From Imbricaverruca yamaguchii (Eukaryota; Arthropoda; Thecostraca; Neoverrucidae): DNA of 64,000 nucleotides. The stretch spans positions 3,004,501 to 3,068,500 of the forward strand of contig JAOTOL010001647.1 of assembly GCA_034440575.1 (NCBI GenBank). Reading direction: 5' to 3'. A program made the translations under genes and the position numbers. Under the pieces are notes generated by a model, which was given only the letters and a program-made list of their open reading frames with translations, was not told where the DNA came from and made no database searches. Below are positions 1 to 64,000 of the stretch, piece after piece (the stretch's first letter is position 1; every line of letters begins with the position of its first letter).

Positions 1-1205
1 TATTCCAGCTATACAGACATCTTTTAAAAACAAGGGTCGTGATTGGACGGCGATATTCCCTCACGAGGAGCGGCATAAATCGGTGGTATGGGGCTTGGGC
101 TGCACGTTTCGCAGCAGCATCTGTTGCCTCGTTTCCCACGATGCCGACATGGCTTGGAATCCAGCAGAAGATAACAGATTTACCAGCATGTACCAGTGAT
201 CCGAGAAGCTGTAAAACGTCCTGTACAATTGAACCAGGTGAATTAAACTGCTTTAGTGCCCAGAGACCGCTGAGGGAATTGGTAAAAATGGCATACGAGT
301 CTTCCCGTCTTACTTCAATAAAACCAGGGGCTTTGGTGATGGCAACCACCTCTGATGCATACACCGTTGCAAGGGGTGGTAGAGAAAAATATCGACATTG
401 GACCAATAGCAAATGCACTGCCAAGGTCAGTATCGGACTTTGATCAGCCTGTGCAAATCGGGACGTAACCGTCAAAAGAGGCCATGTGTTCTAGAGCATG
501 TGACAAACGATCGTGTGGTGTAGCATGTGCCTTCTTCATGACGGAGAGCGACATGTCAACTGTTGGACGGGCCACCTGCCCAGGCGGTGTTTGTGGAAAA
601 CCGATTCGCGTATTTCCCTGCAGTCGACTATCGCTATCCTCTGAGTGCCCATTCTGACGCAAAAGGGGTGCCCTGCATAATGCGCGTTCGTGAGAATGTC
701 CCAATCAATCGATGGGAGAATACATAAGCATGCGCGGGGTGACCGGGGAATTGGTGCACTTTACAGGCGTAACACATCCCGAGCTGGGCGCTGTATGACC
801 GAAGCAGTCGATGCGCCCCTAAGCCCAAATAACCAACCAACACATCCCGAGCATTTCGCGTCGGAGCGAGATGGTGGTTCCCGGGCTTCAGCCAGAAGAC
901 TCACAAAGGGTGAAGTGCGGAAAAAGCCGGTCACAATTCGGAGCGCCGAGTGGTTTATCACATCCAGTGATCTCTTGCTTGTTGCACAAGCGCTGTCATA
1001 TACAAAACGTACGTAGTCGAGTTTTGAACGGACGAGAGAACGGTATAACAGCATAGTTTTCCTGTCTCTTCCGTAGGACGTGAGTTCAACCATCTTCAGT
1101 AGGTTCAGCGATGTAATCACGTCTCGTGAAGCGTTTTAAAATGCTCCTTGAAACTAAGACGGTCGTCAAAAATAACTGCTAAAAACCTAGTAGCGCTCTG
1201 AAAGG
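1..1205 (-). mobile_element. Non-LTR retrotransposon fragment: RT C-terminus plus RNase H
   Basis: Read on the minus strand, 1205 to about 850 encodes the region after the reverse transcriptase catalytic core, with the block LLYRSLVRSKLDYVRFVYDS followed by HSALRIVTGFFRTSPF and AEAREPP. After an inserted 54-bp retroposon (785-838) the reading resumes with QFPGHPAHAYVF, and between about 440 and 1 an RNase H domain is open to the window edge: DSYAIFTNSLSGLWAL and then WIPSHVGIVGNEATDAAAK, which holds the conserved GNE.AD motif. RT followed by RNase H is known from the I, R1, LOA and Jockey-like groups; I cannot choose between them. A stop near 1125 and at least one frame change show the copy is dead. 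The 3' end of the element lies outside the window. Confidence 0.85.
771..852 (+). mobile_element. Ultra-short retroposon (54 bp) with 14-bp target-site duplication
   Basis: The 14-mer aacacatcccgagc stands at 771-784 and again at 839-852. Between them are 54 bases (785-838) that start with tgggcgctgtatgacc, form a hairpin with GGGCGC pairing GCGCCC and GAC pairing GTC inside, and end in the tail aagcccaaataaccaacc. It interrupts the reading frame of the older retrotransposon, so the inserted unit and its duplication are unambiguous. No A or B box of an RNA polymerase III promoter is present. Confidence 0.85.
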
Positions 1206-2050
1206 GAATTATCCAATTAAGCCCCGAAGCCCAATCAATCAGTCAAGCAATCAATAAATCAATCAATCAACAATACATGCCAACCACATACTATTATGGG
1301 CAGTCTGGGTATAACTCACAGATAGTTACAAAGAAAGAATAGATTTGTGGTCAACAGTGGGAGCAGATGGGCAACAAACATTCCTACACCAACATAATAC
1401 AATACCAATGCCACTACCTGTAGTGTGTGTGATTGGGGTTTTAGGGCGCATCGACCATGGGTGATCACTTCGCGCCCATTATCACTGTATGCACTGCACA
1501 CACCGTGCTTGCAACATGAGCTAAAACGACTAGTTCATAGAAGTGATAGGAAGGCAATGGTCTAGAGTTAGGTTCATAGTGTATATACATCCATTGTTTA
1601 TTTTTTGTGCGACATGTGCTGTTCGTGGAGATAAGGCAGTGCATGTTTCTTGACGTTAGACAGCCCCGACATCTTTGTTTCAGTAGGAAGTGTGTTATAG
1701 TGGAAGACAGACGAGGAGAGAAATCTCTGCTCGAGAAATATCTACTGCGGCCCGCCTCTCTGCGTATGGCTGGCAGGTGCAGGTGGTAATCTGCACGTGA
1801 ATGACGGTTTTGCCGGGTTTAGAGTTTGCAGTGATTTGGCCGACAACGTGCGTTGGCTCATCCGTCAGAATGATCTTGTGGAGCAAAATAAGGCTGTGAA
1901 AAAGATGCAGACCGGCTGCGGTGAGGAGACCCAACTAGCTACGTGCATCAGAAATATGATCAAATTTCCGTAGACCTGACACAACTCTACTGGGGAAGTT
2001 CATGATCTTGTCTAGTCTGTGGATATTTGCTGACGACCCGTTCCCGTAAA
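1206..2050. other. No gene recognised; one short hairpin retroposon inside
   Basis: This stretch shows no supported coding region. At 1432-1478 it holds a minus-strand copy of the hairpin retroposon family (GGGCGC and GCGCCC arms, tail read as CCTAAAACCCCAATC). A simple run of caatcaatcaa occurs near 1235-1270. Confidence 0.5.
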
Positions 2051-2130
2051 CAGATATGCAGCATTGATTGATTATTTGGGCTTAGGGGCGCATCAACTGC
2101 TACTGGTCATGTAGCGCCCCAGATATGCAG
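2051..2130 (-). mobile_element. Ultra-short retroposon (58 bp) with 11-bp target-site duplication
   Basis: The 11-mer cagatatgcag is present at 2051-2061 and 2120-2130. The 58 bases between (2062-2119) read on the minus strand as GGGCGCTACATGACC, a loop, GATGCGCCCC, and the tail TAAGCCCAAATAATCAATCAATG. It is the same family as the insertion at 785-838 and begins at the same base of the hairpin. Confidence 0.85.
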
Positions 2131-2325
2131 AAGCGGATATCGGATACAACTAGGCTATTGCCAATAGTGAAGAGGGTACTGGTGGGCAGACGGTAACGCA
2201 GATGGTCCAGGGCCAGAAGGAATCCAGTGCACTTGCGGACCGCAACAGCTACATGGGAATCCCACGACATGTGGAGATCAAGTGTCACCCCAAGGTTCCT
2301 ACACGAATGGCTCTTATTTACCACG
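2125..2325 (-). mobile_element. Non-LTR retrotransposon RT fragment
   Basis: Minus-strand translation gives CRNLGVTLDLHMSWDSHV, then VRKCTGFLLALDHLRYRLP and DIRFCIS. This is the LGV.lD..L.W..Hv..v..k segment that follows the catalytic core in Jockey/CR1-like reverse transcriptases. Only about 65 codons are recognisable; its downstream end is cut by the retroposon at 2062-2119. It is probably a different copy from the one at 1-1205, since the same RT region occurs there. Confidence 0.7.
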
Positions 2326-2940
2326 GCGCTCCATGCTGCCCAAACTTCTCTCGTCTCTGGTTTGTCCCCCACCCTTCAATTTCTAAACCCCGGGTAAACC
2401 CATGCATGGCCCAATGTTGTTGTCGTCGATTTACAGGGTTGTGATGCGTTGTAATCAGCACCTAGCGTCTGAAAATACGCAAGAACAACACGATTTACAT
2501 GAATTCGCGTTCCCCCGACATTTTCTAGCGTGACTTGACCTGACCAAATTTTACCTGACAGCCTTTGAGTGACGTTGAACCATGCGCAAAACGCCACCTC
2601 TAATATAACTCGACAAAATTGAGACGAATCGTTGGAAACCGTTTTCAAAACCATCCGAGCAACATAGTAGCTTTTTGGGCGATCCAAAGGAAGCTATGCT
2701 AACCGGCCAGATTTGGGCACCTTTGATCCCCATTTGATATCGCAGGTCACCAAATCTGGAGCAATATGCGTGTTTGAAGATGCGACGTATGACAGGTGTA
2801 CACCTGTTTGACACGCACGTTTGATGTCTGTTCTAAAGTAGCATGTGCACAGATACAGTGTATTTCGCGTATATATTTTACAGTTTGCAGTATACCAGCA
2901 CAAATATATCACGCCCAGTGCAGTAGAGATATATTACCGA
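2326..2940. other. No gene recognised
   Basis: Unique-looking sequence without convincing coding potential or repeats on either strand. Confidence 0.4.
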
Positions 2941-2959
2941 ACGAAAAGAAAACACTGGT

Positions 2960-3128
2960 TGCTTACTCATCGCTGTTGCTGTTGCTACTCATTCATCGCC
3001 GCTGCCGTCGCCGTCACTGCTGCTCACTCATCGCTGTCGCTGTTGTTGTCGCTACTCGTTCCTCGCCGCTGCCGTCACCGTCACTGCTGCTACTGCTGCT
3101 ACTACTGCTGCCGCTGCTGCTGCTATCA
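2960..3128. repeat. Imperfect triplet-rich repeat (CTG/CGC/CTA)
   Basis: The plus strand is a run of gct, gcc, cgc and act triplets with a longer tandem duplication: catcgccgctgccg near 2995 recurs as cctcgccgctgccg near 3061. On + it gives leucine-rich and on - serine-rich spurious reading frames. It directly follows the stop codon of the possible minus-strand exon at 3129-3368. Confidence 0.7.
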
Positions 3129-3368
3129 CTGCCGATAGCGGTGCGGTAGCTTGTCACCCACAGCTTCCGTCTCGGCAGCAGACAGCTGCGGCTCTGCCAG
3201 CAGGGTCAGAATCTCTGACAGCAACTTCACCTGGCGGTTGGCGTAGATACCTCGTCGGCGCTGCCGGTTCAGGATGCTCAGCAGGGGGTCGGCGGCTACA
3301 ATGAGGTTGCTGAACATGGTGAACATCGTGTGGAGGCGCGAGTCCTCCCAGTGTGCCGCAGCGTGCAC
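3126..3368 (-). CDS. Possible terminal coding exon, unknown protein
   Basis: The minus-strand frame from about 3368 to the stop at 3126-3128 encodes some 80 residues with a varied composition and helical look: HTMFTMFSNLIVAADPLL, then NRQRRRGIYANRQVKLLSEI and LLAEPQLSAAETEAVGDKL. The neighbouring frames are poor in comparison. A pyrimidine-rich acceptor-like tract (ctttcaatcag) lies near 3418-3428 but does not open directly into this frame because a TGA follows; cctccag near 3391 would. I do not recognise the family. No other exon of the gene could be placed, so it may also be a shadow of unrelated sequence. Confidence 0.3.
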   Translation of the reverse strand: MHAAAHWEDSRLHTMFTMFSNLIVAADPLLSILNRQRRRGIYANRQVKLLSEILTLLAEPQLSAAETEAVGDKLPHRYRQ

Positions 3369-3544
3369 TGGCGGACGCGCTTGCTGGAGGACTCGGCGGC
3401 TTCCTCAGACATCTGATTGAAAGTTGGCACGACTTGACGACTTCTGCTGCGTGGGCCAGCAGCCCGTGGAGGATAGTGGACATGAGATACCACACATACA
3501 GAGCAACGTAGCGCTCAGCAGAAATGCCACCTCGGCAGTACAAA

Positions 3545-4200
3545 TACTCAATTTTTATATAATGATTACATTATATACTCGCGTCTCTCCGGTAGCGGAC
3601 GATCAGAGTGAGGATGCTGTAGCTACTCCCGTCACCTGGAAACTGTGTTGCCTTCCGTTGTAGCAAATTGTGCATCAATTATCAGGTACAATTATAATAA
3701 TTGAATATCGCCCAGTGGCTGACAAATGATGACATCCCGGAGAGGGACGCCGGGCACGCGCCGTCCTACTTCAGCCGACCGTGCGGAGTGTTAAAGGCCG
3801 ATACACGTTTGGAATTAAATAACTCGTCGGATCGCAAATGGTTGCAACGCAATCAGGTTGGGTCATCACAAAAAATAGATATTTGAATGGCGCGTACTCC
3901 GTTGCGTCGATTCGCGTTGCACATTGTTGATTTTCTCAATGTTTTCAGAAAACGCTTTCAAAGTACTGATCTCGGGACTCCACACTGAAATTGAAGGCAT
4001 AGGACAATGAGGTTAAATGAAACCATGGCGTGTGCCTATGGATATGCTTCCAATGGTGATAGCTATTAGACCATCAACCTTTTTTTTTGCTTGGACATCA
4101 ACCATAGCCCAGTACTGAAGGCATCCAATGTACGGCATATTTGTGCATGCTTCCGCACAATACGGTCGACATCACACAATGGTTGTCATTAAGCGAATAG
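3545..4200. other. No gene recognised
   Basis: No supported feature; short AT-rich stretch near 3680-3710. Confidence 0.4.
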
Positions 4201-4219
4201 TCTTAGATAGAAAGTCAAC

Positions 4220-4302
4220 CATAATAATAATATAATAATAATAATAGTATAATAATATAATAATAGAAATAATATAAATAATATAATGATAATAGAATAG
4301 TA
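4220..4302. repeat. AT-rich microsatellite (TAA/AATAAT)
   Basis: Interrupted runs of taataa and aataat with a few g residues; gives a tyrosine/isoleucine-rich spurious frame on the minus strand. Confidence 0.85.
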
Positions 4303-4439
4303 AACCATATATTCTGTGTCTTAAAGACAAGCTAAAATGAACCCCATATCTGAAAACTAGCAACATTTTTACATAATTTGCGGCGCAGAGGTGAAGAAAT
4401 CAAGAAAATAGTCCGACTAAGAAGAGAAACCCTGGGTTC

Positions 4440-4625
4440 TTTTACGACGCATTGAACTGCCAGGTTATACAGCGTCGCGAACCTCCCACGGCGCTTGGCC
4501 GCGGGTGGACCCGGTAAATTCCGTCAATTGTAAGATTCGAACCCACAATCCCCCAATCAAGAGTCCGACACTGTCAATTTTCCCCACTGCACAGCGGGTC
4601 ATCGCGCGGCCGCCCGGGCGCAGCG
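4440..4625 (-). mobile_element. tRNA-headed SINE, diverged family
   Basis: On the minus strand a B-box-like gggttcgaatctta (near 4534-4547) is followed by a body with ccacccgcggccaagcg and the 3' hairpin GACGC...GCGTC (about 4449-4477), then TAAAAGAACCCAG. A second copy with the same body and tail lies at 60650-60835 on +. The hairpin is the same structural element seen at the end of the other SINEs in the window. Confidence 0.6.
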
Positions 4626-6404
4626 ACCTTGCGCCATGTTGGCCGGACGAGTCGTGTCGGCCGAGTGTGACGTCGCCGGCTGCAGCGGCGGTCAGCCAAC
4701 GTGTCGGAAAGTGAAAACGACACCTTCGGCGACTTTGGCAAATGCGGCAAATCGGGCTTGAGTTTCGGCCACGGCCGCCTCGATCGCGCGCGGAGACATC
4801 GAACAACTCACTGGCGGAACGTAGGCAAACCGGCAGTGTTGTCGGAACATGCCGAGTTCTCTCAGCGTGCACTTCCACCTGACTGAGTGCCTATAACGAC
4901 GCGACATTTTGCACACAGCTCTCGCCGCCAGTAAGGCTTTTCCTGTCCGCTTGTCGGTCTCTTTGCAGGGGCGGGAACAAACGGTGCTCGGACGAGCGAC
5001 GAGAGGCTTGACGGTGATTCTAAAATATTTCCTTTACGCTTACCTATGACGTCCATACAGACACAAATAAGTGTGCTCTTAAGGTGCAATAGCTCCCCAT
5101 GTCAACACGCACAGACTGGAGTCGAGGCCAGCTTAGGCAGTCGCTGTAGTGATCAAGTAAATCGGTCGGACGTGACCGGAAAAATTGTTTGATTGTGGGA
5201 CAATTGTGGGAAACAGGCTAGGCATCAAACAGAGGGGACAAATGAAGATGGCACAAATTGTGACTCACAAGACTACAAAGTATGCATTACCAATTGATAT
5301 CAGAATCAGCTCGACTTGTCAATTGGCTCCGAAGATAAACATGGAGGGGCACGAGGGGCGGTGGTGGCGGTGTTCACATGTCCATTCAACGGCGTTCGGT
5401 TCAGATCACAATCGGTGTCGGACTAAGTCACGTCGGCTGCAGCCGCGCAATACATTCCGCACATTCTCGGCAGCGCTTCGTTCCGAAGCGGTCCATGTGC
5501 AGCCAGCCGGCCTGCCAATCAGCGCAGCCGGACTCCGTTCTCCGACTACGCTGCGCAGTCGAATACCACCCGTCGCAAGTCCCCGTGCGCTCTGTTCACA
5601 GCGCTCTCCGCCTTGCGCGGCGCAGGGGGCGGTGTTCGGCGGGACACGCTCGGCCACAAAGGAGTGTAGGCCAGAGCGCGACTGCCGGTGCTGGGGGATA
5701 TGATCGCCGCTCATCCCACGCTGGCCCAATTCACGGGATACACGGAGAAGCTGTCGAATTAGGTCCGACAGCCGCGCCGCTATCGGTATGAGGCTGGCAC
5801 GCCGCGTATTTCAAACACCGAGTAATCATCCCGCACATCGGCTTAGCTTCCCGCTGCACGTCAACCGGAGGATTCCGACGTGCTACCAAAACAGATGGAC
5901 GAAACACGTATTTCATCACGCCCTGGCCAGTTGCAAATGCGGAGTCTTTTGTGAAGAACCGCCAGGAGGCGTCGATCGCCCATACCGGTTTGTTTCATGG
6001 CTTCCCCGCTAAGTCCCAGTCCGCAGGTCTCCAACGCAATATCCTTCGACCGGAATTCCAGTACGAAAGACACCGAACAACCACAACCCGAGGTCGGCAG
6101 GGCGGAAAATGAAAGGGGACGAGCCGCATCGAAGTCTGTATTACTCATGAACCGGCGGATCTCCGGGAGACGCACCCCTTTGCCGCCGGAGCTCCGGGAG
6201 AAGTACCTGTGATCGTCTTTACGCCGACGTCAGGGAAAGGGAGCAGACCTGAAGGTCATACAATGCCGTTCCTGAGCCATGATCAGACGCTGATTTATAC
6301 TTCGGCATTCTGGGTTCCGTGTGGGAATGCTTCAACAACATTGGTCCGTAAGAAGATTTGGCCACTGATGCACGCTACCCGCCCTAGCTATAGCATGTCC
6401 AATT
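4626..6404. other. CpG-rich stretch without a recognised gene
   Basis: GC- and CpG-rich from about 4600-5000 and 5380-5760, with overlapping open frames on both strands that look like the by-product of GC richness. No domain, splice-bounded exon or repeat could be supported. Confidence 0.4.
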
Positions 6405-7095
6405 TGGCGGCGCCGCTCCGGCGGTACATCTCGACACCCTCGCGACACCACGCCGCTCCGGCGGGACATCTCGACACCCTCGCGACACCCCCGGCGGGCC
6501 CGACACCTACACCACCCGGCGGCCCATCTCGACACCCTCGCGACCCCACGCCGCTCCGGCGGCCCATCTCGACACCCTCGCGACACCACGCCGCTCCGGC
6601 GGCCCATCTCGACACACTCGCGACACTACGCCATCTCGACACCCTCGCGACACTACGCCGCTCCGGCGGGACATCGAAACCCCATCTCGGCACCCTCGCG
6701 ACACCACGCCGCTCCGGCGGGACATCTCGACACCCTCGCGACACTACGCCATCTCGACACCCTCGCGACACCACGCCGCTCCGGCGGGACATCTCGACAC
6801 CCTCGCGACACCACGCCGCTCCGGCGGGACATCTCGACACCCTCGCGACACCACGCCGCTCCGGCGGGACATCTCGACACCCTCGCGACACCACGCGTCG
6901 CCCCCCCAACGCCGCTCCGGCGGGACATCTCGATACCCTCGCGACACCACGCCGCTCCGGCGGGACCATCTCGACACCCTCGCGACCACCCTACGCCATC
7001 TCGACACCCTCGCGACACCACGCCGCTCCGGCGGCCCATCTCGACACCCTCGCGACACCACGCCATCTCGACACACTCACGACACCACGCATCAC
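6405..7095. repeat. Minisatellite, 40-bp unit
   Basis: About 16 units of gccgctccggcgggacatct followed by cgacaccctcgcgacaccac; some units are shortened to catctcgacaccctcgcgacac. The period of 40 is not a multiple of three, so all frames stay open only because the unit lacks stops; long frames on both strands here are artefacts. The interior units are nearly identical, which suggests recent homogenisation. Confidence 0.95.
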
Positions 7096-9371
7096 GCCGC
7101 GTTCAGTGGCCGTGGTCTGTATAAATGGTCGTCCAGTCACAGCGTCTTGAATGTTTTTTTTTCTTTTTGGTAGAGTGGAGGAGATAGGATGATACAGAAA
7201 ATAACGAATCGATGCTTTCGAAAATGAGCGGATGCCTACACATGTACAATGCCTATTACTGAGTGGTTTTCAACGACCTGTTCGCTAATTGTTTAATGAT
7301 GATGATGCTGGTAATGTTTCTGCTACCTTTTCCAATCGGGGCAGTCCTGCTGTTGGAACCCAAAAGCGCTTTTAAAGACGGAAATTTCACTCAGAACCTG
7401 CTACAGAAAAGCAAAAGTACCACTTAATGATCTCAAAAAGAAAAGGTGATATGAGAACAATTGTCATCAAGTGTGCTTCTCCACTCTGACCTCAGAATGC
7501 CAGAAAACTGTCAGGTCATGTCATGACGTCACGACGACCGCCACCAGCACACCACGCACATCGCCCTGCCAAAACACTAACCGTGCCGACCTGGCCACAC
7601 ATTTCCATGTCTACCGGGGTGTCGATGAATGACCTGAACAGGGATGGGTGAGGGTGTTACATGGGTGACGATTGTATGTTATATACATATAATTATCTTA
7701 AAGTCCATCTGTGATGACGACTACTAAATGCCAACTGGCATCCAGATGGCGCCCTACACAAGCATGACGGTCTTCAATCAATAAAATACCAAGGCAGCAC
7801 GTTTCAGCCATTTCGTTTTCACCATTGTAGTCATAGCTTTTTAAGCGAACCACCTACTGCATCAAATCGACGCATCCGTGAGGGAAATGCTCAAAATCTG
7901 ACTTCTTGAACACAATAATGTGCTGCCATTGACCTGAAAGGTGCCATTTGTATTTTGCCGATATTCTCTGTATAACATGCTTGTGACGAAATCGGGAGAA
8001 ATGACCAATGCACTGACATGCATGCACGCACTCCCTCTCAAAATATTGCTGCGATTCATTATATTCCCAGTGCTTCGCCTTACTTCGACAGCAATCGATA
8101 TTTACGCGAGCTATTCAGAGGCCTCGAGGTCTTGAGGTCGCACAATGCTATGGAAACTACCAATTGAGCTTTACACACCTCAGCCGTAGTTCATCTGCTA
8201 CAAAACTAAGGATAGCAGGATAGCAAGCACAGCAGATTCTTGCTACCTGAGATGTTGATGCGCAGATGTCAACAGTTTCAGTTCGTAGTTTCAGTCCGCC
8301 AAACTAATGGCGTAAATCCTCCAAGTAAAACTAGCTTTAGCCATCCAGCGATGAACACGGGGTGAAACTTCGTTGCAAAGGATCAGTATGCTTGAACTGA
8401 AGTTCACTTTGCCATGCAGCGCAAAACCCTGCCAGAAGACCTGAATACTGTTCCATGGATTATTAGAACAGCTCCAAAGTAGCTGAATTCTTCGACCATG
8501 TCACGACCCATGAAATATTAACTTATGGAGAGGGTGAGGGTGACGTCTTTTCACAGATGCCAATGTGTTGTTGCAGGTACACTTCCCCAGCCCAAACATA
8601 CATTCATCATTTTATTTTCATGTTCCACAGCTGATGAATTTGAAGTTGCTTTAACTACAACCTTAGCAAAACCTTTTATTCGAATTCGTAGGCAACTGTT
8701 ACGGTTTGCAGCCTCTACTGGAATTGGGGATGTCACTGGCTTCAAGGACACCAGAACTAAATTTCAGTATTTCAGAACCTACCAGCTTGCGGAAGAAATT
8801 AGCAATACAAATAACGGACCGATTTGAAATGGTTTATATAATTATGGTTAGAACTCTTCGTTTCCAACCGGGGGCTTACAATGTATTCCTTCTACATTGT
8901 CTAAAGAATAAATGATCTACCTTATGAGTTTTCTGTAAATATCGGTTTGTTTTGTGGACAGGCCATGGCCGGAGCCCAACAACCTACTGCACACACCATC
9001 CCATCGATCTGCCTGTAGTATTGAATCACTCGCCCGGATATGATGAAGTTCAAACCCCTCTAACTTCCAGTGATCAAGAATTGCTGGCCTTCAGCGACGC
9101 AGTCTACTTTTTTCATGGGGCCCGACCAAACGAAATCCTATGTTACACAAACGCCTTCGGAACGCTTTGCGAGTCGAAAATTTATGGGATGGTGTATTTC
9201 ATATCTCCAACTTTTCTTAATCTAGTTTACTTTTCTTTTGCTACGGGTGAGACACCCCACCGCCCACACCCCCAACCGTGGCTGTGTCTCTGCTCGCCTA
9301 TCGCTGTGTTTATATTGTTTCTGCAATGTTAGGCGATATGTACTTGATGCTACCTTCCCCAACAAAAAATA
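7096..9371. other. No gene recognised
   Basis: A TATA-like tctgtataaat occurs at about 7118 just right of the minisatellite but no coding region follows. Frames at 8525-8915 lack any recognisable motif. Otherwise unassigned. Confidence 0.4.
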
Positions 9372-9739
9372 TTAACACGCGCCCTGGAGGGGGGGGGGAG
9401 CGAAATCCGCCCACTCCTTCGGTTTTTCGTAGATAACGGCCGATTTTACCGGCCGATATACGCCATTGTTTGTGTACCTGCTTAGAACTGAACGGCACGT
9501 TGCTTAAAGAAAGAAAAATGAAAATCGACCGAAAATTTTTCGAGTTAGGGGTCGATAAAGTAAAAAAAAAAATATCAGCGCCTAACCACAAATATTGGCG
9601 TTGATGCGCTTCCCGTATATTGGCAAAAAGAAAGTGTTCTTGGCAACACTAGCGACTTGTTTGATGCATATTGTTATGCTACATTGTTTCAAAGTCATGT
9701 CAGGTCACCGAGGTCAAGTCAGGTCAAGTTCATGACAGG
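9372..9739 (+). mobile_element. TTAA-flanked non-autonomous transposon, left part only
   Basis: Begins TTAACACGCGCCCTGGAGG and continues with the family body (aaatccgcccactcc, cgcttcccgtatattggc, gacttgtttgatgcatattg) up to ttcatgacagg, where a second copy starts with its own TTAA. At 9702-9726 it carries three AGGTCA hexamers spaced by 3 and 4 bases. Confidence 0.75.
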
Positions 9740-10703
9740 TTAACACACGCCCTGAAGGGATGGAGGGCAAAATCCGCCCACCCCTCCGATTTTTCGTACA
9801 CAACTCCATATTGTACCGCCCGATATAAACCATTTTTTCGTACCTGCTTAGAAATGACCGGCGCATTTGTTAAAGTAAAAAGAAACCGGCCGACATGTTT
9901 TTAAGTTATGGTCCGTTAAAGTTTGTAAAAAATCGCAGCGCCCGACCACAAAAATCGGCGCTGATGCGCTTCCCGTATATTGGCAAAAGGGAAGTGTTCT
10001 TGACAACACTAAGCGACTTGTTTGATGCATATTGTTATGCTATATCACTTAAAAGTCATGTTAGGTCGCCGAGGTCATCATGACAGGCTAGTGGAACCAA
10101 ACTTGGTCAACCAGAATGTTGTTATAAATGGAAATTACTGATGCGATTGATGTCACTTTGCATGTTACTCCCTACACATCCGGAAATCTACTGTTTGTCA
10201 TTGTGTGCCTAAGCGTTTCTATACTTTATTCATGTATTTCACTCCTTTCTTTGCGAATCCGATTGTGAGAGACGCCCAACGGATCAGCCAGGTGGGCAGC
10301 TGGATTCCGGTAACTGGAGCAGGCAATGGCCTGATAAAGTGCTCCTATATAGGTGACCTGAGGTCAAATGGCGGATCTGACATCTGTATTGCATCATTAG
10401 TGATGCCCAAAACATCATGAATGCAAATTTTGGAGCATTTAAACACAATCACAGCGATCCATAACAATGACAAGCCAAGCCGCGCAAAACCAGAAAATTA
10501 TTCTATTTTGACCTCATTTGACTTTGAAGATATTGATCTAAGGTCACGAAATTTGCACATAATAGAGTTAACTATCGTACCCATCCTCCCTGCGAATTTC
10601 GTTGCTCTAGCCTTGATGGGAGCCGAGATCTTAGGGGTGCGGAATCCGCCCCCGCCCCCTCCAGTGCGCGTAAGTTTCCGAGGCCCTCCAGGGCGCGCGT
10701 TAA
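9740..10703 (+). mobile_element. TTAA-flanked non-autonomous transposon, complete copy
   Basis: The 964-bp element runs from TTAACACACGCCCTGAAGGG at 9740 to CCCTCCAGGGCGCGCGTTAA ending at 10703; the ends are inverted repeats of each other over about 18 bases, with TTAA at both edges. TTAA target sites are known for piggyBac and Kolobok elements, but the terminal CACGCGCCC is not one I can assign. It has no transposase frame. Other copies or parts are at 9372, 15733, 17925, 18796 and 53400. Confidence 0.8.
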
Positions 10704-10720
10704 CCCAACACGCTTATAAT

Positions 10721-10777
10721 TGGTTGGTTATTTGAGTTTTAGGGCGCATCGACCAGGTTTGGTCATTTAGCGCCCAT
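10721..10777 (-). mobile_element. Ultra-short hairpin retroposon
   Basis: Minus-strand GGGCGCTAAATGACCA, loop, TGGTCGATGCGCCC and tail TAAAACTCAAATAACCAACC. The hairpin has a long inner stem (GACCA with TGGTC). No clear target-site duplication remains. The 5' neighbour is ctat, as in the copies at 29071 and 40091. Confidence 0.75.
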
Positions 10778-10795
10778 AGCACACATAACAAAATG

Positions 10796-10908
<113 letters not shown>

Positions 10909-11305
10909 TAGTGTGGTACAAAAAGACGACCTTTCGAATTCATTTGCTCCCTGCCTTTCTTCTATTCCTTTTGCTGAGAAAAAGGTATCACTTCATTATG
11001 CAATATTTAGTGGTGGCTCAACGTGTCTGAAATTTCTGCTAGCCTGTTTGAGTGTCGCAAACAAATGTCTTGGTTCAGAGATGTTAAGGAGAGCAGGGTC
11101 CTGACGTCGAGCTCTTCCTTTCTCTTCCACAAATGTAGAAAAACCGTGCCTCGTTATCTACTTGGCTCGCAGAACGCCATCCGGGGAATAAACTCCCCTC
11201 CTCCGGCCAAGTGCTCAGCGTTTTCATCCACCACTACCTCAACCTTTAGAAGGAGAGGGCTGAGAGCGCCAAAGTGTAGGTGAGGGAGGTCTTTTTTAGG
11301 ATCAG

Positions 11306-11864
11306 GCGAGGATCCCTACACAACGAGAAGACAAGATCCTGGCTAAGATTCTGGCACTTTTCACCGCTGGAAGGGCCTGGAGAAGAATCAGGGACGGAAG
11401 TCAGACGCAGAGGACCAGCGAGAAGAGGTTCAAGACGGACATGGACAACCTGATTGATGTGGCTCATGCAGACGCCTTGAAACTTCATAAGGGCCTGAAG
11501 GACCGAGACTTCCTCCTCGCCCAGCTGGAAGCTCTGTCGGAGGGATCAATGGGGTCGGTGGACCTAGTGTCTGATGCGGAAGGAGGAGGCGGCCAAGAAC
11601 GAGGCGGAAGCAAATATAATTGAGAGGACACAGTTGGAGCAGGAAGCTTCATCCAGCCAGGTTGATTTGGCGTCATTTTCTTCTGTCTCCTCCGACTATG
11701 ACTATGCCCGTGGTGCAGGAGGAGGAAGCAGTCGGGTGTCATGCGAGCCCCCGAAGAGGAAGCGGATTCAAGTGCAGAACGTGTGGACCCCTGGACTTAC
11801 AGCGGCCCTAGACCGCACCAAGATGAGAGACAGGATGGCTCCATACGTCCTGACAGGGACGTAG

Positions 11865-11928
<64 letters not shown>

Positions 11929-13565
11929 TTCACTTTGCTTGAGAAAGTATTATGGCCGAAATTCCAGCCGGATCAAAGAATACTTACAGGTGGTTCAAGG
12001 TGGCTGAAGTTCTCACACTGACGGCGTCTGCCCCCATACCCTCCAGGTATTAGCCGCTAGAAAGTGAAGGTCTAATGCTTTCCTTAGGCTTTTCTGGGTA
12101 TTAGCTTGCCTGGGTATTAGCTTAGGCTATGATCTCACGGAGTTGAACATCAGCCGATCCCATATGTGAAGCGTTACCGTGAGCGGCGTCGTGCTGAGAA
12201 GTGGGCTGACCTCAAGGAAGGATTCAAGGAGACCGGGGAGCCATGTGTCGTTCACTGGGACGGGAGGGATCTTCCTTCCCTGCTGGATCCCGGAGGGTGC
12301 AGACAGCCTCCTCGTGTTAGTCACGTCCGTCACTAGCGGTGATACCCAGCTCCTAGGAGTTCCCAAGGTACATTCTAGCACGAAGGCCAGCAGGCGAATA
12401 CCGTCTAGGCCCTCCTTCAGGAATGAGCTCTAGAGGACAAGGTCATGGGAACGTCATTCGACACGACAGCTGCAAACACCGGGCGTCATTCCGGCGGGCC
12501 CTCGTCCTCCTGGAGCGGAAGCTGGGTCGAGGGATGCTTTACTTCGCCCTCCGGCACCACGTTCTGGAAGTGATCATGGGAGCCGCCTTCGGAGCATGCG
12601 CGAGGCCCTCCTCCGGACCAGATATGGGTGTCCCGCCGCTTTAAAAGGCAATGGAACCTCCTCTACAAGAAGCAGTTACGAACAGGATGGGACTCGGACG
12701 AGACTCGCCCGTTCATTGAGGAACGGGAGGCACTCCTGTATTTCGCCTCTTCCGAACTGTCCACCAAGTCGTTCAGGAATGGCTACCGAGAGTTTCTGGA
12801 GCTGGGAATCATTTACCTGGGAGCGTCTGTCCCCGGAGTTTCCTTCAAGCATCGTGGGGAAATGTACCTGGCCCGATGAATGGTCAAGATCCTGTACAGC
12901 TTGAAGATATGGATATTCCGGGACCAACTCCACGACCTGACGAAACGGGAGTAGAAATACGCCAAGGATGTTGGCCTTTTCTCGTCACGGTGTACATGAA
13001 ACCATGGTTCACTGCTTCACTTGCTGATCCTGCTCCTAGAACTGACCTGGATCTTCTGCACAAGCTGCGTATCCACCCAGACCCCGATATCGCGAAGGTG
13101 CCCTTGGTCAAGCTGGGGAACTACCTGTGGTACCTATCGGAGGAGTTAGTGTGCTTAGCCTTCTTTGATGAGGAGGTTCCACCTGGGATAAAGAGGGCAA
13201 TGGTTCAAGCCATGAGGGAAGAGGACAACGATGATGCGATCCCGAAGAAGGTGAAGGTCAGGAAGGGGAATCTTCCGACGCTGGAGTCCCTGACAACACC
13301 TCACTCCAGGAGGCTGTTCCAGAAGCTGGGACTTGAGGACTTCGTGGCTGAGGATCCGCGTGTGTGGAGCAACTGCGAGGGCTATGCCACCGCCAATCAG
13401 TGCATCAACAACATTGCGGTAATGAACGACCACGCTGAGCGGGGTGTAGCCCTGCTACAGGAGTACAACGGAAGGCACACCGCCAAGGAGGACCAATTCC
13501 AGCACCTCTTGGGGGTGGTGGCGGGCCACGGAAAGCCGTTCCCATCTCCTCGAAAGCCGTCCTGA
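11306..13565 (+). pseudogene. Decayed transposon-type protein of a multicopy arthropod family
   Basis: Several frames on + together spell one protein. 11306-11620: QREDKILAKILALF and NLIDVAHADALKLHKGLKD. 11765-11860: AALDRTKMRDRMAPY, then cut by an (AT)n run. 12160-12370: VHWDGRDLP and TQLLGVPKVHSS. 12440-12640: LERKLGRGMLYFALRHHVLE. 12628-12879: FKRQWNLLYKKQL. 12970-13560: NYLWYLSEELVCLAFFD and VMNDHAERGVALLQEYN. From memory, proteins with this block order occur in high copy number in arthropods and cnidarians and behave like transposon proteins; I do not know their superfamily and infer a transposase. At least four frame changes and the microsatellite insertion make this copy non-functional. 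A second copy is at 55590-56690 on the minus strand. Confidence 0.7.
11862..11990 (+). repeat. (TA)n with attached conserved 55-bp block
   Basis: A (TA)n run (11862-11926) is followed by acttcactttgcttgagaaa and gtattatggccgaaattcca. The same block, in inverted orientation and again next to (AT)n, is at 13779-13935. The pair encloses the 3' two thirds of the transposon-type pseudogene. Confidence 0.75.
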
Positions 13566-13734
13566 TAACTGGGCGACAATGAGTGCCGTGCAAGCATTAG
13601 ATCTTCAATTTCGAGCAGCAAATATCCAGAGGGGTTCTCCTAGTTTGGGGGGGGGGAGCCCAGACGCCAACAGTGTCAGAACTTCAGCCATCTTGAGCTA
13701 ACTTTAGTATTAGTATAATACTAAAGGTAATTAT

Positions 13735-13756
13735 AATTAATTATATATAATTAATT
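13735..13756. repeat. Perfect 22-bp AT palindrome
   Basis: AATTAATTATATATAATTAATT, sitting between two near-identical gagctaactttagta / gagctacctttagta blocks. Confidence 0.8.
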
Positions 13757-13778
13757 AGTATTGAGCTACCTTTAGTAT

Positions 13779-13858
13779 AAGTTTTCTTTGATCAGGCTGC
13801 CATTTCGGCCATAATATTTCCTCAAGTAAAGTTATCAAATAAGACCCAGGGATCAGAG

Positions 13859-13926
<68 letters not shown>

Positions 13927-13935
13927 GTGTGTGTA
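13779..13935 (-). repeat. Inverted partner of the 11862 block, with (AT)n and (GT)n
   Basis: Minus-strand reading: (AC)n and (AT)n, then ctttacttgaggaaatatta and tggccgaaatggcagcctga, matching the block at 11927-11985 with few differences. Confidence 0.75.
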
Positions 13936-14239
13936 TATATTCGACCCCCGGATGACTTCTGGAATAATACTTTGGCGCCAAGTCGTGTCATACGCTGCTT
14001 CTGTCGAAAAAGACAGTGCCGACGTGCCATTTCTGCTTAAGCGCTATACGTACTGCTGTGTCCAGTGTAAACTGTGGTCGATAGAACTCCGATTCTTCCT
14101 AAAACCGCATTGTGAATACGAAAAAGTCACTCCTTTCTAAAAATCACGTTAACTTGGTAGTCACCAGGCTTTCCATTAATTTTCACAAACATGACGTGAG
14201 GGCTATTGGGCGATAGTGGAGCGGTTCTAGTTCGCTTTT

Positions 14240-15200
14240 ACCATGATTCAGCACTGATATGACCAATGGTTCTCACGTCCATGGGCGGGAGCTCGGTGAT
14301 CTTTGGCCAGGCGGCCAGCCAGACGACGGCAGACCTCGCTTCTGGGGATCCAGCCGGGGTGGGGTGAGCCGGGGTGGCCCACGGTGTACGGGGCCGGCCC
14401 TACTCGCCGTTGCGGCGATGCGGTGGCCGGCCTTTGGGGTGGAGCCTTGTCAGCCCCTTGACGGCTCTTCGCTCGGGACCTCTCCATTTCGACGAGCCGT
14501 GATCGCTTCGCTTCGCGGGCGCGCCATTCGGCTTCTTGGAGTGTAAAGCTAGCCTCGGGTATTCGAATTGGTCGGTTTATACAATGGGTCAGTGACGGAG
14601 GCGCGGGAATAGAGGTTGAGTGCGAAGGCGGGGTCTGGCTCCCGGAAAGGAGGAGGGCTCAGGAAAGGAGGACTGAGAGAGGAGGAAGTCGGAGGTGAAG
14701 CCGGCACGAGGGGAGGAGAGGAGAGGTTGGATGACGAACGGGAAGTGAGAAGCGGGGAATTCGTGGTGGATGGGGAGGGCTGGGCTTGGGTAGAGGGGAT
14801 CGAGGAAGCCTCTTAGACCGCTGGGCCTGAATGCAATCACCACCAACCCCAGATGTTGATCGGGGTGGGGCCTTGAACGGGTCGTGAGCGTATCCACTGG
14901 TGGTGGGTGGTCGTCGTGGTCGTTGGTCATCTCGGCAGTGATTTGGGTGGGACGCCCTTTCTTCACTGGCGACGCAAGAAGAACACCGAAGGCTCGAAGG
15001 AGGGCTGGCAATTGCTCGATGAGACGAGAAGTGCTTTTGGGCTGTATGTGCCGTGGAGGGGAAAGATATTTTAGAGTCATTTTCATGAAAATCAGTGCAG
15101 TAGTTACTGAGATCGTCCACCAGTCATTTTGTATTGTTTTGATTACAGCGTTTCAACGCCATTTAGGAGCAATTAAGACATTTGAAGAAAAATATTCATT
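14240..15200. other. GC-rich stretch without recognised gene
   Basis: Purine-rich gaggaggagg segments near 14640-14780 give open frames on both strands; the proline/serine/arginine-rich products look like low-complexity by-products. No domain seen. Confidence 0.35.
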
Positions 15201-15732
15201 CCGGTTGTAGGCCAAAACCACTACATTCGATTACTGCACCTTCCATCCCCAATCGCTTTGTAATTCCTGAGATCGTACATCGGACAAAAACGTCGGCATT
15301 ATAGATCCTCCCAATGTTTTGTGGTGCAGTATGTTTTGATCAACTATCGAAGCACCATAATGGCTCAATTGGGTTCAAACGTCGGAATCAATGTGAACAT
15401 TTGGTCATATTTTACATGGGCATACAGCATGTAACAGAAAAACGACTCGAACATGCGAAGACACACAGCTAAATGCTATATACGCCGAATATGCTGTCGT
15501 GTTTAAACAAGTATGTATCCGAGAGAACCGGCTCCCGAAATATTCACATGTAAACATCCTCGACCGAGCAGTACAGCAGGAGACTTGCGACATAATTCAG
15601 GACGAGAGTCGCCATAAAGTAAATGGAGCGGAAAGAAGGGATTTTCGCAAACCATATTTTAACACATGTTATCTACAAGACAAGCTGAGCCGCTGTAAGC
15701 ATGAATATGCGAAGTTGAACGTGTCGAATGAG

Positions 15733-16243
15733 ATAACACGCGCACTGGAGGGGCGTGGCGAAATCCGCCCACACCTCGGATTTTCGTAAATAACCCACGA
15801 ATTTACAGATCGATATACGCAATTTTCGTGTGCCTACTTAGAAATGTTCGATGCGTCGCCTAAACCCAATAAAACGAAAATCGGATGAAATTTTTTGTCA
15901 AGTTAGAGGCCGTCAAAATCAAAACATTTCATTGCGTCAGATCACAAAAATCGGCGATGATGCGCTTCCCGTATATCGGCAAAAGGGAAGTGTTCTTGGC
16001 CATACTAGCGACTTGTTTGATGTATATTGTTATGCTACATTGTTTCAAGATCATGTGAGGTCACCGAGGTCAACTGGAGTCAAGCTTATGGCAGGTCAAT
16101 CGACCAAACAGGGTCAACTGGAAGGTTGTCATCAACGCAAAAAGCCTGTCATGCGATTCATGTTATTTTCCCATATTATTCCCTACTGAAAACTTATGCC
16201 TTTGTCATTGTGCACCTAAGCGTTTCCCTGCTTCATTCATGTG
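15733..16243 (+). mobile_element. TTAA-type transposon copy, left half (split by a mariner-like insertion)
   Basis: Starts ataacacgcgcactggaggg (first T of TTAA mutated) and follows the family body, including a DR3 pair of AGGTCA at 16058-16072, until ttcattcatgtg. The family sequence resumes at 17551. Confidence 0.75.
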
Positions 16244-17550
16244 GTGTTTCACAGTTGTTGAAACAAAGTGGCGGCCTCTCAGATCTTCCCTGCTAACTTT
16301 ATTCTCATTCTCTTTTCAATTTCTTGGAGGGAAATAGGTAACATTTTGATATATTCAACCAAATATAGTGAAATCATGCCTTGGTCGATGGGGCAGATGT
16401 TTTGTGTGCAGGCATATTACGAAACTAAGTCTTTCAAGATTGTTCAAGCAATATACAGAAGGAAGTATAATTTCAACACATTTCCAAACAGGGGTCAGAT
16501 TTTCAAGTTGGTTAAGAACTTTGAAGCTCATGGCACTTGTGAAGATCGAAGGGCAACGGGTTCCTCACCATCTGGGCCTTCGATAACAATTCGAACACCC
16601 GAGAATGTCACCAGGGTTCAAGAGTCAATCGGCAGGAGTCTGAGCAAATCTCTGCGACGCAGGAGCCAAGAACTTGGAATATTTGTGTCTTCCGTACGGC
16701 GCATTCTGGCTAAGGACCTCAAGCTTTACCCCTACGGGATACAGGTGAAGCAACGACTGGCCCAGGCTGATATGGAACTGAATATAGCCATGTGCCAGTG
16801 TGTTTCGCAGAAGATCGACGATGACGAGGAATTCTTGAATGCCTGGTTTTCGGATGAAGCTAGCTCCCTCTTGAATGGCAACGTCAACTCCAAGAACTGG
16901 GTGTTTGGGGAGGCCAGAACCCTTACAGAGTCGTTGGACGCCTTCCGCATGCAAAAAAGTGCACGGCATGAATCGCCATTTCCAAGCATGCACCACTGAA
17001 CCATTCGTCTTCGAAGACGATCGGGGTGAGGCAGTGACAGTGACAACAGAGGGTTACGCTCCAGCGCTTGAGCAGTTCTGAGGACCTTGATGACGAGGAA
17101 CAGTGGTTCCAGCAGGATGGTGCTCCTCCTCACACTGTTATCGTCACCATGGCCTGGCTCCGTGACAAGGTTTGGGGAGCGTCTCAGCCGCAAAGCTGAA
17201 CTGGAGTATGCACCTCACTGGCCTGACCTGAACCCCTCCCCCAGCTTTCTTCCTCTGGAGGTTCCTCAAGGATAGCATCTACCAGGGTAACCCTCGCACC
17301 ACTGCCGCATCGAAAGCAGATATTATTGATAAGACCTAGGCCATCACCCAGGAGGAATGTGCATGCGTTATCAACAACTTTTCACGCCGCATTTAACAAT
17401 GCCTTGGACTGAACGGCGAACATCTGGCTTGATGGTTGCAGATCCTAAAAAGTTATCTTTTTACTTTTCAAAAAATGTAATCACCATTAATCCATCATTT
17501 GTGGTCCTTGATTTGTGTCCGATGTTTTTGTTTCAACAATTGTGAAACAT
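16244..17550 (+). mobile_element. Mariner-like element with 24-bp terminal inverted repeats
   Basis: Left end gtgtttcacagttgttgaaa (16244 on) and right end tttcaacaattgtgaaacat (to 17550) are inverted repeats identical at 22 of 24 positions. The size of 1307 bp fits Tc1/mariner elements. It interrupts a copy of the 964-bp TTAA element, whose two halves flank it in the right order; the expected TA duplication has decayed to TG. Confidence 0.85.
16366..17400 (+). pseudogene. Mariner-like transposase (DUF4817-type N-terminus), broken
   Basis: The first frame (to 16999) contains the helix-turn-helix type opening FCVQAYYETKSFKIVQAIY and FPNRGQIFKLVKNFEAHGT, the linker SKSLRRRSQELGIFVSSVRR, and the start of the DDE domain with WFSDEASSLLNGNVNSKN. 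After frame changes the remaining catalytic landmarks can still be seen: WFQQDGAPPHTVIVTMAW near 17100-17160 and the H.PDLNP block near 17215-17235. Such transposases cut and rejoin DNA at TA sites. At least two frameshifts and stops separate the pieces. Confidence 0.85.
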
Positions 17551-17920
17551 CCTGCACTTCAGCCCTTTCTTCGTGAAGCCGATTGCGGCGGGCGGCCAGG
17601 TTCCGGTAACGGGAACCGGAGCTGATATGATAAAGTGCTCATATATAGGTGACCTGAGGTGAAAAAGCCGGATCTACCATGTGTATGCATTGCATCATTA
17701 GTTATGTCCAAAGCATCATTGATGCCTATTTTGAAGCATTTAAACACAATCGCCGCGGTCCATAACAATGTCAAGCCAAGCGACGCGAAGCAAGCCAAAT
17801 ACAACATATGGCCTCATTTGCCCTTGAAGATATTGCCTAAGGTCATGCAAATTGCACACAATAGCGTTCACCACAAACCCATGTACACTTAATATTCCGT
17901 TCCTCTAGCCGTAATGCACT
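17551..17920 (+). mobile_element. TTAA-type transposon copy, right half
   Basis: Continuation of 15733-16243 after the mariner-like insertion: gaagccgattgcgg, ggttccggtaacggg, tatataggtgacctgagg, cattgatgcctattttgaagc. The extreme right end is lost; another head begins at about 17925. Confidence 0.7.
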
Positions 17921-17924
17921 GTAT

Positions 17925-18445
17925 AAGACCACTTGCCCTGGAGGAGGGGGGGGGGTAAATCTGCCCACCCATCCTGTTTTTCGTATATAACTCCAGATAT
18001 CACTGGCAGATAGGCGCAATTGTTTGCCTGCCTGCTTAGAAATGACCAGCGCGTTGTGTAAAGCGAGAAAAACGAAAATAGACCGAACATATTTGGAGTT
18101 AGGAGCCGTTAAAGTCAAAACATTTCGCAGCGCCAAAGCACAAAAATCGGCGCTGCTCTTCGCGGCTTGATTTTTCGTGGCTTGGTTTGTCATTGTTATG
18201 GATCGCTGTGATTGTGTTTAAATGCTCCAAAATGTGCATCAATTATGTTTTGAACATTACTAATGATACAATACAGATGTTAGACCCGGAATTTTACCTC
18301 AGGTCACCTATCTAGCAGCACTTCATCAGGTCATTACGTGCTCCGGTTGGCGGAACCGGGCCGCCCGCCCGACTGCTTCATTGGACAGCTCAGTGCAATC
18401 GGTTTCGCAAAGGAGTGAAGTATTGATTTGGTCTTTGGCAAGAAA
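17925..18445. mobile_element. Rearranged TTAA-type copy: head joined to an inverted middle
   Basis: 17925-18190 matches the left part of the family in + orientation (cttgccctggaggaggg, aaaaatcggcgctg). From 18190 to about 18440 the sequence is the reverse complement of the family's right-central part (cattgttatggatcgctgtg, tcaggtcacctat, ggttggcggaaccggg). So left and right parts are joined head to head. Confidence 0.65.
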
Positions 18446-18449
18446 ATTA

Positions 18450-18790
18450 AGTAGGTGCTGTTTATGGGTTCAGCCTATGCCGGGCTGGTGGGTGAGGATG
18501 TGGCCTGCCGGCTTGCAAATGCGTTTTAGCATGCCAGATGCTGTACGTAATCGCGAGTTCCCTTCCAGATTTGGTCTTCTGCAAACCACGAACGGCATCT
18601 GGCGCTTCCTTACCAGTCAGTTCTGAGCTGGCTGTGTAAACACAGCCGTGCAGCCATAGTGAGAGTTCACGTGCGTTCAGTTAGGGGACGGATAGTCTAG
18701 AGGTAAGATGCCCGCCTCACAATCGAAAGATTGTGGGTTCGGGTCTCACCTGTCGCTGCTCCCTGCGACCAATCGACGTGAGAGATGAAG
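18450..18790 (+). mobile_element. Composite SINE, 3'-truncated copy
   Basis: 18462-18680 (ggttcagcctatgccgggct, gcaaaccacgaacggcatct) is nearly identical to 21775-21990. It leads into a tRNA-like head with A box gatagtctagaggtaag and B box gggttcgggtctc (18696-18750). This copy ends in gaccaatcgacgtgagagat and lacks the 3' hairpin tail seen in the 21.8-kb copy. Confidence 0.75.
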
Positions 18791-18795
18791 CATGA

Positions 18796-18999
18796 AATGC
18801 ATTTTGACCTCATTTGACCTTGAAAATATTGATCCAGAGGTCATGCAATTTGCACACAATAGAGTTCACTACCGTACCCATCCACCCTGCGAATTTCGTT
18901 GCTGCAGCTTTAATAGGAGCCGATATCTTAGGGGGCGGAATCCGCCCCCCCCCCCTCCAGTGCGCGTAATTTTCAGAGGTCCTCCAGGGCGCGTGTTAA
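18796..18999 (+). mobile_element. TTAA-type transposon, right end
   Basis: Matches the right end of the 964-bp element (ttttgacctcatttgacctt, gcaatttgcacacaatagag) and closes with cctccagggcgcgtgTTAA at 18999. Confidence 0.75.
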
Positions 19000-19219
19000 C
19001 CTGTAAAGCGCCGTCCTTATTTTTTAACGGGCACCACCTTTACGAGTAGGACACGGTTCGGACACTGCGCCCGTCGACGAGCCACCGGCTCGAGACGCGG
19101 CCGCCGACCGGTGCGGGATTACACGACGGCGCACCGCCGTGCCTGCCTCCACCGGCGGCGACCGTTGTACTGCGGTGGCCACAACACACTGGGCCGACCG
19201 CCGCTCACCTTGTCCACAG

Positions 19220-19371
19220 ACGGACCTGGCCGGCAGAGGCGGCCCAAACACAACCGATTGACCAATATCGACGCATGTGATGCGGCGCAAAACGACCGCA
19301 CTGTGGTGCTGAGGCAGCTCTCAGCCCTGTTGGTAAACCACATGAAGCTGTGGCTGTGTGCCGACGCGTGA
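19220..19371 (+). CDS. Possible coding exon, strand uncertain
   Basis: On + a good acceptor (ccgctcaccttgtccacag, ending 19219) opens a frame with NRLTNIDACDAAQNDRTVVL and RQLSALLVNHMKLWL, stopping at 19369-19371; a donor-like gtaaac at 19333 could end it earlier. On - the same DNA lies between an acceptor-like gcacacagccacag and a donor AAG/gtgagc, encoding FMWFTNRAESCLSTTVRSF. Both readings are plausible and only one can be right. No family recognised. Confidence 0.3.
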
Positions 19372-19554
19372 CACGCGATTTGCCCGGTAATCTTGTCCGA
19401 CGTGCGGACAACTGTGCCCGCCGGCCTTGTCTGTCTCACGCTCTCGCCGCCCCCTCCTCTCCCCGGCACAGCCGCATGAGTCAGCCGGCACGTGGTGTCA
19501 CTCGTGCGCTCCGTGTCAGCCGCTGCCGGCAGCTGGCCGCCAGCTCACAAAACA

Positions 19555-19690
19555 CAGGGCACCACCGTGCCAACTACCGTGACACCGCCGTGGCACTGGC
19601 ACCACCGTGCCAACTACCGAGACACTGTGGCAATTAGCATAGCACTATCGTGACAACTACGATGGCACTATCATGGCACATTCACTACTG
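19555..19690 (+). repeat. Degenerate tandem repeat (accgtgccaactaccgtgac)
   Basis: Imperfect reiterations of caccaccgtgccaactaccg and gacaccgccgtggcac that decay toward tatcgtgacaactacgatgg. Confidence 0.6.
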
Positions 19691-19714
19691 TGGGAACTTC
19701 CGTGACACCGGCAC

Positions 19715-19888
<174 letters not shown>

Positions 19889-20227
19889 GTTCTTGCTATG
19901 GCGACTTTATGAACCAGGGTGCGATGGACATGTTTCATGTTGGGACAAAGCGTATATTTTTTCATGTTTCACTAGTGATTTTTAATTCTAAACACGATGG
20001 TGGCATTAATTTTTTGTAAAGTCCTTAAAGCACTTAAATAATTACAATATCATTTCAAAAAATATCGTTTTGTGATTGGTCAAAATACATGTGACGTCAC
20101 ATACGTCGTGGTAGCGAAGGTCGACTGCCGGGCATTCGATTTTGCGTGTGGGACGCCGCCGAGTTTGGATTAATCGCGACTGTTTTAGCTTAAATGGCAT
20201 CCCACCGTTAGGTGACAATGGATCGCA

Positions 20228-20380
20228 AAAACGCCGCCATTATACTTGCTTTGTGCCAAGTTGCAAAAATACAACTTTTAGTAAGCCAGGCACGATATTG
20301 ATCGGCCTTCCGAGTTCAGACAAGATGAGTAAGCTGTGGAGCTATGCTGCGCGCCGAGATGGTCGTCTGATCGCCGTATA
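20228..20380 (+). pseudogene. THAP-like zinc finger fragment
   Basis: The + frame gives RRHYTCFVPSCKNTTFSKPG followed by LPSSDKMSKLWSYAARRDG. The C-x4-C opening, the hydrophobic P..D stretch and the conserved W of the THAP C2CH DNA-binding finger are visible; the distal C..H pair (usually C..HF) cannot be found in frame. THAP domains occur in P-element-type transposases and host factors. The fragment lies in otherwise non-coding DNA and is probably a transposon remnant. Confidence 0.5.
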
Positions 20381-20869
20381 CCCAAGTATGATTGATCACA
20401 CAAACTTGCACCTGTGGAGAGCGTCATGTCTTCCGACACGTATTGATAATTGATTGCATTAACTGCTACACCAGCACAATTGACATCTTGCAAGAAAGCC
20501 CAATAAAATTCCACAACATGCCTGGCATTCCATGCAGCAACAGAGTGAACCTGGAAACCAGTACCACATATAAAGCCGTAGGTTATGGCCAATGCATACA
20601 TTTAATTTGCCATTTGACAGCAGTCCCTTCTCGCAATATCTCCATTGACATCAGCAAGATATGGCAGCATTTGCATGAGGCACCATACTCAATCTGTTTC
20701 ATCACAATGATAAATAAAGAGATAAAAAGATCAGTGCAACTATAAGCCATAAGGACCCTTCTTGGATGCACTCTGGACACTCAACCAGTTGCCCACCAAA
20801 TCTGACGATCAGCCCTCCCTGGAATACTGAAAAGCAAGCTGTATTCTTATGATTGTCTACGCTGTTTTA

Positions 20870-21178
20870 AAAGATGTTCAATGTGCTGTTACTAACAATA
20901 GTTTCTGGTAGCTGGTTCCAGTGCTCTATTACCCTGTTGGTGAAGAGACTTCTTAACCTTGTCCTGCTGGGGTTAACTTTAGTTTTGAATTGATGACCCC
21001 TAATTGCATCATTTCTGTTCAATTCAAACATTTCCCTGATATATCCCTTCTCCTGACTATGAACAAATTTAAAGACCTCGATGAGATCTCCTCTCAGCCT
21101 TCTATATCTAAGTGAAAACACCTTCAATTTCTTTAATCTTTCCTCATATGCCAAGATGCTTATACCATTAACCATTTT
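20870..21178 (-). mobile_element. CR1/Jockey-type retrotransposon RT tail
   Basis: A single minus-strand frame encodes YEERLKKLKVFSLRYRRLRG, DLIEVFKFVHSQEKGYI, RGHQFKTKVNPSRTRLRSLF and RVIEHWNQLPETIVSNSTLN. This order is the signature of the region just after the reverse transcriptase in CR1 and related LINEs. The frame is intact for about 100 codons, so the copy may be fairly young, but nothing upstream of it could be recognised. Base composition is AT-richer than the neighbouring SINEs. Confidence 0.85.
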
Positions 21179-21284
21179 TTATAACCCTTTTGTGTACTCT
21201 CTCTAAAAGCAAACCATTTTTTTCATAGTTAGGAGACCCAGATTGGACACAGTATTCCAAATGTGGCCCATAGGTGGCCCAAAT

Positions 21285-21370
21285 GTGGCCTCGAACCCGG
21301 CATTGCCGGGACAGGGGAGACCAGCGCAGGCCAGCGCTCTAGCCAACTGAGCTACCGGGGCGGCTATATT
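21285..21370 (-). mobile_element. tRNA-like SINE head
   Basis: Minus strand: GCCCCGGTAGCTCAGTTGGC (A box) followed about 50 bases later by GGGTTCGAGGCC (B box). The anticodon arm and acceptor pairing do not close into a normal tRNA, so this is read as a tRNA-derived retroposon. Confidence 0.6.
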
Positions 21371-21762
21371 ATAGTAAATACCACGGCACGAGCGTGGCAC
21401 CGGGACGGTTTGCCACATTAATATACGCAAGCATCGTGCAGATACGCTACGGCTTGCATCGTAACGTATATAAGCATCAAGTTGATAGCACAGACCACTA
21501 AATTGCCTATCGTCCAACATACTACATAGCAAAGGGTGCACATACATTTGTTTATTGTTTATTTAGTGTCGAACCCAAAGGCGCACATATACAATTTAAC
21601 ATATCATACCAGCATAATTATACCAGTAACATACCAGTACAAAAGCGTAATAACGTAGTCTTCAGAACGAATAAAGTTGCATACTTACCGGCGGCATCCA
21701 CTAATTTCCTTATACTCAGCAGCTTATCATTTTCCTCCAACTTCCGGCAATAAAACGAAGTA

Positions 21763-22153
21763 GTACTGTTTAGGGGTTCAGCCTATGCCGGGCTGCTGGG
21801 TGAGGGTGTGGCCTGCCGGCTTACAAATGCGTTTTAGCATGCCGGGTGCTGTACGCAATCGCGAGTTCCCTTCCAGATTTGGTCTCCTGCAAACCACGAA
21901 CGGCATCTGGCGCTTCCTTACCAGTCAGTTCTGAGCTGGCTGTGTAAACACAATCGTGCAGCCATGGTGAGACTGCACGCATGTGCACTTAGGGGACAGA
22001 TAGTCTAGGGGTAAGTTGCCCGCCTCGCAATCGAAAGATTGTGGGTTTGAGTCTCACCTGTTCCTACTCTTCTCCCGCGACCAATCGGCGTGAGAGATTG
22101 GCGAAGCTACATGACTCAACAGTCGACGTGTCGTAAAACCCAATAACCAACCG
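21763..22153 (+). mobile_element. Composite SINE, full-length copy
   Basis: The 5' half (21775-21985) matches 18462-18680. The tRNA-like middle has the A box gatagtctaggggtaag and B box gggtttgagtctc. The 3' part contains ccaatcggcgtgagag, the hairpin tacatgactcaacagtcgac with outer arms gcgaa.../...gtcg, and the tail gtcgtaaaacccaataaccaacc. The tail and hairpin are those of the minus-strand SINEs at 33.0, 39.1 and 40.5 kb. Confidence 0.8.
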
Positions 22154-22535
22154 CATATTCAGTTAAGAGTATGTAAACTGGAAGACACGAATTTCTTCAG
22201 TTGTTTACATACGAGAGGTAGGTAGGTGGGCAGGTAGATACTTAAATAACTTGCCGACTGCAGATTCAAGGTATCGACGTGTATGTGATGCGGCCCGACG
22301 GCATCCCAGTTCAAGTGAGGCGCGTACGTATGTGAGTGCCACGTACGTACCACCTAGCTGAATAATTATGCACGACGCAAACATCATGAATGCTACATTT
22401 ATATATGACGCACGCAGCACTGCGTGCGTCAAATAGTAGAGTTTCACCACTTCGTGAAACCCTGCAGCTTCTTGGCCGTAGAAATTGCACAGTTGTTCAC
22501 TGTGACGTCTATCTTCTTTGGGTTGGACTGTGGCT

Positions 22536-22677
22536 TTACGACGCACTCAGCAGCTGAGGCCATATGCCGTCACCTGCTTCTCACCCTAGCAGGAAGGGCG
22601 GACATCGCGGGGAATTGAACCCCGTACCTTTGGCTTGCAAGACGCTCAGCTTGACCGCCGAGCTGCCGACGCCCCGT
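22536..22677 (-). mobile_element. tRNA-derived SINE, second family
   Basis: Minus strand: GGGGCGTCGGCAGCTCGGCG (A box region), GTACGGGGTTCAATTCCCCG (B box, T-arm-like pairing), then CCTCAGCTGCTGAGTGCGTC and a GTAAAGCCAC tail. The copy at 37312-37457 has the same order. Confidence 0.75.
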
Positions 22678-23789
22678 CAATCTCCTTTTGGGTAGCAGAC
22701 AAGTGAAAAACGAGCCGCAACAAAACATGAGACAAACTGTTGGCCGTTCCTCCTCTTGATCTGGGCGTCGCCTCCGTTCATGTTTGACGACACAAAGGTA
22801 GTTGCCGCACTTCTAGCATTCACATTCTGGTTTTTACTAGGTAACCGCTTGTTGGTGGCTCGCGTATGAAACCCTTTTTTCTCTGCACTGTTTGTTCTAA
22901 GATGTGGATACAAAAAACGTTATGATGATGATGATGATGTGGGGAAAGACAGCGAATATATGCTAGCGTGCACAGTAATACAGCCGGGATACATGGCCAC
23001 GGTGCCGTTTTACGACAGTGGTTTGGAATAGGCACGCAATTAACATGAATGTTGTGAAGGACATTCTTAACAGCCCTATGAACTTCCAGATTTTGGAGGA
23101 GACTATTTCCCTTAAAGAAGGCGTGCACTCATTACTAGCCACAATGGTTAGGTATGTTTTCATAGCACTTGACGTTGGTGTACTCATAGTAGGGGCGGAT
23201 ACAAGGGGAGACACTAGAGATATCCCACCCCCAATTTTTTTGTTCAGCCAGAGGCACGCCTCTGAGAGAACAAGGTGCTCCTTCAGTCTGTTCGAGCGCA
23301 CCCCAACGAATTGGTATATAGTCATCACATAGAAGAAAAAAGCCATTTTTTGGTGCGTTTCGCACGCCGATAGTGGTCTCCGTTCTGCCAACTTTTTTGG
23401 TCGCCCCTTAAGGAAATTCTGGCTTCGTCCCTGCCTTCAAGTGACTTCAGATATTATGGAAAACTTTGCAACATCTATTGCAAGGATATTTTGCAGAGCA
23501 TCTGAAGCTTAGGGTTTGCATTCTTACCGGGGGTGGAAGCAGAGTGGGTGGAATGGGAGACCATTGCAAACACTAGGAAGCCTCTTCTTAGAAAGCAATT
23601 ATCTTTGCATTGGTAGGCTTTCACAATTCACATAACTTCTCAATGGTATCCCTCTTTCACGCATGGTACAATTCCAAAGAAAAGAGCAAGATTGTGACCA
23701 TGCACAAGCTTTCGTTCATTCATCACTAAAAACAAAAACAAAATTGAACATAAAGAAAATCGCATTTCTTATTTATATCCTGGCATTAT
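22678..23789. other. No gene recognised
   Basis: A short (atg)n run near 22921-22940; otherwise no supported feature. Confidence 0.4.
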
Positions 23790-26530
23790 TACCTAAACAA
23801 TTCAACGCTGGCAGATTCCACGACAAATCGACAAGTGACAAGTGAAAGGGCCGATGTAACACTAATATGGTATATTTTGATTAAAATATTTATGGGGGTT
23901 ATCTGATGCGCCGAATCCAGCTAAGTCATTTTGAGAAAGATCAGATCAACGGTCAAGGAGGTATAGCCACGGATATTCTTGAGATGTCAACTAAAAAGGG
24001 TATCTATTGAGGTGTTTAAGTAAATGAAGAACAATCTGAATTGTGCAAAAGTATATATCGGTGAACTCACAATGATTCACTGCATCTTTTGGCTCTTTCG
24101 AAATTTCGCCTACGGGATAATTGAAATTGTGACATCGTGACCTAGTCAAGTGACGTATTTGACATTTCGGGACAGTCACAAAGCGAAGTGTTGAAATGAA
24201 GTTTAACATCTTATCTTTCGAAGCAAAGAAAAAAATAGTGTTTTGCTCTAAGAAATCTACATATCCGTTCAAAATTAGGCATGTGTGGTTGTTTTATTCG
24301 CTCGTTTATCGTGGCATGTGTGAATATGTATTTAGAACGGGTTATTACTGAAATACAAGGCTTTTGACGTATGAAGCACGTGCTGAGCTGTTAATGTTAG
24401 TCATCTGATCTTGAATGTTGTGTTGCACAAGTATTCTATTCCGTGAGGTCAAGGGTTACACAAAATGGCAGAAATGTCTCCAAATTGCGGTAGTTGATGA
24501 TTTACGAGTTATAGCTTACCATGAATTACAAGGAGAGAGAGAGGAATCCATACTTTTGCAATCACGTTCTGATAACCGAGAAAACATTCGCACAACCCTT
24601 TATTGCCTCGCGAAAATAAAAAATGCGAATGTTGTGAAATATCAAGGACACACATCAAGGGGTGGCACCGTGTTTGGGTCCCCAGTGCCCACTGCTCAAT
24701 CTCTGAACGTGCTGCCTGTGAAGTGATGAAATTGCTAATGGTGTCGAACGCGATTAAGGTGAAAGTAAAGCTATTTTATGAGTCGGACCAGATCAGCCGG
24801 ATGTGTCTCGGCAAGATCGATCGTGTCACGGTGCGACATGTTGATGGAACCAAAAGTAGAGTTCAGAAAAGGCTTGCTTTTGGAGATTTGTGTGAGATGT
24901 ATGATATATACAAGCAGAACTCTGAAAACCCTCGCACCAGCTTCTTAACCCTTGCTGCCCTTCGTCCGAAGCATTGCATCTTGGCAGGCAGCAGTGGGAC
25001 GCACCCGGTGTACATGTGCACTTATCATCAAAACCCAAAACTGCTTGTATCCGCTCTCGGCTTCCCCGGTCTCAAATACCGTAACCTCCTCGATCATGCT
25101 GTATGTGGCATGAAAAACCTGCATGATGCACAACTGTGAGGACTGCCCTGGTGAAGACGGGGTGATTAATTTTCTGAGAATTATCACTTTGTGGCTGACA
25201 AGCAAGACCAACACTTCACCTACGCCAAGGATACTGGTAAGGAGGGCGAAGTGACTGTCTAGTACGAGTTCGCTTCGTACATTCTCGATATGCTGACAAT
25301 GAGGCCGAAATATATTGCATTAGATAAAACATTTATATTACTTTTCTCCTTACAAGTGCTGATCTAGGATTTCACAAATCACCCTTCGACGCTTCTGAAT
25401 TTCAAAAATAGCATTGTGACTGCCTGAAAAGTCAATCTAGGCAACGCGAGCTTGTGTCGCAAGCTAACGATAAAAACGCTTGAACAAAAATCCTAAATTG
25501 ACACAAGATGCAGTGGAGCATGACGAGTTCAGCTATATATAACTTCGTGTAACTCGTGTTGCTCTTCATTGAGTTACAGGTTCCAAAGACTTAGGTGCCA
25601 CCTAAAAATGTTCGATGTTTTAACTCCTATAACTCCTTACCCGTTACTCCTATCTTTCCCAAAATTGCACAGCTGGATTATAAAGACAAACTAACCATAC
25701 ATAAGTATTTTCATCGAGATATAGTTTGTAAATTGGTCTCATCACTTGTCGATTTGTCATGAAATAGATCACGTACCACAATTCCAAGACATGTGTCATT
25801 TGTTTAACCGTTGACCTCACAACTAGTTAGAGCACTTGAACAACACAACACTCAAGATCAGACGACTAGCATTCTCATCCCATCACGTGCCACGAACTCC
25901 AAAAGGCTTGTATTTCAGTAATATACTGTTTTAAACAAATTTTATTAAAACAGGCCACGACAAATTAGCGCAAAAGAAACATGTATGCGTAATTTTAAAC
26001 ATATGTATATAATTTTAAGGGATAACCTTTTTTTGCCTCGAATGATAAGATGTCAAACTTCATTTTTGCACTTTTTCAAGTCGCATTGTGCCTGTCCCAA
26101 TAGTTAAAATAAGTCGCGTGACATTAGGTCCCGATGTCACGATTGTAAATGGCCCGTAAACGAAAATTCTGAAATGGCTGCTTCTTTATTAGAGTTGGGG
26201 TGCGTCGACCCCAATTGGGCTATTTTGCTTCTAAATAGCCAAAAGATGGAGTTGATTATTGTGAGTTCACTGATATATACCTTTGCACAATTCGGATTGT
26301 TCTTCATTGTGTTAAGGACCCCAAAAATCCATCCTTGCTTGGCGACATCTCAGAAATGTCCGAGGCTATAACTCCTTGACCGTTGATCTGATCTTTCTAA
26401 AAATGGCACGACTGGATTCGGCGCATCAGATAACCCCACACAAATCTTTTCATCAGAATATAAAGTATTGGGTGTTATGCCTGTGCCGATTTCTCGTGGA
26501 ATTGGCCAGCTACGATATTCTTCAGCACCC
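23790..26530. mobile_element. DNA transposon with long (~0.7-0.8 kb) terminal inverted repeats
   Basis: The left arm (about 23790-24520) and right arm (about 25730-26530) are diverged reverse complements. Examples: left gggttatctgatgcgccgaa against right ttcggcgcatcagataaccc; left atgaagaacaatctgaattg against right caattcggattgttcttcat; left gtcatctgatcttgaatgtt against right acactcaagatcagacgact. Part of the right terminal sequence is repeated directly at 25530-25790. The core between the arms carries a transposase-like frame (24603-25139). I cannot assign a superfamily; exact ends and target duplication were not resolved. Confidence 0.75.
24603..25170 (+). pseudogene. Transposase-like protein fragment of a long-TIR element
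   Basis: The 178-codon frame includes VKLFYESDQISRMCLGKID, then QKRLAFGDLCEMYDIYKQN and LRPKHCILAGSSGTHPVYMC followed by HQNPKLLV. From memory, an RPK.C.L.G..GTH.VC.C..HQN.KL block recurs in many uncharacterised arthropod and cnidarian proteins that are present in high copy number. Here it sits exactly between the arms of a long inverted repeat, which supports a role as the transposase of that element. The frame ends at a stop at 25137-25139 and the C-terminal part is not recognisable, so the copy is probably dead. Confidence 0.65.
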
Positions 26531-27009
26531 AAACTCCATGTCTATGTCATGTTATCATGTACACAACCAATATCCTATGGTCAAATTGTATCTCTTACAA
26601 CTGTAACGCCGTAGCCTTTAAGCTGCACTCCTTGACGCTTAAGGAACATTTGTTGTTGGCCGTAGGCTACCAAGCGTAAAACGAAAATAACGGATCATTA
26701 ATGAGTGAATTCACAGCAAAATGTCATTGGAACAGCGCCATACACTGAAGACATATTGACAAACCAACATATACAGCCGCGAGTCTCACTTGCGTCAGCA
26801 GTGTGGCTTTGTTTCCCAACAGTGAAATGTCATCAACTTCGACACGTTATTATCACCATGATCGTGTTTGACTTTGTCTTGAGCCAGTTACAAGTGGGTT
26901 TCACCTTATGCTCATATCATTGAAATATACAAAGAAAAAATAATCCAAGAACGAAATAAAACCAGCTATCAAACCCACGCAAACATATCGGCTCAGCAAT
27001 GCCGCTATC

Positions 27010-27435
27010 ACCGAGTCCATCACCCCTTCACCCCTCCACACATGTCTGGTCCATCACCCCTTCACCTCTCCACACATGTCGGGTCCATCACCCCTTCACC
27101 CCTCCACACATGTCTGGTTCATCACCCCTTCACCTCTCCACACATGTCGCTCACTCTTCCACATGCTGCCTCTCACCCCTCCACCTCACCTCCACCCCAT
27201 GTCTGTCATCACCCCTTCACCTCTCCACACATGCCTCGCTCATCACTTCTCCACACATGTCATGCTCATCACCTCTTCACCTCTCCACACATGTCGGGCT
27301 CATCGCCTCTTCACCTCTCCACACATGTCGCGCCCATCACCCCTTCACTTCCCAACACATGACGGGCTCATCATCCCTTCACCCCTCCACACATGCCGGG
27401 TGCATCACCACTTCACTTCCCACATGTCGTGCAGC
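27010..27435. repeat. Minisatellite, 34-bp unit
   Basis: About 12 units of tccatcaccccttcacctct plus ccacacatgtctgg. The right end runs into cacatgtcgtgcag, an acceptor-like site, with a short segment before a possible donor (CCAGG/gtgatc) at 27488; whether that segment is an exon is unclear. Open frames through the array are artefacts. Confidence 0.95.
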
Positions 27436-27489
27436 TATGCGGACTGGCCCGGCAGGCATGAAGCTGATTAATGCGAAGATACCAGGGTG

Positions 27490-29070
27490 ATCGCATGGCA
27501 ACTGACCTCGGCTAAATTCAGCAGAAAAAAACAAACCTGGTCAGTGTGCGCAAACACTCTCCTGATCACCAACAGATGAAAGTCTCCCGGCCCGAGGGTA
27601 GTGCATGCTTTCCCCAGATTAACGCCGGCAATTATAAAATATTATATTTGCACATATTGTCACATTCTCTGCCATGTTGCAGGGGAATACGGTTGCGCAC
27701 CGAGTGACTCGGATTTCGGAGCTATCCTTTCTTGCTTAAAGCACCGTTCGTGTTATACATAATCACATTGCGAACTTTGTTCGTTTGTGATTATTGCAAT
27801 CTGACGGTTGCTCACCACACAGGGTCCCTGCGGTTGTTCACAGCAACCACAGAAACCCTGCCCTAACTCGTTCAGGATTGCTTGACGCAACGGTTCGGTG
27901 GTGCTATATGACTGAAAAAGGCATCAGATATTTACCAACTTACATAAACGAAATCGGCTAAGGAATCTTTCCCAGGCCAGACTGTTCTAAGAAAAAGAAA
28001 CATCCGATGTACCTGATAAAACAGGCGAAATGTTAGGAAGGCGAATATTTTAGCAAACTGCATAGCAGCCGTGATACAGGCTGCTTTTAAGATGAATCTT
28101 TTAATTCGCTACGTCGGCTCTCCGGTGATGAAATTAAGCAGTGAAGAAAGCGAGAAGCAGTGAAGAAAGAAGAAAGAGGTGATAAGTAATTAGATATCCA
28201 AGAAATGACGAACGCCGTACCAAACTACTCATCACCTGGTCCTTCAGGCTACGATGCGGAATTTCTCGAGGTTTGAGCACCCTCTATGTTCATGTCGCTC
28301 ATCAAAAATATCACGCGCTCGTGTTTTCCATATTTGTGCGTGTGTTCAAAAATGTTCACAACCATCGTGATGAAGGCAATGGCCGAAGGATTACGTCGGA
28401 TTAGAATAGAAAAAGCAACATCATGAGGACAACTGGGTTCAAATGAATGTGCACCCGACTTTGAAATGATTGACTTGCATACAATATATTTTGGCTGCCG
28501 GCCATGAATACTTGTAGAGCTGCCGTTTCAGGTGCTGTACGGGTACGTTTTGTGCAAACCATTGGGTGGTACATGAACCTCATCGAATGGACATTGAGGC
28601 TGAAACAACGAATTAGAATATCTTCCTTGCGCTGTTTGTTGAGCGGCGCGGATTGAGAGGATTTGCTCTGAGTCGAGAGAAGTCACTCTGAATTAGTCCG
28701 ACTTGACCTTGGTTGGGGGATAATCCAGTGCTGGATGGATAAATCCACCCCACCCACCCACCCACCCCCATCCCCCAGCACACCAAATGACACCGGTTGT
28801 GTGGTGGCAGCCAAACTGGCTCGGAAATAAATCCGGGGAAGGCAGTGCTGACACCAACACATGGAGTCTTACCAAGGGAAGAGCATATACTGACGGCAAA
28901 TCCACCGAACAGACAGCTATCACAAGCGCAGCAACGGCCTGGAGTGTGGCGTAAAGCGCACACTGGCTACTGCTTCGGAGTACGGCTAAAAGAACACCTA
29001 CTTGCACATCTTCCCGGAAATCGGAAAACACGTTGATAAGGCAATGTGTGTCTGGTGTGCGGCTGCTTTT
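27490..29070. other. No gene recognised
   Basis: Unassigned sequence. A short ccacccacccacccac run lies at about 28747-28768. Confidence 0.35.
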
Positions 29071-29128
29071 GTTTGTTTGTTTATTGGGGTTTAGGGGCGC
29101 ATCGACTGCAGCGGTCATGCAGCGCCCA
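29071..29128 (-). mobile_element. Ultra-short hairpin retroposon, CpG-intact copy
   Basis: Minus strand: GGGCGCTGCATGACCGCTGC, AGTCGATGCGCCCC, tail TAAACCCCAATAAACAAACA. All four CpG positions are kept, which makes it the best reference for the deaminated copy at 44458-44514. Confidence 0.75.
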
Positions 29129-29199
29129 TAAAATAGTTAGCCATACGGCATTAGCATACGATATAAAATAGTTAGTGTGGAGCACATAATAGTAGTGTA

Positions 29200-29445
29200 T
29201 ATAGAATATAAGTAATATATAGTATATATAGAATAGTAGTAATATATAGTATATATAGAATAGTAGTAATATATATACTATTATACTATTCTATATATAG
29301 AATAGTAGTATATATAGTAGTATATATTACAGAATATAGTTTTTTTTAAAGTGGATCATTTGAATGATAGTCGAGACGACTATCATTCGTATGACTAACT
29401 ATTAGTTATACGAATGCATGCGAATGATAGTCGAGACGACTTCAT
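29200..29445. repeat. AT-rich palindromic cluster with a perfect hairpin
   Basis: 29210-29340 is built from tatatagaatagtagtaata units in both orientations. At 29362-29388 GAATGATAGTCG, loop AGA, CGACTATCATTC is a perfect 12-bp stem; a partial second copy of the arm follows at about 29422-29437, and the DNA between them (cgtatgactaactattagtt) is itself near-palindromic. Confidence 0.75.
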
Positions 29446-29459
29446 ATACATTACATTTT

Positions 29460-30010
29460 CAAACGCGTTCCGGTCGAGATATGGAATAGAGCGTAATGAT
29501 TTTACCACATACCAGGTAAGGCGTTAGTGAAGTGCATATATTACGGCGACTCGTCACCCAGTAAGTCCCGTACGAGACTGAAGTACGTCCAAAATGGCGT
29601 CTTCGCTCCTGGGACACGCAACCAACACATGTTGAATTGATAGTAGGGCGTGGGACCTTGGGCACAGTGGCTTTTGGTCGCCACTCAAGAGGTATCTGTG
29701 GGTGCTGTATGTGTCTCATTCGCAGCCGGCATAGTACCACCTCATGGCGTCTAGTTCTGTGTGATGACGATGAGCAACCACCAATACGGTGCTTGATCGT
29801 CCTTAACTTGTCAGCCACAGGCTATCCTGCCATTTCTTCAAAATGGTACTTCTAATGTCTGGGAAGAAGTTCCTCGCCGGAAAGGCTGCCTTCCTGTGGA
29901 CAGGCGGCTGTCGGAGGGGGGGGGGGGGCAAGCTCGCAAGGCACGGCTTTAGAGATCCAGGACTGCAATTCTGAGACTTCCACAGTCCCAAGGTAAAGCG
30001 GCTTGTCAAT
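29460..30010 (-). mobile_element. Non-LTR retrotransposon, region after RNase H
   Basis: Two overlapping minus-strand frames join as FFPDIRSTILKKWQDSLW and then DKLRTIKHRIGG, TRRHEVVLCRLRMRHIQHPQ and a C.GC pair. This matches the segment after RNase H in I/Jockey-like elements, where ...W...W....NKL..I is followed by R..E..L.RLR.GHT. A frameshift near 29810 and a poly-G run at 29918-29927 show decay. Confidence 0.75.
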
Positions 30011-30310
30011 GAGCCAGTTATACATTTAGGACGTAAAAGACATGTTCGAAGGCGGCTGCACCACCTACAAAGTCGAGCAGGTCACTGCGCCGTTGCTGCT
30101 CCCCTGTCTGCGGACATGTGGGTGCTGAAACCATTGACCGCAAGTATTTGTAGGCAATGAAGACCTCAGCAGTACTAGCTTCGCACACCGCATGGGGACA
30201 ATGCGGGTGAGGGCGCAGAAAGAGGTGGAGGTGCCCGCATAGTCTCCTCGGGGTTCGAGTATTACTGGCCGTTAGCGGTAAACGGTCAAGTAAGGCCAAG
30301 TTAGAAATTT

Positions 30311-30512
30311 GGTTAGGTCAGGTCAGGTCAGGTTAGGTTAGGTTAGGTTGGGTCGGGTTTGGTCGGGTCGGGTCGGGTCGGGTCGGGTCGGGTCGGGTCG
30401 GGTCGGGTCGGGTCGGGTCGGGTCGGGTCGGGTCGGGTCGGGTCGGGTCGGGTCGGGTCGGGTCGGGTCGGGTCGGGTCGGGTCGGGTCGGGTCGGGTCG
30501 GGTCGGGTCGGG
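30311..30512 (+). repeat. Telomere-like pentanucleotide array (TTAGG/TCAGG to TCGGG)
   Basis: The left 45 bases mix TTAGG and TCAGG pentamers (ggttaggtcaggtcaggtca, ggttaggttaggttaggtt) and then give way to about 30 near-perfect TCGGG units. TTAGG is the ancestral arthropod telomere repeat and TCAGG the beetle one; the array is internal, not terminal. Open frames through it on both strands are artefacts of a stop-free unit. Confidence 0.9.
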
Positions 30513-30559
30513 ACGGGTGGTTGGGTTAGCTGTCTTAATCCTGTACTTATCTGCCATTT

Positions 30560-31395
30560 GTGATCGCTTTTCATCCCGGACGCACCTCTATATCCCGTCG
30601 TGACAGATGCAGACCAGGGCTAGACCAGCCTTGTCATTAATCCCCTCACCCAGCACACACACATCACCCCTTCCCTCTGTCATTTTTTGGGAAGGTAACT
30701 TCACATCTCAGACTGATGTGTAACAATCTTAAACACAGGCCAACATGTTTTCTTTGGCGATAACTCGGGGTGCTTTTAAGTCGATAAATAGACCACTTAG
30801 ATTAATTGTCAAGAAGCGATGGTAAAATCACTACAACAGGTGGCATCAACATATTAGGGGAGTCGTGCATGCGATGGGTGACACGGGCAATGAAGCATTA
30901 ACTTCTGGTGGGTGCTAAAATGTCCATGTTTTAACAAAAGACTCTCCTCGCTCATTACCGAAACACAGCTGCTATGCGGAACATAATGGGATTGGTAATG
31001 TTGTAGCTTCTGGCAATATTTGTGTGCAGGTTGTTCCATGGATTAAAAACGGTAGTTGCATTGGCACCACGCAAAACCAGCAGCACATAAGGGCCAATTC
31101 AGTCCACAGCCACTGGAGGGAAAATTGAATGTGTTGCCAAGAGGCAATCCCACGACTCGAGTGCAACGATGCAGCCACCAACAGTACCGGCCGATCTACC
31201 TCCGTGTCTTTTGATGAGTTATATAATCCCCGCAGGATCACCACCGGTCAGATGATGAAAGTCGGTTGAGCCTTGCTCCGATTGATCCTATCTGAAGACT
31301 CTGTACCGTTGTGTTCTCGGCCGGTCGGATAATCCGGCGGGACTACGCCGCCACGTGGGATCAGAGCGGCCGCGCGCCAATCCTCCGGCCGGCAG
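30560..31395. other. No gene recognised (upstream of the cuticle gene)
   Basis: Intergenic sequence; GC content rises from about 31300 toward the promoter. Confidence 0.4.
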
Positions 31396-31397
31396 TC

Positions 31398-31440
31398 CGT
31401 ATATAAGCCCGGCTGCCAGAGCGATGAGGCGTCAGACTGT
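31398..31440 (+). promoter_or_regulatory. Core promoter of the cuticle protein gene: TATA box and initiator
   Basis: A TATATAAG box is at 31400-31407. An arthropod-type initiator, gTCAGACt, lies at 31431-31438, about 32 bases downstream, which is normal TATA-to-start spacing. The predicted 5' UTR is about 78 bases to the ATG at 31512. Confidence 0.75.
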
Positions 31441-31511
31441 CAGCACCCAGCCTCGATCACACTCACCCACACTCACCCTCACACTCCCCGCACCGGCACA
31501 CAAGTGGCGCC

Positions 31512-32387
31512 ATGAAGCTGGTGATCGTGCTCACGTCTCTGCTCTGCTGCGCGGCCGCGTTCCCGCAGCTCGCCGATGAAGACCTGCTCGAGGGATCCGG
31601 CGAGCCGCTGCCGCTGACGGACCCACTCCAGGAGCCTCTGGAGATCGTGGGGGAGCCCCTGGAAATCGTGGACGAGCCCCTGGAAATCGTGGACGAGCCC
31701 CTGGAAATCGTGGGGAAGACGTTGGAAATCGTGGCGGAGCCCGTGCCCGCGGAAGCCGCTCCCGAGGAAGTTGTAGAGAAAGCCGCACTCGCAGAAGAGG
31801 AAGCTTCCCCCGCCGAGGCTGCTGCGGAGGCCGCCCCTGCTGAGGCCGCCCCTGCTGAGGCCGCCCCTGCTGAGGCCGCCCCTGCTGAGGCCGCTCCTGC
31901 TGAGGCCGCCCCTGCTGAGGCTGCTGCGGAGGCCGCCCCCGCCGAAGATGCTGTGGAGGCCGCCCCTGCCATTGCAAAGGTCGTCCAGCCTGCTCCCGTC
32001 CCCGTCGTCTTGCGTACTTCCCCCGTCGCCGTCCGTCCTGAAACCCCTGTCGCTCCCGCCCTGCTGAAGGTGGGTCCGCGCAAGAGCACGCCGCGCCGCC
32101 CCATCCAGCAGACCGGTCCCGTGTCGACCAAGAGCACGTCCTTCTCCACCGAGGACATCATCAGCCAGAGTTTCGAGACCGACGACCAGGGCGGCTTCGC
32201 GTACCAGTTCCAGACCAGCGACGGCACGGCCGTCGACGGCGCCGGCGAGCAGAAGCAGATCGGCGACGGCGTCGGCACCGTCATGCGCGGCAAGTACTCG
32301 TACGTCGCTCCCAACGGCCAGACCATCACTGTCACGTGGGTGGCCGACGAAGGGGGCTTCCAGCCGAGCGGCGATGCCATTCCCTAG
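31512..32387 (+). CDS. RR-type cuticle protein (chitin-binding), intronless
   Basis: A complete 291-residue secreted structural protein. The start is supported by the TATA/initiator spacing and the context gcgccATGa. Residues 1-16 are a signal peptide (MKLVIVLTSLLCCAAA). Residues about 39-75 hold five heptads of the type EPLEIVD, and about 95-155 an Ala/Glu/Pro region with tandem AAPAE. A Pro/Val-rich linker follows. Residues about 218-291 are the Rebers-Riddiford (chitin_bind_4) domain: FAYQFQTSDG, a central G.G.V.RGKYSYVAPNGQ and TWVADEGGFQPSGDAIP at the very C-terminus. RR domains bind chitin fibres in the exoskeleton; the sequence suggests the RR-1 (flexible cuticle) type rather than RR-2. 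Most arthropod cuticle genes have an intron inside the signal peptide; here none is needed. The long antisense frame is a GC-rich shadow. No clear AATAAA follows nearby. Confidence 0.93.
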   Translation: MKLVIVLTSLLCCAAAFPQLADEDLLEGSGEPLPLTDPLQEPLEIVGEPLEIVDEPLEIVDEPLEIVGKTLEIVAEPVPAEAAPEEVVEKAALAEEEASPAEAAAEAAPAEAAPAEAAPAEAAPAEAAPAEAAPAEAAAEAAPAEDAVEAAPAIAKVVQPAPVPVVLRTSPVAVRPETPVAPALLKVGPRKSTPRRPIQQTGPVSTKSTSFSTEDIISQSFETDDQGGFAYQFQTSDGTAVDGAGEQKQIGDGVGTVMRGKYSYVAPNGQTITVTWVADEGGFQPSGDAIP

Positions 32388-32655
32388 GTGCCCGCGTGGC
32401 CCATCTAGACAAAGCTAACCCAGCCAACTGGCCATCCGCCCGACTATGTACGTCGTTGCCTGAGATCGATCACACCCGACAGTCCGCAACACCCCGCTGG
32501 TGGGGATTCATCAACACGCTACATGCTTGTCTTCACTTCACTTGTGTCTACGGTGCTATGCGATGTGGCGTGACGTCACCTTCCATCGGAGTGTCTGGCG
32601 CTGGTCACCATTTGCAATATGAACTGAAATAGATGCACTGAACAATGGACAGGAT

Positions 32656-32712
32656 GGTTGGTTGGTTATTTGGGCTTGCGGGTGCATCGACTGCGTTGGT
32701 CATACAGCGCTC
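32656..32712 (-). mobile_element. Ultra-short hairpin retroposon, diverged
   Basis: Minus strand: GAGCGCTGTATGACCAACGC, AGTCGATGCACCCGCAAGCC, tail CAAATAACCAACC. One arm base pair is mutated. Only five flanking bases (ccatc) could be a target duplication. Confidence 0.7.
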
Positions 32713-32999
32713 GATGGGCACGATGAATTCGAGGGCTTCCGTGCAGGAATGGCTGATGGCATGCGGCATACGGAGGCACGCCACATGGAGGGACACAAAC
32801 GCAGAGGGCCGTTGGCAACACAGAGGTGAGCCGAGAGTCAAGCACTAGAGTTATCTACAAGCGTTCGGCCGTCAACGGTGCGGTACTAACATAGGAAGGT
32901 GACAAAATGATCAGACACCCACACTATGATACAACTGCTGATATTTCGATGTCACGTGATTAACATCGCACTGCATTCCGTTTATCGGCTATTTGTTCT

Positions 33000-33142
33000 A
33001 CGACACATCGACCGTTGAATCAAGTAGCGTCGCAAACGTCTCACGCCGATTGGCCGCGGGCGAAGAGTAGCGACAGGTGAGACTCGAACCCACAACCTTT
33101 CGATTGAGACGGGCGACTTGCCCCTAGATTACTCGCCATTGC
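33000..33142 (-). mobile_element. tRNA-headed SINE
   Basis: Minus strand: GTAATCTAGGGGCAAG (A box), GTGGGTTCGAGTCTCACC (B box), then CTACTCTTCGCCCGCGGCCA and the hairpin with GCGACGC and GTGTCG arms and tail GTAGAAC. Same family as 21985-22153, 39125 and 40453. Confidence 0.8.
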
Positions 33143-33351
33143 GTTTAAAAAAATTTGTAAAGCCTCGGGCACGGAAAAGATGTTCGCCGGAGCACCAAAA
33201 AAAGTAACCGGGAACCCGAAGAATTTCACCGGGGCCCAAAAGGATTGCGCAGGGGCCTTAAAAAGAATAGAACCCGAAAAAATACAAAGGGCTCGCCCGA
33301 ATCGACTTGAGCACTGGAAAATTCAGTGCAGGTCCCAAAAGAAAGTTGTAG

Positions 33352-33382
33352 AAAAGGCATTTCCATTCTGGAAATGCCTTTT
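33352..33382. repeat. Perfect 14-bp hairpin, 3-base loop
   Basis: AAAAGGCATTTCCA, loop TTC, TGGAAATGCCTTTT. It lies in DNA rich in short homopolymers (33180-33600). Function unknown; the trailing T run resembles a Pol III stop, which may be chance. Confidence 0.75.
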
Positions 33383-34362
33383 CCAGACTGCCAGGCGATG
33401 GCAAGGGTGACATCGCCCGGCAAAAATAAACTCGTTCAGCAGCCGCAGTGGCGTACCAAAAGGGCAATCCCCCCCCCCATCATGAAGGGGTGGGCTCCCA
33501 AGAATCGTGCTGGGATCCCCAAAACCGCTTTGGTCCCCAAAAATTAGCCTCGGGCACCCAGAAATCTGGATGGGGCGCTAAATACAGCAGGGCAAAAAAA
33601 CTCGCCAAAAAGTGTGGCGAATGTGCTGAATGCGTAAAGCGGAAGTATACGTGCACGAACGTTGCCGTTTTTGCGACCGGGCGTTATTAACTGGAATGCC
33701 TGAAAATGGAAAATTTTGCATAGGTACTTAAGTGATTTGTCCAAGTGTAATTTCAGCAATGTAAGGTGACTTACAAGAGATCAAGAGGTACCAAAACAAA
33801 AACCTTTCAACAGGATGGGAGTTAGGATTGAAATTCGGTGACTAAAAACGATGGTAGCACATTAGTCCCCATTCATAGGACAATTAAGTTGGTCACTAAT
33901 GAGTATATTCAGAAGATAAAAATGGGCCCCTTCGACAAAATAGTGGTCGAAGTTCAGGTAATTATTAATGGGGGTAGATGGGCCTCTCCAAATCCGTATG
34001 CCAAGCCCCTCCCCTAGCGCAAATCATAGGTACATCATCGATCCAGTTCTGTGTGGTTTTCGAAGCAAGGAATACGCAAAGTATTCAGGGAAGTGCTCAA
34101 GCCGGTTTGTGCTCCAGTTGTGCAACGTGTTTAAAGTTGTCAGATCCATAAAATATTCATAGAATAGCATTGCACAAAAGACTGTCAGCAAACCGAAACG
34201 GCCTACTTTTCCCGTTATTAAAAGAGATTTTGATTTCCAGGATTTTGCTCTTAGTGAGGTACCGGAGTACGTATTAGTCCTATGGCTCGACGCCTCTATA
34301 TCGAGCCTCAATACTTATTATTGAGTCTCGAAGGCGCAGGACGGCGACATACAGCAGTTTCT

Positions 34363-35193
34363 TTAACCCGCGCCGTCTTTCCGGTCAGATCCTCCCACCC
34401 CGTCTCGGAGGTCGGGGCGGTTGAAGACCCCCTTAAAATCCAAACAAAGAGTCGCACGAAAACGAAAGAGGTGTCATCGGAAAGCGCTCGACGAGTAGGG
34501 TCCGGATCCACCCTCCAAAACAATTTCCCCCAAAGGTGACGTCACCAGGGGGCTAGATTTTCACGACTTTTCACGGCTTACATTATGTTTTTGACTCTGG
34601 GGAGTTCATTTTGGGGATATATGAAAAAAACAAAATGTATTTGGAATGAAAAAAGGACAGCGAAATCGACCAGGGCTATAATTTGTTGCCCCCCCATTTT
34701 TTTATTTCAAAATTTTGAAATTTCAATTTTCTTTAATTTTCCTTTCCAATGGGTAGGGCAGATCGAGAAACGTTCTTGGAAGTCAACTTGCCCTAATAAA
34801 AAATGCTTACTTTAGCCAGAATCCTGTATTTTAACTGCAATTTAGCAAATACGCAAAAGTTATATGTAGTCGAAAACGCAAAAAAAGAAAGAAAAATTCC
34901 ACTGGCACGTTTTGTTGCATCCGTAAAGATAAGCAAACGCTTAAAGTTTCATTAAAATATCTGTATCCGTTAAAGCGTGACGACTGGTTAAACGTTTTTG
35001 GAGGTGACCTCACTTGAGCTTGACTAACTCGTTGACCTTAGATGACCTGACCTAAAAATTTTGAATCAGCATGTCAAATTGACGTGGGAAGGGGTATGAC
35101 AAATTTGGGCGCGCTGCCGCGCGCCGTTCGTCCGCTATCCGAAAAAAAACCTGAGGGGGGGCGGTTGAAGACCCCCGAGACGGGACGGGTTAA
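34363..35193. mobile_element. Second TTAA-flanked non-autonomous element
   Basis: Left edge TTAACCCGCGCCGTCT at 34363 and right edge GAGACGGGACGGGTTAA ending at 35193 are inverted repeats of about 15 bases, with TTAA on both sides. The motif gcggttgaagaccccc occurs near both ends in the same orientation. The TTAA target and CCC start fit piggyBac-like elements. The 831-bp interior has no transposase frame. Confidence 0.6.
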
Positions 35194-35499
35194 AGCCTGA
35201 TATGGCACTTCAAGAAAGTAATATTGTACTAACACTGTTGAACATGGTTGTAGCGGCGCATCTATGAATTGTCACCGGGTGGCACTTGTCTGGATGGGCA
35301 CAATGTCTTCCAAGGGGCACCAGTGTGAAGGCATCTGCAGGGGCGCGTTTTTCTAGGGGCATGTATGGCAAGAAGTTTGAGGGAGGGGTGCGCTCCAGCC
35401 TTCTCCGGATGGGTCCTTTCTTTCCAATGGGAGGACTTTTCCTCCCAGGGGGCCCTGGGCCGTTACGGTGGACGGCGTATTGCACGGCCCTGGTCCACA

Positions 35500-35858
35500 G
35501 CAGTGGACGGTGTGTACTCCGCGACCCCGGTCCACCAGAGTGGACGGTGTGTACTCCGCGACCCGGTCCACCATAGTGGACGGTGTGTACTCCGCGACCC
35601 GGTCCACCATAGTGGGTGTACTCCGCCACCCCGGTCCGCCGCAGTGGACGGTGTGTACTCCGCGACCCCGGTCCACCAGAGTGGACGGTGTGTACTCCGC
35701 GACCCCGGTCCACCATAATGTACTCCGCCACCCCGGTCCGCCAGAGTGGACGGTGTGTACTCCGCGACCCCGGTCCGCCGCAGTGGACGGTTTGCTTCTT
35801 GGCCCTCATCCGTGGATGGTTTGCTCCGCGGCCCTGGTCCGCCACAGTGGACGACAGG
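35500..35858. repeat. Minisatellite, 37-bp unit
   Basis: About nine units of agtggacggtgtgtactccg plus cgaccccggtccaccag, some deleted to caccatagtgggtgtactcc. Stray degenerate units occur at 36133-36195. Frames through the array on both strands are artefacts. Confidence 0.95.
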
Positions 35859-35859
35859 G

Positions 35860-36907
35860 TTGGGAATAAATCAGCTGTTCTTGCATTTGTGCCGTCCATA
35901 GCACTATTTATATTCCATAGCACTATTTCTTCCATAAAATTATCATCTCGTCATTTTTTCATTTGGATGTTTTATGTTGTTCGACAACAAATTGTCCTGT
36001 GGTAGTGCCCAATTCCACAGGAAACTGCAGTGATATTCTCAAATCACAGGATTGGAGAAAATGTCCTCTCCGAATTCGATCACTTAAAAATTGTCTTGTC
36101 CTCATCCAAAATTACAAAGTATAAAGCCAACCCTGGTGAACGGTGTGTACGGTGAACGGTGTGTATCTGGTCCGTCACAGTAGACGGTGTGGGACAGCTA
36201 CGGCTTTGTATCATCCTTCCGAACAGTTTTCTGTGCATTAGTTGTCACTTTCCCGCATCATACCGTTCACCTCTCCATCAATAGATACCCATGTCACCCA
36301 TGTATATTTCCAAATTCGTCAATCATTGAACCTTGAGGCACAACTGCTCTTGTTGCACATTTCGATCGATGGATCCTGATGCTATCAGAAAAGCACATGC
36401 TGTCAGCAGCAAGACTAACCTTATCTCGACAAGGGAAATAGGGAAATGACTACGGGTGGTAACAGCGGCGCGGCCAGACACGCTTCTGGGTGTGGCACCA
36501 CTATGGCCGTATTCATGTCCCTCGCGCCTATATGAAAACTCCTTGTTGTGTCTGCCATTTTTTCTACTTTCCGGAATCTTGGACCTTTTTTATATTTGCC
36601 CCGGAACAAAAACAAATAAGGTCCGGTTACACGAAGTCGGGTCATCTCGGGTCATTGGTTGTCCACCTAATGTCATATTACACTACAAGGTGTCTCCGAA
36701 ACCGAATTCAAATTGGACTTCACAAGGAACAGCAGCATTCGACATAAGACGACAGTGCGGGCGCAATATAGCCGAAGCAACCGACGTGCACAAAAATCCT
36801 AACTACACGCACAAGACGACAGTGAAGAATATACAAGATGCTTGACCTGACCTCACGCCATTGACCTACTCAGATATTTTAAAGGAGAATGCTTTCATCA
36901 TACCTTG
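35860..36907. other. No gene recognised
   Basis: Only degenerate outliers of the 37-bp minisatellite (36133-36195) were identified. Confidence 0.4.
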
Positions 36908-36970
36908 ATCATGTTCTGCGGGACTTTAGGGCGCATCGACCATGTTGATAATATAGATATCATGTTCTGC
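36908..36970 (-). mobile_element. Partial short retroposon with 12-bp target-site duplication
   Basis: atcatgttctgc is at 36908-36919 and 36959-36970. The 39 bases between contain on the minus strand CATGGTCGATGCGCCC and TAAAGTCCC, the 3' arm and tail of the hairpin family, preceded by an unrelated AT-rich 15-mer. The 5' arm is missing, so this is a truncated insertion. Confidence 0.7.
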
Positions 36971-37311
36971 ATGCAAGGTTTTCCACATACTAAAGACGTA
37001 GTTTTATCTGACATCGCCCCAGTAATCCTGATCTGAATTAAAATTGCAAGATAGTAGAGTTGCTTGACTTGATGAAAGAGCAGCCCGCTCAGAGTTCCTG
37101 TTGCCATGCTACAACTATACTGCGAATGGCCGCAGTTGGAAGATTCGGGAATGCTTCGACCGACCTCTTCGACCGATCCCAAATCGATTTACAAGGGGAA
37201 GTAAAAATCATATCATGGGGAAGGAAAAATCATATCCTGAATCATGGGGTCCAAGCACCACCAAAAGCATAGGAAACTCCACCCTCTTCGTCAGGAAAGG
37301 TTTGGAATGAA

Positions 37312-37457
37312 TTGTGGCTTTACAATGCGCTCAGCAGCTGAGGCTATATGGCATCGCCTGCCTCTCACCCTGGCAGGAAGGGTGGGCATCGCGGGGAATC
37401 GCACCCCGTACCTCTGGCTTGCCAGACGTTCAGCTTAACCACTGAGCTACCGACGCC
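37312..37457 (-). mobile_element. tRNA-derived SINE, second family
   Basis: Minus strand: GGGCGTCGGTAGCTCAGTGG (A box), GTACGGGGTGCGATTCCCCG (B box), CCTCAGCTGCTGAGCGCATT, tail GTAAAGCCAC. Matches 22536-22677. Confidence 0.75.
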
Positions 37458-38302
37458 CTCCTCAGGGAGAGAAAGGATTGCAAGTACTAACGGATGCAGC
37501 AAAGGGTAGCGCGACACACCCGTGGCCGGGGCCATGTCAATTCCGCCGATTAAAAAAAAATAGTGCTGGCATTGTTCCCATCTTCGAAAGTTGTATAGTT
37601 TTGTACTTTCGACCCCAGCAAAGAAAACATTCGCGCCGACAAATCCATTTCAAAACCATTGGATAGACCTACAAACCTCCTGGGTTGACCTTCTCGAACT
37701 CCCTGGTGGTGGTTGGAGGGGCACGTACCCACTGTTTCATTCTCTTGATTTTGGCTGCGCCATTGGGTATGGCTCGAGTTTTCAGACTATTGTACAAAAG
37801 CACATAGTAAAGCGATTGCACCGATTTATGTCTGTGATCCGTTGTTCATTTCAATTTGCTTGGTGTTGTGTGTAACGACTGACTAGGCTCGGCGATAACG
37901 ATGACTGCACCAAGGCACATTGTTGATCAGAGGACACTGGTGTGGATTGCTACACTTTTGTGGGGCTGTTCCCCCCTCTCCGGCCCTGAACTCGCTCCAT
38001 CACAACTTTGGCTTCGCCTCCCATCAATGTTAGGTAGCAAGGAAATACTTCCACCCGTCGCCGTCACAGTTCAGGTCTGGAGTGTTCCGATGTTTCATCA
38101 AGGCCGGTGTGATTTGGCCTGTTCCGATGTTTTCATCAAGGCCTGCATGTAGACGCTGAAACATTTTAGTTAAACCGGTGACGATGGATCCGAGCCCAAT
38201 GTATGACACTGTAGTCGCATGCTATGACTCAGAGTTGCTGGCATGTACTGTGCACTGTTGTCCCATCACCTGTTATTGGGCGATTTTGCCTGTTGGTAAT
38301 GG
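37458..38302. other. No gene recognised
   Basis: Unassigned sequence. Confidence 0.35.
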
Positions 38303-38407
38303 TGCCGAATAACCGGTGGCGGTTATTGATTTTACGACACATCGACCGTTGAGTCATGTAGCGTCGCCAATCTCTCGCGGTGGGGGGGGGGAAAGAATGC
38401 CGAATAA
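38303..38407 (-). mobile_element. 5'-truncated SINE with 10-bp target-site duplication
   Basis: tgccgaataa is at 38303-38312 and 38398-38407. Between them is only the 3' end of the tRNA-headed SINE on the minus strand: GGCGACGCTACATGACTCAA, CGGTCGATGTGTCGTAAAAT and a short tail, with a C-rich run at its 5' side. It shows that the hairpin tail alone can be inserted from a truncated cDNA. Confidence 0.7.
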
Positions 38408-38534
38408 TCATGAGCATAAACATCGTCAAATAAAATATAGGAATTTCTGATATATTAAAAAATAGTGGTTAAAAACCGATGATGTTTGGTTCGGGGGACT
38501 AGTGCATTGACACTTCGCCCCCCCCAATGTACCC

Positions 38535-38640
38535 CTCGTATGTAGGTATGTACATATGTGTGCAGCACGTAAGTATGCATGTACATGTGTATCGATGTGT
38601 GTGTACATGTATGTATGAATGTGTATATGTATGGGCGTGT
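38535..38640. repeat. TG/CA-rich low-complexity tract
   Basis: Irregular tgtatg, tacatg and gtgtgt reiterations. Confidence 0.8.
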
Positions 38641-39124
38641 GGGTGTACTACTACTTGATACTAATACTTCGCCAACCACCACTGTTTGCTCCCTCCTTGA
38701 ATGTGCCAGCACCAAGCCCTGCTTAGCTGGCATGTTCCTTGGAGGCTACAGGACTTCCATCCTCTCCGTATGCTTCAGCCATATAGCACTTGTGTAGCTG
38801 TGCATACAGCATGCCATATCATTCAATGCTCTAAGTACATTAATTGGTTTCAACTTTGAAGAATTATAGACTGATCATTTTTTTATGTAACTTACAAACA
38901 ACCAGGCAAGTAAAGGCCTTCCTTCCTTTCCTTTACCAGCCGTGTGTGACGACTTACTATTCCATGTCCGTGCTCTGGTGTGGACGTATGGTTCTTTGTA
39001 CCGCAAAGGGTCAAGAGATATGGTTCTTTGTGTCGTTCTTTGGAAGAGATTGAGGTGAATAGGAATGGTGCTTTGCATCATGATGGGTCATGAGGAGAGC
39101 ACTGCTGGCCATATGCCAATTGGC

Positions 39125-39286
39125 GGTGATCACTGGTTTTACAACACGTCGACCGTTGAATCATGTAGCGTCGCCAATTTCTCACGCCGATTGGTCGCGG
39201 GCGAAGAGTAGCGACAGGTGAGGCTCGAACCGACAATCTTTCGATTGTGAGACCGGCGACTTACCCCTAGACTACTCATCCCCCTA
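39125..39286 (-). mobile_element. tRNA-headed SINE
   Basis: Minus strand: GAGTAGTCTAGGGGTAAG (A box), GATTGTCGGTTCGAGCCTCA (B box), CTACTCTTCGCCCGCGACCA, hairpin with GCGACGC and GTGTTG arms, and tail TAAAACC. A full-length member of the family. Confidence 0.8.
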
Positions 39287-39329
39287 TCTGCTGATTGGTA
39301 GGGTTGCAGAAGAAGAGTGCTGACCACGC

Positions 39330-39906
39330 GGCCGGCCGCCGGCGGCAGGTGCGGTGACCGGCAGCACACCGTCCACTCACCTGACGGCGCGTCTCCGGAC
39401 GCCGCCGGCGGCAGGTGCGGTAACCGGCAGCACACCGTCCACTCACCTGACGGCGCGTCTCCGGGCGCCAGCGGCAGGTGCGGTAACCGGCAGCACACCG
39501 TCCACTCACCTGACGGCGCGTCTCCGGGCGCCGCCGGCGGCAGGTGCGGTGACCGGCAGCACACCGTCCACTCACCTGACGGCGCGTCTCCGGGCGCAGG
39601 TGCGGTGACCGGCAGCACACCGTCCACTCACCTGACGGCGCGTCTCCGGGCGCCGGCGGCAGGTGCGGTGACCGGCGGCACAGCGTCCACTCACCTGACG
39701 GCGCGTCTCCGGACGCCGCCGGCGGCAGGTGCGGTGACCGGCAGCACACCGTCCACTCACCTGACGGCGCGTCTCCGGGGTGCGGACCGGCAGCACACCG
39801 TCCACTCACCTGACGGCGCGTCTCCGGACGCCGGCGGCAGGTGCGGTGACCGGCAGCACACCGTCCACTCACCTGACGGCGCGTCTCCGGACGCCGGCGG
39901 CAGCAG
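39330..39906 (-). repeat. Minisatellite, ~66-bp unit carrying exon end and 5' splice site
   Basis: About nine units. On the minus strand each holds GGAGACGCGCCGTCAG/gtga, that is, the last bases of the adjoining leucine-zipper exon and its donor CAG/gtgagt, followed by ggacggtgtgctgccggtca. The array starts at the exon's own donor (39873/39872). Nine consensus donors thus stand in a row. Confidence 0.95.
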
Positions 39907-40022
39907 TCGGCGGCGCGCGCGCGGCCGGCCGCCGCTGCGCGCTCGCAGCACGTGGAAGCTGAGCTCGCTGTTGCGCCGCTGCAGTGCTGCCACCTGGCGC
40001 TCCAGGTCGGCCAGGCGTCGAG
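39873..40022 (-). CDS. Leucine-zipper exon of a bHLH-Zip factor
   Basis: The minus-strand exon starts after ccgccgacag and ends at the consensus donor CCGTCAG/gtgagt. It encodes ARRLADLERQVAALQRRNSE followed by LSFHVLRA, with leucine, valine and leucine on heptad positions, then an Arg/Pro-rich tail. Its entry phase (one base carried over) equals the exit phase of the bHLH exon at 42126-42322, and joining them puts a zipper soon after helix 2 as in bHLH-Zip proteins. That pairing is inferred. The acceptor is weak in pyrimidines; gtactgtgccag 20 bases upstream would enter a frame with TGA at once. Confidence 0.6.
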
Positions 40023-40090
40023 CTGTCGGCGGCACCACCGGGCCCGGTCACTGGCACAGTACAGACACATGATGTTCTCTGACGATGATG

Positions 40091-40146
40091 ATTGTTATTG
40101 TTCGGTTTTTGGGCGCATCGACCAGTGTAGGTCATTTAGCGCCCAT
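40091..40146 (-). mobile_element. Ultra-short hairpin retroposon
   Basis: Minus strand: GGGCGCTAAATGACCTACAC, TGGTCGATGCGCCC and tail AAAAACCGAACAATAACAAT. Both stems intact; no clear duplication. It lies just upstream of the zipper exon, in the putative intron. Confidence 0.75.
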
Positions 40147-40441
40147 AACGTTATGCACTACCTTCTGAGCATTTGTGGTGCAGCTTAACACGGCATCTTC
40201 ACTGTCCCGGATATATTATTGGAAAACCTGATTTTATAACGAAGCGGCACACGCTCCCCAGGCATTCAGAGTCATCGCTAAGAAGGCTGGAGAGCGTCCT
40301 GTTAGTCCCACCCACACGACTGTTCTCGGCTCAGCTCTTGTCGCTGTGTGTCGGCGGGCCCGAAGGAAATCGGCTCCGTCACCGGCAGAGATCGGCCCCT
40401 CCCTTAATTGATGCAGGGGCTGTGGTTGGACAGGATGGTCA

Positions 40442-40620
40442 CCGTCTTCTCCGGTTATTAGTTTTACGGCACGTCGACCGTTGAGTCACATAGCGTCGCC
40501 AATCTCTAGCGCCGATTGGTCGCGGGCAAAGAGTAGCGACAAGTGAGACACGAACCCACAATCTTTCGATCGTGAGACGTAACTTACCCTAGACTACTCG
40601 TCCCTCCCGCCGCCTTCTCC
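40442..40620 (-). mobile_element. tRNA-headed SINE with 11-bp target-site duplication
   Basis: ccgtcttctcc (40442-40452) and ccgccttctcc (40610-40620) flank a 157-bp minus-strand SINE: GAGTAGTCTAGGGTAAG (A box), GATTGTGGGTTCGTGTCTCA (B box), TTGCCCGCGACCAATCGGCG, hairpin GCGACGC/GTGCCG and tail TAAAACTAATAACC. The duplication gives the true length of the family. Confidence 0.85.
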
Positions 40621-41127
40621 CGACGAGCGTGCTGCCGGCTGCGTCCGCTTCACAGCAGACGCAGTCGGCCACAGACAGTACGGCGGCGCTCGTGGCACAT
40701 CAGACTGGGCGCGGTGAGAGTGAGAGGCCAACGGAGATGGGGCACACGTCCCCAGAAGTAATGCGAGAGCGCCGTAGTGATGTCGAGGTAATGCAGACCG
40801 GGAGGAGCGGCCGCAGCGAATGTTTGTGCTGGCCTATGGAGACGCAACAATGAACCAGTACTCGGCTTTTACTTCCCATGGTAAGATTATTATTATGAAG
40901 AATTATACTCACCACACATGCTAAAGTAAATATGCCCAACCTCTCTACCTCCTATCTTTCAACCTCTATGCACCCTGCCCTCTTGCACTTTCTACTTCCT
41001 TCCTTCTTGACCTCTCTACTGGCTCCTTCATCAATATCTACATGTTGCCCTCCAACATTGTGTCTTTTCTATCTTCCGCACTTGTACACTGCCATGTCGT
41101 GACCTTCTCCCTTTCTGTCCAGTGAAC

Positions 41128-42121
41128 ACTAGCTCGAGCCCAGCCCGCCACTGTCCAGTGAACACTAGCTCGAGCCCAGCCCGCCACCGTCCAGTGAATA
41201 CTAGCTCCAGCCCAGCCCACCACTGTCCAGTGAACACTAGCTCCAGCCCAGCCCGCCACTGTCCAGTGAACACTAGCTCCAGCCCAGCCCGCCACTGACC
41301 AGTGAACACAAGCTCGAGCCCAGCCCGCCACTGTCCAGTGAACACTAGCTCCAGCCCAGCCCGCCACTGACCAGTGAACACAAGCTCAGCCCAGCCCGCC
41401 ACTGACCAGTGAACACAAGCTCGAGCCCAGCCCGCCACTGTCCAGTGAACACTAGCTCCAGCCCAGCCCGCCACTGACCAGTGAACACAAGCTCGAGCCC
41501 AGCCCGCCACTGTCCAGTGAACACTAGCTCGAGCCCAGCCCGCCACTGTCCAGTGCATACTAGGTCCAGTCCAGCCCGCCACTGTCCAGTGCATACTAGC
41601 TCCAGCCCAGCCCGCCACTGACCAGTGAACACTAGCTCCAGCCCAGCCCGCCACTGACCAGTGAACACAAGCTCGAGCCCAGCCCGCCACTGTCCAGTGA
41701 ACACTAGCTCCAGCCCAGCCCGCCACTGACCAGTGAACACAAGCTCGAGCCCAGCCCGCCACTGACCAGTGAACACAAGCTCGAGCCCAGCCCGCCACTG
41801 TCCAGTGAACACTAGCTCCAGCCCAGCCCGCCACTGTCCAGTGAACACTAGCTCGAGCCCAGCCCGCCACTGTCCAGTGAACACTAGCTCGAGCCCAGCC
41901 CGCCACTGTCCAGTGAACACAAGCTCGAGCCCAGCCCGCCACTGTCCAGTGAACACTAGCTCGAGCCCAGCCCGCCACTGTCCAGTGCATACTAGGTCCA
42001 GTCCAGCCCGCCACTGTCCAGTGCAACTAGCTCCAGCCCAGCCCGCCACTGTCCAGTGAACACTAGCTCCAGCCCAGCCCGCCACTGTCCAGTGAACACT
42101 AGCTCCAGCCCAGCCCGCCAC
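41128..42121 (-). repeat. Minisatellite, 36-bp unit, starting at the bHLH exon's donor
   Basis: About 27 units; minus-strand unit gtcagtggcgggctgggctg plus gagctagtgttcactg, with tggacagtgg and tggtcagtgg variants. The exon ends GAGGCGG/gtcagt and this donor sequence is the first unit of the array. Since 36 is a multiple of three, frames of over 300 codons run through it on both strands; they are artefacts. Confidence 0.95.
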
Positions 42122-42125
42122 TGAC

Positions 42126-42322
42126 CCGCCTCGGCGCCCGGCCTGTCGGCGGCCGCGTCGTCGGTCGCCTCCTGGTCGAGCGTGGCCAGGTACTCGGCGG
42201 CCTGCAGCAGCAGCGCGTGCTTGGACGGCAGAGGAACGCTCGGGTCGTACGACGGCAGCGACCGGTACAGGCGGGCGAAGCCGGCCGAGATCCGCTCGCG
42301 ACGGTGGCGCTCGCATCGGGCA
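42126..42322 (-). CDS. bHLH DNA-binding exon of a transcription factor
   Basis: The minus-strand exon follows the acceptor ccgctgcctgttgcag and ends at CGAGGCGG/gtcagt. It encodes a basic region ARCERHRRERISAGF with the E-box contacts Glu9 and Arg12-Arg13 (bHLH numbering), helix 1 FARLYRSLPSY, a loop, and helix 2 LPSKHALLLQAAEYLATLDQ, then an acidic/alanine linker. bHLH proteins bind CANNTG as dimers in the nucleus. INAGF-like helix 1 and LLQ.AEY helix 2 recall AP-4, but the similarity is too short to name it. Entry is in phase 2, so the DNA-recognition residue at position 5 is coded in an earlier exon that I could not place with certainty. Confidence 0.8.
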
Positions 42323-42427
42323 CTGCAACAGGCAGCGGTCCGGGGCAACTCGCTAGGGTAGAATCAGTCGGGCCCGCCGCAGCGTTAAAATAATAGCCTT
42401 TCGCGAGGTGTGAGATGCCGAAACGGG

Positions 42428-42597
42428 CACAGTAGGATGTTGAAATTAGCCATGGAAACGATGTCTCGTAACATGATGCCTACACGAGTACAGTAGGGTG
42501 CCGAAAGTAGCCATGGAAACGATGTCTCATAACATGATGCCTACACGAGTACAGTAGGATGCCGAAATTAGCCATGGAAACGATGTCGCGTAGCACA
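42428..42597. repeat. 61-bp tandem repeat, under three copies
   Basis: Unit acagtaggatgccgaaatta plus gccatggaaacgatgtctcg plus taacatgatgcctacacgagt, present about 2.7 times. Confidence 0.9.
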
Positions 42598-43589
42598 ACT
42601 TGTTTCTCAAGCATAATTTTGATCCAACAGCGTACTCGTACGCGCATCTTTTTGCGTTGTTTTGAGATACATAATTTAGGAATAACTATCTTATCGATAA
42701 CAATACAAAATAGCAATTCACACCCAGTGATACTGCACAACAGACATCACAAGCAGTCATTCTACGTGGAATTGTGCTAAGAGATGTTCGTGCATCACCA
42801 TTTGCATTGGTGATTCACGAACAATACAATTGAATCAGATATAAATTTGTGTAGACTGAACATGCCAGGATGATGCCTACAAGTAATGCAAGCTGTTGAT
42901 ATGCATTGCTGATCTTAAAATATGACTCATAATAAGCAGGGACTCTGGAAATTCAAAATTGGTACAAAAATAAATACAAGACATACACATTTGACATACT
43001 GACATCTTCTCAACTGTTATATTTACTTTATATTTGAACAACTCAGAAATTTCCAATGAGCTCCTGGCTACTCAGCTTCATTCACAAGTAAACAGCATGA
43101 ACTACACATAAGCAGCAAGAACAAGCTGAACTTACTTTGTCTGGAGAAGCTTCGGCCGCTTTACATGTCTTGGGCGTTCCATGACAGACCTCTATACTTA
43201 TGTCTTCCAATATGGAAGATCAGAGCTCAGCCACACTGGAGACACAAGAGGATCAGATATCAGATATCTTGCAAGCACATGAGGACCAAACTCGGCCTTG
43301 TTACAGCCATAAGGAAATCAGATATCAGCTATTCTGCAGACACAAGATCAGCTGGCTTTGTACATTGCATGTCCTTCAGTAAAAAACAGGCAATGGGGTG
43401 GGGATCAATGAAGTGCCATTGCCATCTCAGGGATATGCCAATACTGACAGCCAAGTCAATAAAACTCCACAGTTGGCAAATATGGATAGCAGTAGTTCAA
43501 GAGGGCACCATGGTACCTCATCCAGTGATGAAAGAGCTACTCAACATGAAATAACCAAAGCTAGTTATGGAACATTTGCTAAGTGTATG

Positions 43590-44110
43590 ATGCTTAATGT
43601 TCAGAGTATTCAATCCAAATTTGATGAGTTCAAGTGTTATGTTGCTGAGGAGGAACCAGATTATGCTTGTACTATTGAGGCATGGGTCAGTGAGGGGTAT
43701 TTTGTGGATAACTTGCAAGACTATGAGATCCAGGGATACAATGTTTTCATGCAATAGGGGTCCAGCAGTGAAAGGGAATGGTGTAATGTTATATGTGAAT
43801 AGCTTATTCCATTTTCAAAAAGAAGCAGATGGAGTTGTAAAAAAATGTGCCTGTGGAGTCCATTTGGCTTCATGTCACTGTGGGAAAAGGCAACAACAAT
43901 ACACTGAGGATAGGAGCTTTGTACTGTACTGATCAGGAACCATGCCACATTCTTATCAATTGAAGCTTGATAAGGTGATTTTCCAGAAAATCAGTAGAAA
44001 CTTTACGAGGAAATGTATTATTCTTGGTGACTTTAATCTAAAAGGATATGAAAGTGTCAGTGTTGGCTCCCATCATGCAAAATGTTTCGGAAATGTCTTG
44101 AAGAACACCT
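43590..44110 (+). mobile_element. LINE endonuclease (EEP) fragment, CpG-depleted
   Basis: Three frames join: CMMLNVQSIQSKFDEFKCYV and DYACTIEAWV (to 43757); VKGNGVMLYVNSLFHF (43770-43820); FTRKCIILGDFNLKG (about 44005-44045). LN.QSI..K.dEl, E.W...., G.G...YV and the catalytic GDFN are landmarks of the apurinic-like endonuclease of Jockey/CR1/L2-type retrotransposons, which nicks target DNA. Frameshifts and the near absence of CpG show an old, inactive copy. Confidence 0.75.
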
Positions 44111-44443
44111 GATCTTACACTAATTTGTAATGGAACCAACTAGGCAGGGCTCATTCTTGCACCTTTTCATGTTGGATTAAGTTTTTTAGTTCATGACTTT
44201 TGATTTAGTTCAAGACTGTTTTGGCATCATGACATTACATGATTCAACATCCCTAGGTCTTTGGAGATCCAACATTGGTAGGCCATATGCAATCCAATGC
44301 TGACATTAGTAGTCAAAAGGTGTCACTTTCCAAAGAAATGAAGGTATAACTGAAGTTTAAAGTAACCATGAAGCAACTTTTACATGCATTTTATAGTATC
44401 TTCATGGAGGTTTAGGGGGTACTGTGAAGAATTTGTTCCAGTG

Positions 44444-44528
44444 TTTGCTTGTGCCCAGTTAGTTGGTTATTGTAGTTTAGGGGTGCATCAACTGCATCAG
44501 TCATGCAGCACCCATTTGCTTGTGCCCA
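44444..44528 (-). mobile_element. Ultra-short retroposon (57 bp), 14-bp duplication, all CpG lost
   Basis: tttgcttgtgccca is at 44444-44457 and 44515-44528. The 57 bases between read on the minus strand TGGGTGCTGCATGACTGATG, CAGTTGATGCACCCCTAAAC and tail TACAATAACCAACTAAC. Compared with the copy at 29071, all four CpG sites are TpG or CpA, which weakens the hairpin. Confidence 0.88.
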
Positions 44529-47500
44529 CTTCCATTCTATAAAATGCTCCCAGTGAAGGACAAAAGCTCCAATTTCTATTCCTATCCCTACCTTCTTTAT
44601 GACCTTGCAATGTATCTGGCAAGTTCAGGCAAAATTTGGCTGTGTTTTGAATGGCAGCTAGCTTCCAGAATGGATATGATTTAAGGTAGAGAAATTCAAA
44701 AATTATCTTGAATGGCAAAGTTACAAAATTATTACAAACTACATGCCAATGCCTTTTTCTGTTCCTTTACCATTGTTTTGGTCAGGACCTACCACATTAT
44801 GAAAATTGCATTATTGCACTTTAAGGTTTTGCACAAGACAAATTTTCACATACATTGGTCTTCATAAAGTGAACAAATTGGTTATATTTGGTTAGGCTAG
44901 GTTACTTTTGTTTAGTTTTTCGGTTGGAAATGTTTTGCAGGGATGTCCCCCCCCTCAAAAAAAAATGTTTTAAGGAAATTGCTTTTTCTTCAAATGCAGC
45001 TGATTTTGCATTGGTTATGTTTGGTAGTATAATTTTAATTTTTTAAAGAAATTGAATTGCTTAAATATCCCTTTTGATTTTTTCTCCAAAGGGAGATTAG
45101 GTTAGGCTATGTTGTCTTTTTATTTCATTATTTAACACTTCTTTTCATGCTGTTACATTACTCAAAGCCCATTTCTGTAATACTTTGCTCACAATCTCAA
45201 AAGCATTTGCACATAAAATGAGTTGGTCCCATCATCTCAGTCACATTCATGAACATTGCATTGGAGAAAAAAAATTACAAGAGTTCATAAAACACCTTAG
45301 AGCATAAGTTTACCAGAAAATCCCTGCTGTGCCACCGACTTCGCTCATTATTATTATTGCAACCCAAGGTCGTGCAACCAGGGGGTGTCATCCAAATAGC
45401 GGCCAGGGAGCAAATTGAGCTTCCATGTTTGATATATGACGTAAGTGGTGCTCAAATTTACTGTTAATATCTGAATGTGATTGCATACAGGTTCCCATTG
45501 GTGCATGTTCTTCGCACCATATCATGAAGAGCACACGCTATTAATATATATTAATATACTGAGCCTAAGTTGCATTAAAATCTCTTGTAGAAAATTGCAG
45601 CGATTTAAGCGGCAAAAACATGCAGCGTTTTAGACAAGGATTCCTGCCATATTTGCAGTTGTACAATTACGGCTTGTGTGTGACACGCATTGCGCACTGC
45701 GTTCTCTTGCATGGTTTTCATGGTTTTCTTGCATCCCACCCCGTTAAATTTTCACACCAGAGGTGCGCTAAATGTGCTTTTGTAGTGGTACCCATCCAAA
45801 AAATGGCCCTCTCCAGACAAATGCCGACAAATCCAGACAAATGAATAGATACGGATGATGAATTTTGGTCCAAGCGCACTACAGCCCAAATAACTAACAC
45901 TCCCCATAGCTTGGCCATATTTAATCTTTGATTGCTTTCGAGGATAAGATGGACATTTATTGCATGACTAGGCTTTAATTGAGTATTTTCCTCACCTGCT
46001 TCCATTGGCAAATATTTGTGCATCAGGTGACTGGCTAATGTAAAAATAAATAAGGTGAGAAGTAAAAATATTAATATGTAATATGTGAAATTATAATATG
46101 TGAAGAAAAATCAGGTGTAAAATAATAATCAAAGGTGCAAAATTGACCAACAGTCCTGACCATCAATAACTGTGTGATCAGATTAAAAAGAAAGACACCA
46201 AGATTTGAACCCACCACCACCTGTACAGAAAGCAAATGCCTTAATCAACCATGCCAATATGCCCATATGGGGTTTCCTGGAATATGCTACATAGAGCATG
46301 TCAACTGGAGAGATATGTTTGTTACACACCACTTATTGTAATATGCATTGATGCAATGTTTGATGTATTATTATTGACATACATTGTTCAATATTATATA
46401 CAGAGAAGTCATGGAAGACTACAACTTCATAGAATGCACCAAAGAGGTAATATTAAGGAAAAAACCTTTGAACTTAAAAATACTAACCAAATCTGACCTA
46501 TTAAACATTTGCTTTATGGAGAAAAATGCCTGTAAAAACTAAAGCATCCAATATTTTAATTGGTTTAAGCTGACCATGTACTGCACTTCCTCAGAGTTTG
46601 GCTTTCAATGAGAAGGTCATATTAAAATGTCACTGTCATGTGTCATCTTGCTCCCTGCAGCTGCACTGAAACACATAGAAATGTAAATTTGGGATTTATA
46701 TATTCTTGGGCATGTACAGCTTTACATGCATGGGATGCAGAATATTTGGTGGCCTTGAGCTGGTTGCTAAGTATGAGCATGTCAAGGGTATCATGCTGTG
46801 AAGAAGCTAATTACTATTGGGTGGCATTCAATCCCAAAAGATCCTTCATAATGCTGAAAACATGACATGAATGTTAATATCTGCATCTATGATTCATGCA
46901 TGGAATGCTATAACACATTTCAGAATCTTGCTGCATAGTGGCCTGACTAGGAAACAGTGTCTTGAATTTGACTTCATGTAGAGTGGAGGTGGAAGGGTGT
47001 AGTGTCAAAAAGTAGAGCTGATGTAAAAGTATGTGCAAATGTATATGGATAATGCCTATTGAATGACTGCATGACCTCTGTTGATGATTATGGTGATGAT
47101 GTCAGAAGTGTACCTACTGCCATTACCAGTCAGCAGTGCTGAGGTGAGAAGCCATACATGCTCTTAATGACCAAAATGTCTTACCCCCAACTGTGGGAGA
47201 ATGGATTTTGTACCTATTTTGCATTGCAAAGGGGTCACTTTGACCCTCACCCCAACTTTTGCTCTAAGCAAGATAGAGTTGCTGTAAACATCATGTCTCT
47301 ACATACATAGCTGTCACACATGTCACAAATCCTGTCAAGATCAAATACCTGGAATTGTGTGATGACCTGTTGAAGACAACAATTTTGACAATACATGATG
47401 CTCAGCAGAAAAAAAACTGAGTGCCACAACAGCGAAGGAATGTGTTTCTCATTCCTTGGAAGTTTTCAAGACAATGGTTAATGAACTTTACAACATTTTA

Positions 47501-48290
47501 AAAACCTGGCTTTTCATGTCATATTGCATGATCACAATCACATCAGGCATGCCCTCTTGGTGCACAATTAACCCAGTAAGCCAAGTTTACATTGTGATAG
47601 TTCACATTTTAGCTTACAGAACACCTGGAATATATGCAAATTGCATTCAAGTCATTTCAAGTTCTGTTTTGATGATCTGACCTGATAATGACCTAAAGCT
47701 TGCCATGCTCTGCATTCAGACAGGGTTGTGACATGACTGATCTGATCTAGCTCCTGTATCTTCTAGCCTAGAATGCAGTATTTTGCACATTGTGTACAAA
47801 TCAAGTAAGGGAAGCTATGCCAAGTTGCAGCATGGTAGTGTGAGCTGCCCAGTAGTTATCTCAGAAAATTATCAGATGGGGTAAGGCTCAAGTTAACATG
47901 CACTGCAACATACCCACATGCTGTGAGGGTAAAATATCAATTGCACCAGTTCATTTCCCTCTTACCCTGAAGCTATCAGGTGCATTACTGGATTTGCTGG
48001 TGCTTTTCAATTGGAGTCTAGCAGGTTAATTAAGGTTATTGTCAGCATAATTGTTGTCAGGGTGTGTTGTTTTAGTGGCTATGGAGTGACCAAAAGTACA
48101 TTATGAACAAACTGTTCATTCTCAATATTATTTTGCCATTTGTAGCATGTGGGGATACTGGGCATATTTTCACACCAAGGAATGTTGTTGATTGCTGTAA
48201 TCTTCCTCAGTATAAGCCTATGCCTATTCTCCATATCTTTCAGATAAATGATAGGATTGTATATGGCTACATGACTACTTTTGTTTTCAG
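44529..48290. other. Non-coding, CpG-poor; presumed upstream or intronic DNA of LRMDA
   Basis: No exon could be supported. The first coding exon of the LRMDA homologue must lie somewhere upstream of 48291 and was not found. The segment 45340-45940 keeps normal CpG density. Confidence 0.5.
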
Positions 48291-48391
48291 TTGCATGTGT
48301 TCAACAGTGACCATGGTGTAATTCCACACAAGATCATCTCAATCCATGGACGTGACATACTCCGGCTGGACCTGACCTCCTGTCAACTCAG
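48291..48391 (+). CDS. LRMDA: LRMDA homologue, leucine-rich repeat exon (first found)
   Basis: The acceptor acttttgttttcag and donor CTCAG/gtattg bound a 101-base exon in phase 0, leaving phase 2. It encodes SIHGRDILRLDLTSCQLR, where L.LDLT.C.L is an LRR strand motif. The Arg codon is completed by the next exon. LRMDA (C10orf11) is a small leucine-rich repeat protein linked in vertebrates to melanocyte differentiation and oculocutaneous albinism; its role in invertebrates is not something I can state. Residues before this exon, including the start Met, are missing from my model. Confidence 0.75.
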
Positions 48392-49215
48392 GTATTGCCA
48401 GTCACATGCTGTCACTGATAAGGTGAGCAGTGGTAACCTGTGAGCAGAGGTAGAACGTGAAATGTGCACTCACGAGATCAAAACTGAGTAAGATGGCTTT
48501 GTACCAAGCCAATTGACATCATCACTGCACAAATGATAATGTATGTTATGAATGCTTCTTCTGTCGACTAACCCCAGGTCTTGCTAAAATGTTTCACCTG
48601 ATGTTAACAAGGTTTATCTGTTGTTAATGAGCAGGTAATAAGTGGCATGATATGCAACTTGAGACAGTGTCAGATAGACCCTTGATGCAAAGAAGGATCA
48701 CACAGAGGATGACTTTTTACTGTGCAAAGCAGACCAATGAAAGCATTCCCATTTTGGACGTGATGACTTGCAAAGGATTTTTAAGATACTTGGTACATCC
48801 TTTCCTGCTTTTGAAGCTAAACCATATTCACAGAATCAGAGAATAGGATTGTGAGTGAGTGCAATATGACCAGTGACATCAATGCTCCCAAAAGCCAACT
48901 ATCTAACCAGCTAATAGAGACTGTAGTTGAGGTGGAAGTCTAGATAATTGATTCATCTATACAAAGCTGCATGAGGAAGCAAATGCAGGCACCCTTGGGT
49001 TTGATTCTGCCCTTGGGGCTGAGCATGTTGAGTGTGTATGAATGCTGCAATAGCAGGAATTCAACATTCAGCAGTGTTATTTAACTTTCTTCATAATCAG
49101 AGATGCCAGTGGTTCTGTATGTTATGTGACAATATACCTACAATCAAAGTGTAGATGTATGTGAATGAGATGAGCAGCTTGTGGTGGTACTTATTCCATT
49201 TCCATCTTGTTTCAG

Positions 49216-49339
49216 AACTTCAAAGGAGTTGAGCCTGTTCACCAATATAGAAGAATTAATCTTGGATAACAATGATCTGAGATCGTTGGAGCTGTCTCAA
49301 ATGCTACACCTTCACACTCTTTCACTTAACAAGAACAAG
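49216..49339 (+). CDS. LRMDA: LRMDA homologue, LRR exon
   Basis: Acceptor atttccatcttgtttcag, donor AACAAG/gtgggt; 124 bases, phase 2 in and phase 0 out. It encodes ELSLFTNIEELILDNNDLRS and LHLHTLSLNKNK. The pairs EELILDNN.L and LHTL.LNKN are hallmark LRRs of vertebrate LRMDA at the same spacing. Confidence 0.9.
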
Positions 49340-49499
49340 GTGGGTATTCATCTGATATTTTGTGATGATTTCACTGTCATTTATTTTTCGTCATGCCAAA
49401 GATATGCACCTAATGTGCTTTGTGTTTTCTCTAAAGTTGGATCAGTGCAGACAATGAATGTTGCCAGATGCACTGCTGGAAAATTGCAGCTTTTCAACA

Positions 49500-51140
49500 G
49501 TGTGTCAGTTGGAGACATGGGTGGAACACTGGTGGTGGCAGTTGGCATACCTGCATATCAGTTGAGGTATCTGAGCAGTGGGAACTGGTGTGTGTCAGTT
49601 GAGGTATCTGAACAGTGGGAACTGGTGTGTGTCAGTTGAGGTATCTGAACAGTGTGAGCTGGTGTGTGTCAGTTGAGGTATCTGAACAGTGTGAGCTGGT
49701 GTGTGTCAGTTGAGGTATCTGGACAGTGTGAGCTGGGTGTGTCAGTTGAGGTATATGGAGTGTGAATGGTGTGTGTCAGTTGAGGTATCTGAACAGTGTG
49801 AACTGGTGTGTGTGTTGGTATCTGGTGTGAGCTTGGTGGTTTAGTGTGAATTTTTCTTAGGTATCTGAAGGAGCTGTGTGTGTGTTGAGGTATCTGAGAG
49901 GTGAGCTGGTGTGTGTCAGTTGAGGTATCTGAACAGTGGGAACTGGTGTGTGTCAGTTGAGGTATCTGAACAGTGTGAGCTGGTGTGTGTCAGTTGAGGT
50001 ATCTGAACAGTGTGAGCTGGTGTGTGTCGGTTGAGGTATCTGAACATGTGAGCTGTGTGTGTCGTTGAGGTATCGAACATGTGAGCTGTTGTGTCAGTTA
50101 GGTATTGATGTGTGAATGGTGTGTGTCAGTTGAGGTATCTGAACAGTGTTAACTGGTGTGTGTCAGTTGAGGTATATGGATGGTGTGAATGGTGTGTGTC
50201 AGTTGAGGTATCTGAACAGTGTGAACTGGTGTGTGTCAGTTGAGGTATCTGAACAGTGTGAGCTGGTGTGTGTCAGTTGAGGTATCTGAACAGTGTGAGC
50301 TGGTGTGTGTCAGTTGAGGTATCTGAACAGTGTGAGCTGGTGTGTGTCGGTTGAGGTATATGGATGGTGTGAATGGTGTGTGTCAGTTGAGGTATCTGAG
50401 CAGTGTGAGCTGGTGTGTGTCGGTTGAGGTATCTGAACAGTGTGAGCTGGTGTGTGTCAGTTGAGGTATCTGGATGGTGTGAGCTGGTGTGTGTCAGTTG
50501 AGGTATCTGAACAGTGTGAGCTGGTGTGTCAGTTGAGGTATCTGAACAGTGTGAGCTGGTGTGTGTCAGTTGAGGTATCTGAACAGTGTGAACTGGTGTG
50601 TGTCAGTTGAGGTATCTGAACAGTGTGAGCTGGTGTGTGTCAGTTGAGGTATCTGAACAGTGTGAACTGGTGTGTGTCAGTTGAGGTATCTGAACAGTGT
50701 GAGCTGGTGTGTGTCAGTTGAGGTATCTGAACAGTGTGAGCTGGTGTGTGTCAGTTGAGGTATCTGAACAGTGTGACTTGAGTGTGATGGTGTGTGTCAG
50801 TTGAGGTATCTGAACAGTGTGAACTGGTGTGTGTCAGTTGAGGTATCTGAACAGTGTGAGCTGGTGTGTGTCAGTTGAGGTATCTGAACAGTGTGAACTG
50901 GTGTGTGTCAGTTGAGGTATCTGAACAGTGTGAACTGGTGTGTGTCAGTTGAGGTATCTGAACAGTGTGAACTGGTGTGTGTCAGTTGAGGTATCTGAAC
51001 AGTGTGAGCTGGTGTGTGTCAGTTGAGGTATCTGAACAGTGTGAGCTGGTGTGTGTCGGTTGAGGTATTGGATGGCGTGAATGGTGTGTGTCAGTTGAGG
51101 TATCTGAACAGTGTTAACTGGTGTGTGTCAGTTGGAGAAC
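49500..51140 (+). repeat. Minisatellite, 37-bp unit, carrying a 3' splice site
   Basis: More than 40 units of gtgtgtgtcagttgaggtat plus ctgaacagtgtgagctg in the intron before the exon at 51185. That exon begins gtgtatgtgtcag/TTGGAGGACCTG; the outermost units at 49500 (tgtgtcagttggagacatgg) and 51124 (gtgtcagttggagaacgtg) are closest to it. So the unit appears to derive from the acceptor and first exon bases. The stretches 49800-49900 and 50040-50110 are irregular, which may be real decay or poor assembly. Confidence 0.95.
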
Positions 51141-51184
51141 GTGAGCAATGAGTGAGGTGCTGAATATATGTGTGTATGTGTCAG

Positions 51185-51324
51185 TTGGAGGACCTGGACG
51201 AGGTACTAGCGGCACTGCAGCGGTGTGCCATGGGGCTGCGTCACCTCAGTCTCCTAGGCAACCCGTGCAGTCCAGATCAGCTGAACGGGCAACACTACAC
51301 TGCAGATGACTATGCTAGACACAG
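51185..51324 (+). CDS. LRMDA: LRMDA homologue, LRR exon
   Basis: Acceptor tgtgtatgtgtcag, donor GACACAG/gttggt; 140 bases, phase 0 in and phase 2 out. It encodes LEDLDEVLAALQRCAMGLRH then LSLLGNPCSP and YTADDYARH. The L.YLSLLGN..CP block followed by D...Y..YR is typical of the last LRR and cap of LRMDA. Confidence 0.92.
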
Positions 51325-51835
51325 GTTGGTTATGATCCTAGCGAATTTGCTGGACAAGATCAGTAGTTTGCAATTACTTCTCCACCAATGCTTCGTTCCG
51401 TGAAATCTCTCTCCACCTCAGCACCTGGATTCGGACTGAGGACATACAGGGGATTTTACTGATTGTTCCAAGAGCACTGCAGGAGCTGGGTGTGCCTTTG
51501 TGTGTGGTAGTGTGTGCGTTGATTTAGTTCGCCGGTGTACGTATCCCGATCGTCAAGGCACTGTCATTTATAGATATTTCATAGTATGCTCTATTTGTGC
51601 TTCTATCTGATTCCTTGGCAGCATTTTGGCACTGACCCCCATTTCATCCCTCAAGCCCTCCTCTGCAGACAATTCATGACAATCCAGTGACTTTCCGGAA
51701 TGGTATGTCCCAGGAAGCCTTCTTAAGGATAACTCTTCTTTAAGGAGTTCACAATGGGCTTCTGTTAAGTGTGGGTCTCCAGTTAAATTACAACATTTAT
51801 GAACTCTGAATTGACACATGCTGGGTTTTCTTCAG

Positions 51836-51956
51836 GCTCTATGTGCTCCATATGCTGCCTTGGCTGCAGTTTCTGGACAGCAGTGCTGTGACGCGAAGAG
51901 AGCGGTTTGAGGCGAAGCGGCGGGGCCGGTACTGTCGCACCGTTCGGCTGCTCGAG
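51836..51956 (+). CDS. LRMDA: LRMDA homologue, LRR-cap exon
   Basis: Acceptor catgctgggttttcttcag; donor CTCGAG/gtcggt, which also opens the 48-bp minisatellite. 121 bases, phase 2 in, phase 0 out. It encodes RLYVLHMLPWLQFLDSSAVT and RRERFEAKRRGRYCRTVRLL. The LP.L.FLD...VT..ER motif is the conserved LRR C-terminal cap of the family. Reading on through the donor into the repeats gives long but meaningless frames. Confidence 0.9.
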
Positions 51957-52640
51957 GTCGGTAGGGGTCACAGACCAGGCAGACTCACTTGCCTACTGCT
52001 CGAGGTCGGTAGGGGTCACAGACCAGGCAGACTCACTTGCCTACTGCTCGAGGTCGGTAGGGGTCACAGACCAGGCAGACTCACTTGCCTACTGCTCGAG
52101 GTCGGTAGGGGTCACAGACCAGGCAGACTCACTTGCCTACTGCTCGAGGTCGGTAGAGGTCACAGCCCAGGAAGACGTTGCACCGTTCGACTGCTCGAGG
52201 TCGGTAGGGGTCACAGACCAGGCAGACTCACTTGCCTACTGCTCGAGGTCGGTAGGGGTCACAGCCCAGGCAGACTCACTCGCCTACTGCTCGAGGTCGG
52301 TAGGGGGTCACAGACCAGGCAGACTCACTTCCCTACTGCTCGAGGTCGGTAGGGGTCACAGCCCAGGCAGACTCACTTGCCTACTGCTCGAGGTCGGTAT
52401 GGGTCACAGACCAGGCACTCACTTGTCTACTGCTCGAGGTCGGTAGAGGTCACAGCCCAGACAGACTCACGCGCAGGCTGCTCGAGGTCGGTAGAGGTCA
52501 CAGCACAGGAAGACGTCGCACCGTTCGACTGCTCGAGGTTGGTAGAAGTCACAGCCTAGGCAGACTGTCGCACCACCCTTCTGCTCGAGGTCGGTAGAGG
52601 TCACAGCTCAGACTCACTCACCATCCGGCTGGTCAAAGTG
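51933..52640 (+). repeat. Minisatellite, 48-bp unit, carrying the exon's 5' splice site
   Basis: About 14 units of gctcgaggtcggtaggggtc plus acagaccaggcagactcact plus tgcctact. Every unit repeats the exon-intron junction CTGCTCGAG/gtcggt. Units near 52177, 52517 and 52566 also retain upstream exon bases (gtcgcaccgttcg), so the exon end itself was copied into the intron. Confidence 0.95.
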
Positions 52641-53395
52641 GGCAAAGGTGACAGCCCAGGCAGATGTCGCACTGTTTGTATGGTCATATTGGAGCCCAAT
52701 GGAGCCCAAATTGGTCCATGGCGCCATGACATGCCATATACGCCATGTCATGATCTTATCGATAATATGTATATGGGTTTTTTTCGTAGCATTGGCTTGT
52801 AGCACCTTAGGTCAGGTCGCTGCCATGGCTTCCCCATTATAAGGTTATGGTAAAATATACAAATGTTTCCTAGTTACATATTTGTGCTCGGAATGATCTC
52901 ACAACGGTTGTGGCATGTAGATGGAAGCTATGCTCAATGTTACCGCTGACATTTTTGCTCAGTGACCTCACCAAGGTCTTTGAGGTCACCTGAGATCACT
53001 ACACATTTATGCGCATTACATCACACTGCATTGAGCTGCAAGGCTGAAATTACCGTCATTGTGCTTGCATCGTCAAGACGTGTCGATTGATACCTTACAT
53101 GGCATCCCTAGGCCTTGACGTGAGGTCATGACTTCATGACCTTGGCCTGAGTTTCGGTTGACCTGACCTTAAATTACACCGCCTATTGTCGGTAGCGCAT
53201 TTCAAGGATTGTCGAATAGCGTTCGCCTTTTGTTTCTATCTGTTACAGGTCCTTAGATAGGTGTCAATATCTGAGTCCCACCTGATCTGGTCGAATTTGA
53301 CCTATGATGGCCTAGTGACCTGGATGTTGACCGGAGCGAAAAAAATTACCGAAACACTTTCGATAGAGCCCGTCACCAGCTATTCAACGCCGTTT
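52641..53395. other. No gene; many AGGTCA/TGACCT hexamers
   Basis: Intronic to LRMDA. Between 52960 and 53330 there are numerous aggtca, tgacct and ggtcat words, similar to those in the adjoining TTAA-type transposon, so this may be an unrecognised older part of such an element. Confidence 0.4.
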
Positions 53396-53399
53396 TCCG

Positions 53400-54343
53400 T
53401 TTGTCGCTAACTAGCATAGTTCCAGAGATCTTAGGGGGCAGACATCTGCCACCCCCCCCGGACATGCGAAGTTGGCGCGGACCCCCGGACGTGCGAGTGT
53501 TAAAGTAAGAAAAATGAAAATCGGCCGACAACTTCAAGTTAGGGGCCGCTAAAGTAAAATCAATTTGCAGCGCAAGACCAAAACAAATCGGCGCTTATGC
53601 GCTTCCCGTATATTGGCAAAAGGGAACTGTTCTTGACAACACTAGCGACTTGTTTGATGCATTTTGTTATGCTATATAATTTAAGTCATGTTAGATCGCT
53701 GAGGTCAAGTCAGGTCAAGTTCATGACAGGCTAATAGAACCAAACTTGGTCAACTGGAATGTTGTCAAAAATGCAAATGACTATCATGCGATTGAGGTCA
53801 CCGTACATGTTACTCCCAACACATCTCGAAATCTGCTGTTTATCATTGTGTGCCTAAGCGTTTCTATACTTTATTCATATATTTCACTCCTTTCTTTGCG
53901 ACGCCGATTGTGCCGAACTGCCCAAAAGAGCAGTCGGATGGGCAGCCCGGTTCCGGTAACTGGAGCAGGTAATGACCTGCTAAAGTGCTCCTATATAGGT
54001 GACCTGAGGTCAAATGGCGGATCTGGCATCTGTATTACATCATTAGTAATGTACAAAACATCACTAATGCCAATTTTGGAGCATATAAACACAAGCACAG
54101 CGATCCATAACAATGACAAACCAATCCACGCAATACCAGAAAATTTTGTTATTTTGACCTCCTTTGACCTTGAAGATATTGATCTAAGGTCATGAAATTT
54201 GCACACAATAGAGTTCACTATCGGGCCCATCCACCCTGCGTATTTCATTGTTCTAGCATCAGTAGGAGCCGAGATCTTAGGGGGCGAAATCTGCCCCCCT
54301 TCAGTGCGCGTAATTTTCAGAGACCCTCCAGGGCGCGTGTTAA
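53400..54343 (+). mobile_element. TTAA-type transposon, near-complete copy
   Basis: Matches the complete copy at 9740-10703 from about 53500 on (gcttcccgtatattggcaaa, gatgcattttgttatgctat, ggttccggtaactggagcag) and ends ccctccagggcgcgtgTTAA at 54343. The left terminus is scrambled by a C-rich insertion. A DR4 pair of AGGTCA lies at 53702-53717. Confidence 0.8.
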
Positions 54344-54527
54344 ACCCCAACAACCAACCAACCAGTCTGATCGCGGATAGTACACTGCAACTCACGGACG
54401 CCTCTTGTTGGATGGGCGGGGTCGATATGTTTTCCGTGACGTAGCCGACATCGCGCGACACGCGTTGTCGTGTCCACCGAGTGATCCGTGTGTAAAACGC
54501 CACATCGGGCTCCGCGTCTGCCGGCAG

Positions 54528-54630
54528 TGGGCCGCTCCCACTGGTCCAGCCAGTGCCGAGTGGGGCCGGGACGTGCTGGACACGGACCTCACCCTCCCGG
54601 CAGCCGCCGATGGATCCGAACGGCACGGAC
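54528..54630 (+). CDS. LRMDA: LRMDA homologue, tentative linking exon
   Basis: A 103-base segment between cgcgtctgccggcag and the strong donor GCACGGAC/gtgagtaag. It is open in the frame WAAPTGPASAEWGRDVL...; phase 0 in and phase 1 out, exactly what the exons at 51836 and 58287 require. Vertebrate LRMDA has a variable, Ser/Pro-rich linker at this place, so sequence similarity gives no help. The call rests on splice sites and phase only. Confidence 0.35.
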
Positions 54631-54780
54631 GTGAGTAAGCCCCTCCACCGAGAGGCAAGGATGCCGAACACTATACCGCCGACTGCCGTCTGTGGATGTC
54701 CAGTAGACCGGTTCACATTTCAACTTTTTTCGAAGATAGCTTCATCTCGCATATTTTCCCATTGTTTGGTTCATTTTAAG

Positions 54781-54945
54781 TCCATTGGTGTTGGTTTTAG
54801 CAGGATCGATCAATATCTTAGGGTGCCGCATCGACCCCAAAGTTTGGGTGTTCGGACTTCCAACTTGCCGTTTTTGCCCGCAAGTCTAGCGGTTTTCTAC
54901 TCTGGTATCTCATCGTCAGGCAACATTCTGCAGACTTACCTACCA
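54781..54945 (+). repeat. Dispersed repeat, inverted partner at 57725-57890
   Basis: attggtgttggttttagcag, gatcgatcaatatcttaggg, gtatctcatcgtcaggcaac and attctgcagacttacc are all found reverse-complemented at 57725-57890 with scattered differences. The two copies flank the minus-strand transposon pseudogene. Confidence 0.8.
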
Positions 54946-55589
54946 GCGCATCCAGTAGCTTTCTACCTCGACATGTCTCCAGTGCTTCGTTATTTGCAGC
55001 CCAAAGAGCGCGTTTTCTAGCGAGGAACTGGATATGGGTCAGTGACGGTATAGTTGCCCGTCACCCTGATCTTCCTTGCACCAGATTTTTGCCAAGTCGC
55101 ATACGCCCTGCGAAATGACGCTCTCAAGTCGGTAAGTAGATAACTCACACTCAGATCAGGTGTTTACTGTACCCTGGCAGTGAATTGAGTGATTTCCGGC
55201 ATAATAACACTCGATAAGAGCCTTAACAAATTTTAACCCAGATAATAAAATAGTCGCAGCCACTCGAACCATCTCGATACAACTGCAAAATCAGCCGTCG
55301 CGTTTCCGCGCTTTCATTTATTTATGGTGACTGGTAGGATCGCCAATGACTGAACACTAGATATGACTGTGACTGAACACTGAACACCTTGAGCATCAAT
55401 GAGCGCTCGACAATAGGCGAAACAATTGCAGGCGAATTTAAACGAACATGAAAGTAGATACCAAATAACTTATCACATCGTGTTAACAAATCACATCGAG
55501 ATAACAAATCACATCGAGCGGTGGGTCAAGCCCCAGTGTTGCTGTCATGCAGAGACGAGACCTATTGCTTTTCACGTTCATGGCAGCTT

Positions 55590-56690
55590 TGCTACTTCGG
55601 TAATCTCGCTCTGTGGCTCTCAACAGCTTGCAAGAGCCACTGGAACTGGGACTCGTCGCCGACCATTCCAGCGAACTCCTTCAGCATGCTGATCCCCCGC
55701 TCGGCTAGATCATTTGTGACTTTGACCTCACGGACAAAGTTCTAGAATTTCACGTAGTCGTCGTCCTCGCACCACTGCTGTGGCGGCCGCTTCAGCCAGG
55801 CGTGCGTGGACGGACCGATCAACTAAAAAAGGAGCCATGAGGTCTCGTCAACGAGATCCGACAGTCGCGTGCTCGCATCCAGGCATACTACGGGCACGTC
55901 CTCCTCAAGCCGCCGACCACGGAGACGCGGCGTCGCCCGCAGTCTCGTGCACATCTGTAATGAAGTTTTGCTCCCCCAGAGCTTTTTCAGACCTTTCCCA
56001 CTTTGTCTGACGTAAACTATTAGGCATGTGAATAGACTATGGGCCTCGACGTTCGCGATTTTCTGAACCAGGTTATAATTTCAATAACTCTGAGTCCCCA
56101 TCTCAGATCTCTGATTCAAACATGTATGCATCCAAGTCTTCATACAAACCCAGCCTGACACCATCTCAATCTCTTGTTAACGTTCACACACAATCTTCAA
56201 CTTGTACACAGATCGACCTTCAACATACTAACTCCCATCTCACACGATTATATCTCAACAGTTATACAGCGGTTTCAGACAGTCAGTCTCAGACATACCT
56301 TCAATAGTGACCCCGGGCGGCCTCACTGCCTCACTGCCTCTTTCCTCACTGCCCGCAAATGTGCCTTACCAGCATAGATCTTGTCTTGCCCAATCATCCG
56401 AAACTGCCTAGGACCCTTCTGGTCTCCATAGAAGGCTTCATCTTCAGCTCTGGTCTGAGCGGTCAGCACGCGGTTCCTCCTGATATCCTCCAGAGCATCC
56501 AGGAGCTCCAATGTCCCAGAGTTGGTCCAACTTCTCTACAAAAAGCCTTCTCTTGCCCTGTGGGTTTGATCGCCTTGTATTCTTCTCGAGTTTCCGCCAC
56601 TCCGTGAAAAGTAACTCGAGCCTCTGCTGGCAGTTGTATGGCCGCATGGGCCTGATACGGGCCACTTAAAAAAGGGAGCACATTCTCCAC
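55590..56690 (-). pseudogene. Internally deleted second copy of the transposon-type protein
   Basis: Minus strand. 56690-56330 holds the N-terminal blocks across two frames (QLPAEARVTFHGVAETREEY, KLDQLWDIGA, LLDALEDIRRNRVLTAQTR, FRMIGQDKIYAGK). 55760-55590 holds the C-terminal block VTNDLAERGISMLKEFAG and FQWLLQAVESHR, matching VMNDHAERGVALLQEYN of the copy at 11306-13565. The ~570 bases between the blocks are much shorter than the ~1.8 kb of the other copy, so the centre is deleted. Lies in a putative LRMDA intron, antisense to that gene. Confidence 0.7.
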
Positions 56691-57724
56691 TGTGATCCTG
56701 CATGCTTCACTTTTGCCCTCACACCTTCACTCTCTTTCACGTGAAACAAGAACTGTAGCACTTGCCTTACTGTGGGCAACTGAGACCCTGTGATTGATGG
56801 TCTTGGTTGGCCCACCAAGAACTTCTCAGTGCCCTTTCTGAGTCTCTTGGATTTGTCTTTTTCAGCGCCTGGAGGAGGCTCTGCGCTGACCAGTTTCTTC
56901 CCACTTCTTGCGCTGATTGGCTCCATAACAGACAATTCCTTTTGTGTCTCTAACACCAAAGGAATTGTCTGTTAATTACATTATGCTGGGGAGGGGGACC
57001 TGATAATGAACAACGTCACCCATATGATCCAGTGTTAAGAATGCATAGGTAGCATTTGGAAGGTGGGAAGAGAAGGGGAGCGGTGAAAGCCAATGCGGTG
57101 TAAGGTAATTTTATGGACATACCAAAATGTTATAAACAAATCTTTCAAGCTCATGAGTGGCTAGAAATTCACCTGTCAAAAATCGAGTAGGTTAGTTATT
57201 AATGGAAAACGAGCATCAGTCCCTGTTGTGTGAAGTTCCATCCAGCAACAGCCGTTCCTTTGGCTTGGCATTGACAGAGCACTTTTGAGGCTTTTATGTT
57301 TCAAGTGTTTCATAACTGGATTTTCAGTGAGCGTCCATCACCATAAAAACGTAGCAGGTTGACAAAAGCAGGGTAGGAAAGAGTTGACGAACCTGGGATG
57401 GTATTTTGAAATACTGGCCCAGGTTCTCCAACATATGGCATATTTTGCAAAGCATCTTGTGATAATTTCCTTCGTGGGTCAGGAAAATCTTTTTGAGGGA
57501 TGATTTTTTAGCTAATTTTGGAGTCATCATTTTCAGGATGATGTGGCATCATGGCGATCTCATCTGTCCATTCCCACCCATTCAGCACTCTCCATCACCT
57601 CAAGCCTTACAAAAATGGTCAAAAGTATCTAAGTACGGCCAACTCTGAAGACTTCTTTGGCCATACTAAGGACGGACTTCTTCATACCTCATAATTTGCA
57701 CCACATGGTGACAGTGACGTCGCA

Positions 57725-57890
57725 AGTTGGTAAGTCTGCAGAATGTTGCCGTGATGAGATACCAAAGTGGAAAACCGCTGGATTTGCGACCAAAAGAAAG
57801 ATGGATTTGGAAGTCCGAACATGCAAACTTTAGGGTCGACGCGGCACCCCAAGATATTGATCGATCCTGCTAAAACCAACACCAATGGAA
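57725..57890 (-). repeat. Dispersed repeat, inverted partner of 54781-54945
   Basis: Reverse complement of the 54.8-kb block, ending next to a run of A/T bases at 57895-57917. Confidence 0.8.
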
Positions 57891-58286
57891 TAAAAAATGG
57901 AATTAAAAAAAAAAAAAGATGTCCAGTCTTGTGAAGTGCCTGTCGCGGAGCAGTGGATAGTCGTTCTGGCGTGCGCGATCAGACATGGCGCTTCGAATTC
58001 GAAGTTACTCACTAAAGGTCGCCGGAGACACCGACCTTATGCTTCATGTACCAGCTTATTCATGCAATTCTGTGCATATTAATCGATTTACGATATACAA
58101 CAATGAAAGCGTAATTGTCTGAGGATGTTTTGGGCGAGTAAAGCCGATCCATTCGGAGACACTTGTGACCCTGGGCGCAGGAACTGGCTGAAACCCAAGC
58201 TACCGGAGTGTGTGTGTGTGTGCTGGAGGTAGACTGATGGTGATTCGAGCTGGAGGTAGACTCACGCAACCCTGGCGCCATTGCAG

Positions 58287-58366
58287 CCGTGTACGGCCAG
58301 CTGTCGTACAACTACTTGGGCCGCCACTCGGAAGGAAACCGCTTCATTCGCAACTGCGACCTCTGA
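58287..58366 (+). CDS. LRMDA: LRMDA homologue, terminal exon
   Basis: The acceptor ccctggcgccattgcag opens an 80-base exon entering in phase 1 and ending at TGA (58364-58366). It encodes VYGQLSYNYLGRHSEGNRFI and RNCDL at the C-terminus. The Y.G+.SEGNRFIRN.. ending is the most conserved tail of LRMDA proteins, which makes the assignment and the + orientation of the whole gene secure. It lies 6.3 kb beyond the previous certain exon. Confidence 0.92.
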
Positions 58367-59466
58367 GGAGGCCGCGACCGAAGGCGGCTCTCGTGCCTGC
58401 CGCCCGACGCGGTGCTAGCTGTGCGACGTCGCATCTGCGGCGAAATGTTGCCGGACTCTGTGCTGCCTCCTTTCGGAGTCGAGAAAGCTGACCATTTCGA
58501 TGACAGTCCAAGGTTCGACTCTTGGCTTGTCCCAACGGTCGTGGGTCGATCCGACGCCGACAGTGACAATACTTTGCATGTGGATGGTGGCGATGTCTCA
58601 GCCATGGTCGACTCATTTACACAGTGTGCATGTTTTGCGAACAGTGTGTATGTGCACGTTATTCAGGTAGCAAGCGTCCACTGCTGGCGCGTCCAATAGC
58701 ACGGCGGATGCATGGCTGTTGCAGGCTGTGAACCATATCAGAGAATTGTGATTGTGTACGTTCGTTTCGCAGTGCCGTTACCTGGTTTGAAATTGGTATA
58801 GCTGAGCATCGATCAAACCGATCAAGTTCAGAAATGCTACTAACTAGAAATGCCCTGGCCATAGCTCTGTCGGGGATATTTGTGCAAAATATTATCTAAG
58901 CTTCGTCATCTAAACTGCATGTTGGCACTTGGCAGAGGCGCATACATCAAACAGCATTGCTCCGGCGCCAATATTGCGGGCCAATATACTAAGGGACAGG
59001 CTCCGCCCTGTCGGTGATGGTAAATAACGCAGTGCGTTTATTTGCAATATATGTGTGGCTGTAATTCGGTGGGGAGCCGTCTGGCCTTCAATGGGCATTC
59101 GACGAGATTGACTTGCTTCTGTTCTGCATCCTGTCGACATCTCGCAACCAGAAACATCGTGTCGAATGTACTCGTCCTGTCACAACTATCAGGTGATGCT
59201 TACGACCAGGTCCGAAATATATCTTCATGAAGAGTACCGTATGGCTGGCTGTTTGTTTGTGTTGGGTGGTGGAGACCGCGTGCATACCGATGTTCTACGC
59301 ACGTAACGCGACTGCTCATTCATAAATATATTCATTCAAATGACAGCCGTTGGGGGTCCTCGTTTGCCAGTCACGCTGAGATCTGTACGACACTATACTC
59401 TCGCATTCGCCGGGGCGTATCAAACACAGACACAATCCACCCGCATAAAGACAGCACACACGACGC
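58367..59466. other. No gene recognised downstream of LRMDA
   Basis: 58370-58600 is CpG-rich with open frames on both strands but no domain. No clear polyadenylation signal was seen in the first 500 bases after the LRMDA stop. Confidence 0.4.
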
Positions 59467-59685
59467 GCGACAAGCTCTGAATAATTCGCTGGCACGGGAA
59501 CACCCAGCTCTGAATGTTTGCCGACACGTGACACCGAGCTCTGAACGTTTGCCGACACGTGACACCGAGCTCTGAATGTTTGCCGACACGAGACACATCT
59601 CTGAATAATTCGCTGACACGGGGACACCTAGCCGACATGTGGCACCGAACTTTGAATAACTCAGACATGGTACACTACAGTCTTA
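59467..59685. repeat. Minisatellite, 31-bp unit
   Basis: Imperfect units of gctctgaatgtttgccgaca plus cgtgacaccga, alternating with gctctgaataattcgctggc variants. Confidence 0.85.
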
Positions 59686-59689
59686 ATGA

Positions 59690-60645
59690 TCCGCTGGCAC
59701 GAGACACAGCAATACATTGAGTTCAGCTGGACACTAATGCCTGAGAACTCGCCTCCCTATACCTGCCCTAGTAGGAACGTGACGGTAGGACGCATGCTTC
59801 CACCACTCCGTGGTCTGATCCATTGGCGCTTTGGCGCTGAACTGGCCCCAGTCAATATATCTCTGACCGGTATTCCTTCGTCCTGGCCTTTCGTCAGACG
59901 GTGCCTTCAGCACTCGTCAGACCGCATCCCCCCCAAATGATGCTTTATACATGCATGTACGGATATTTCCTAGCGTATACGCATATATAGATGTATAAAT
60001 AAATAAATATATATCATATATAATATGCATGCGTAGAAGATTCGTGCACAAAGATGCATGCACACGTACATGCATACGCATTGTATGTATAACTTTGCCA
60101 TTTCGCTGATACATACACCGTACATACGATCTGTTGACCGTACACCGTACACATCATCTATTGACACAAATCTTAAGCCACGGCTACCTGCACTTCACGA
60201 TTCATCCATGGATCTCCGTCTATGATTGATGACCTATGTCTGATCTATGGGCAAAGCAGACAAGCGGTGACGGTCCGACGACTGACGTAAATAACCATTA
60301 CACAATTCGAGCAGCTACGGTGCATACGTCAACGACGCAGGGCTGCTTTCTTCAGCCCCTTTGACGATGTGTGTAGCGAGATAAACGCGATGCGTCGCCG
60401 TGACCACCGAACACTTTCTACGATCCCACAACATCAAGTCTGAGCGGCTAACAACAATCACATGACACTACACACATCACAGTTTAATGCATGTCTAAAA
60501 TGGCAGGTATAAGGACGTTGGCTAGTCTAGAAGCGTGATTGGAAGCGTACCGGCCCTTGGTGTCTAGGAAGCGTCACAAGTTAACCATCCAGCCGTGCTT
60601 AAGTACCATGATAGGCTGCGGCCGACACAACAGCTGTCCTGACTC
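59690..60645. other. No gene recognised
   Basis: AT-rich ataaataaatatatatcata tract near 59990-60025; otherwise unassigned. Confidence 0.4.
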
Positions 60646-60649
60646 AGCT

Positions 60650-60835
60650 CGCTGGGTGGTCGGCATGGGGACCGCGATAACTCAGCCGGTGTTGTGGATC
60701 GCAAGATTGTCGAGTCAAATCTCGCAACCGGTGGCATTACCGAGTCCACCCGCGACCAATCGGCCTCAGAGGTTGGGACGCTCTATGACTTAGCAGTTGA
60801 ATGCGTCATAAAAGAATCCAGAAAGGTAAATGGTT
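60650..60835 (+). mobile_element. tRNA-headed SINE, diverged family (second copy)
   Basis: gcgataactcagccggtgtt (A-box region), gtcgagtcaaatctcgcaac (B-box region), accgagtccacccgcgacca, and the hairpin GACGCTCTATGACTTAGCAG with GTTGAATGCGTCATAAAAGA. Shares body and tail with the minus-strand copy at 4440-4625. Confidence 0.65.
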
Positions 60836-61498
60836 GGCATGGCAACAACGCCACAACGGTCAGCGACGGCACAACAGTCCGATATTGCACTCTGAATCCT
60901 GCTGACAATCCACCCACTCAGAGGCAGATTTAGCCGTGTCAGCATATACATCTTTAGTCAGTTATTATCACCTGATAATATATCTGTATAAATACGACAC
61001 AGATAATATAAATAAAGAGCATACACTTTCGGAGCGAAAATTTACCACAAATTAAACTCGTCCCATGTACAGTGGTAAAAATACACTGAATTGGACCCGA
61101 TATCAGGTCAGCAATCTTGATTTTATTTATTATTTCTAGATAGAACGTTCTTCTTGATGAAATGTCAGCATAATCTAATTTTGGTACGCATCAGTTACAT
61201 TTACTCCGAATGGCGGCACTGAAGTTCTTGGAACATCACTAGCTCTGACCCGCCTCAGGTCTATGACCTTTGATGATTTGGGCCTGAAATTTGTTACAAA
61301 ATATCCAGAACAGATGCATAAGAAGCTATTGAAAATGTGTCTGTGTTCTATTCTGCCTCTATCACAAAAATAACTGAGGGGAGGGCTCTCTTGAGCCCCA
61401 GCCCACTTTACAAGCGTCTGCAACTATCGCCACGCACTTATATATTGCAACCTGTCCGCCGTACGCACATGCCAGACCTGCCTGTTGAGGCACCACTG

Positions 61499-61558
61499 CC
61501 CAATAGGCTGCCCAATAGGCTGCCCAATAGGCTGTCCAATAGGCTGTCTAATAGGCAG
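61499..61558. repeat. 12-bp tandem repeat, five copies
   Basis: cccaataggctg repeated with slight drift, immediately left of the 21-bp array. Confidence 0.9.
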
Positions 61559-61568
61559 TGAATGGCAG

Positions 61569-62091
61569 GTGCGCAGTCACATCACCGGTCGGCGCCGTCA
61601 CGTCACCGGTCGGTGCCGTCACGTCACCGGTCGGTGCCGTCACGTCACCGGTCGGTGCGCCGTCACGTCACCGGTCGGCGCCGTCACGTCACCGGTCGGC
61701 GCCGTCACGTCACCGGTCGGTGCCGTCACATCACCGGTCGGTGCCGTCACGTCACCGGTCGGCGCCGTCACGTCACCGGTCGGTGCGCCGTCACATACCG
61801 GTCGGCGCCGTACCACCGGTGGCTCGGCCGACCCGTTGCGCGTGTTGCGGGCGCGGTTGGTCCCGGTGGCGCCGCGGTGCGTCACGTCACCGGTCGGTGC
61901 CGTCACCGGTCGGTGCCGTCACGTCACCGGTCGGTGCCGTCACGTCACCGGTCGGTGGCCGTCACGTCACCGGTCGGCGCCGTCACGTGACCGGTCGGCG
62001 CCGTCACTCACCGGTCGGCGCTGTCCTCGGCCAGTACCCTGTTGAGCGCGTTTCGCAGGTCTCACGTCACCGGTCGGCGCCGTCACGTCAC
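61569..62091 (-). repeat. Minisatellite, 21-bp unit, carrying exon end and 5' splice site
   Basis: Minus-strand unit gtgacgtgacggcgccgaccg. The adjoining exon ends GCGCCGACCG/gtgacg, so each unit repeats the junction. At about 62019-62063 the array also contains a 45-base copy of the exon's end (cgctcaacagggtactggcc, gaggacagcgccgaccg). An unrelated GC-rich segment interrupts it at 61800-61880. Confidence 0.93.
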
Positions 62092-62300
62092 CGGTCGGCG
62101 CTGTCCTCGGCCAGTACCCTGTTGAGCGCGTGTCGCAGGTGCGCGGCCGGCTCCAGCCGCGAGCCGCCGGTCGGCGTCGGGTCGGCGCACAGCCGCAGCC
62201 ACTGGTCCAGCTCCGGCTGTGACGACGTGACGGCCGCCGGCGGGTCGTGCAGCAGGCCGCCGCTCATGCCGCGCCCGAACGCGTCCGGCGCCAGCAGGCC
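62092..62300 (-). CDS. Coding exon, unrecognised protein
   Basis: The minus-strand exon follows the acceptor cgtgcggccgctgtcgacag and ends at GACCG/gtgacg; 209 bases, phase 0 in, phase 2 out. It encodes GLLAPDAFGRGMSGGLLHDP, then SSQPELDQWLRLCADPTPTG and HLRHALNRVLAEDSADR. The amphipathic ELDQWLRL and HLRHALNRVL stretches look like real protein. It joins in phase with the exon at 63170-63314. The read-through frame stops right after the donor (TGA), which supports the exon end. Family not recognised. Confidence 0.6.
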
Positions 62301-62365
62301 CTGTCGACAGCGGCCGCACGCCCGTGACCGCCGCAACACGACACACACACACATCCTGCACACAT

Positions 62366-62565
62366 GAGGCAGGGGTGGCCGAGTGGTTATGGTGTTGGGC
62401 TCTGGGTACGAAAGGTTCCGGGTTCGACACTCGCACCGCCCTGGACATTTCCCAATCCCGCGGCCCGCCGGCGAAACAGTGTGGGCAGCGCCATTAGCCG
62501 TGAATGTGCTTGAAGTGCGTCGTAAACCACCCAATAAACAACAAATGCTGAATAAAAAACGCTAT
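62366..62565 (+). mobile_element. tRNA-headed SINE, Ser/Leu-like head
   Basis: ggcaggggtggccgagtggt (A box) and gttccgggttcgacactcgc (B box) followed by ccctggacatttcccaatcc and the tail gtgcgtcgtaaaccacccaa taaacaac. The head resembles a serine or leucine tRNA but no full cloverleaf closes. Confidence 0.65.
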
Positions 62566-62794
62566 TAATACTCTCACCAGGAACGATTCTTTTTCGCATA
62601 GATTCATAGACAGATACCCACATGCTGTACTGTCATGCATGATTAAATTATCTCATGCATCCCTGTCGTAAAAATTGGGAACGCTTTCTTTGTACAGTAC
62701 AGTATGCGTTAAGATGCGGTCACTGTGAATAGTGGATCTGGCGGAATCTGCTAATGAAAACGGAGGAGACATGTACGCATTAGCGTTTAAGATG

Positions 62795-62925
62795 GTAAAA
62801 AAATAAAAATTGGGGGGAGCCAAAAGATTGGGGCCCCCCTTTTTCCCCCTTAATTAAAAAAAAAAAAATAAAAAAAATAAAAAAATTTAAAAAAAAATTT
62901 TTTATTGGGGGGGGCCCGCCCCATC
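62795..62925. repeat. Homopolymer-block sequence, possible assembly artefact
   Basis: Consecutive runs of A, G, C and T (gggggg, cccccc, long A and T runs) without structure. It looks like a poorly resolved homopolymer region. Confidence 0.6.
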
Positions 62926-63169
62926 ACCAGTAATGTTCCGCCGATTAAATACAACCAGGCCTTCTCACGTGCACCGGATGGTTAGCTATATGAGCAGACG
63001 TCACACACTGAAGCATGCACACGAGAAAAACCTATGTCATGACTCAGGCGCAGGTTCATGTAACAGATATCAGAGGGCTTGGAAGGCACCACATTGCCCA
63101 TATAAGTCGAACGTCTTAGGCCCCTTGGTGTACAGACGCCTGGGAAACAACTAAGCTTTGTTCACTTAC

Positions 63170-63314
63170 CTTACAGACGGCGAAGTAGTTGTGATCGGAG
63201 ACGATATGGCTGCAGAGTTGCTCTGGCTCGTACCCCATACAGTCCGCGCACAAGATGGGTGTCACGTGGGTCTTATTCCAGTCAGCAGCCGCATCTGTCG
63301 GCAACAAGCGGTCG
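63170..63314 (-). CDS. Coding exon with cysteine motif, unrecognised protein
   Basis: The minus-strand exon follows acceptor cccagctgacag and ends at the consensus donor GTCTGTAAG/gtaagtg; 145 bases, phase 2 in, phase 0 out. It encodes AADWNKTHVTPILCADCMGY and EPEQLCSHIVSDHNYFAVCK. The CADC pair, a further C..H and a final C could bind a metal or form disulfides; I cannot assign a family. It is the upstream neighbour of the exon at 62092-62300 and phases match. Its acceptor coincides with the edge of the 31-bp minisatellite. Confidence 0.6.
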
Positions 63315-64000
63315 CTGTCAGCTGGGTAAACTGCATAACTGTGTCACCGCCAGCTGGGTACACAGCATAACTGTGTCACCGTCAGCTGGGTACACTGCAC
63401 AACTGTGTCACCGCAGCTGGGTAAACTGCATAAATGTGTCACCGCAGCCGGGTAAACTGCATAACTGTGACACCGTAACTGGGTAAACCGCATAACTGTG
63501 TCACCGCAGCTGGGTAAACTGCATAACTGTGTCACCGCAGCCGGGTAAACTGCACAACGTCTATGTCCGCAGCCGGGTAAACTGCATAACTGTGTCACCG
63601 CAGCTGGGTAACTGCACAACTGTGTCACCGCAGCCGGGTAAACTGCATAACTGTGTCACCGTCAGCTGGGTACACAGCATAACTGTGTCACCGCCAGCTG
63701 GGTACACAGCATAACTGTGTCACCGTCAGCTGGGTACACTGCACAACTGTGTCACCGTCAGCTGGGTACACTGCACAACTGTGTCACCGCAGCTGGGTAA
63801 ACTGCATAACGATGTCACCGCAGCTGGGTAAACTGCAGAACTGTGTCACCGCAGCTGGGTGAACTGCATAACTGTGACACCGCAGCTGGGTAAACTGCAT
63901 AACTGTGTCACCGCAGCTGGGTAAATGCATAAATGTGTCACCGCAGCTGGGTAAACTGCACAACTGTGTCACCGCAGCCGGGTAAACTGCAAAACTGTGT
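63315..64000 (-). repeat. Minisatellite, 31-bp unit, abutting a 3' splice site; runs off the window
   Basis: More than 20 units; plus-strand unit cagctgggtaaactgcataa plus ctgtgtcaccg, with 32-bp gtcagctgggta variants. On the minus strand the adjoining exon begins acccagctgacag/CGACCG, and ttacccagctg-type sequence is the unit itself. The array is open at the right edge. Confidence 0.95.

Follow-up and report, generated by a model that had tools for sequence, protein, structure and literature searches.

In a sample of exons from the genome of the barnacle Imbricaverruca yamaguchii, edges of tandem arrays lie close to splice sites about four times as often as expected from shifted positions. 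These arrays are mirage minisatellites as known from amphioxus, and we give a probability of roughly 0.55 to the reading that they arise by ordinary tandem duplication, their edges drifting to the limits of coding constraint. The starting point was an initial annotation of a single stretch of 64,000 nucleotides (the window; contig JAOTOL010001647.1, positions 3,004,501 to 3,068,500, forward strand), which belongs to an assembly of 767 Mb in 1430 contigs. It had described six arrays, all of them at exon borders, as traces of introns growing by duplication of the exon-intron junction. The observation on the window arrays is partly confirmed and was largely right overall.

Exon borders in the window were established by tblastn of barnacle proteins followed by in-frame joining. 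Homologues from Amphibalanus and Pollicipes delimit the exons of an LRMDA-like gene (six exons), a DIPK2A-like gene (two) and a gene encoding a basic helix-loop-helix (bHLH) protein (two), which provide 11, 3 and 4 of the 18 inferred splice sites, respectively. A slash marks the splice site or exon join throughout.

48291..48391, forward strand: LRMDA-like exon 1 (first found), by homology
49216..49339, forward strand: LRMDA-like exon 2, by homology
51185..51324, forward strand: LRMDA-like exon 3, gapless alignment across both junctions
51836..51956, forward strand: LRMDA-like exon 4, donor GAG/GTCGGT; the LLE/WAAP join is gapless against P0005 and P0003
54528..54630, forward strand: LRMDA-like exon 5, by homology
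58287..58366, forward strand: LRMDA-like exon 6 with the stop codon (58364-58366), by homology
62088..62300, reverse strand: DIPK2A-like last exon, stop codon TGA at 62090-62088, by homology
63170..63314, reverse strand: DIPK2A-like last-but-one exon (5' end at 63314, or 63298), by homology
42126..42322, reverse strand: bHLH gene exon eA (basic helix-loop-helix), Pfam HLH E 3e-5 and homology to P0125
39873..40022, reverse strand: bHLH gene exon eB (leucine zipper), tblastn to P0125, AEA-ARRLADLE join in frame

The window arrays were called with TRF and their borders checked against the barnacle homologues. All six arrays that had been claimed exist:

39332..39906, reverse strand: A1, units of about 63 bp spanning the donor of bHLH exon eB (TRF, exact copies, P0125 homology)
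41115..42123, reverse strand: A2, 36-bp unit, after the donor G/GTCAGT of exon eA (TRF, word counts)
49558..51134, forward strand: A3, 37-bp unit with tgtgtcag/TTG, upstream of the LRMDA-like exon 3 acceptor (TRF, copies)
51931..52672, forward strand: A4, 48-bp unit spanning the LRMDA-like exon 4 donor (TRF, 13 exact copies)
61571..62140, reverse strand: A5, 21-bp units and an 80-bp duplication, spanning the DIPK2A stop codon (TRF, stop codon)
63319..64000, reverse strand: A6, 31-bp unit, to the window end (TRF, copies)

The LRMDA-like protein is 65% identical to proteins of A. amphitrite and Pollicipes pollicipes. Its alignments to P0003 (222 residues) and P0005 (181 residues) are gapless and so establish the positions of the A3 acceptor and the A4 donor, and the gapless joins mean that the A3 and A4 arrays are absent from those two barnacle proteins. 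Likewise, the join AEA-ARRLADLE matches P0125 and thereby fixes the A2 donor. Exon eB matches P0125 up to about residue 131, the alignment being gapped and weak past residue 102, and the next bHLH exon match lies some 74 kb off and begins at residue 136 of P0125. Structure searches with the LRR and bHLH proteins returned weak LRR matches and none for bHLH. The window also holds a single-exon cuticle-like gene with a Chitin_bind_4 domain, in which in-frame coding repeats of 21-bp and 15-bp units occupy 31630-31939; the window cuticle protein is 56% identical to an Amphibalanus amphitrite protein over 27% of the query. At 30311-30518, GGTTA repeats grade into GGTCG repeats, a stretch that we take to resemble an interstitial arthropod telomere repeat, and the frame 16262-16999 matches the DUF4817 helix-turn-helix (E 3.5e-11) and is presumably a mobile-element remnant.

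Units that span the boundary are clear in A1 and A4. In A1, the putative donor CCGTCAG/GTGAGT (last exon base 39873) is one of nine identical candidates, CGTCAGGTGAGTGGAC occurring nine times exactly and each time with CAG/GTGAGT. In A4, CTGCTCGAGGTCGGTA occurs exactly 13 times, at a donor CTCGAG/GTCGGT whose last exon base is 51956. Array A3 spans its boundary by diverged copies: the acceptor is tgtgtcag/TTGGAGG, with the exon starting at 51185, and AG is kept in 36 of 41 loosely matched copies. Arrays A2 and A6 abut their junctions only. The former follows the donor GAGGCGG/GTCAGT (last exon base 42126), begins at intron base 3 and includes almost no exon sequence in its unit; GGACAGTGG is found 18 times in it and GGTCAGTGG 9 times, that is, 18 of 27 counted words without GT, so that GT was lost from most A2 units. 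The latter has its edge about 5 bp upstream of the acceptor ctgacag/CGACCGC (exon from 63314), and AG is kept in none of its four loosely matched copies; A6 units are therefore without the acceptor. The homologues agree equally well with another AG that lies 16 bp further in (exon from 63298), and the placement at 63314 is less certain than the other four array splice sites. A dispersed element with a tRNA-like box (GGTTCGA...), presumably a SINE, occurs four times in the window (18736-18761, forward strand; 33065-33090, 39206-39231 and 40531-40556, reverse strand), one copy being located directly beyond the far end of A1.

Five of the six arrays thus stand at splice sites, as had been claimed for all of them, and A5 is at a stop codon. 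It had been taken to follow a donor CCG/gtgacg; the DIPK2A frame reads LNRVLAEDSADR and then meets TGA at 62090-62088, and since both homologues end there too, the supposed fifth donor is a stop codon. The ratio of six arrays among about nine borders was too high: the window arrays occupy 5 of 18 inferred splice sites (donors 39873, 42126 and 51956; acceptors 51185 and 63314) and one of the two stop codons seen, that of DIPK2A and not that of LRMDA. A further array at 42414-42592 (61-bp unit), which ends 92 bp before the bHLH acceptor, was left out of the 5/18. Nor do the arrays begin exactly at splice sites, a wording that is too strict. The TRF edge of A1, at 39906, is 33 nt within the exon, and the TRF run of A3 ends 51 bp before the exon. 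That the units carry splice sites holds insofar as they often comprise the exon end and the intron start, with the exception of A6 and of most A2 units. Rows of competing splice sites had also been described, and rows of decoy splice motifs are indeed present.

An independent sample was assembled from the rest of the genome and consisted of 90 exon loci with 1.5-kb flanks in coding-strand orientation. These loci are not random but the best-scoring 30 in each of three families, myosin (PF00063), TCP-1 (PF00118) and kinesin (PF00225). The removal of eight near-identical loci and of one intronless locus left 81 loci. Splice sites were assigned by a generic matrix close to the homology end; 76 donors and 68 acceptors were retained, 5 donors and 13 acceptors having been dropped for want of an adequate site. 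The intronless locus, L002 (G000:C1177:278919-280796), is a myosin-head match of 644 positions unlike the other myosin matches; it may be contamination, a retrocopy or an intron-poor gene.

In this sample of exons, array edges occur near splice sites more often than near shifted positions: 16 of the 144 splice sites have an edge within 20 bp vs 3.93 expected, the expected number being slightly lowered by other exons within some background flanks and the p of 0.00025 being the minimum obtainable from 4000 shifts. Both boundary types, 5' and 3', are affected: six of the 76 donors have such an edge, where 1.72 would be expected (p 0.0077), and so do ten of the 68 acceptors, where the expected number is 2.21 (p 0.0002). 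The excess persists for arrays of at least 100 bp (11 edges vs 2.47 expected) and within 10 bp (8 vs 2.07), although for donors alone within 10 bp it is not significant (2 vs 0.90). Eight acceptor edges are located 0-20 bp upstream of the exon. A wider span, reaching 60 bp into the exon and 40 bp beyond it, takes in 26 edges at the 144 sites, 11 at donors and 15 at acceptors.

The claim that introns grow by junction duplication requires a distinction between array edges at junctions and duplication of the junctions themselves. Near-copies of the 24-mer centred on each junction were sought within 700 bp. They exist for 9 of 76 donors, compared with 11.6% of random intron positions in the same loci, and for 2 of 68 acceptors, compared with 17.1%; junction duplication among these sites is thus not commoner than in random intron DNA. 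No mid-exon 24-mer is duplicated at any of the 81 loci, and the near-copy level is about 8-18% in introns but, on entering the exon from either side, reaches 0 within 60 bp. Donor junctions are therefore duplicated about as freely as introns and acceptor junctions less so (donors vs acceptors, Fisher p 0.06), the acceptor count implying that acceptor junction duplications are not neutral. Taken with the edge counts, this means that the excess seen at junctions is one of array edges. Units that do combine exon and intron parts occur in copies of the donor arrays at L003, L027, L054, L065, L066 and L080. In the kinesin locus L066, a 57-bp unit, of which about 52 nt are conserved motor-domain exon and 5 nt intron, is repeated about eight times, and at the same exon a 74-bp unit repeats the acceptor about eleven times.

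Decoy motifs are largely kept. At nine donors (A1, A4, L003, L027, L039, L054, L065, L066 and L080; A2, a counter-example, was left out) 65 of the 72 copies retain GT, and at seven acceptors (A3, A6 with 0/4, L055, L057, L066, L069 and L078) 70 of the 86 retain AG, counts in which some copies may be spurious since the matching was loose, allowing 7 differences in 20. The arrays are also unstable in length, copy number differing between near-identical loci that are alleles or recent duplicates: L055 has 3.0 copies of 76 bp vs a 519-bp array in L056, and L066 and L067 have 10.7 vs 9.7 and 8.3 vs 10.0 copies. L055 and L056, on contigs C89 and C1012, are 95.9% alike over about 3.2 kb, and these contigs are probably two haplotypes left in the assembly.

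The reading we favour is that of mirage-type minisatellites. We infer that ordinary tandem duplication, by replication slippage or unequal exchange, acts in intron and UTR DNA. A unit spanning a junction would duplicate the exon end and intron start, or the intron end and exon start; the outermost copy beside the exon would retain the intact exon and splice site while the other copies would turn intronic. If the exon-proximal copy is picked by splicing, the protein would be unchanged and the duplication nearly neutral, and duplications within exons would be removed. Arrays would gain and lose units, and their edges would drift and halt where coding constraint begins, at splice sites or stop codons; halted edges would then pile up there, with rows of decoy splice motifs. 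The pattern is consistent with duplication in unconstrained DNA that halts at coding constraint, since the exon and one of its junctions survive when a unit spans the junction. Arrays that extend to the limit of coding constraint account for it no worse than junction duplication does, and they also cover A5, which is the same phenomenon at another constraint edge, in a single case. Several points weigh against this explanation: uniform neutral spill-over would not by itself yield a four-fold edge excess, drift being an added assumption; the scarcity of duplicated acceptor junctions is not what neutrality would give; the boundary idea depends on one stop codon, that of LRMDA having no array; and AG is absent from all four A6 copies.

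The edge excess would be explained either by the assumed drift to the constraint boundary or by junctions being hot spots of duplication, such as might result from breaks linked to transcription or from repair that AG/GT microhomology primes, with introns growing by junction duplication. To this second possibility, the less likely one in our judgement, the excess of edges and the mixed exon-intron units of the six donor arrays lend support, as do genome-wide tandem pairs of two splice words, CAGGTRAGT (2240 vs 688 for the reversed word) and AAGGTGAGT (324 vs 34). Other words behave differently, CAGGTAAGT, GAGGTGAGT and TTTGCAGG giving 108 vs 125, 698 vs 537 and 175 vs 283, so that splice words compared genome-wide with their reversed forms are mixed and a general excess was not found. 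Giant arrays moreover distort such counts: among the 100 CAGGTRAGT rows listed, at least 97 come from one array; at G000:C66:21305-25140 a single array with a unit of about 38 bp has at least 97 listed CAGGTGAGT spacings. Because the word pairs are mixed and junction 24-mers are duplicated no more often than random intron DNA, intron growth by a process specific to the junction is not shown, and the position of A5 at a stop codon also speaks against hot spots. In its fuller form, which we hold to be equally doubtful, about a sixth of splice sites would have their own array, intron growth and turnover would be driven outward from junctions, and donors and acceptors would fare differently, decoy donors being tolerated by the spliceosome and decoy acceptors not.

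It is very improbable that the arrays are coding in-frame repeats, the exon continuing through the array to a real donor at its far end. The units of A1, A2 and A4 are multiples of 3 (63, 36 and 48), the exon 4 frame is open through about seven A4 units, and repeats of this kind occur in the cuticle gene; yet the LRMDA-like homologues join exon 4 to exon 5 with no space for repeats, the A1 frame meets stops, the next bHLH exon resumes directly past the aligned end of P0125, and the L066 units would insert 19-residue repeats into the kinesin motor. A selected function, whereby rows of splice sites strengthen exon recognition or yield alternative isoforms, is improbable as well, if slightly less so: the retention of GT in donor copies would suit it but is also explained by unit homogenisation, GT is lost from two thirds of the A2 words, and donor-word spacing has no frame bias. 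A reading-frame filter on donor arrays had been suggested by the window units and was without support. First-copy distances of the nine duplicated donors in the sample (32, 106, 39, 93, 96, 33, 57, 52 and 53) are multiples of 3 in 5 of 9, and the genome-wide spacing of donor-word pairs is a multiple of 3 in 10/33, 7/13 and 7/18 arrays, or 24/64 (binomial p 0.51), by a hand count of three donor words among the first 100 matches listed for each in contig order, CAGGTRAGT being left out as its listed rows fall in three arrays. An assembly artefact, or the chance picking of a rich stretch, is about as remote as coding repeats. The window was chosen by a reader, and its 5/18 sites exceed the 26/144 counted from 60 bp inside to 40 bp outside the exon; however, arrays with diverged units recur across the 81 independent exon loci, and they recur in near-identical locus pairs.

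Mirages were described, in the portions available of PMC3087553, for amphioxus globin and Adh3, at both boundaries, with unstable length and regular splicing by RT-PCR; intron gain from mirages is proposed there, and the general idea is thus already published for amphioxus. The available portions of PMC3902484 add PGBD5 and troponin C as amphioxus mirage genes. As far as these excerpts go, the amphioxus and barnacle arrays are alike in being minisatellite-like tandem duplications that span 5' or 3' boundaries and have AG or GT in their copies, and the amphioxus unit sizes of 10-160 bp and unstable length resemble what is seen in the barnacle. They differ in that shifted positions served as the yardstick for barnacle array edges in the exon sample and that one array spans a stop codon. 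Normal splicing is reported by RT-PCR in those amphioxus excerpts, whereas in the barnacle it is suggested indirectly by LRMDA-like homologues that lack insertions at the joins. The Rogers model of intron gain, as presented in the sections available of PMC4974935 (ATP2A1/ATP2A2, fission yeasts, potato RdRp), likewise involves tandem duplication of a segment with splice signals; according to those sections it creates a new intron from exonic sequence, whereas existing barnacle introns hold copies of their own junctions and no new intron is seen. No mirages outside amphioxus were found in the open-access literature, which omits most subscription papers, and the word "tandem" is absent from the available text of two barnacle genome papers (PMC8270832 and PMC8917513). 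If true genome-wide, the pattern would amount to hundreds of natural experiments on the spliceosome's choice between identical splice sites lying side by side, and would provide material for intron growth and intron gain outside lancelets.
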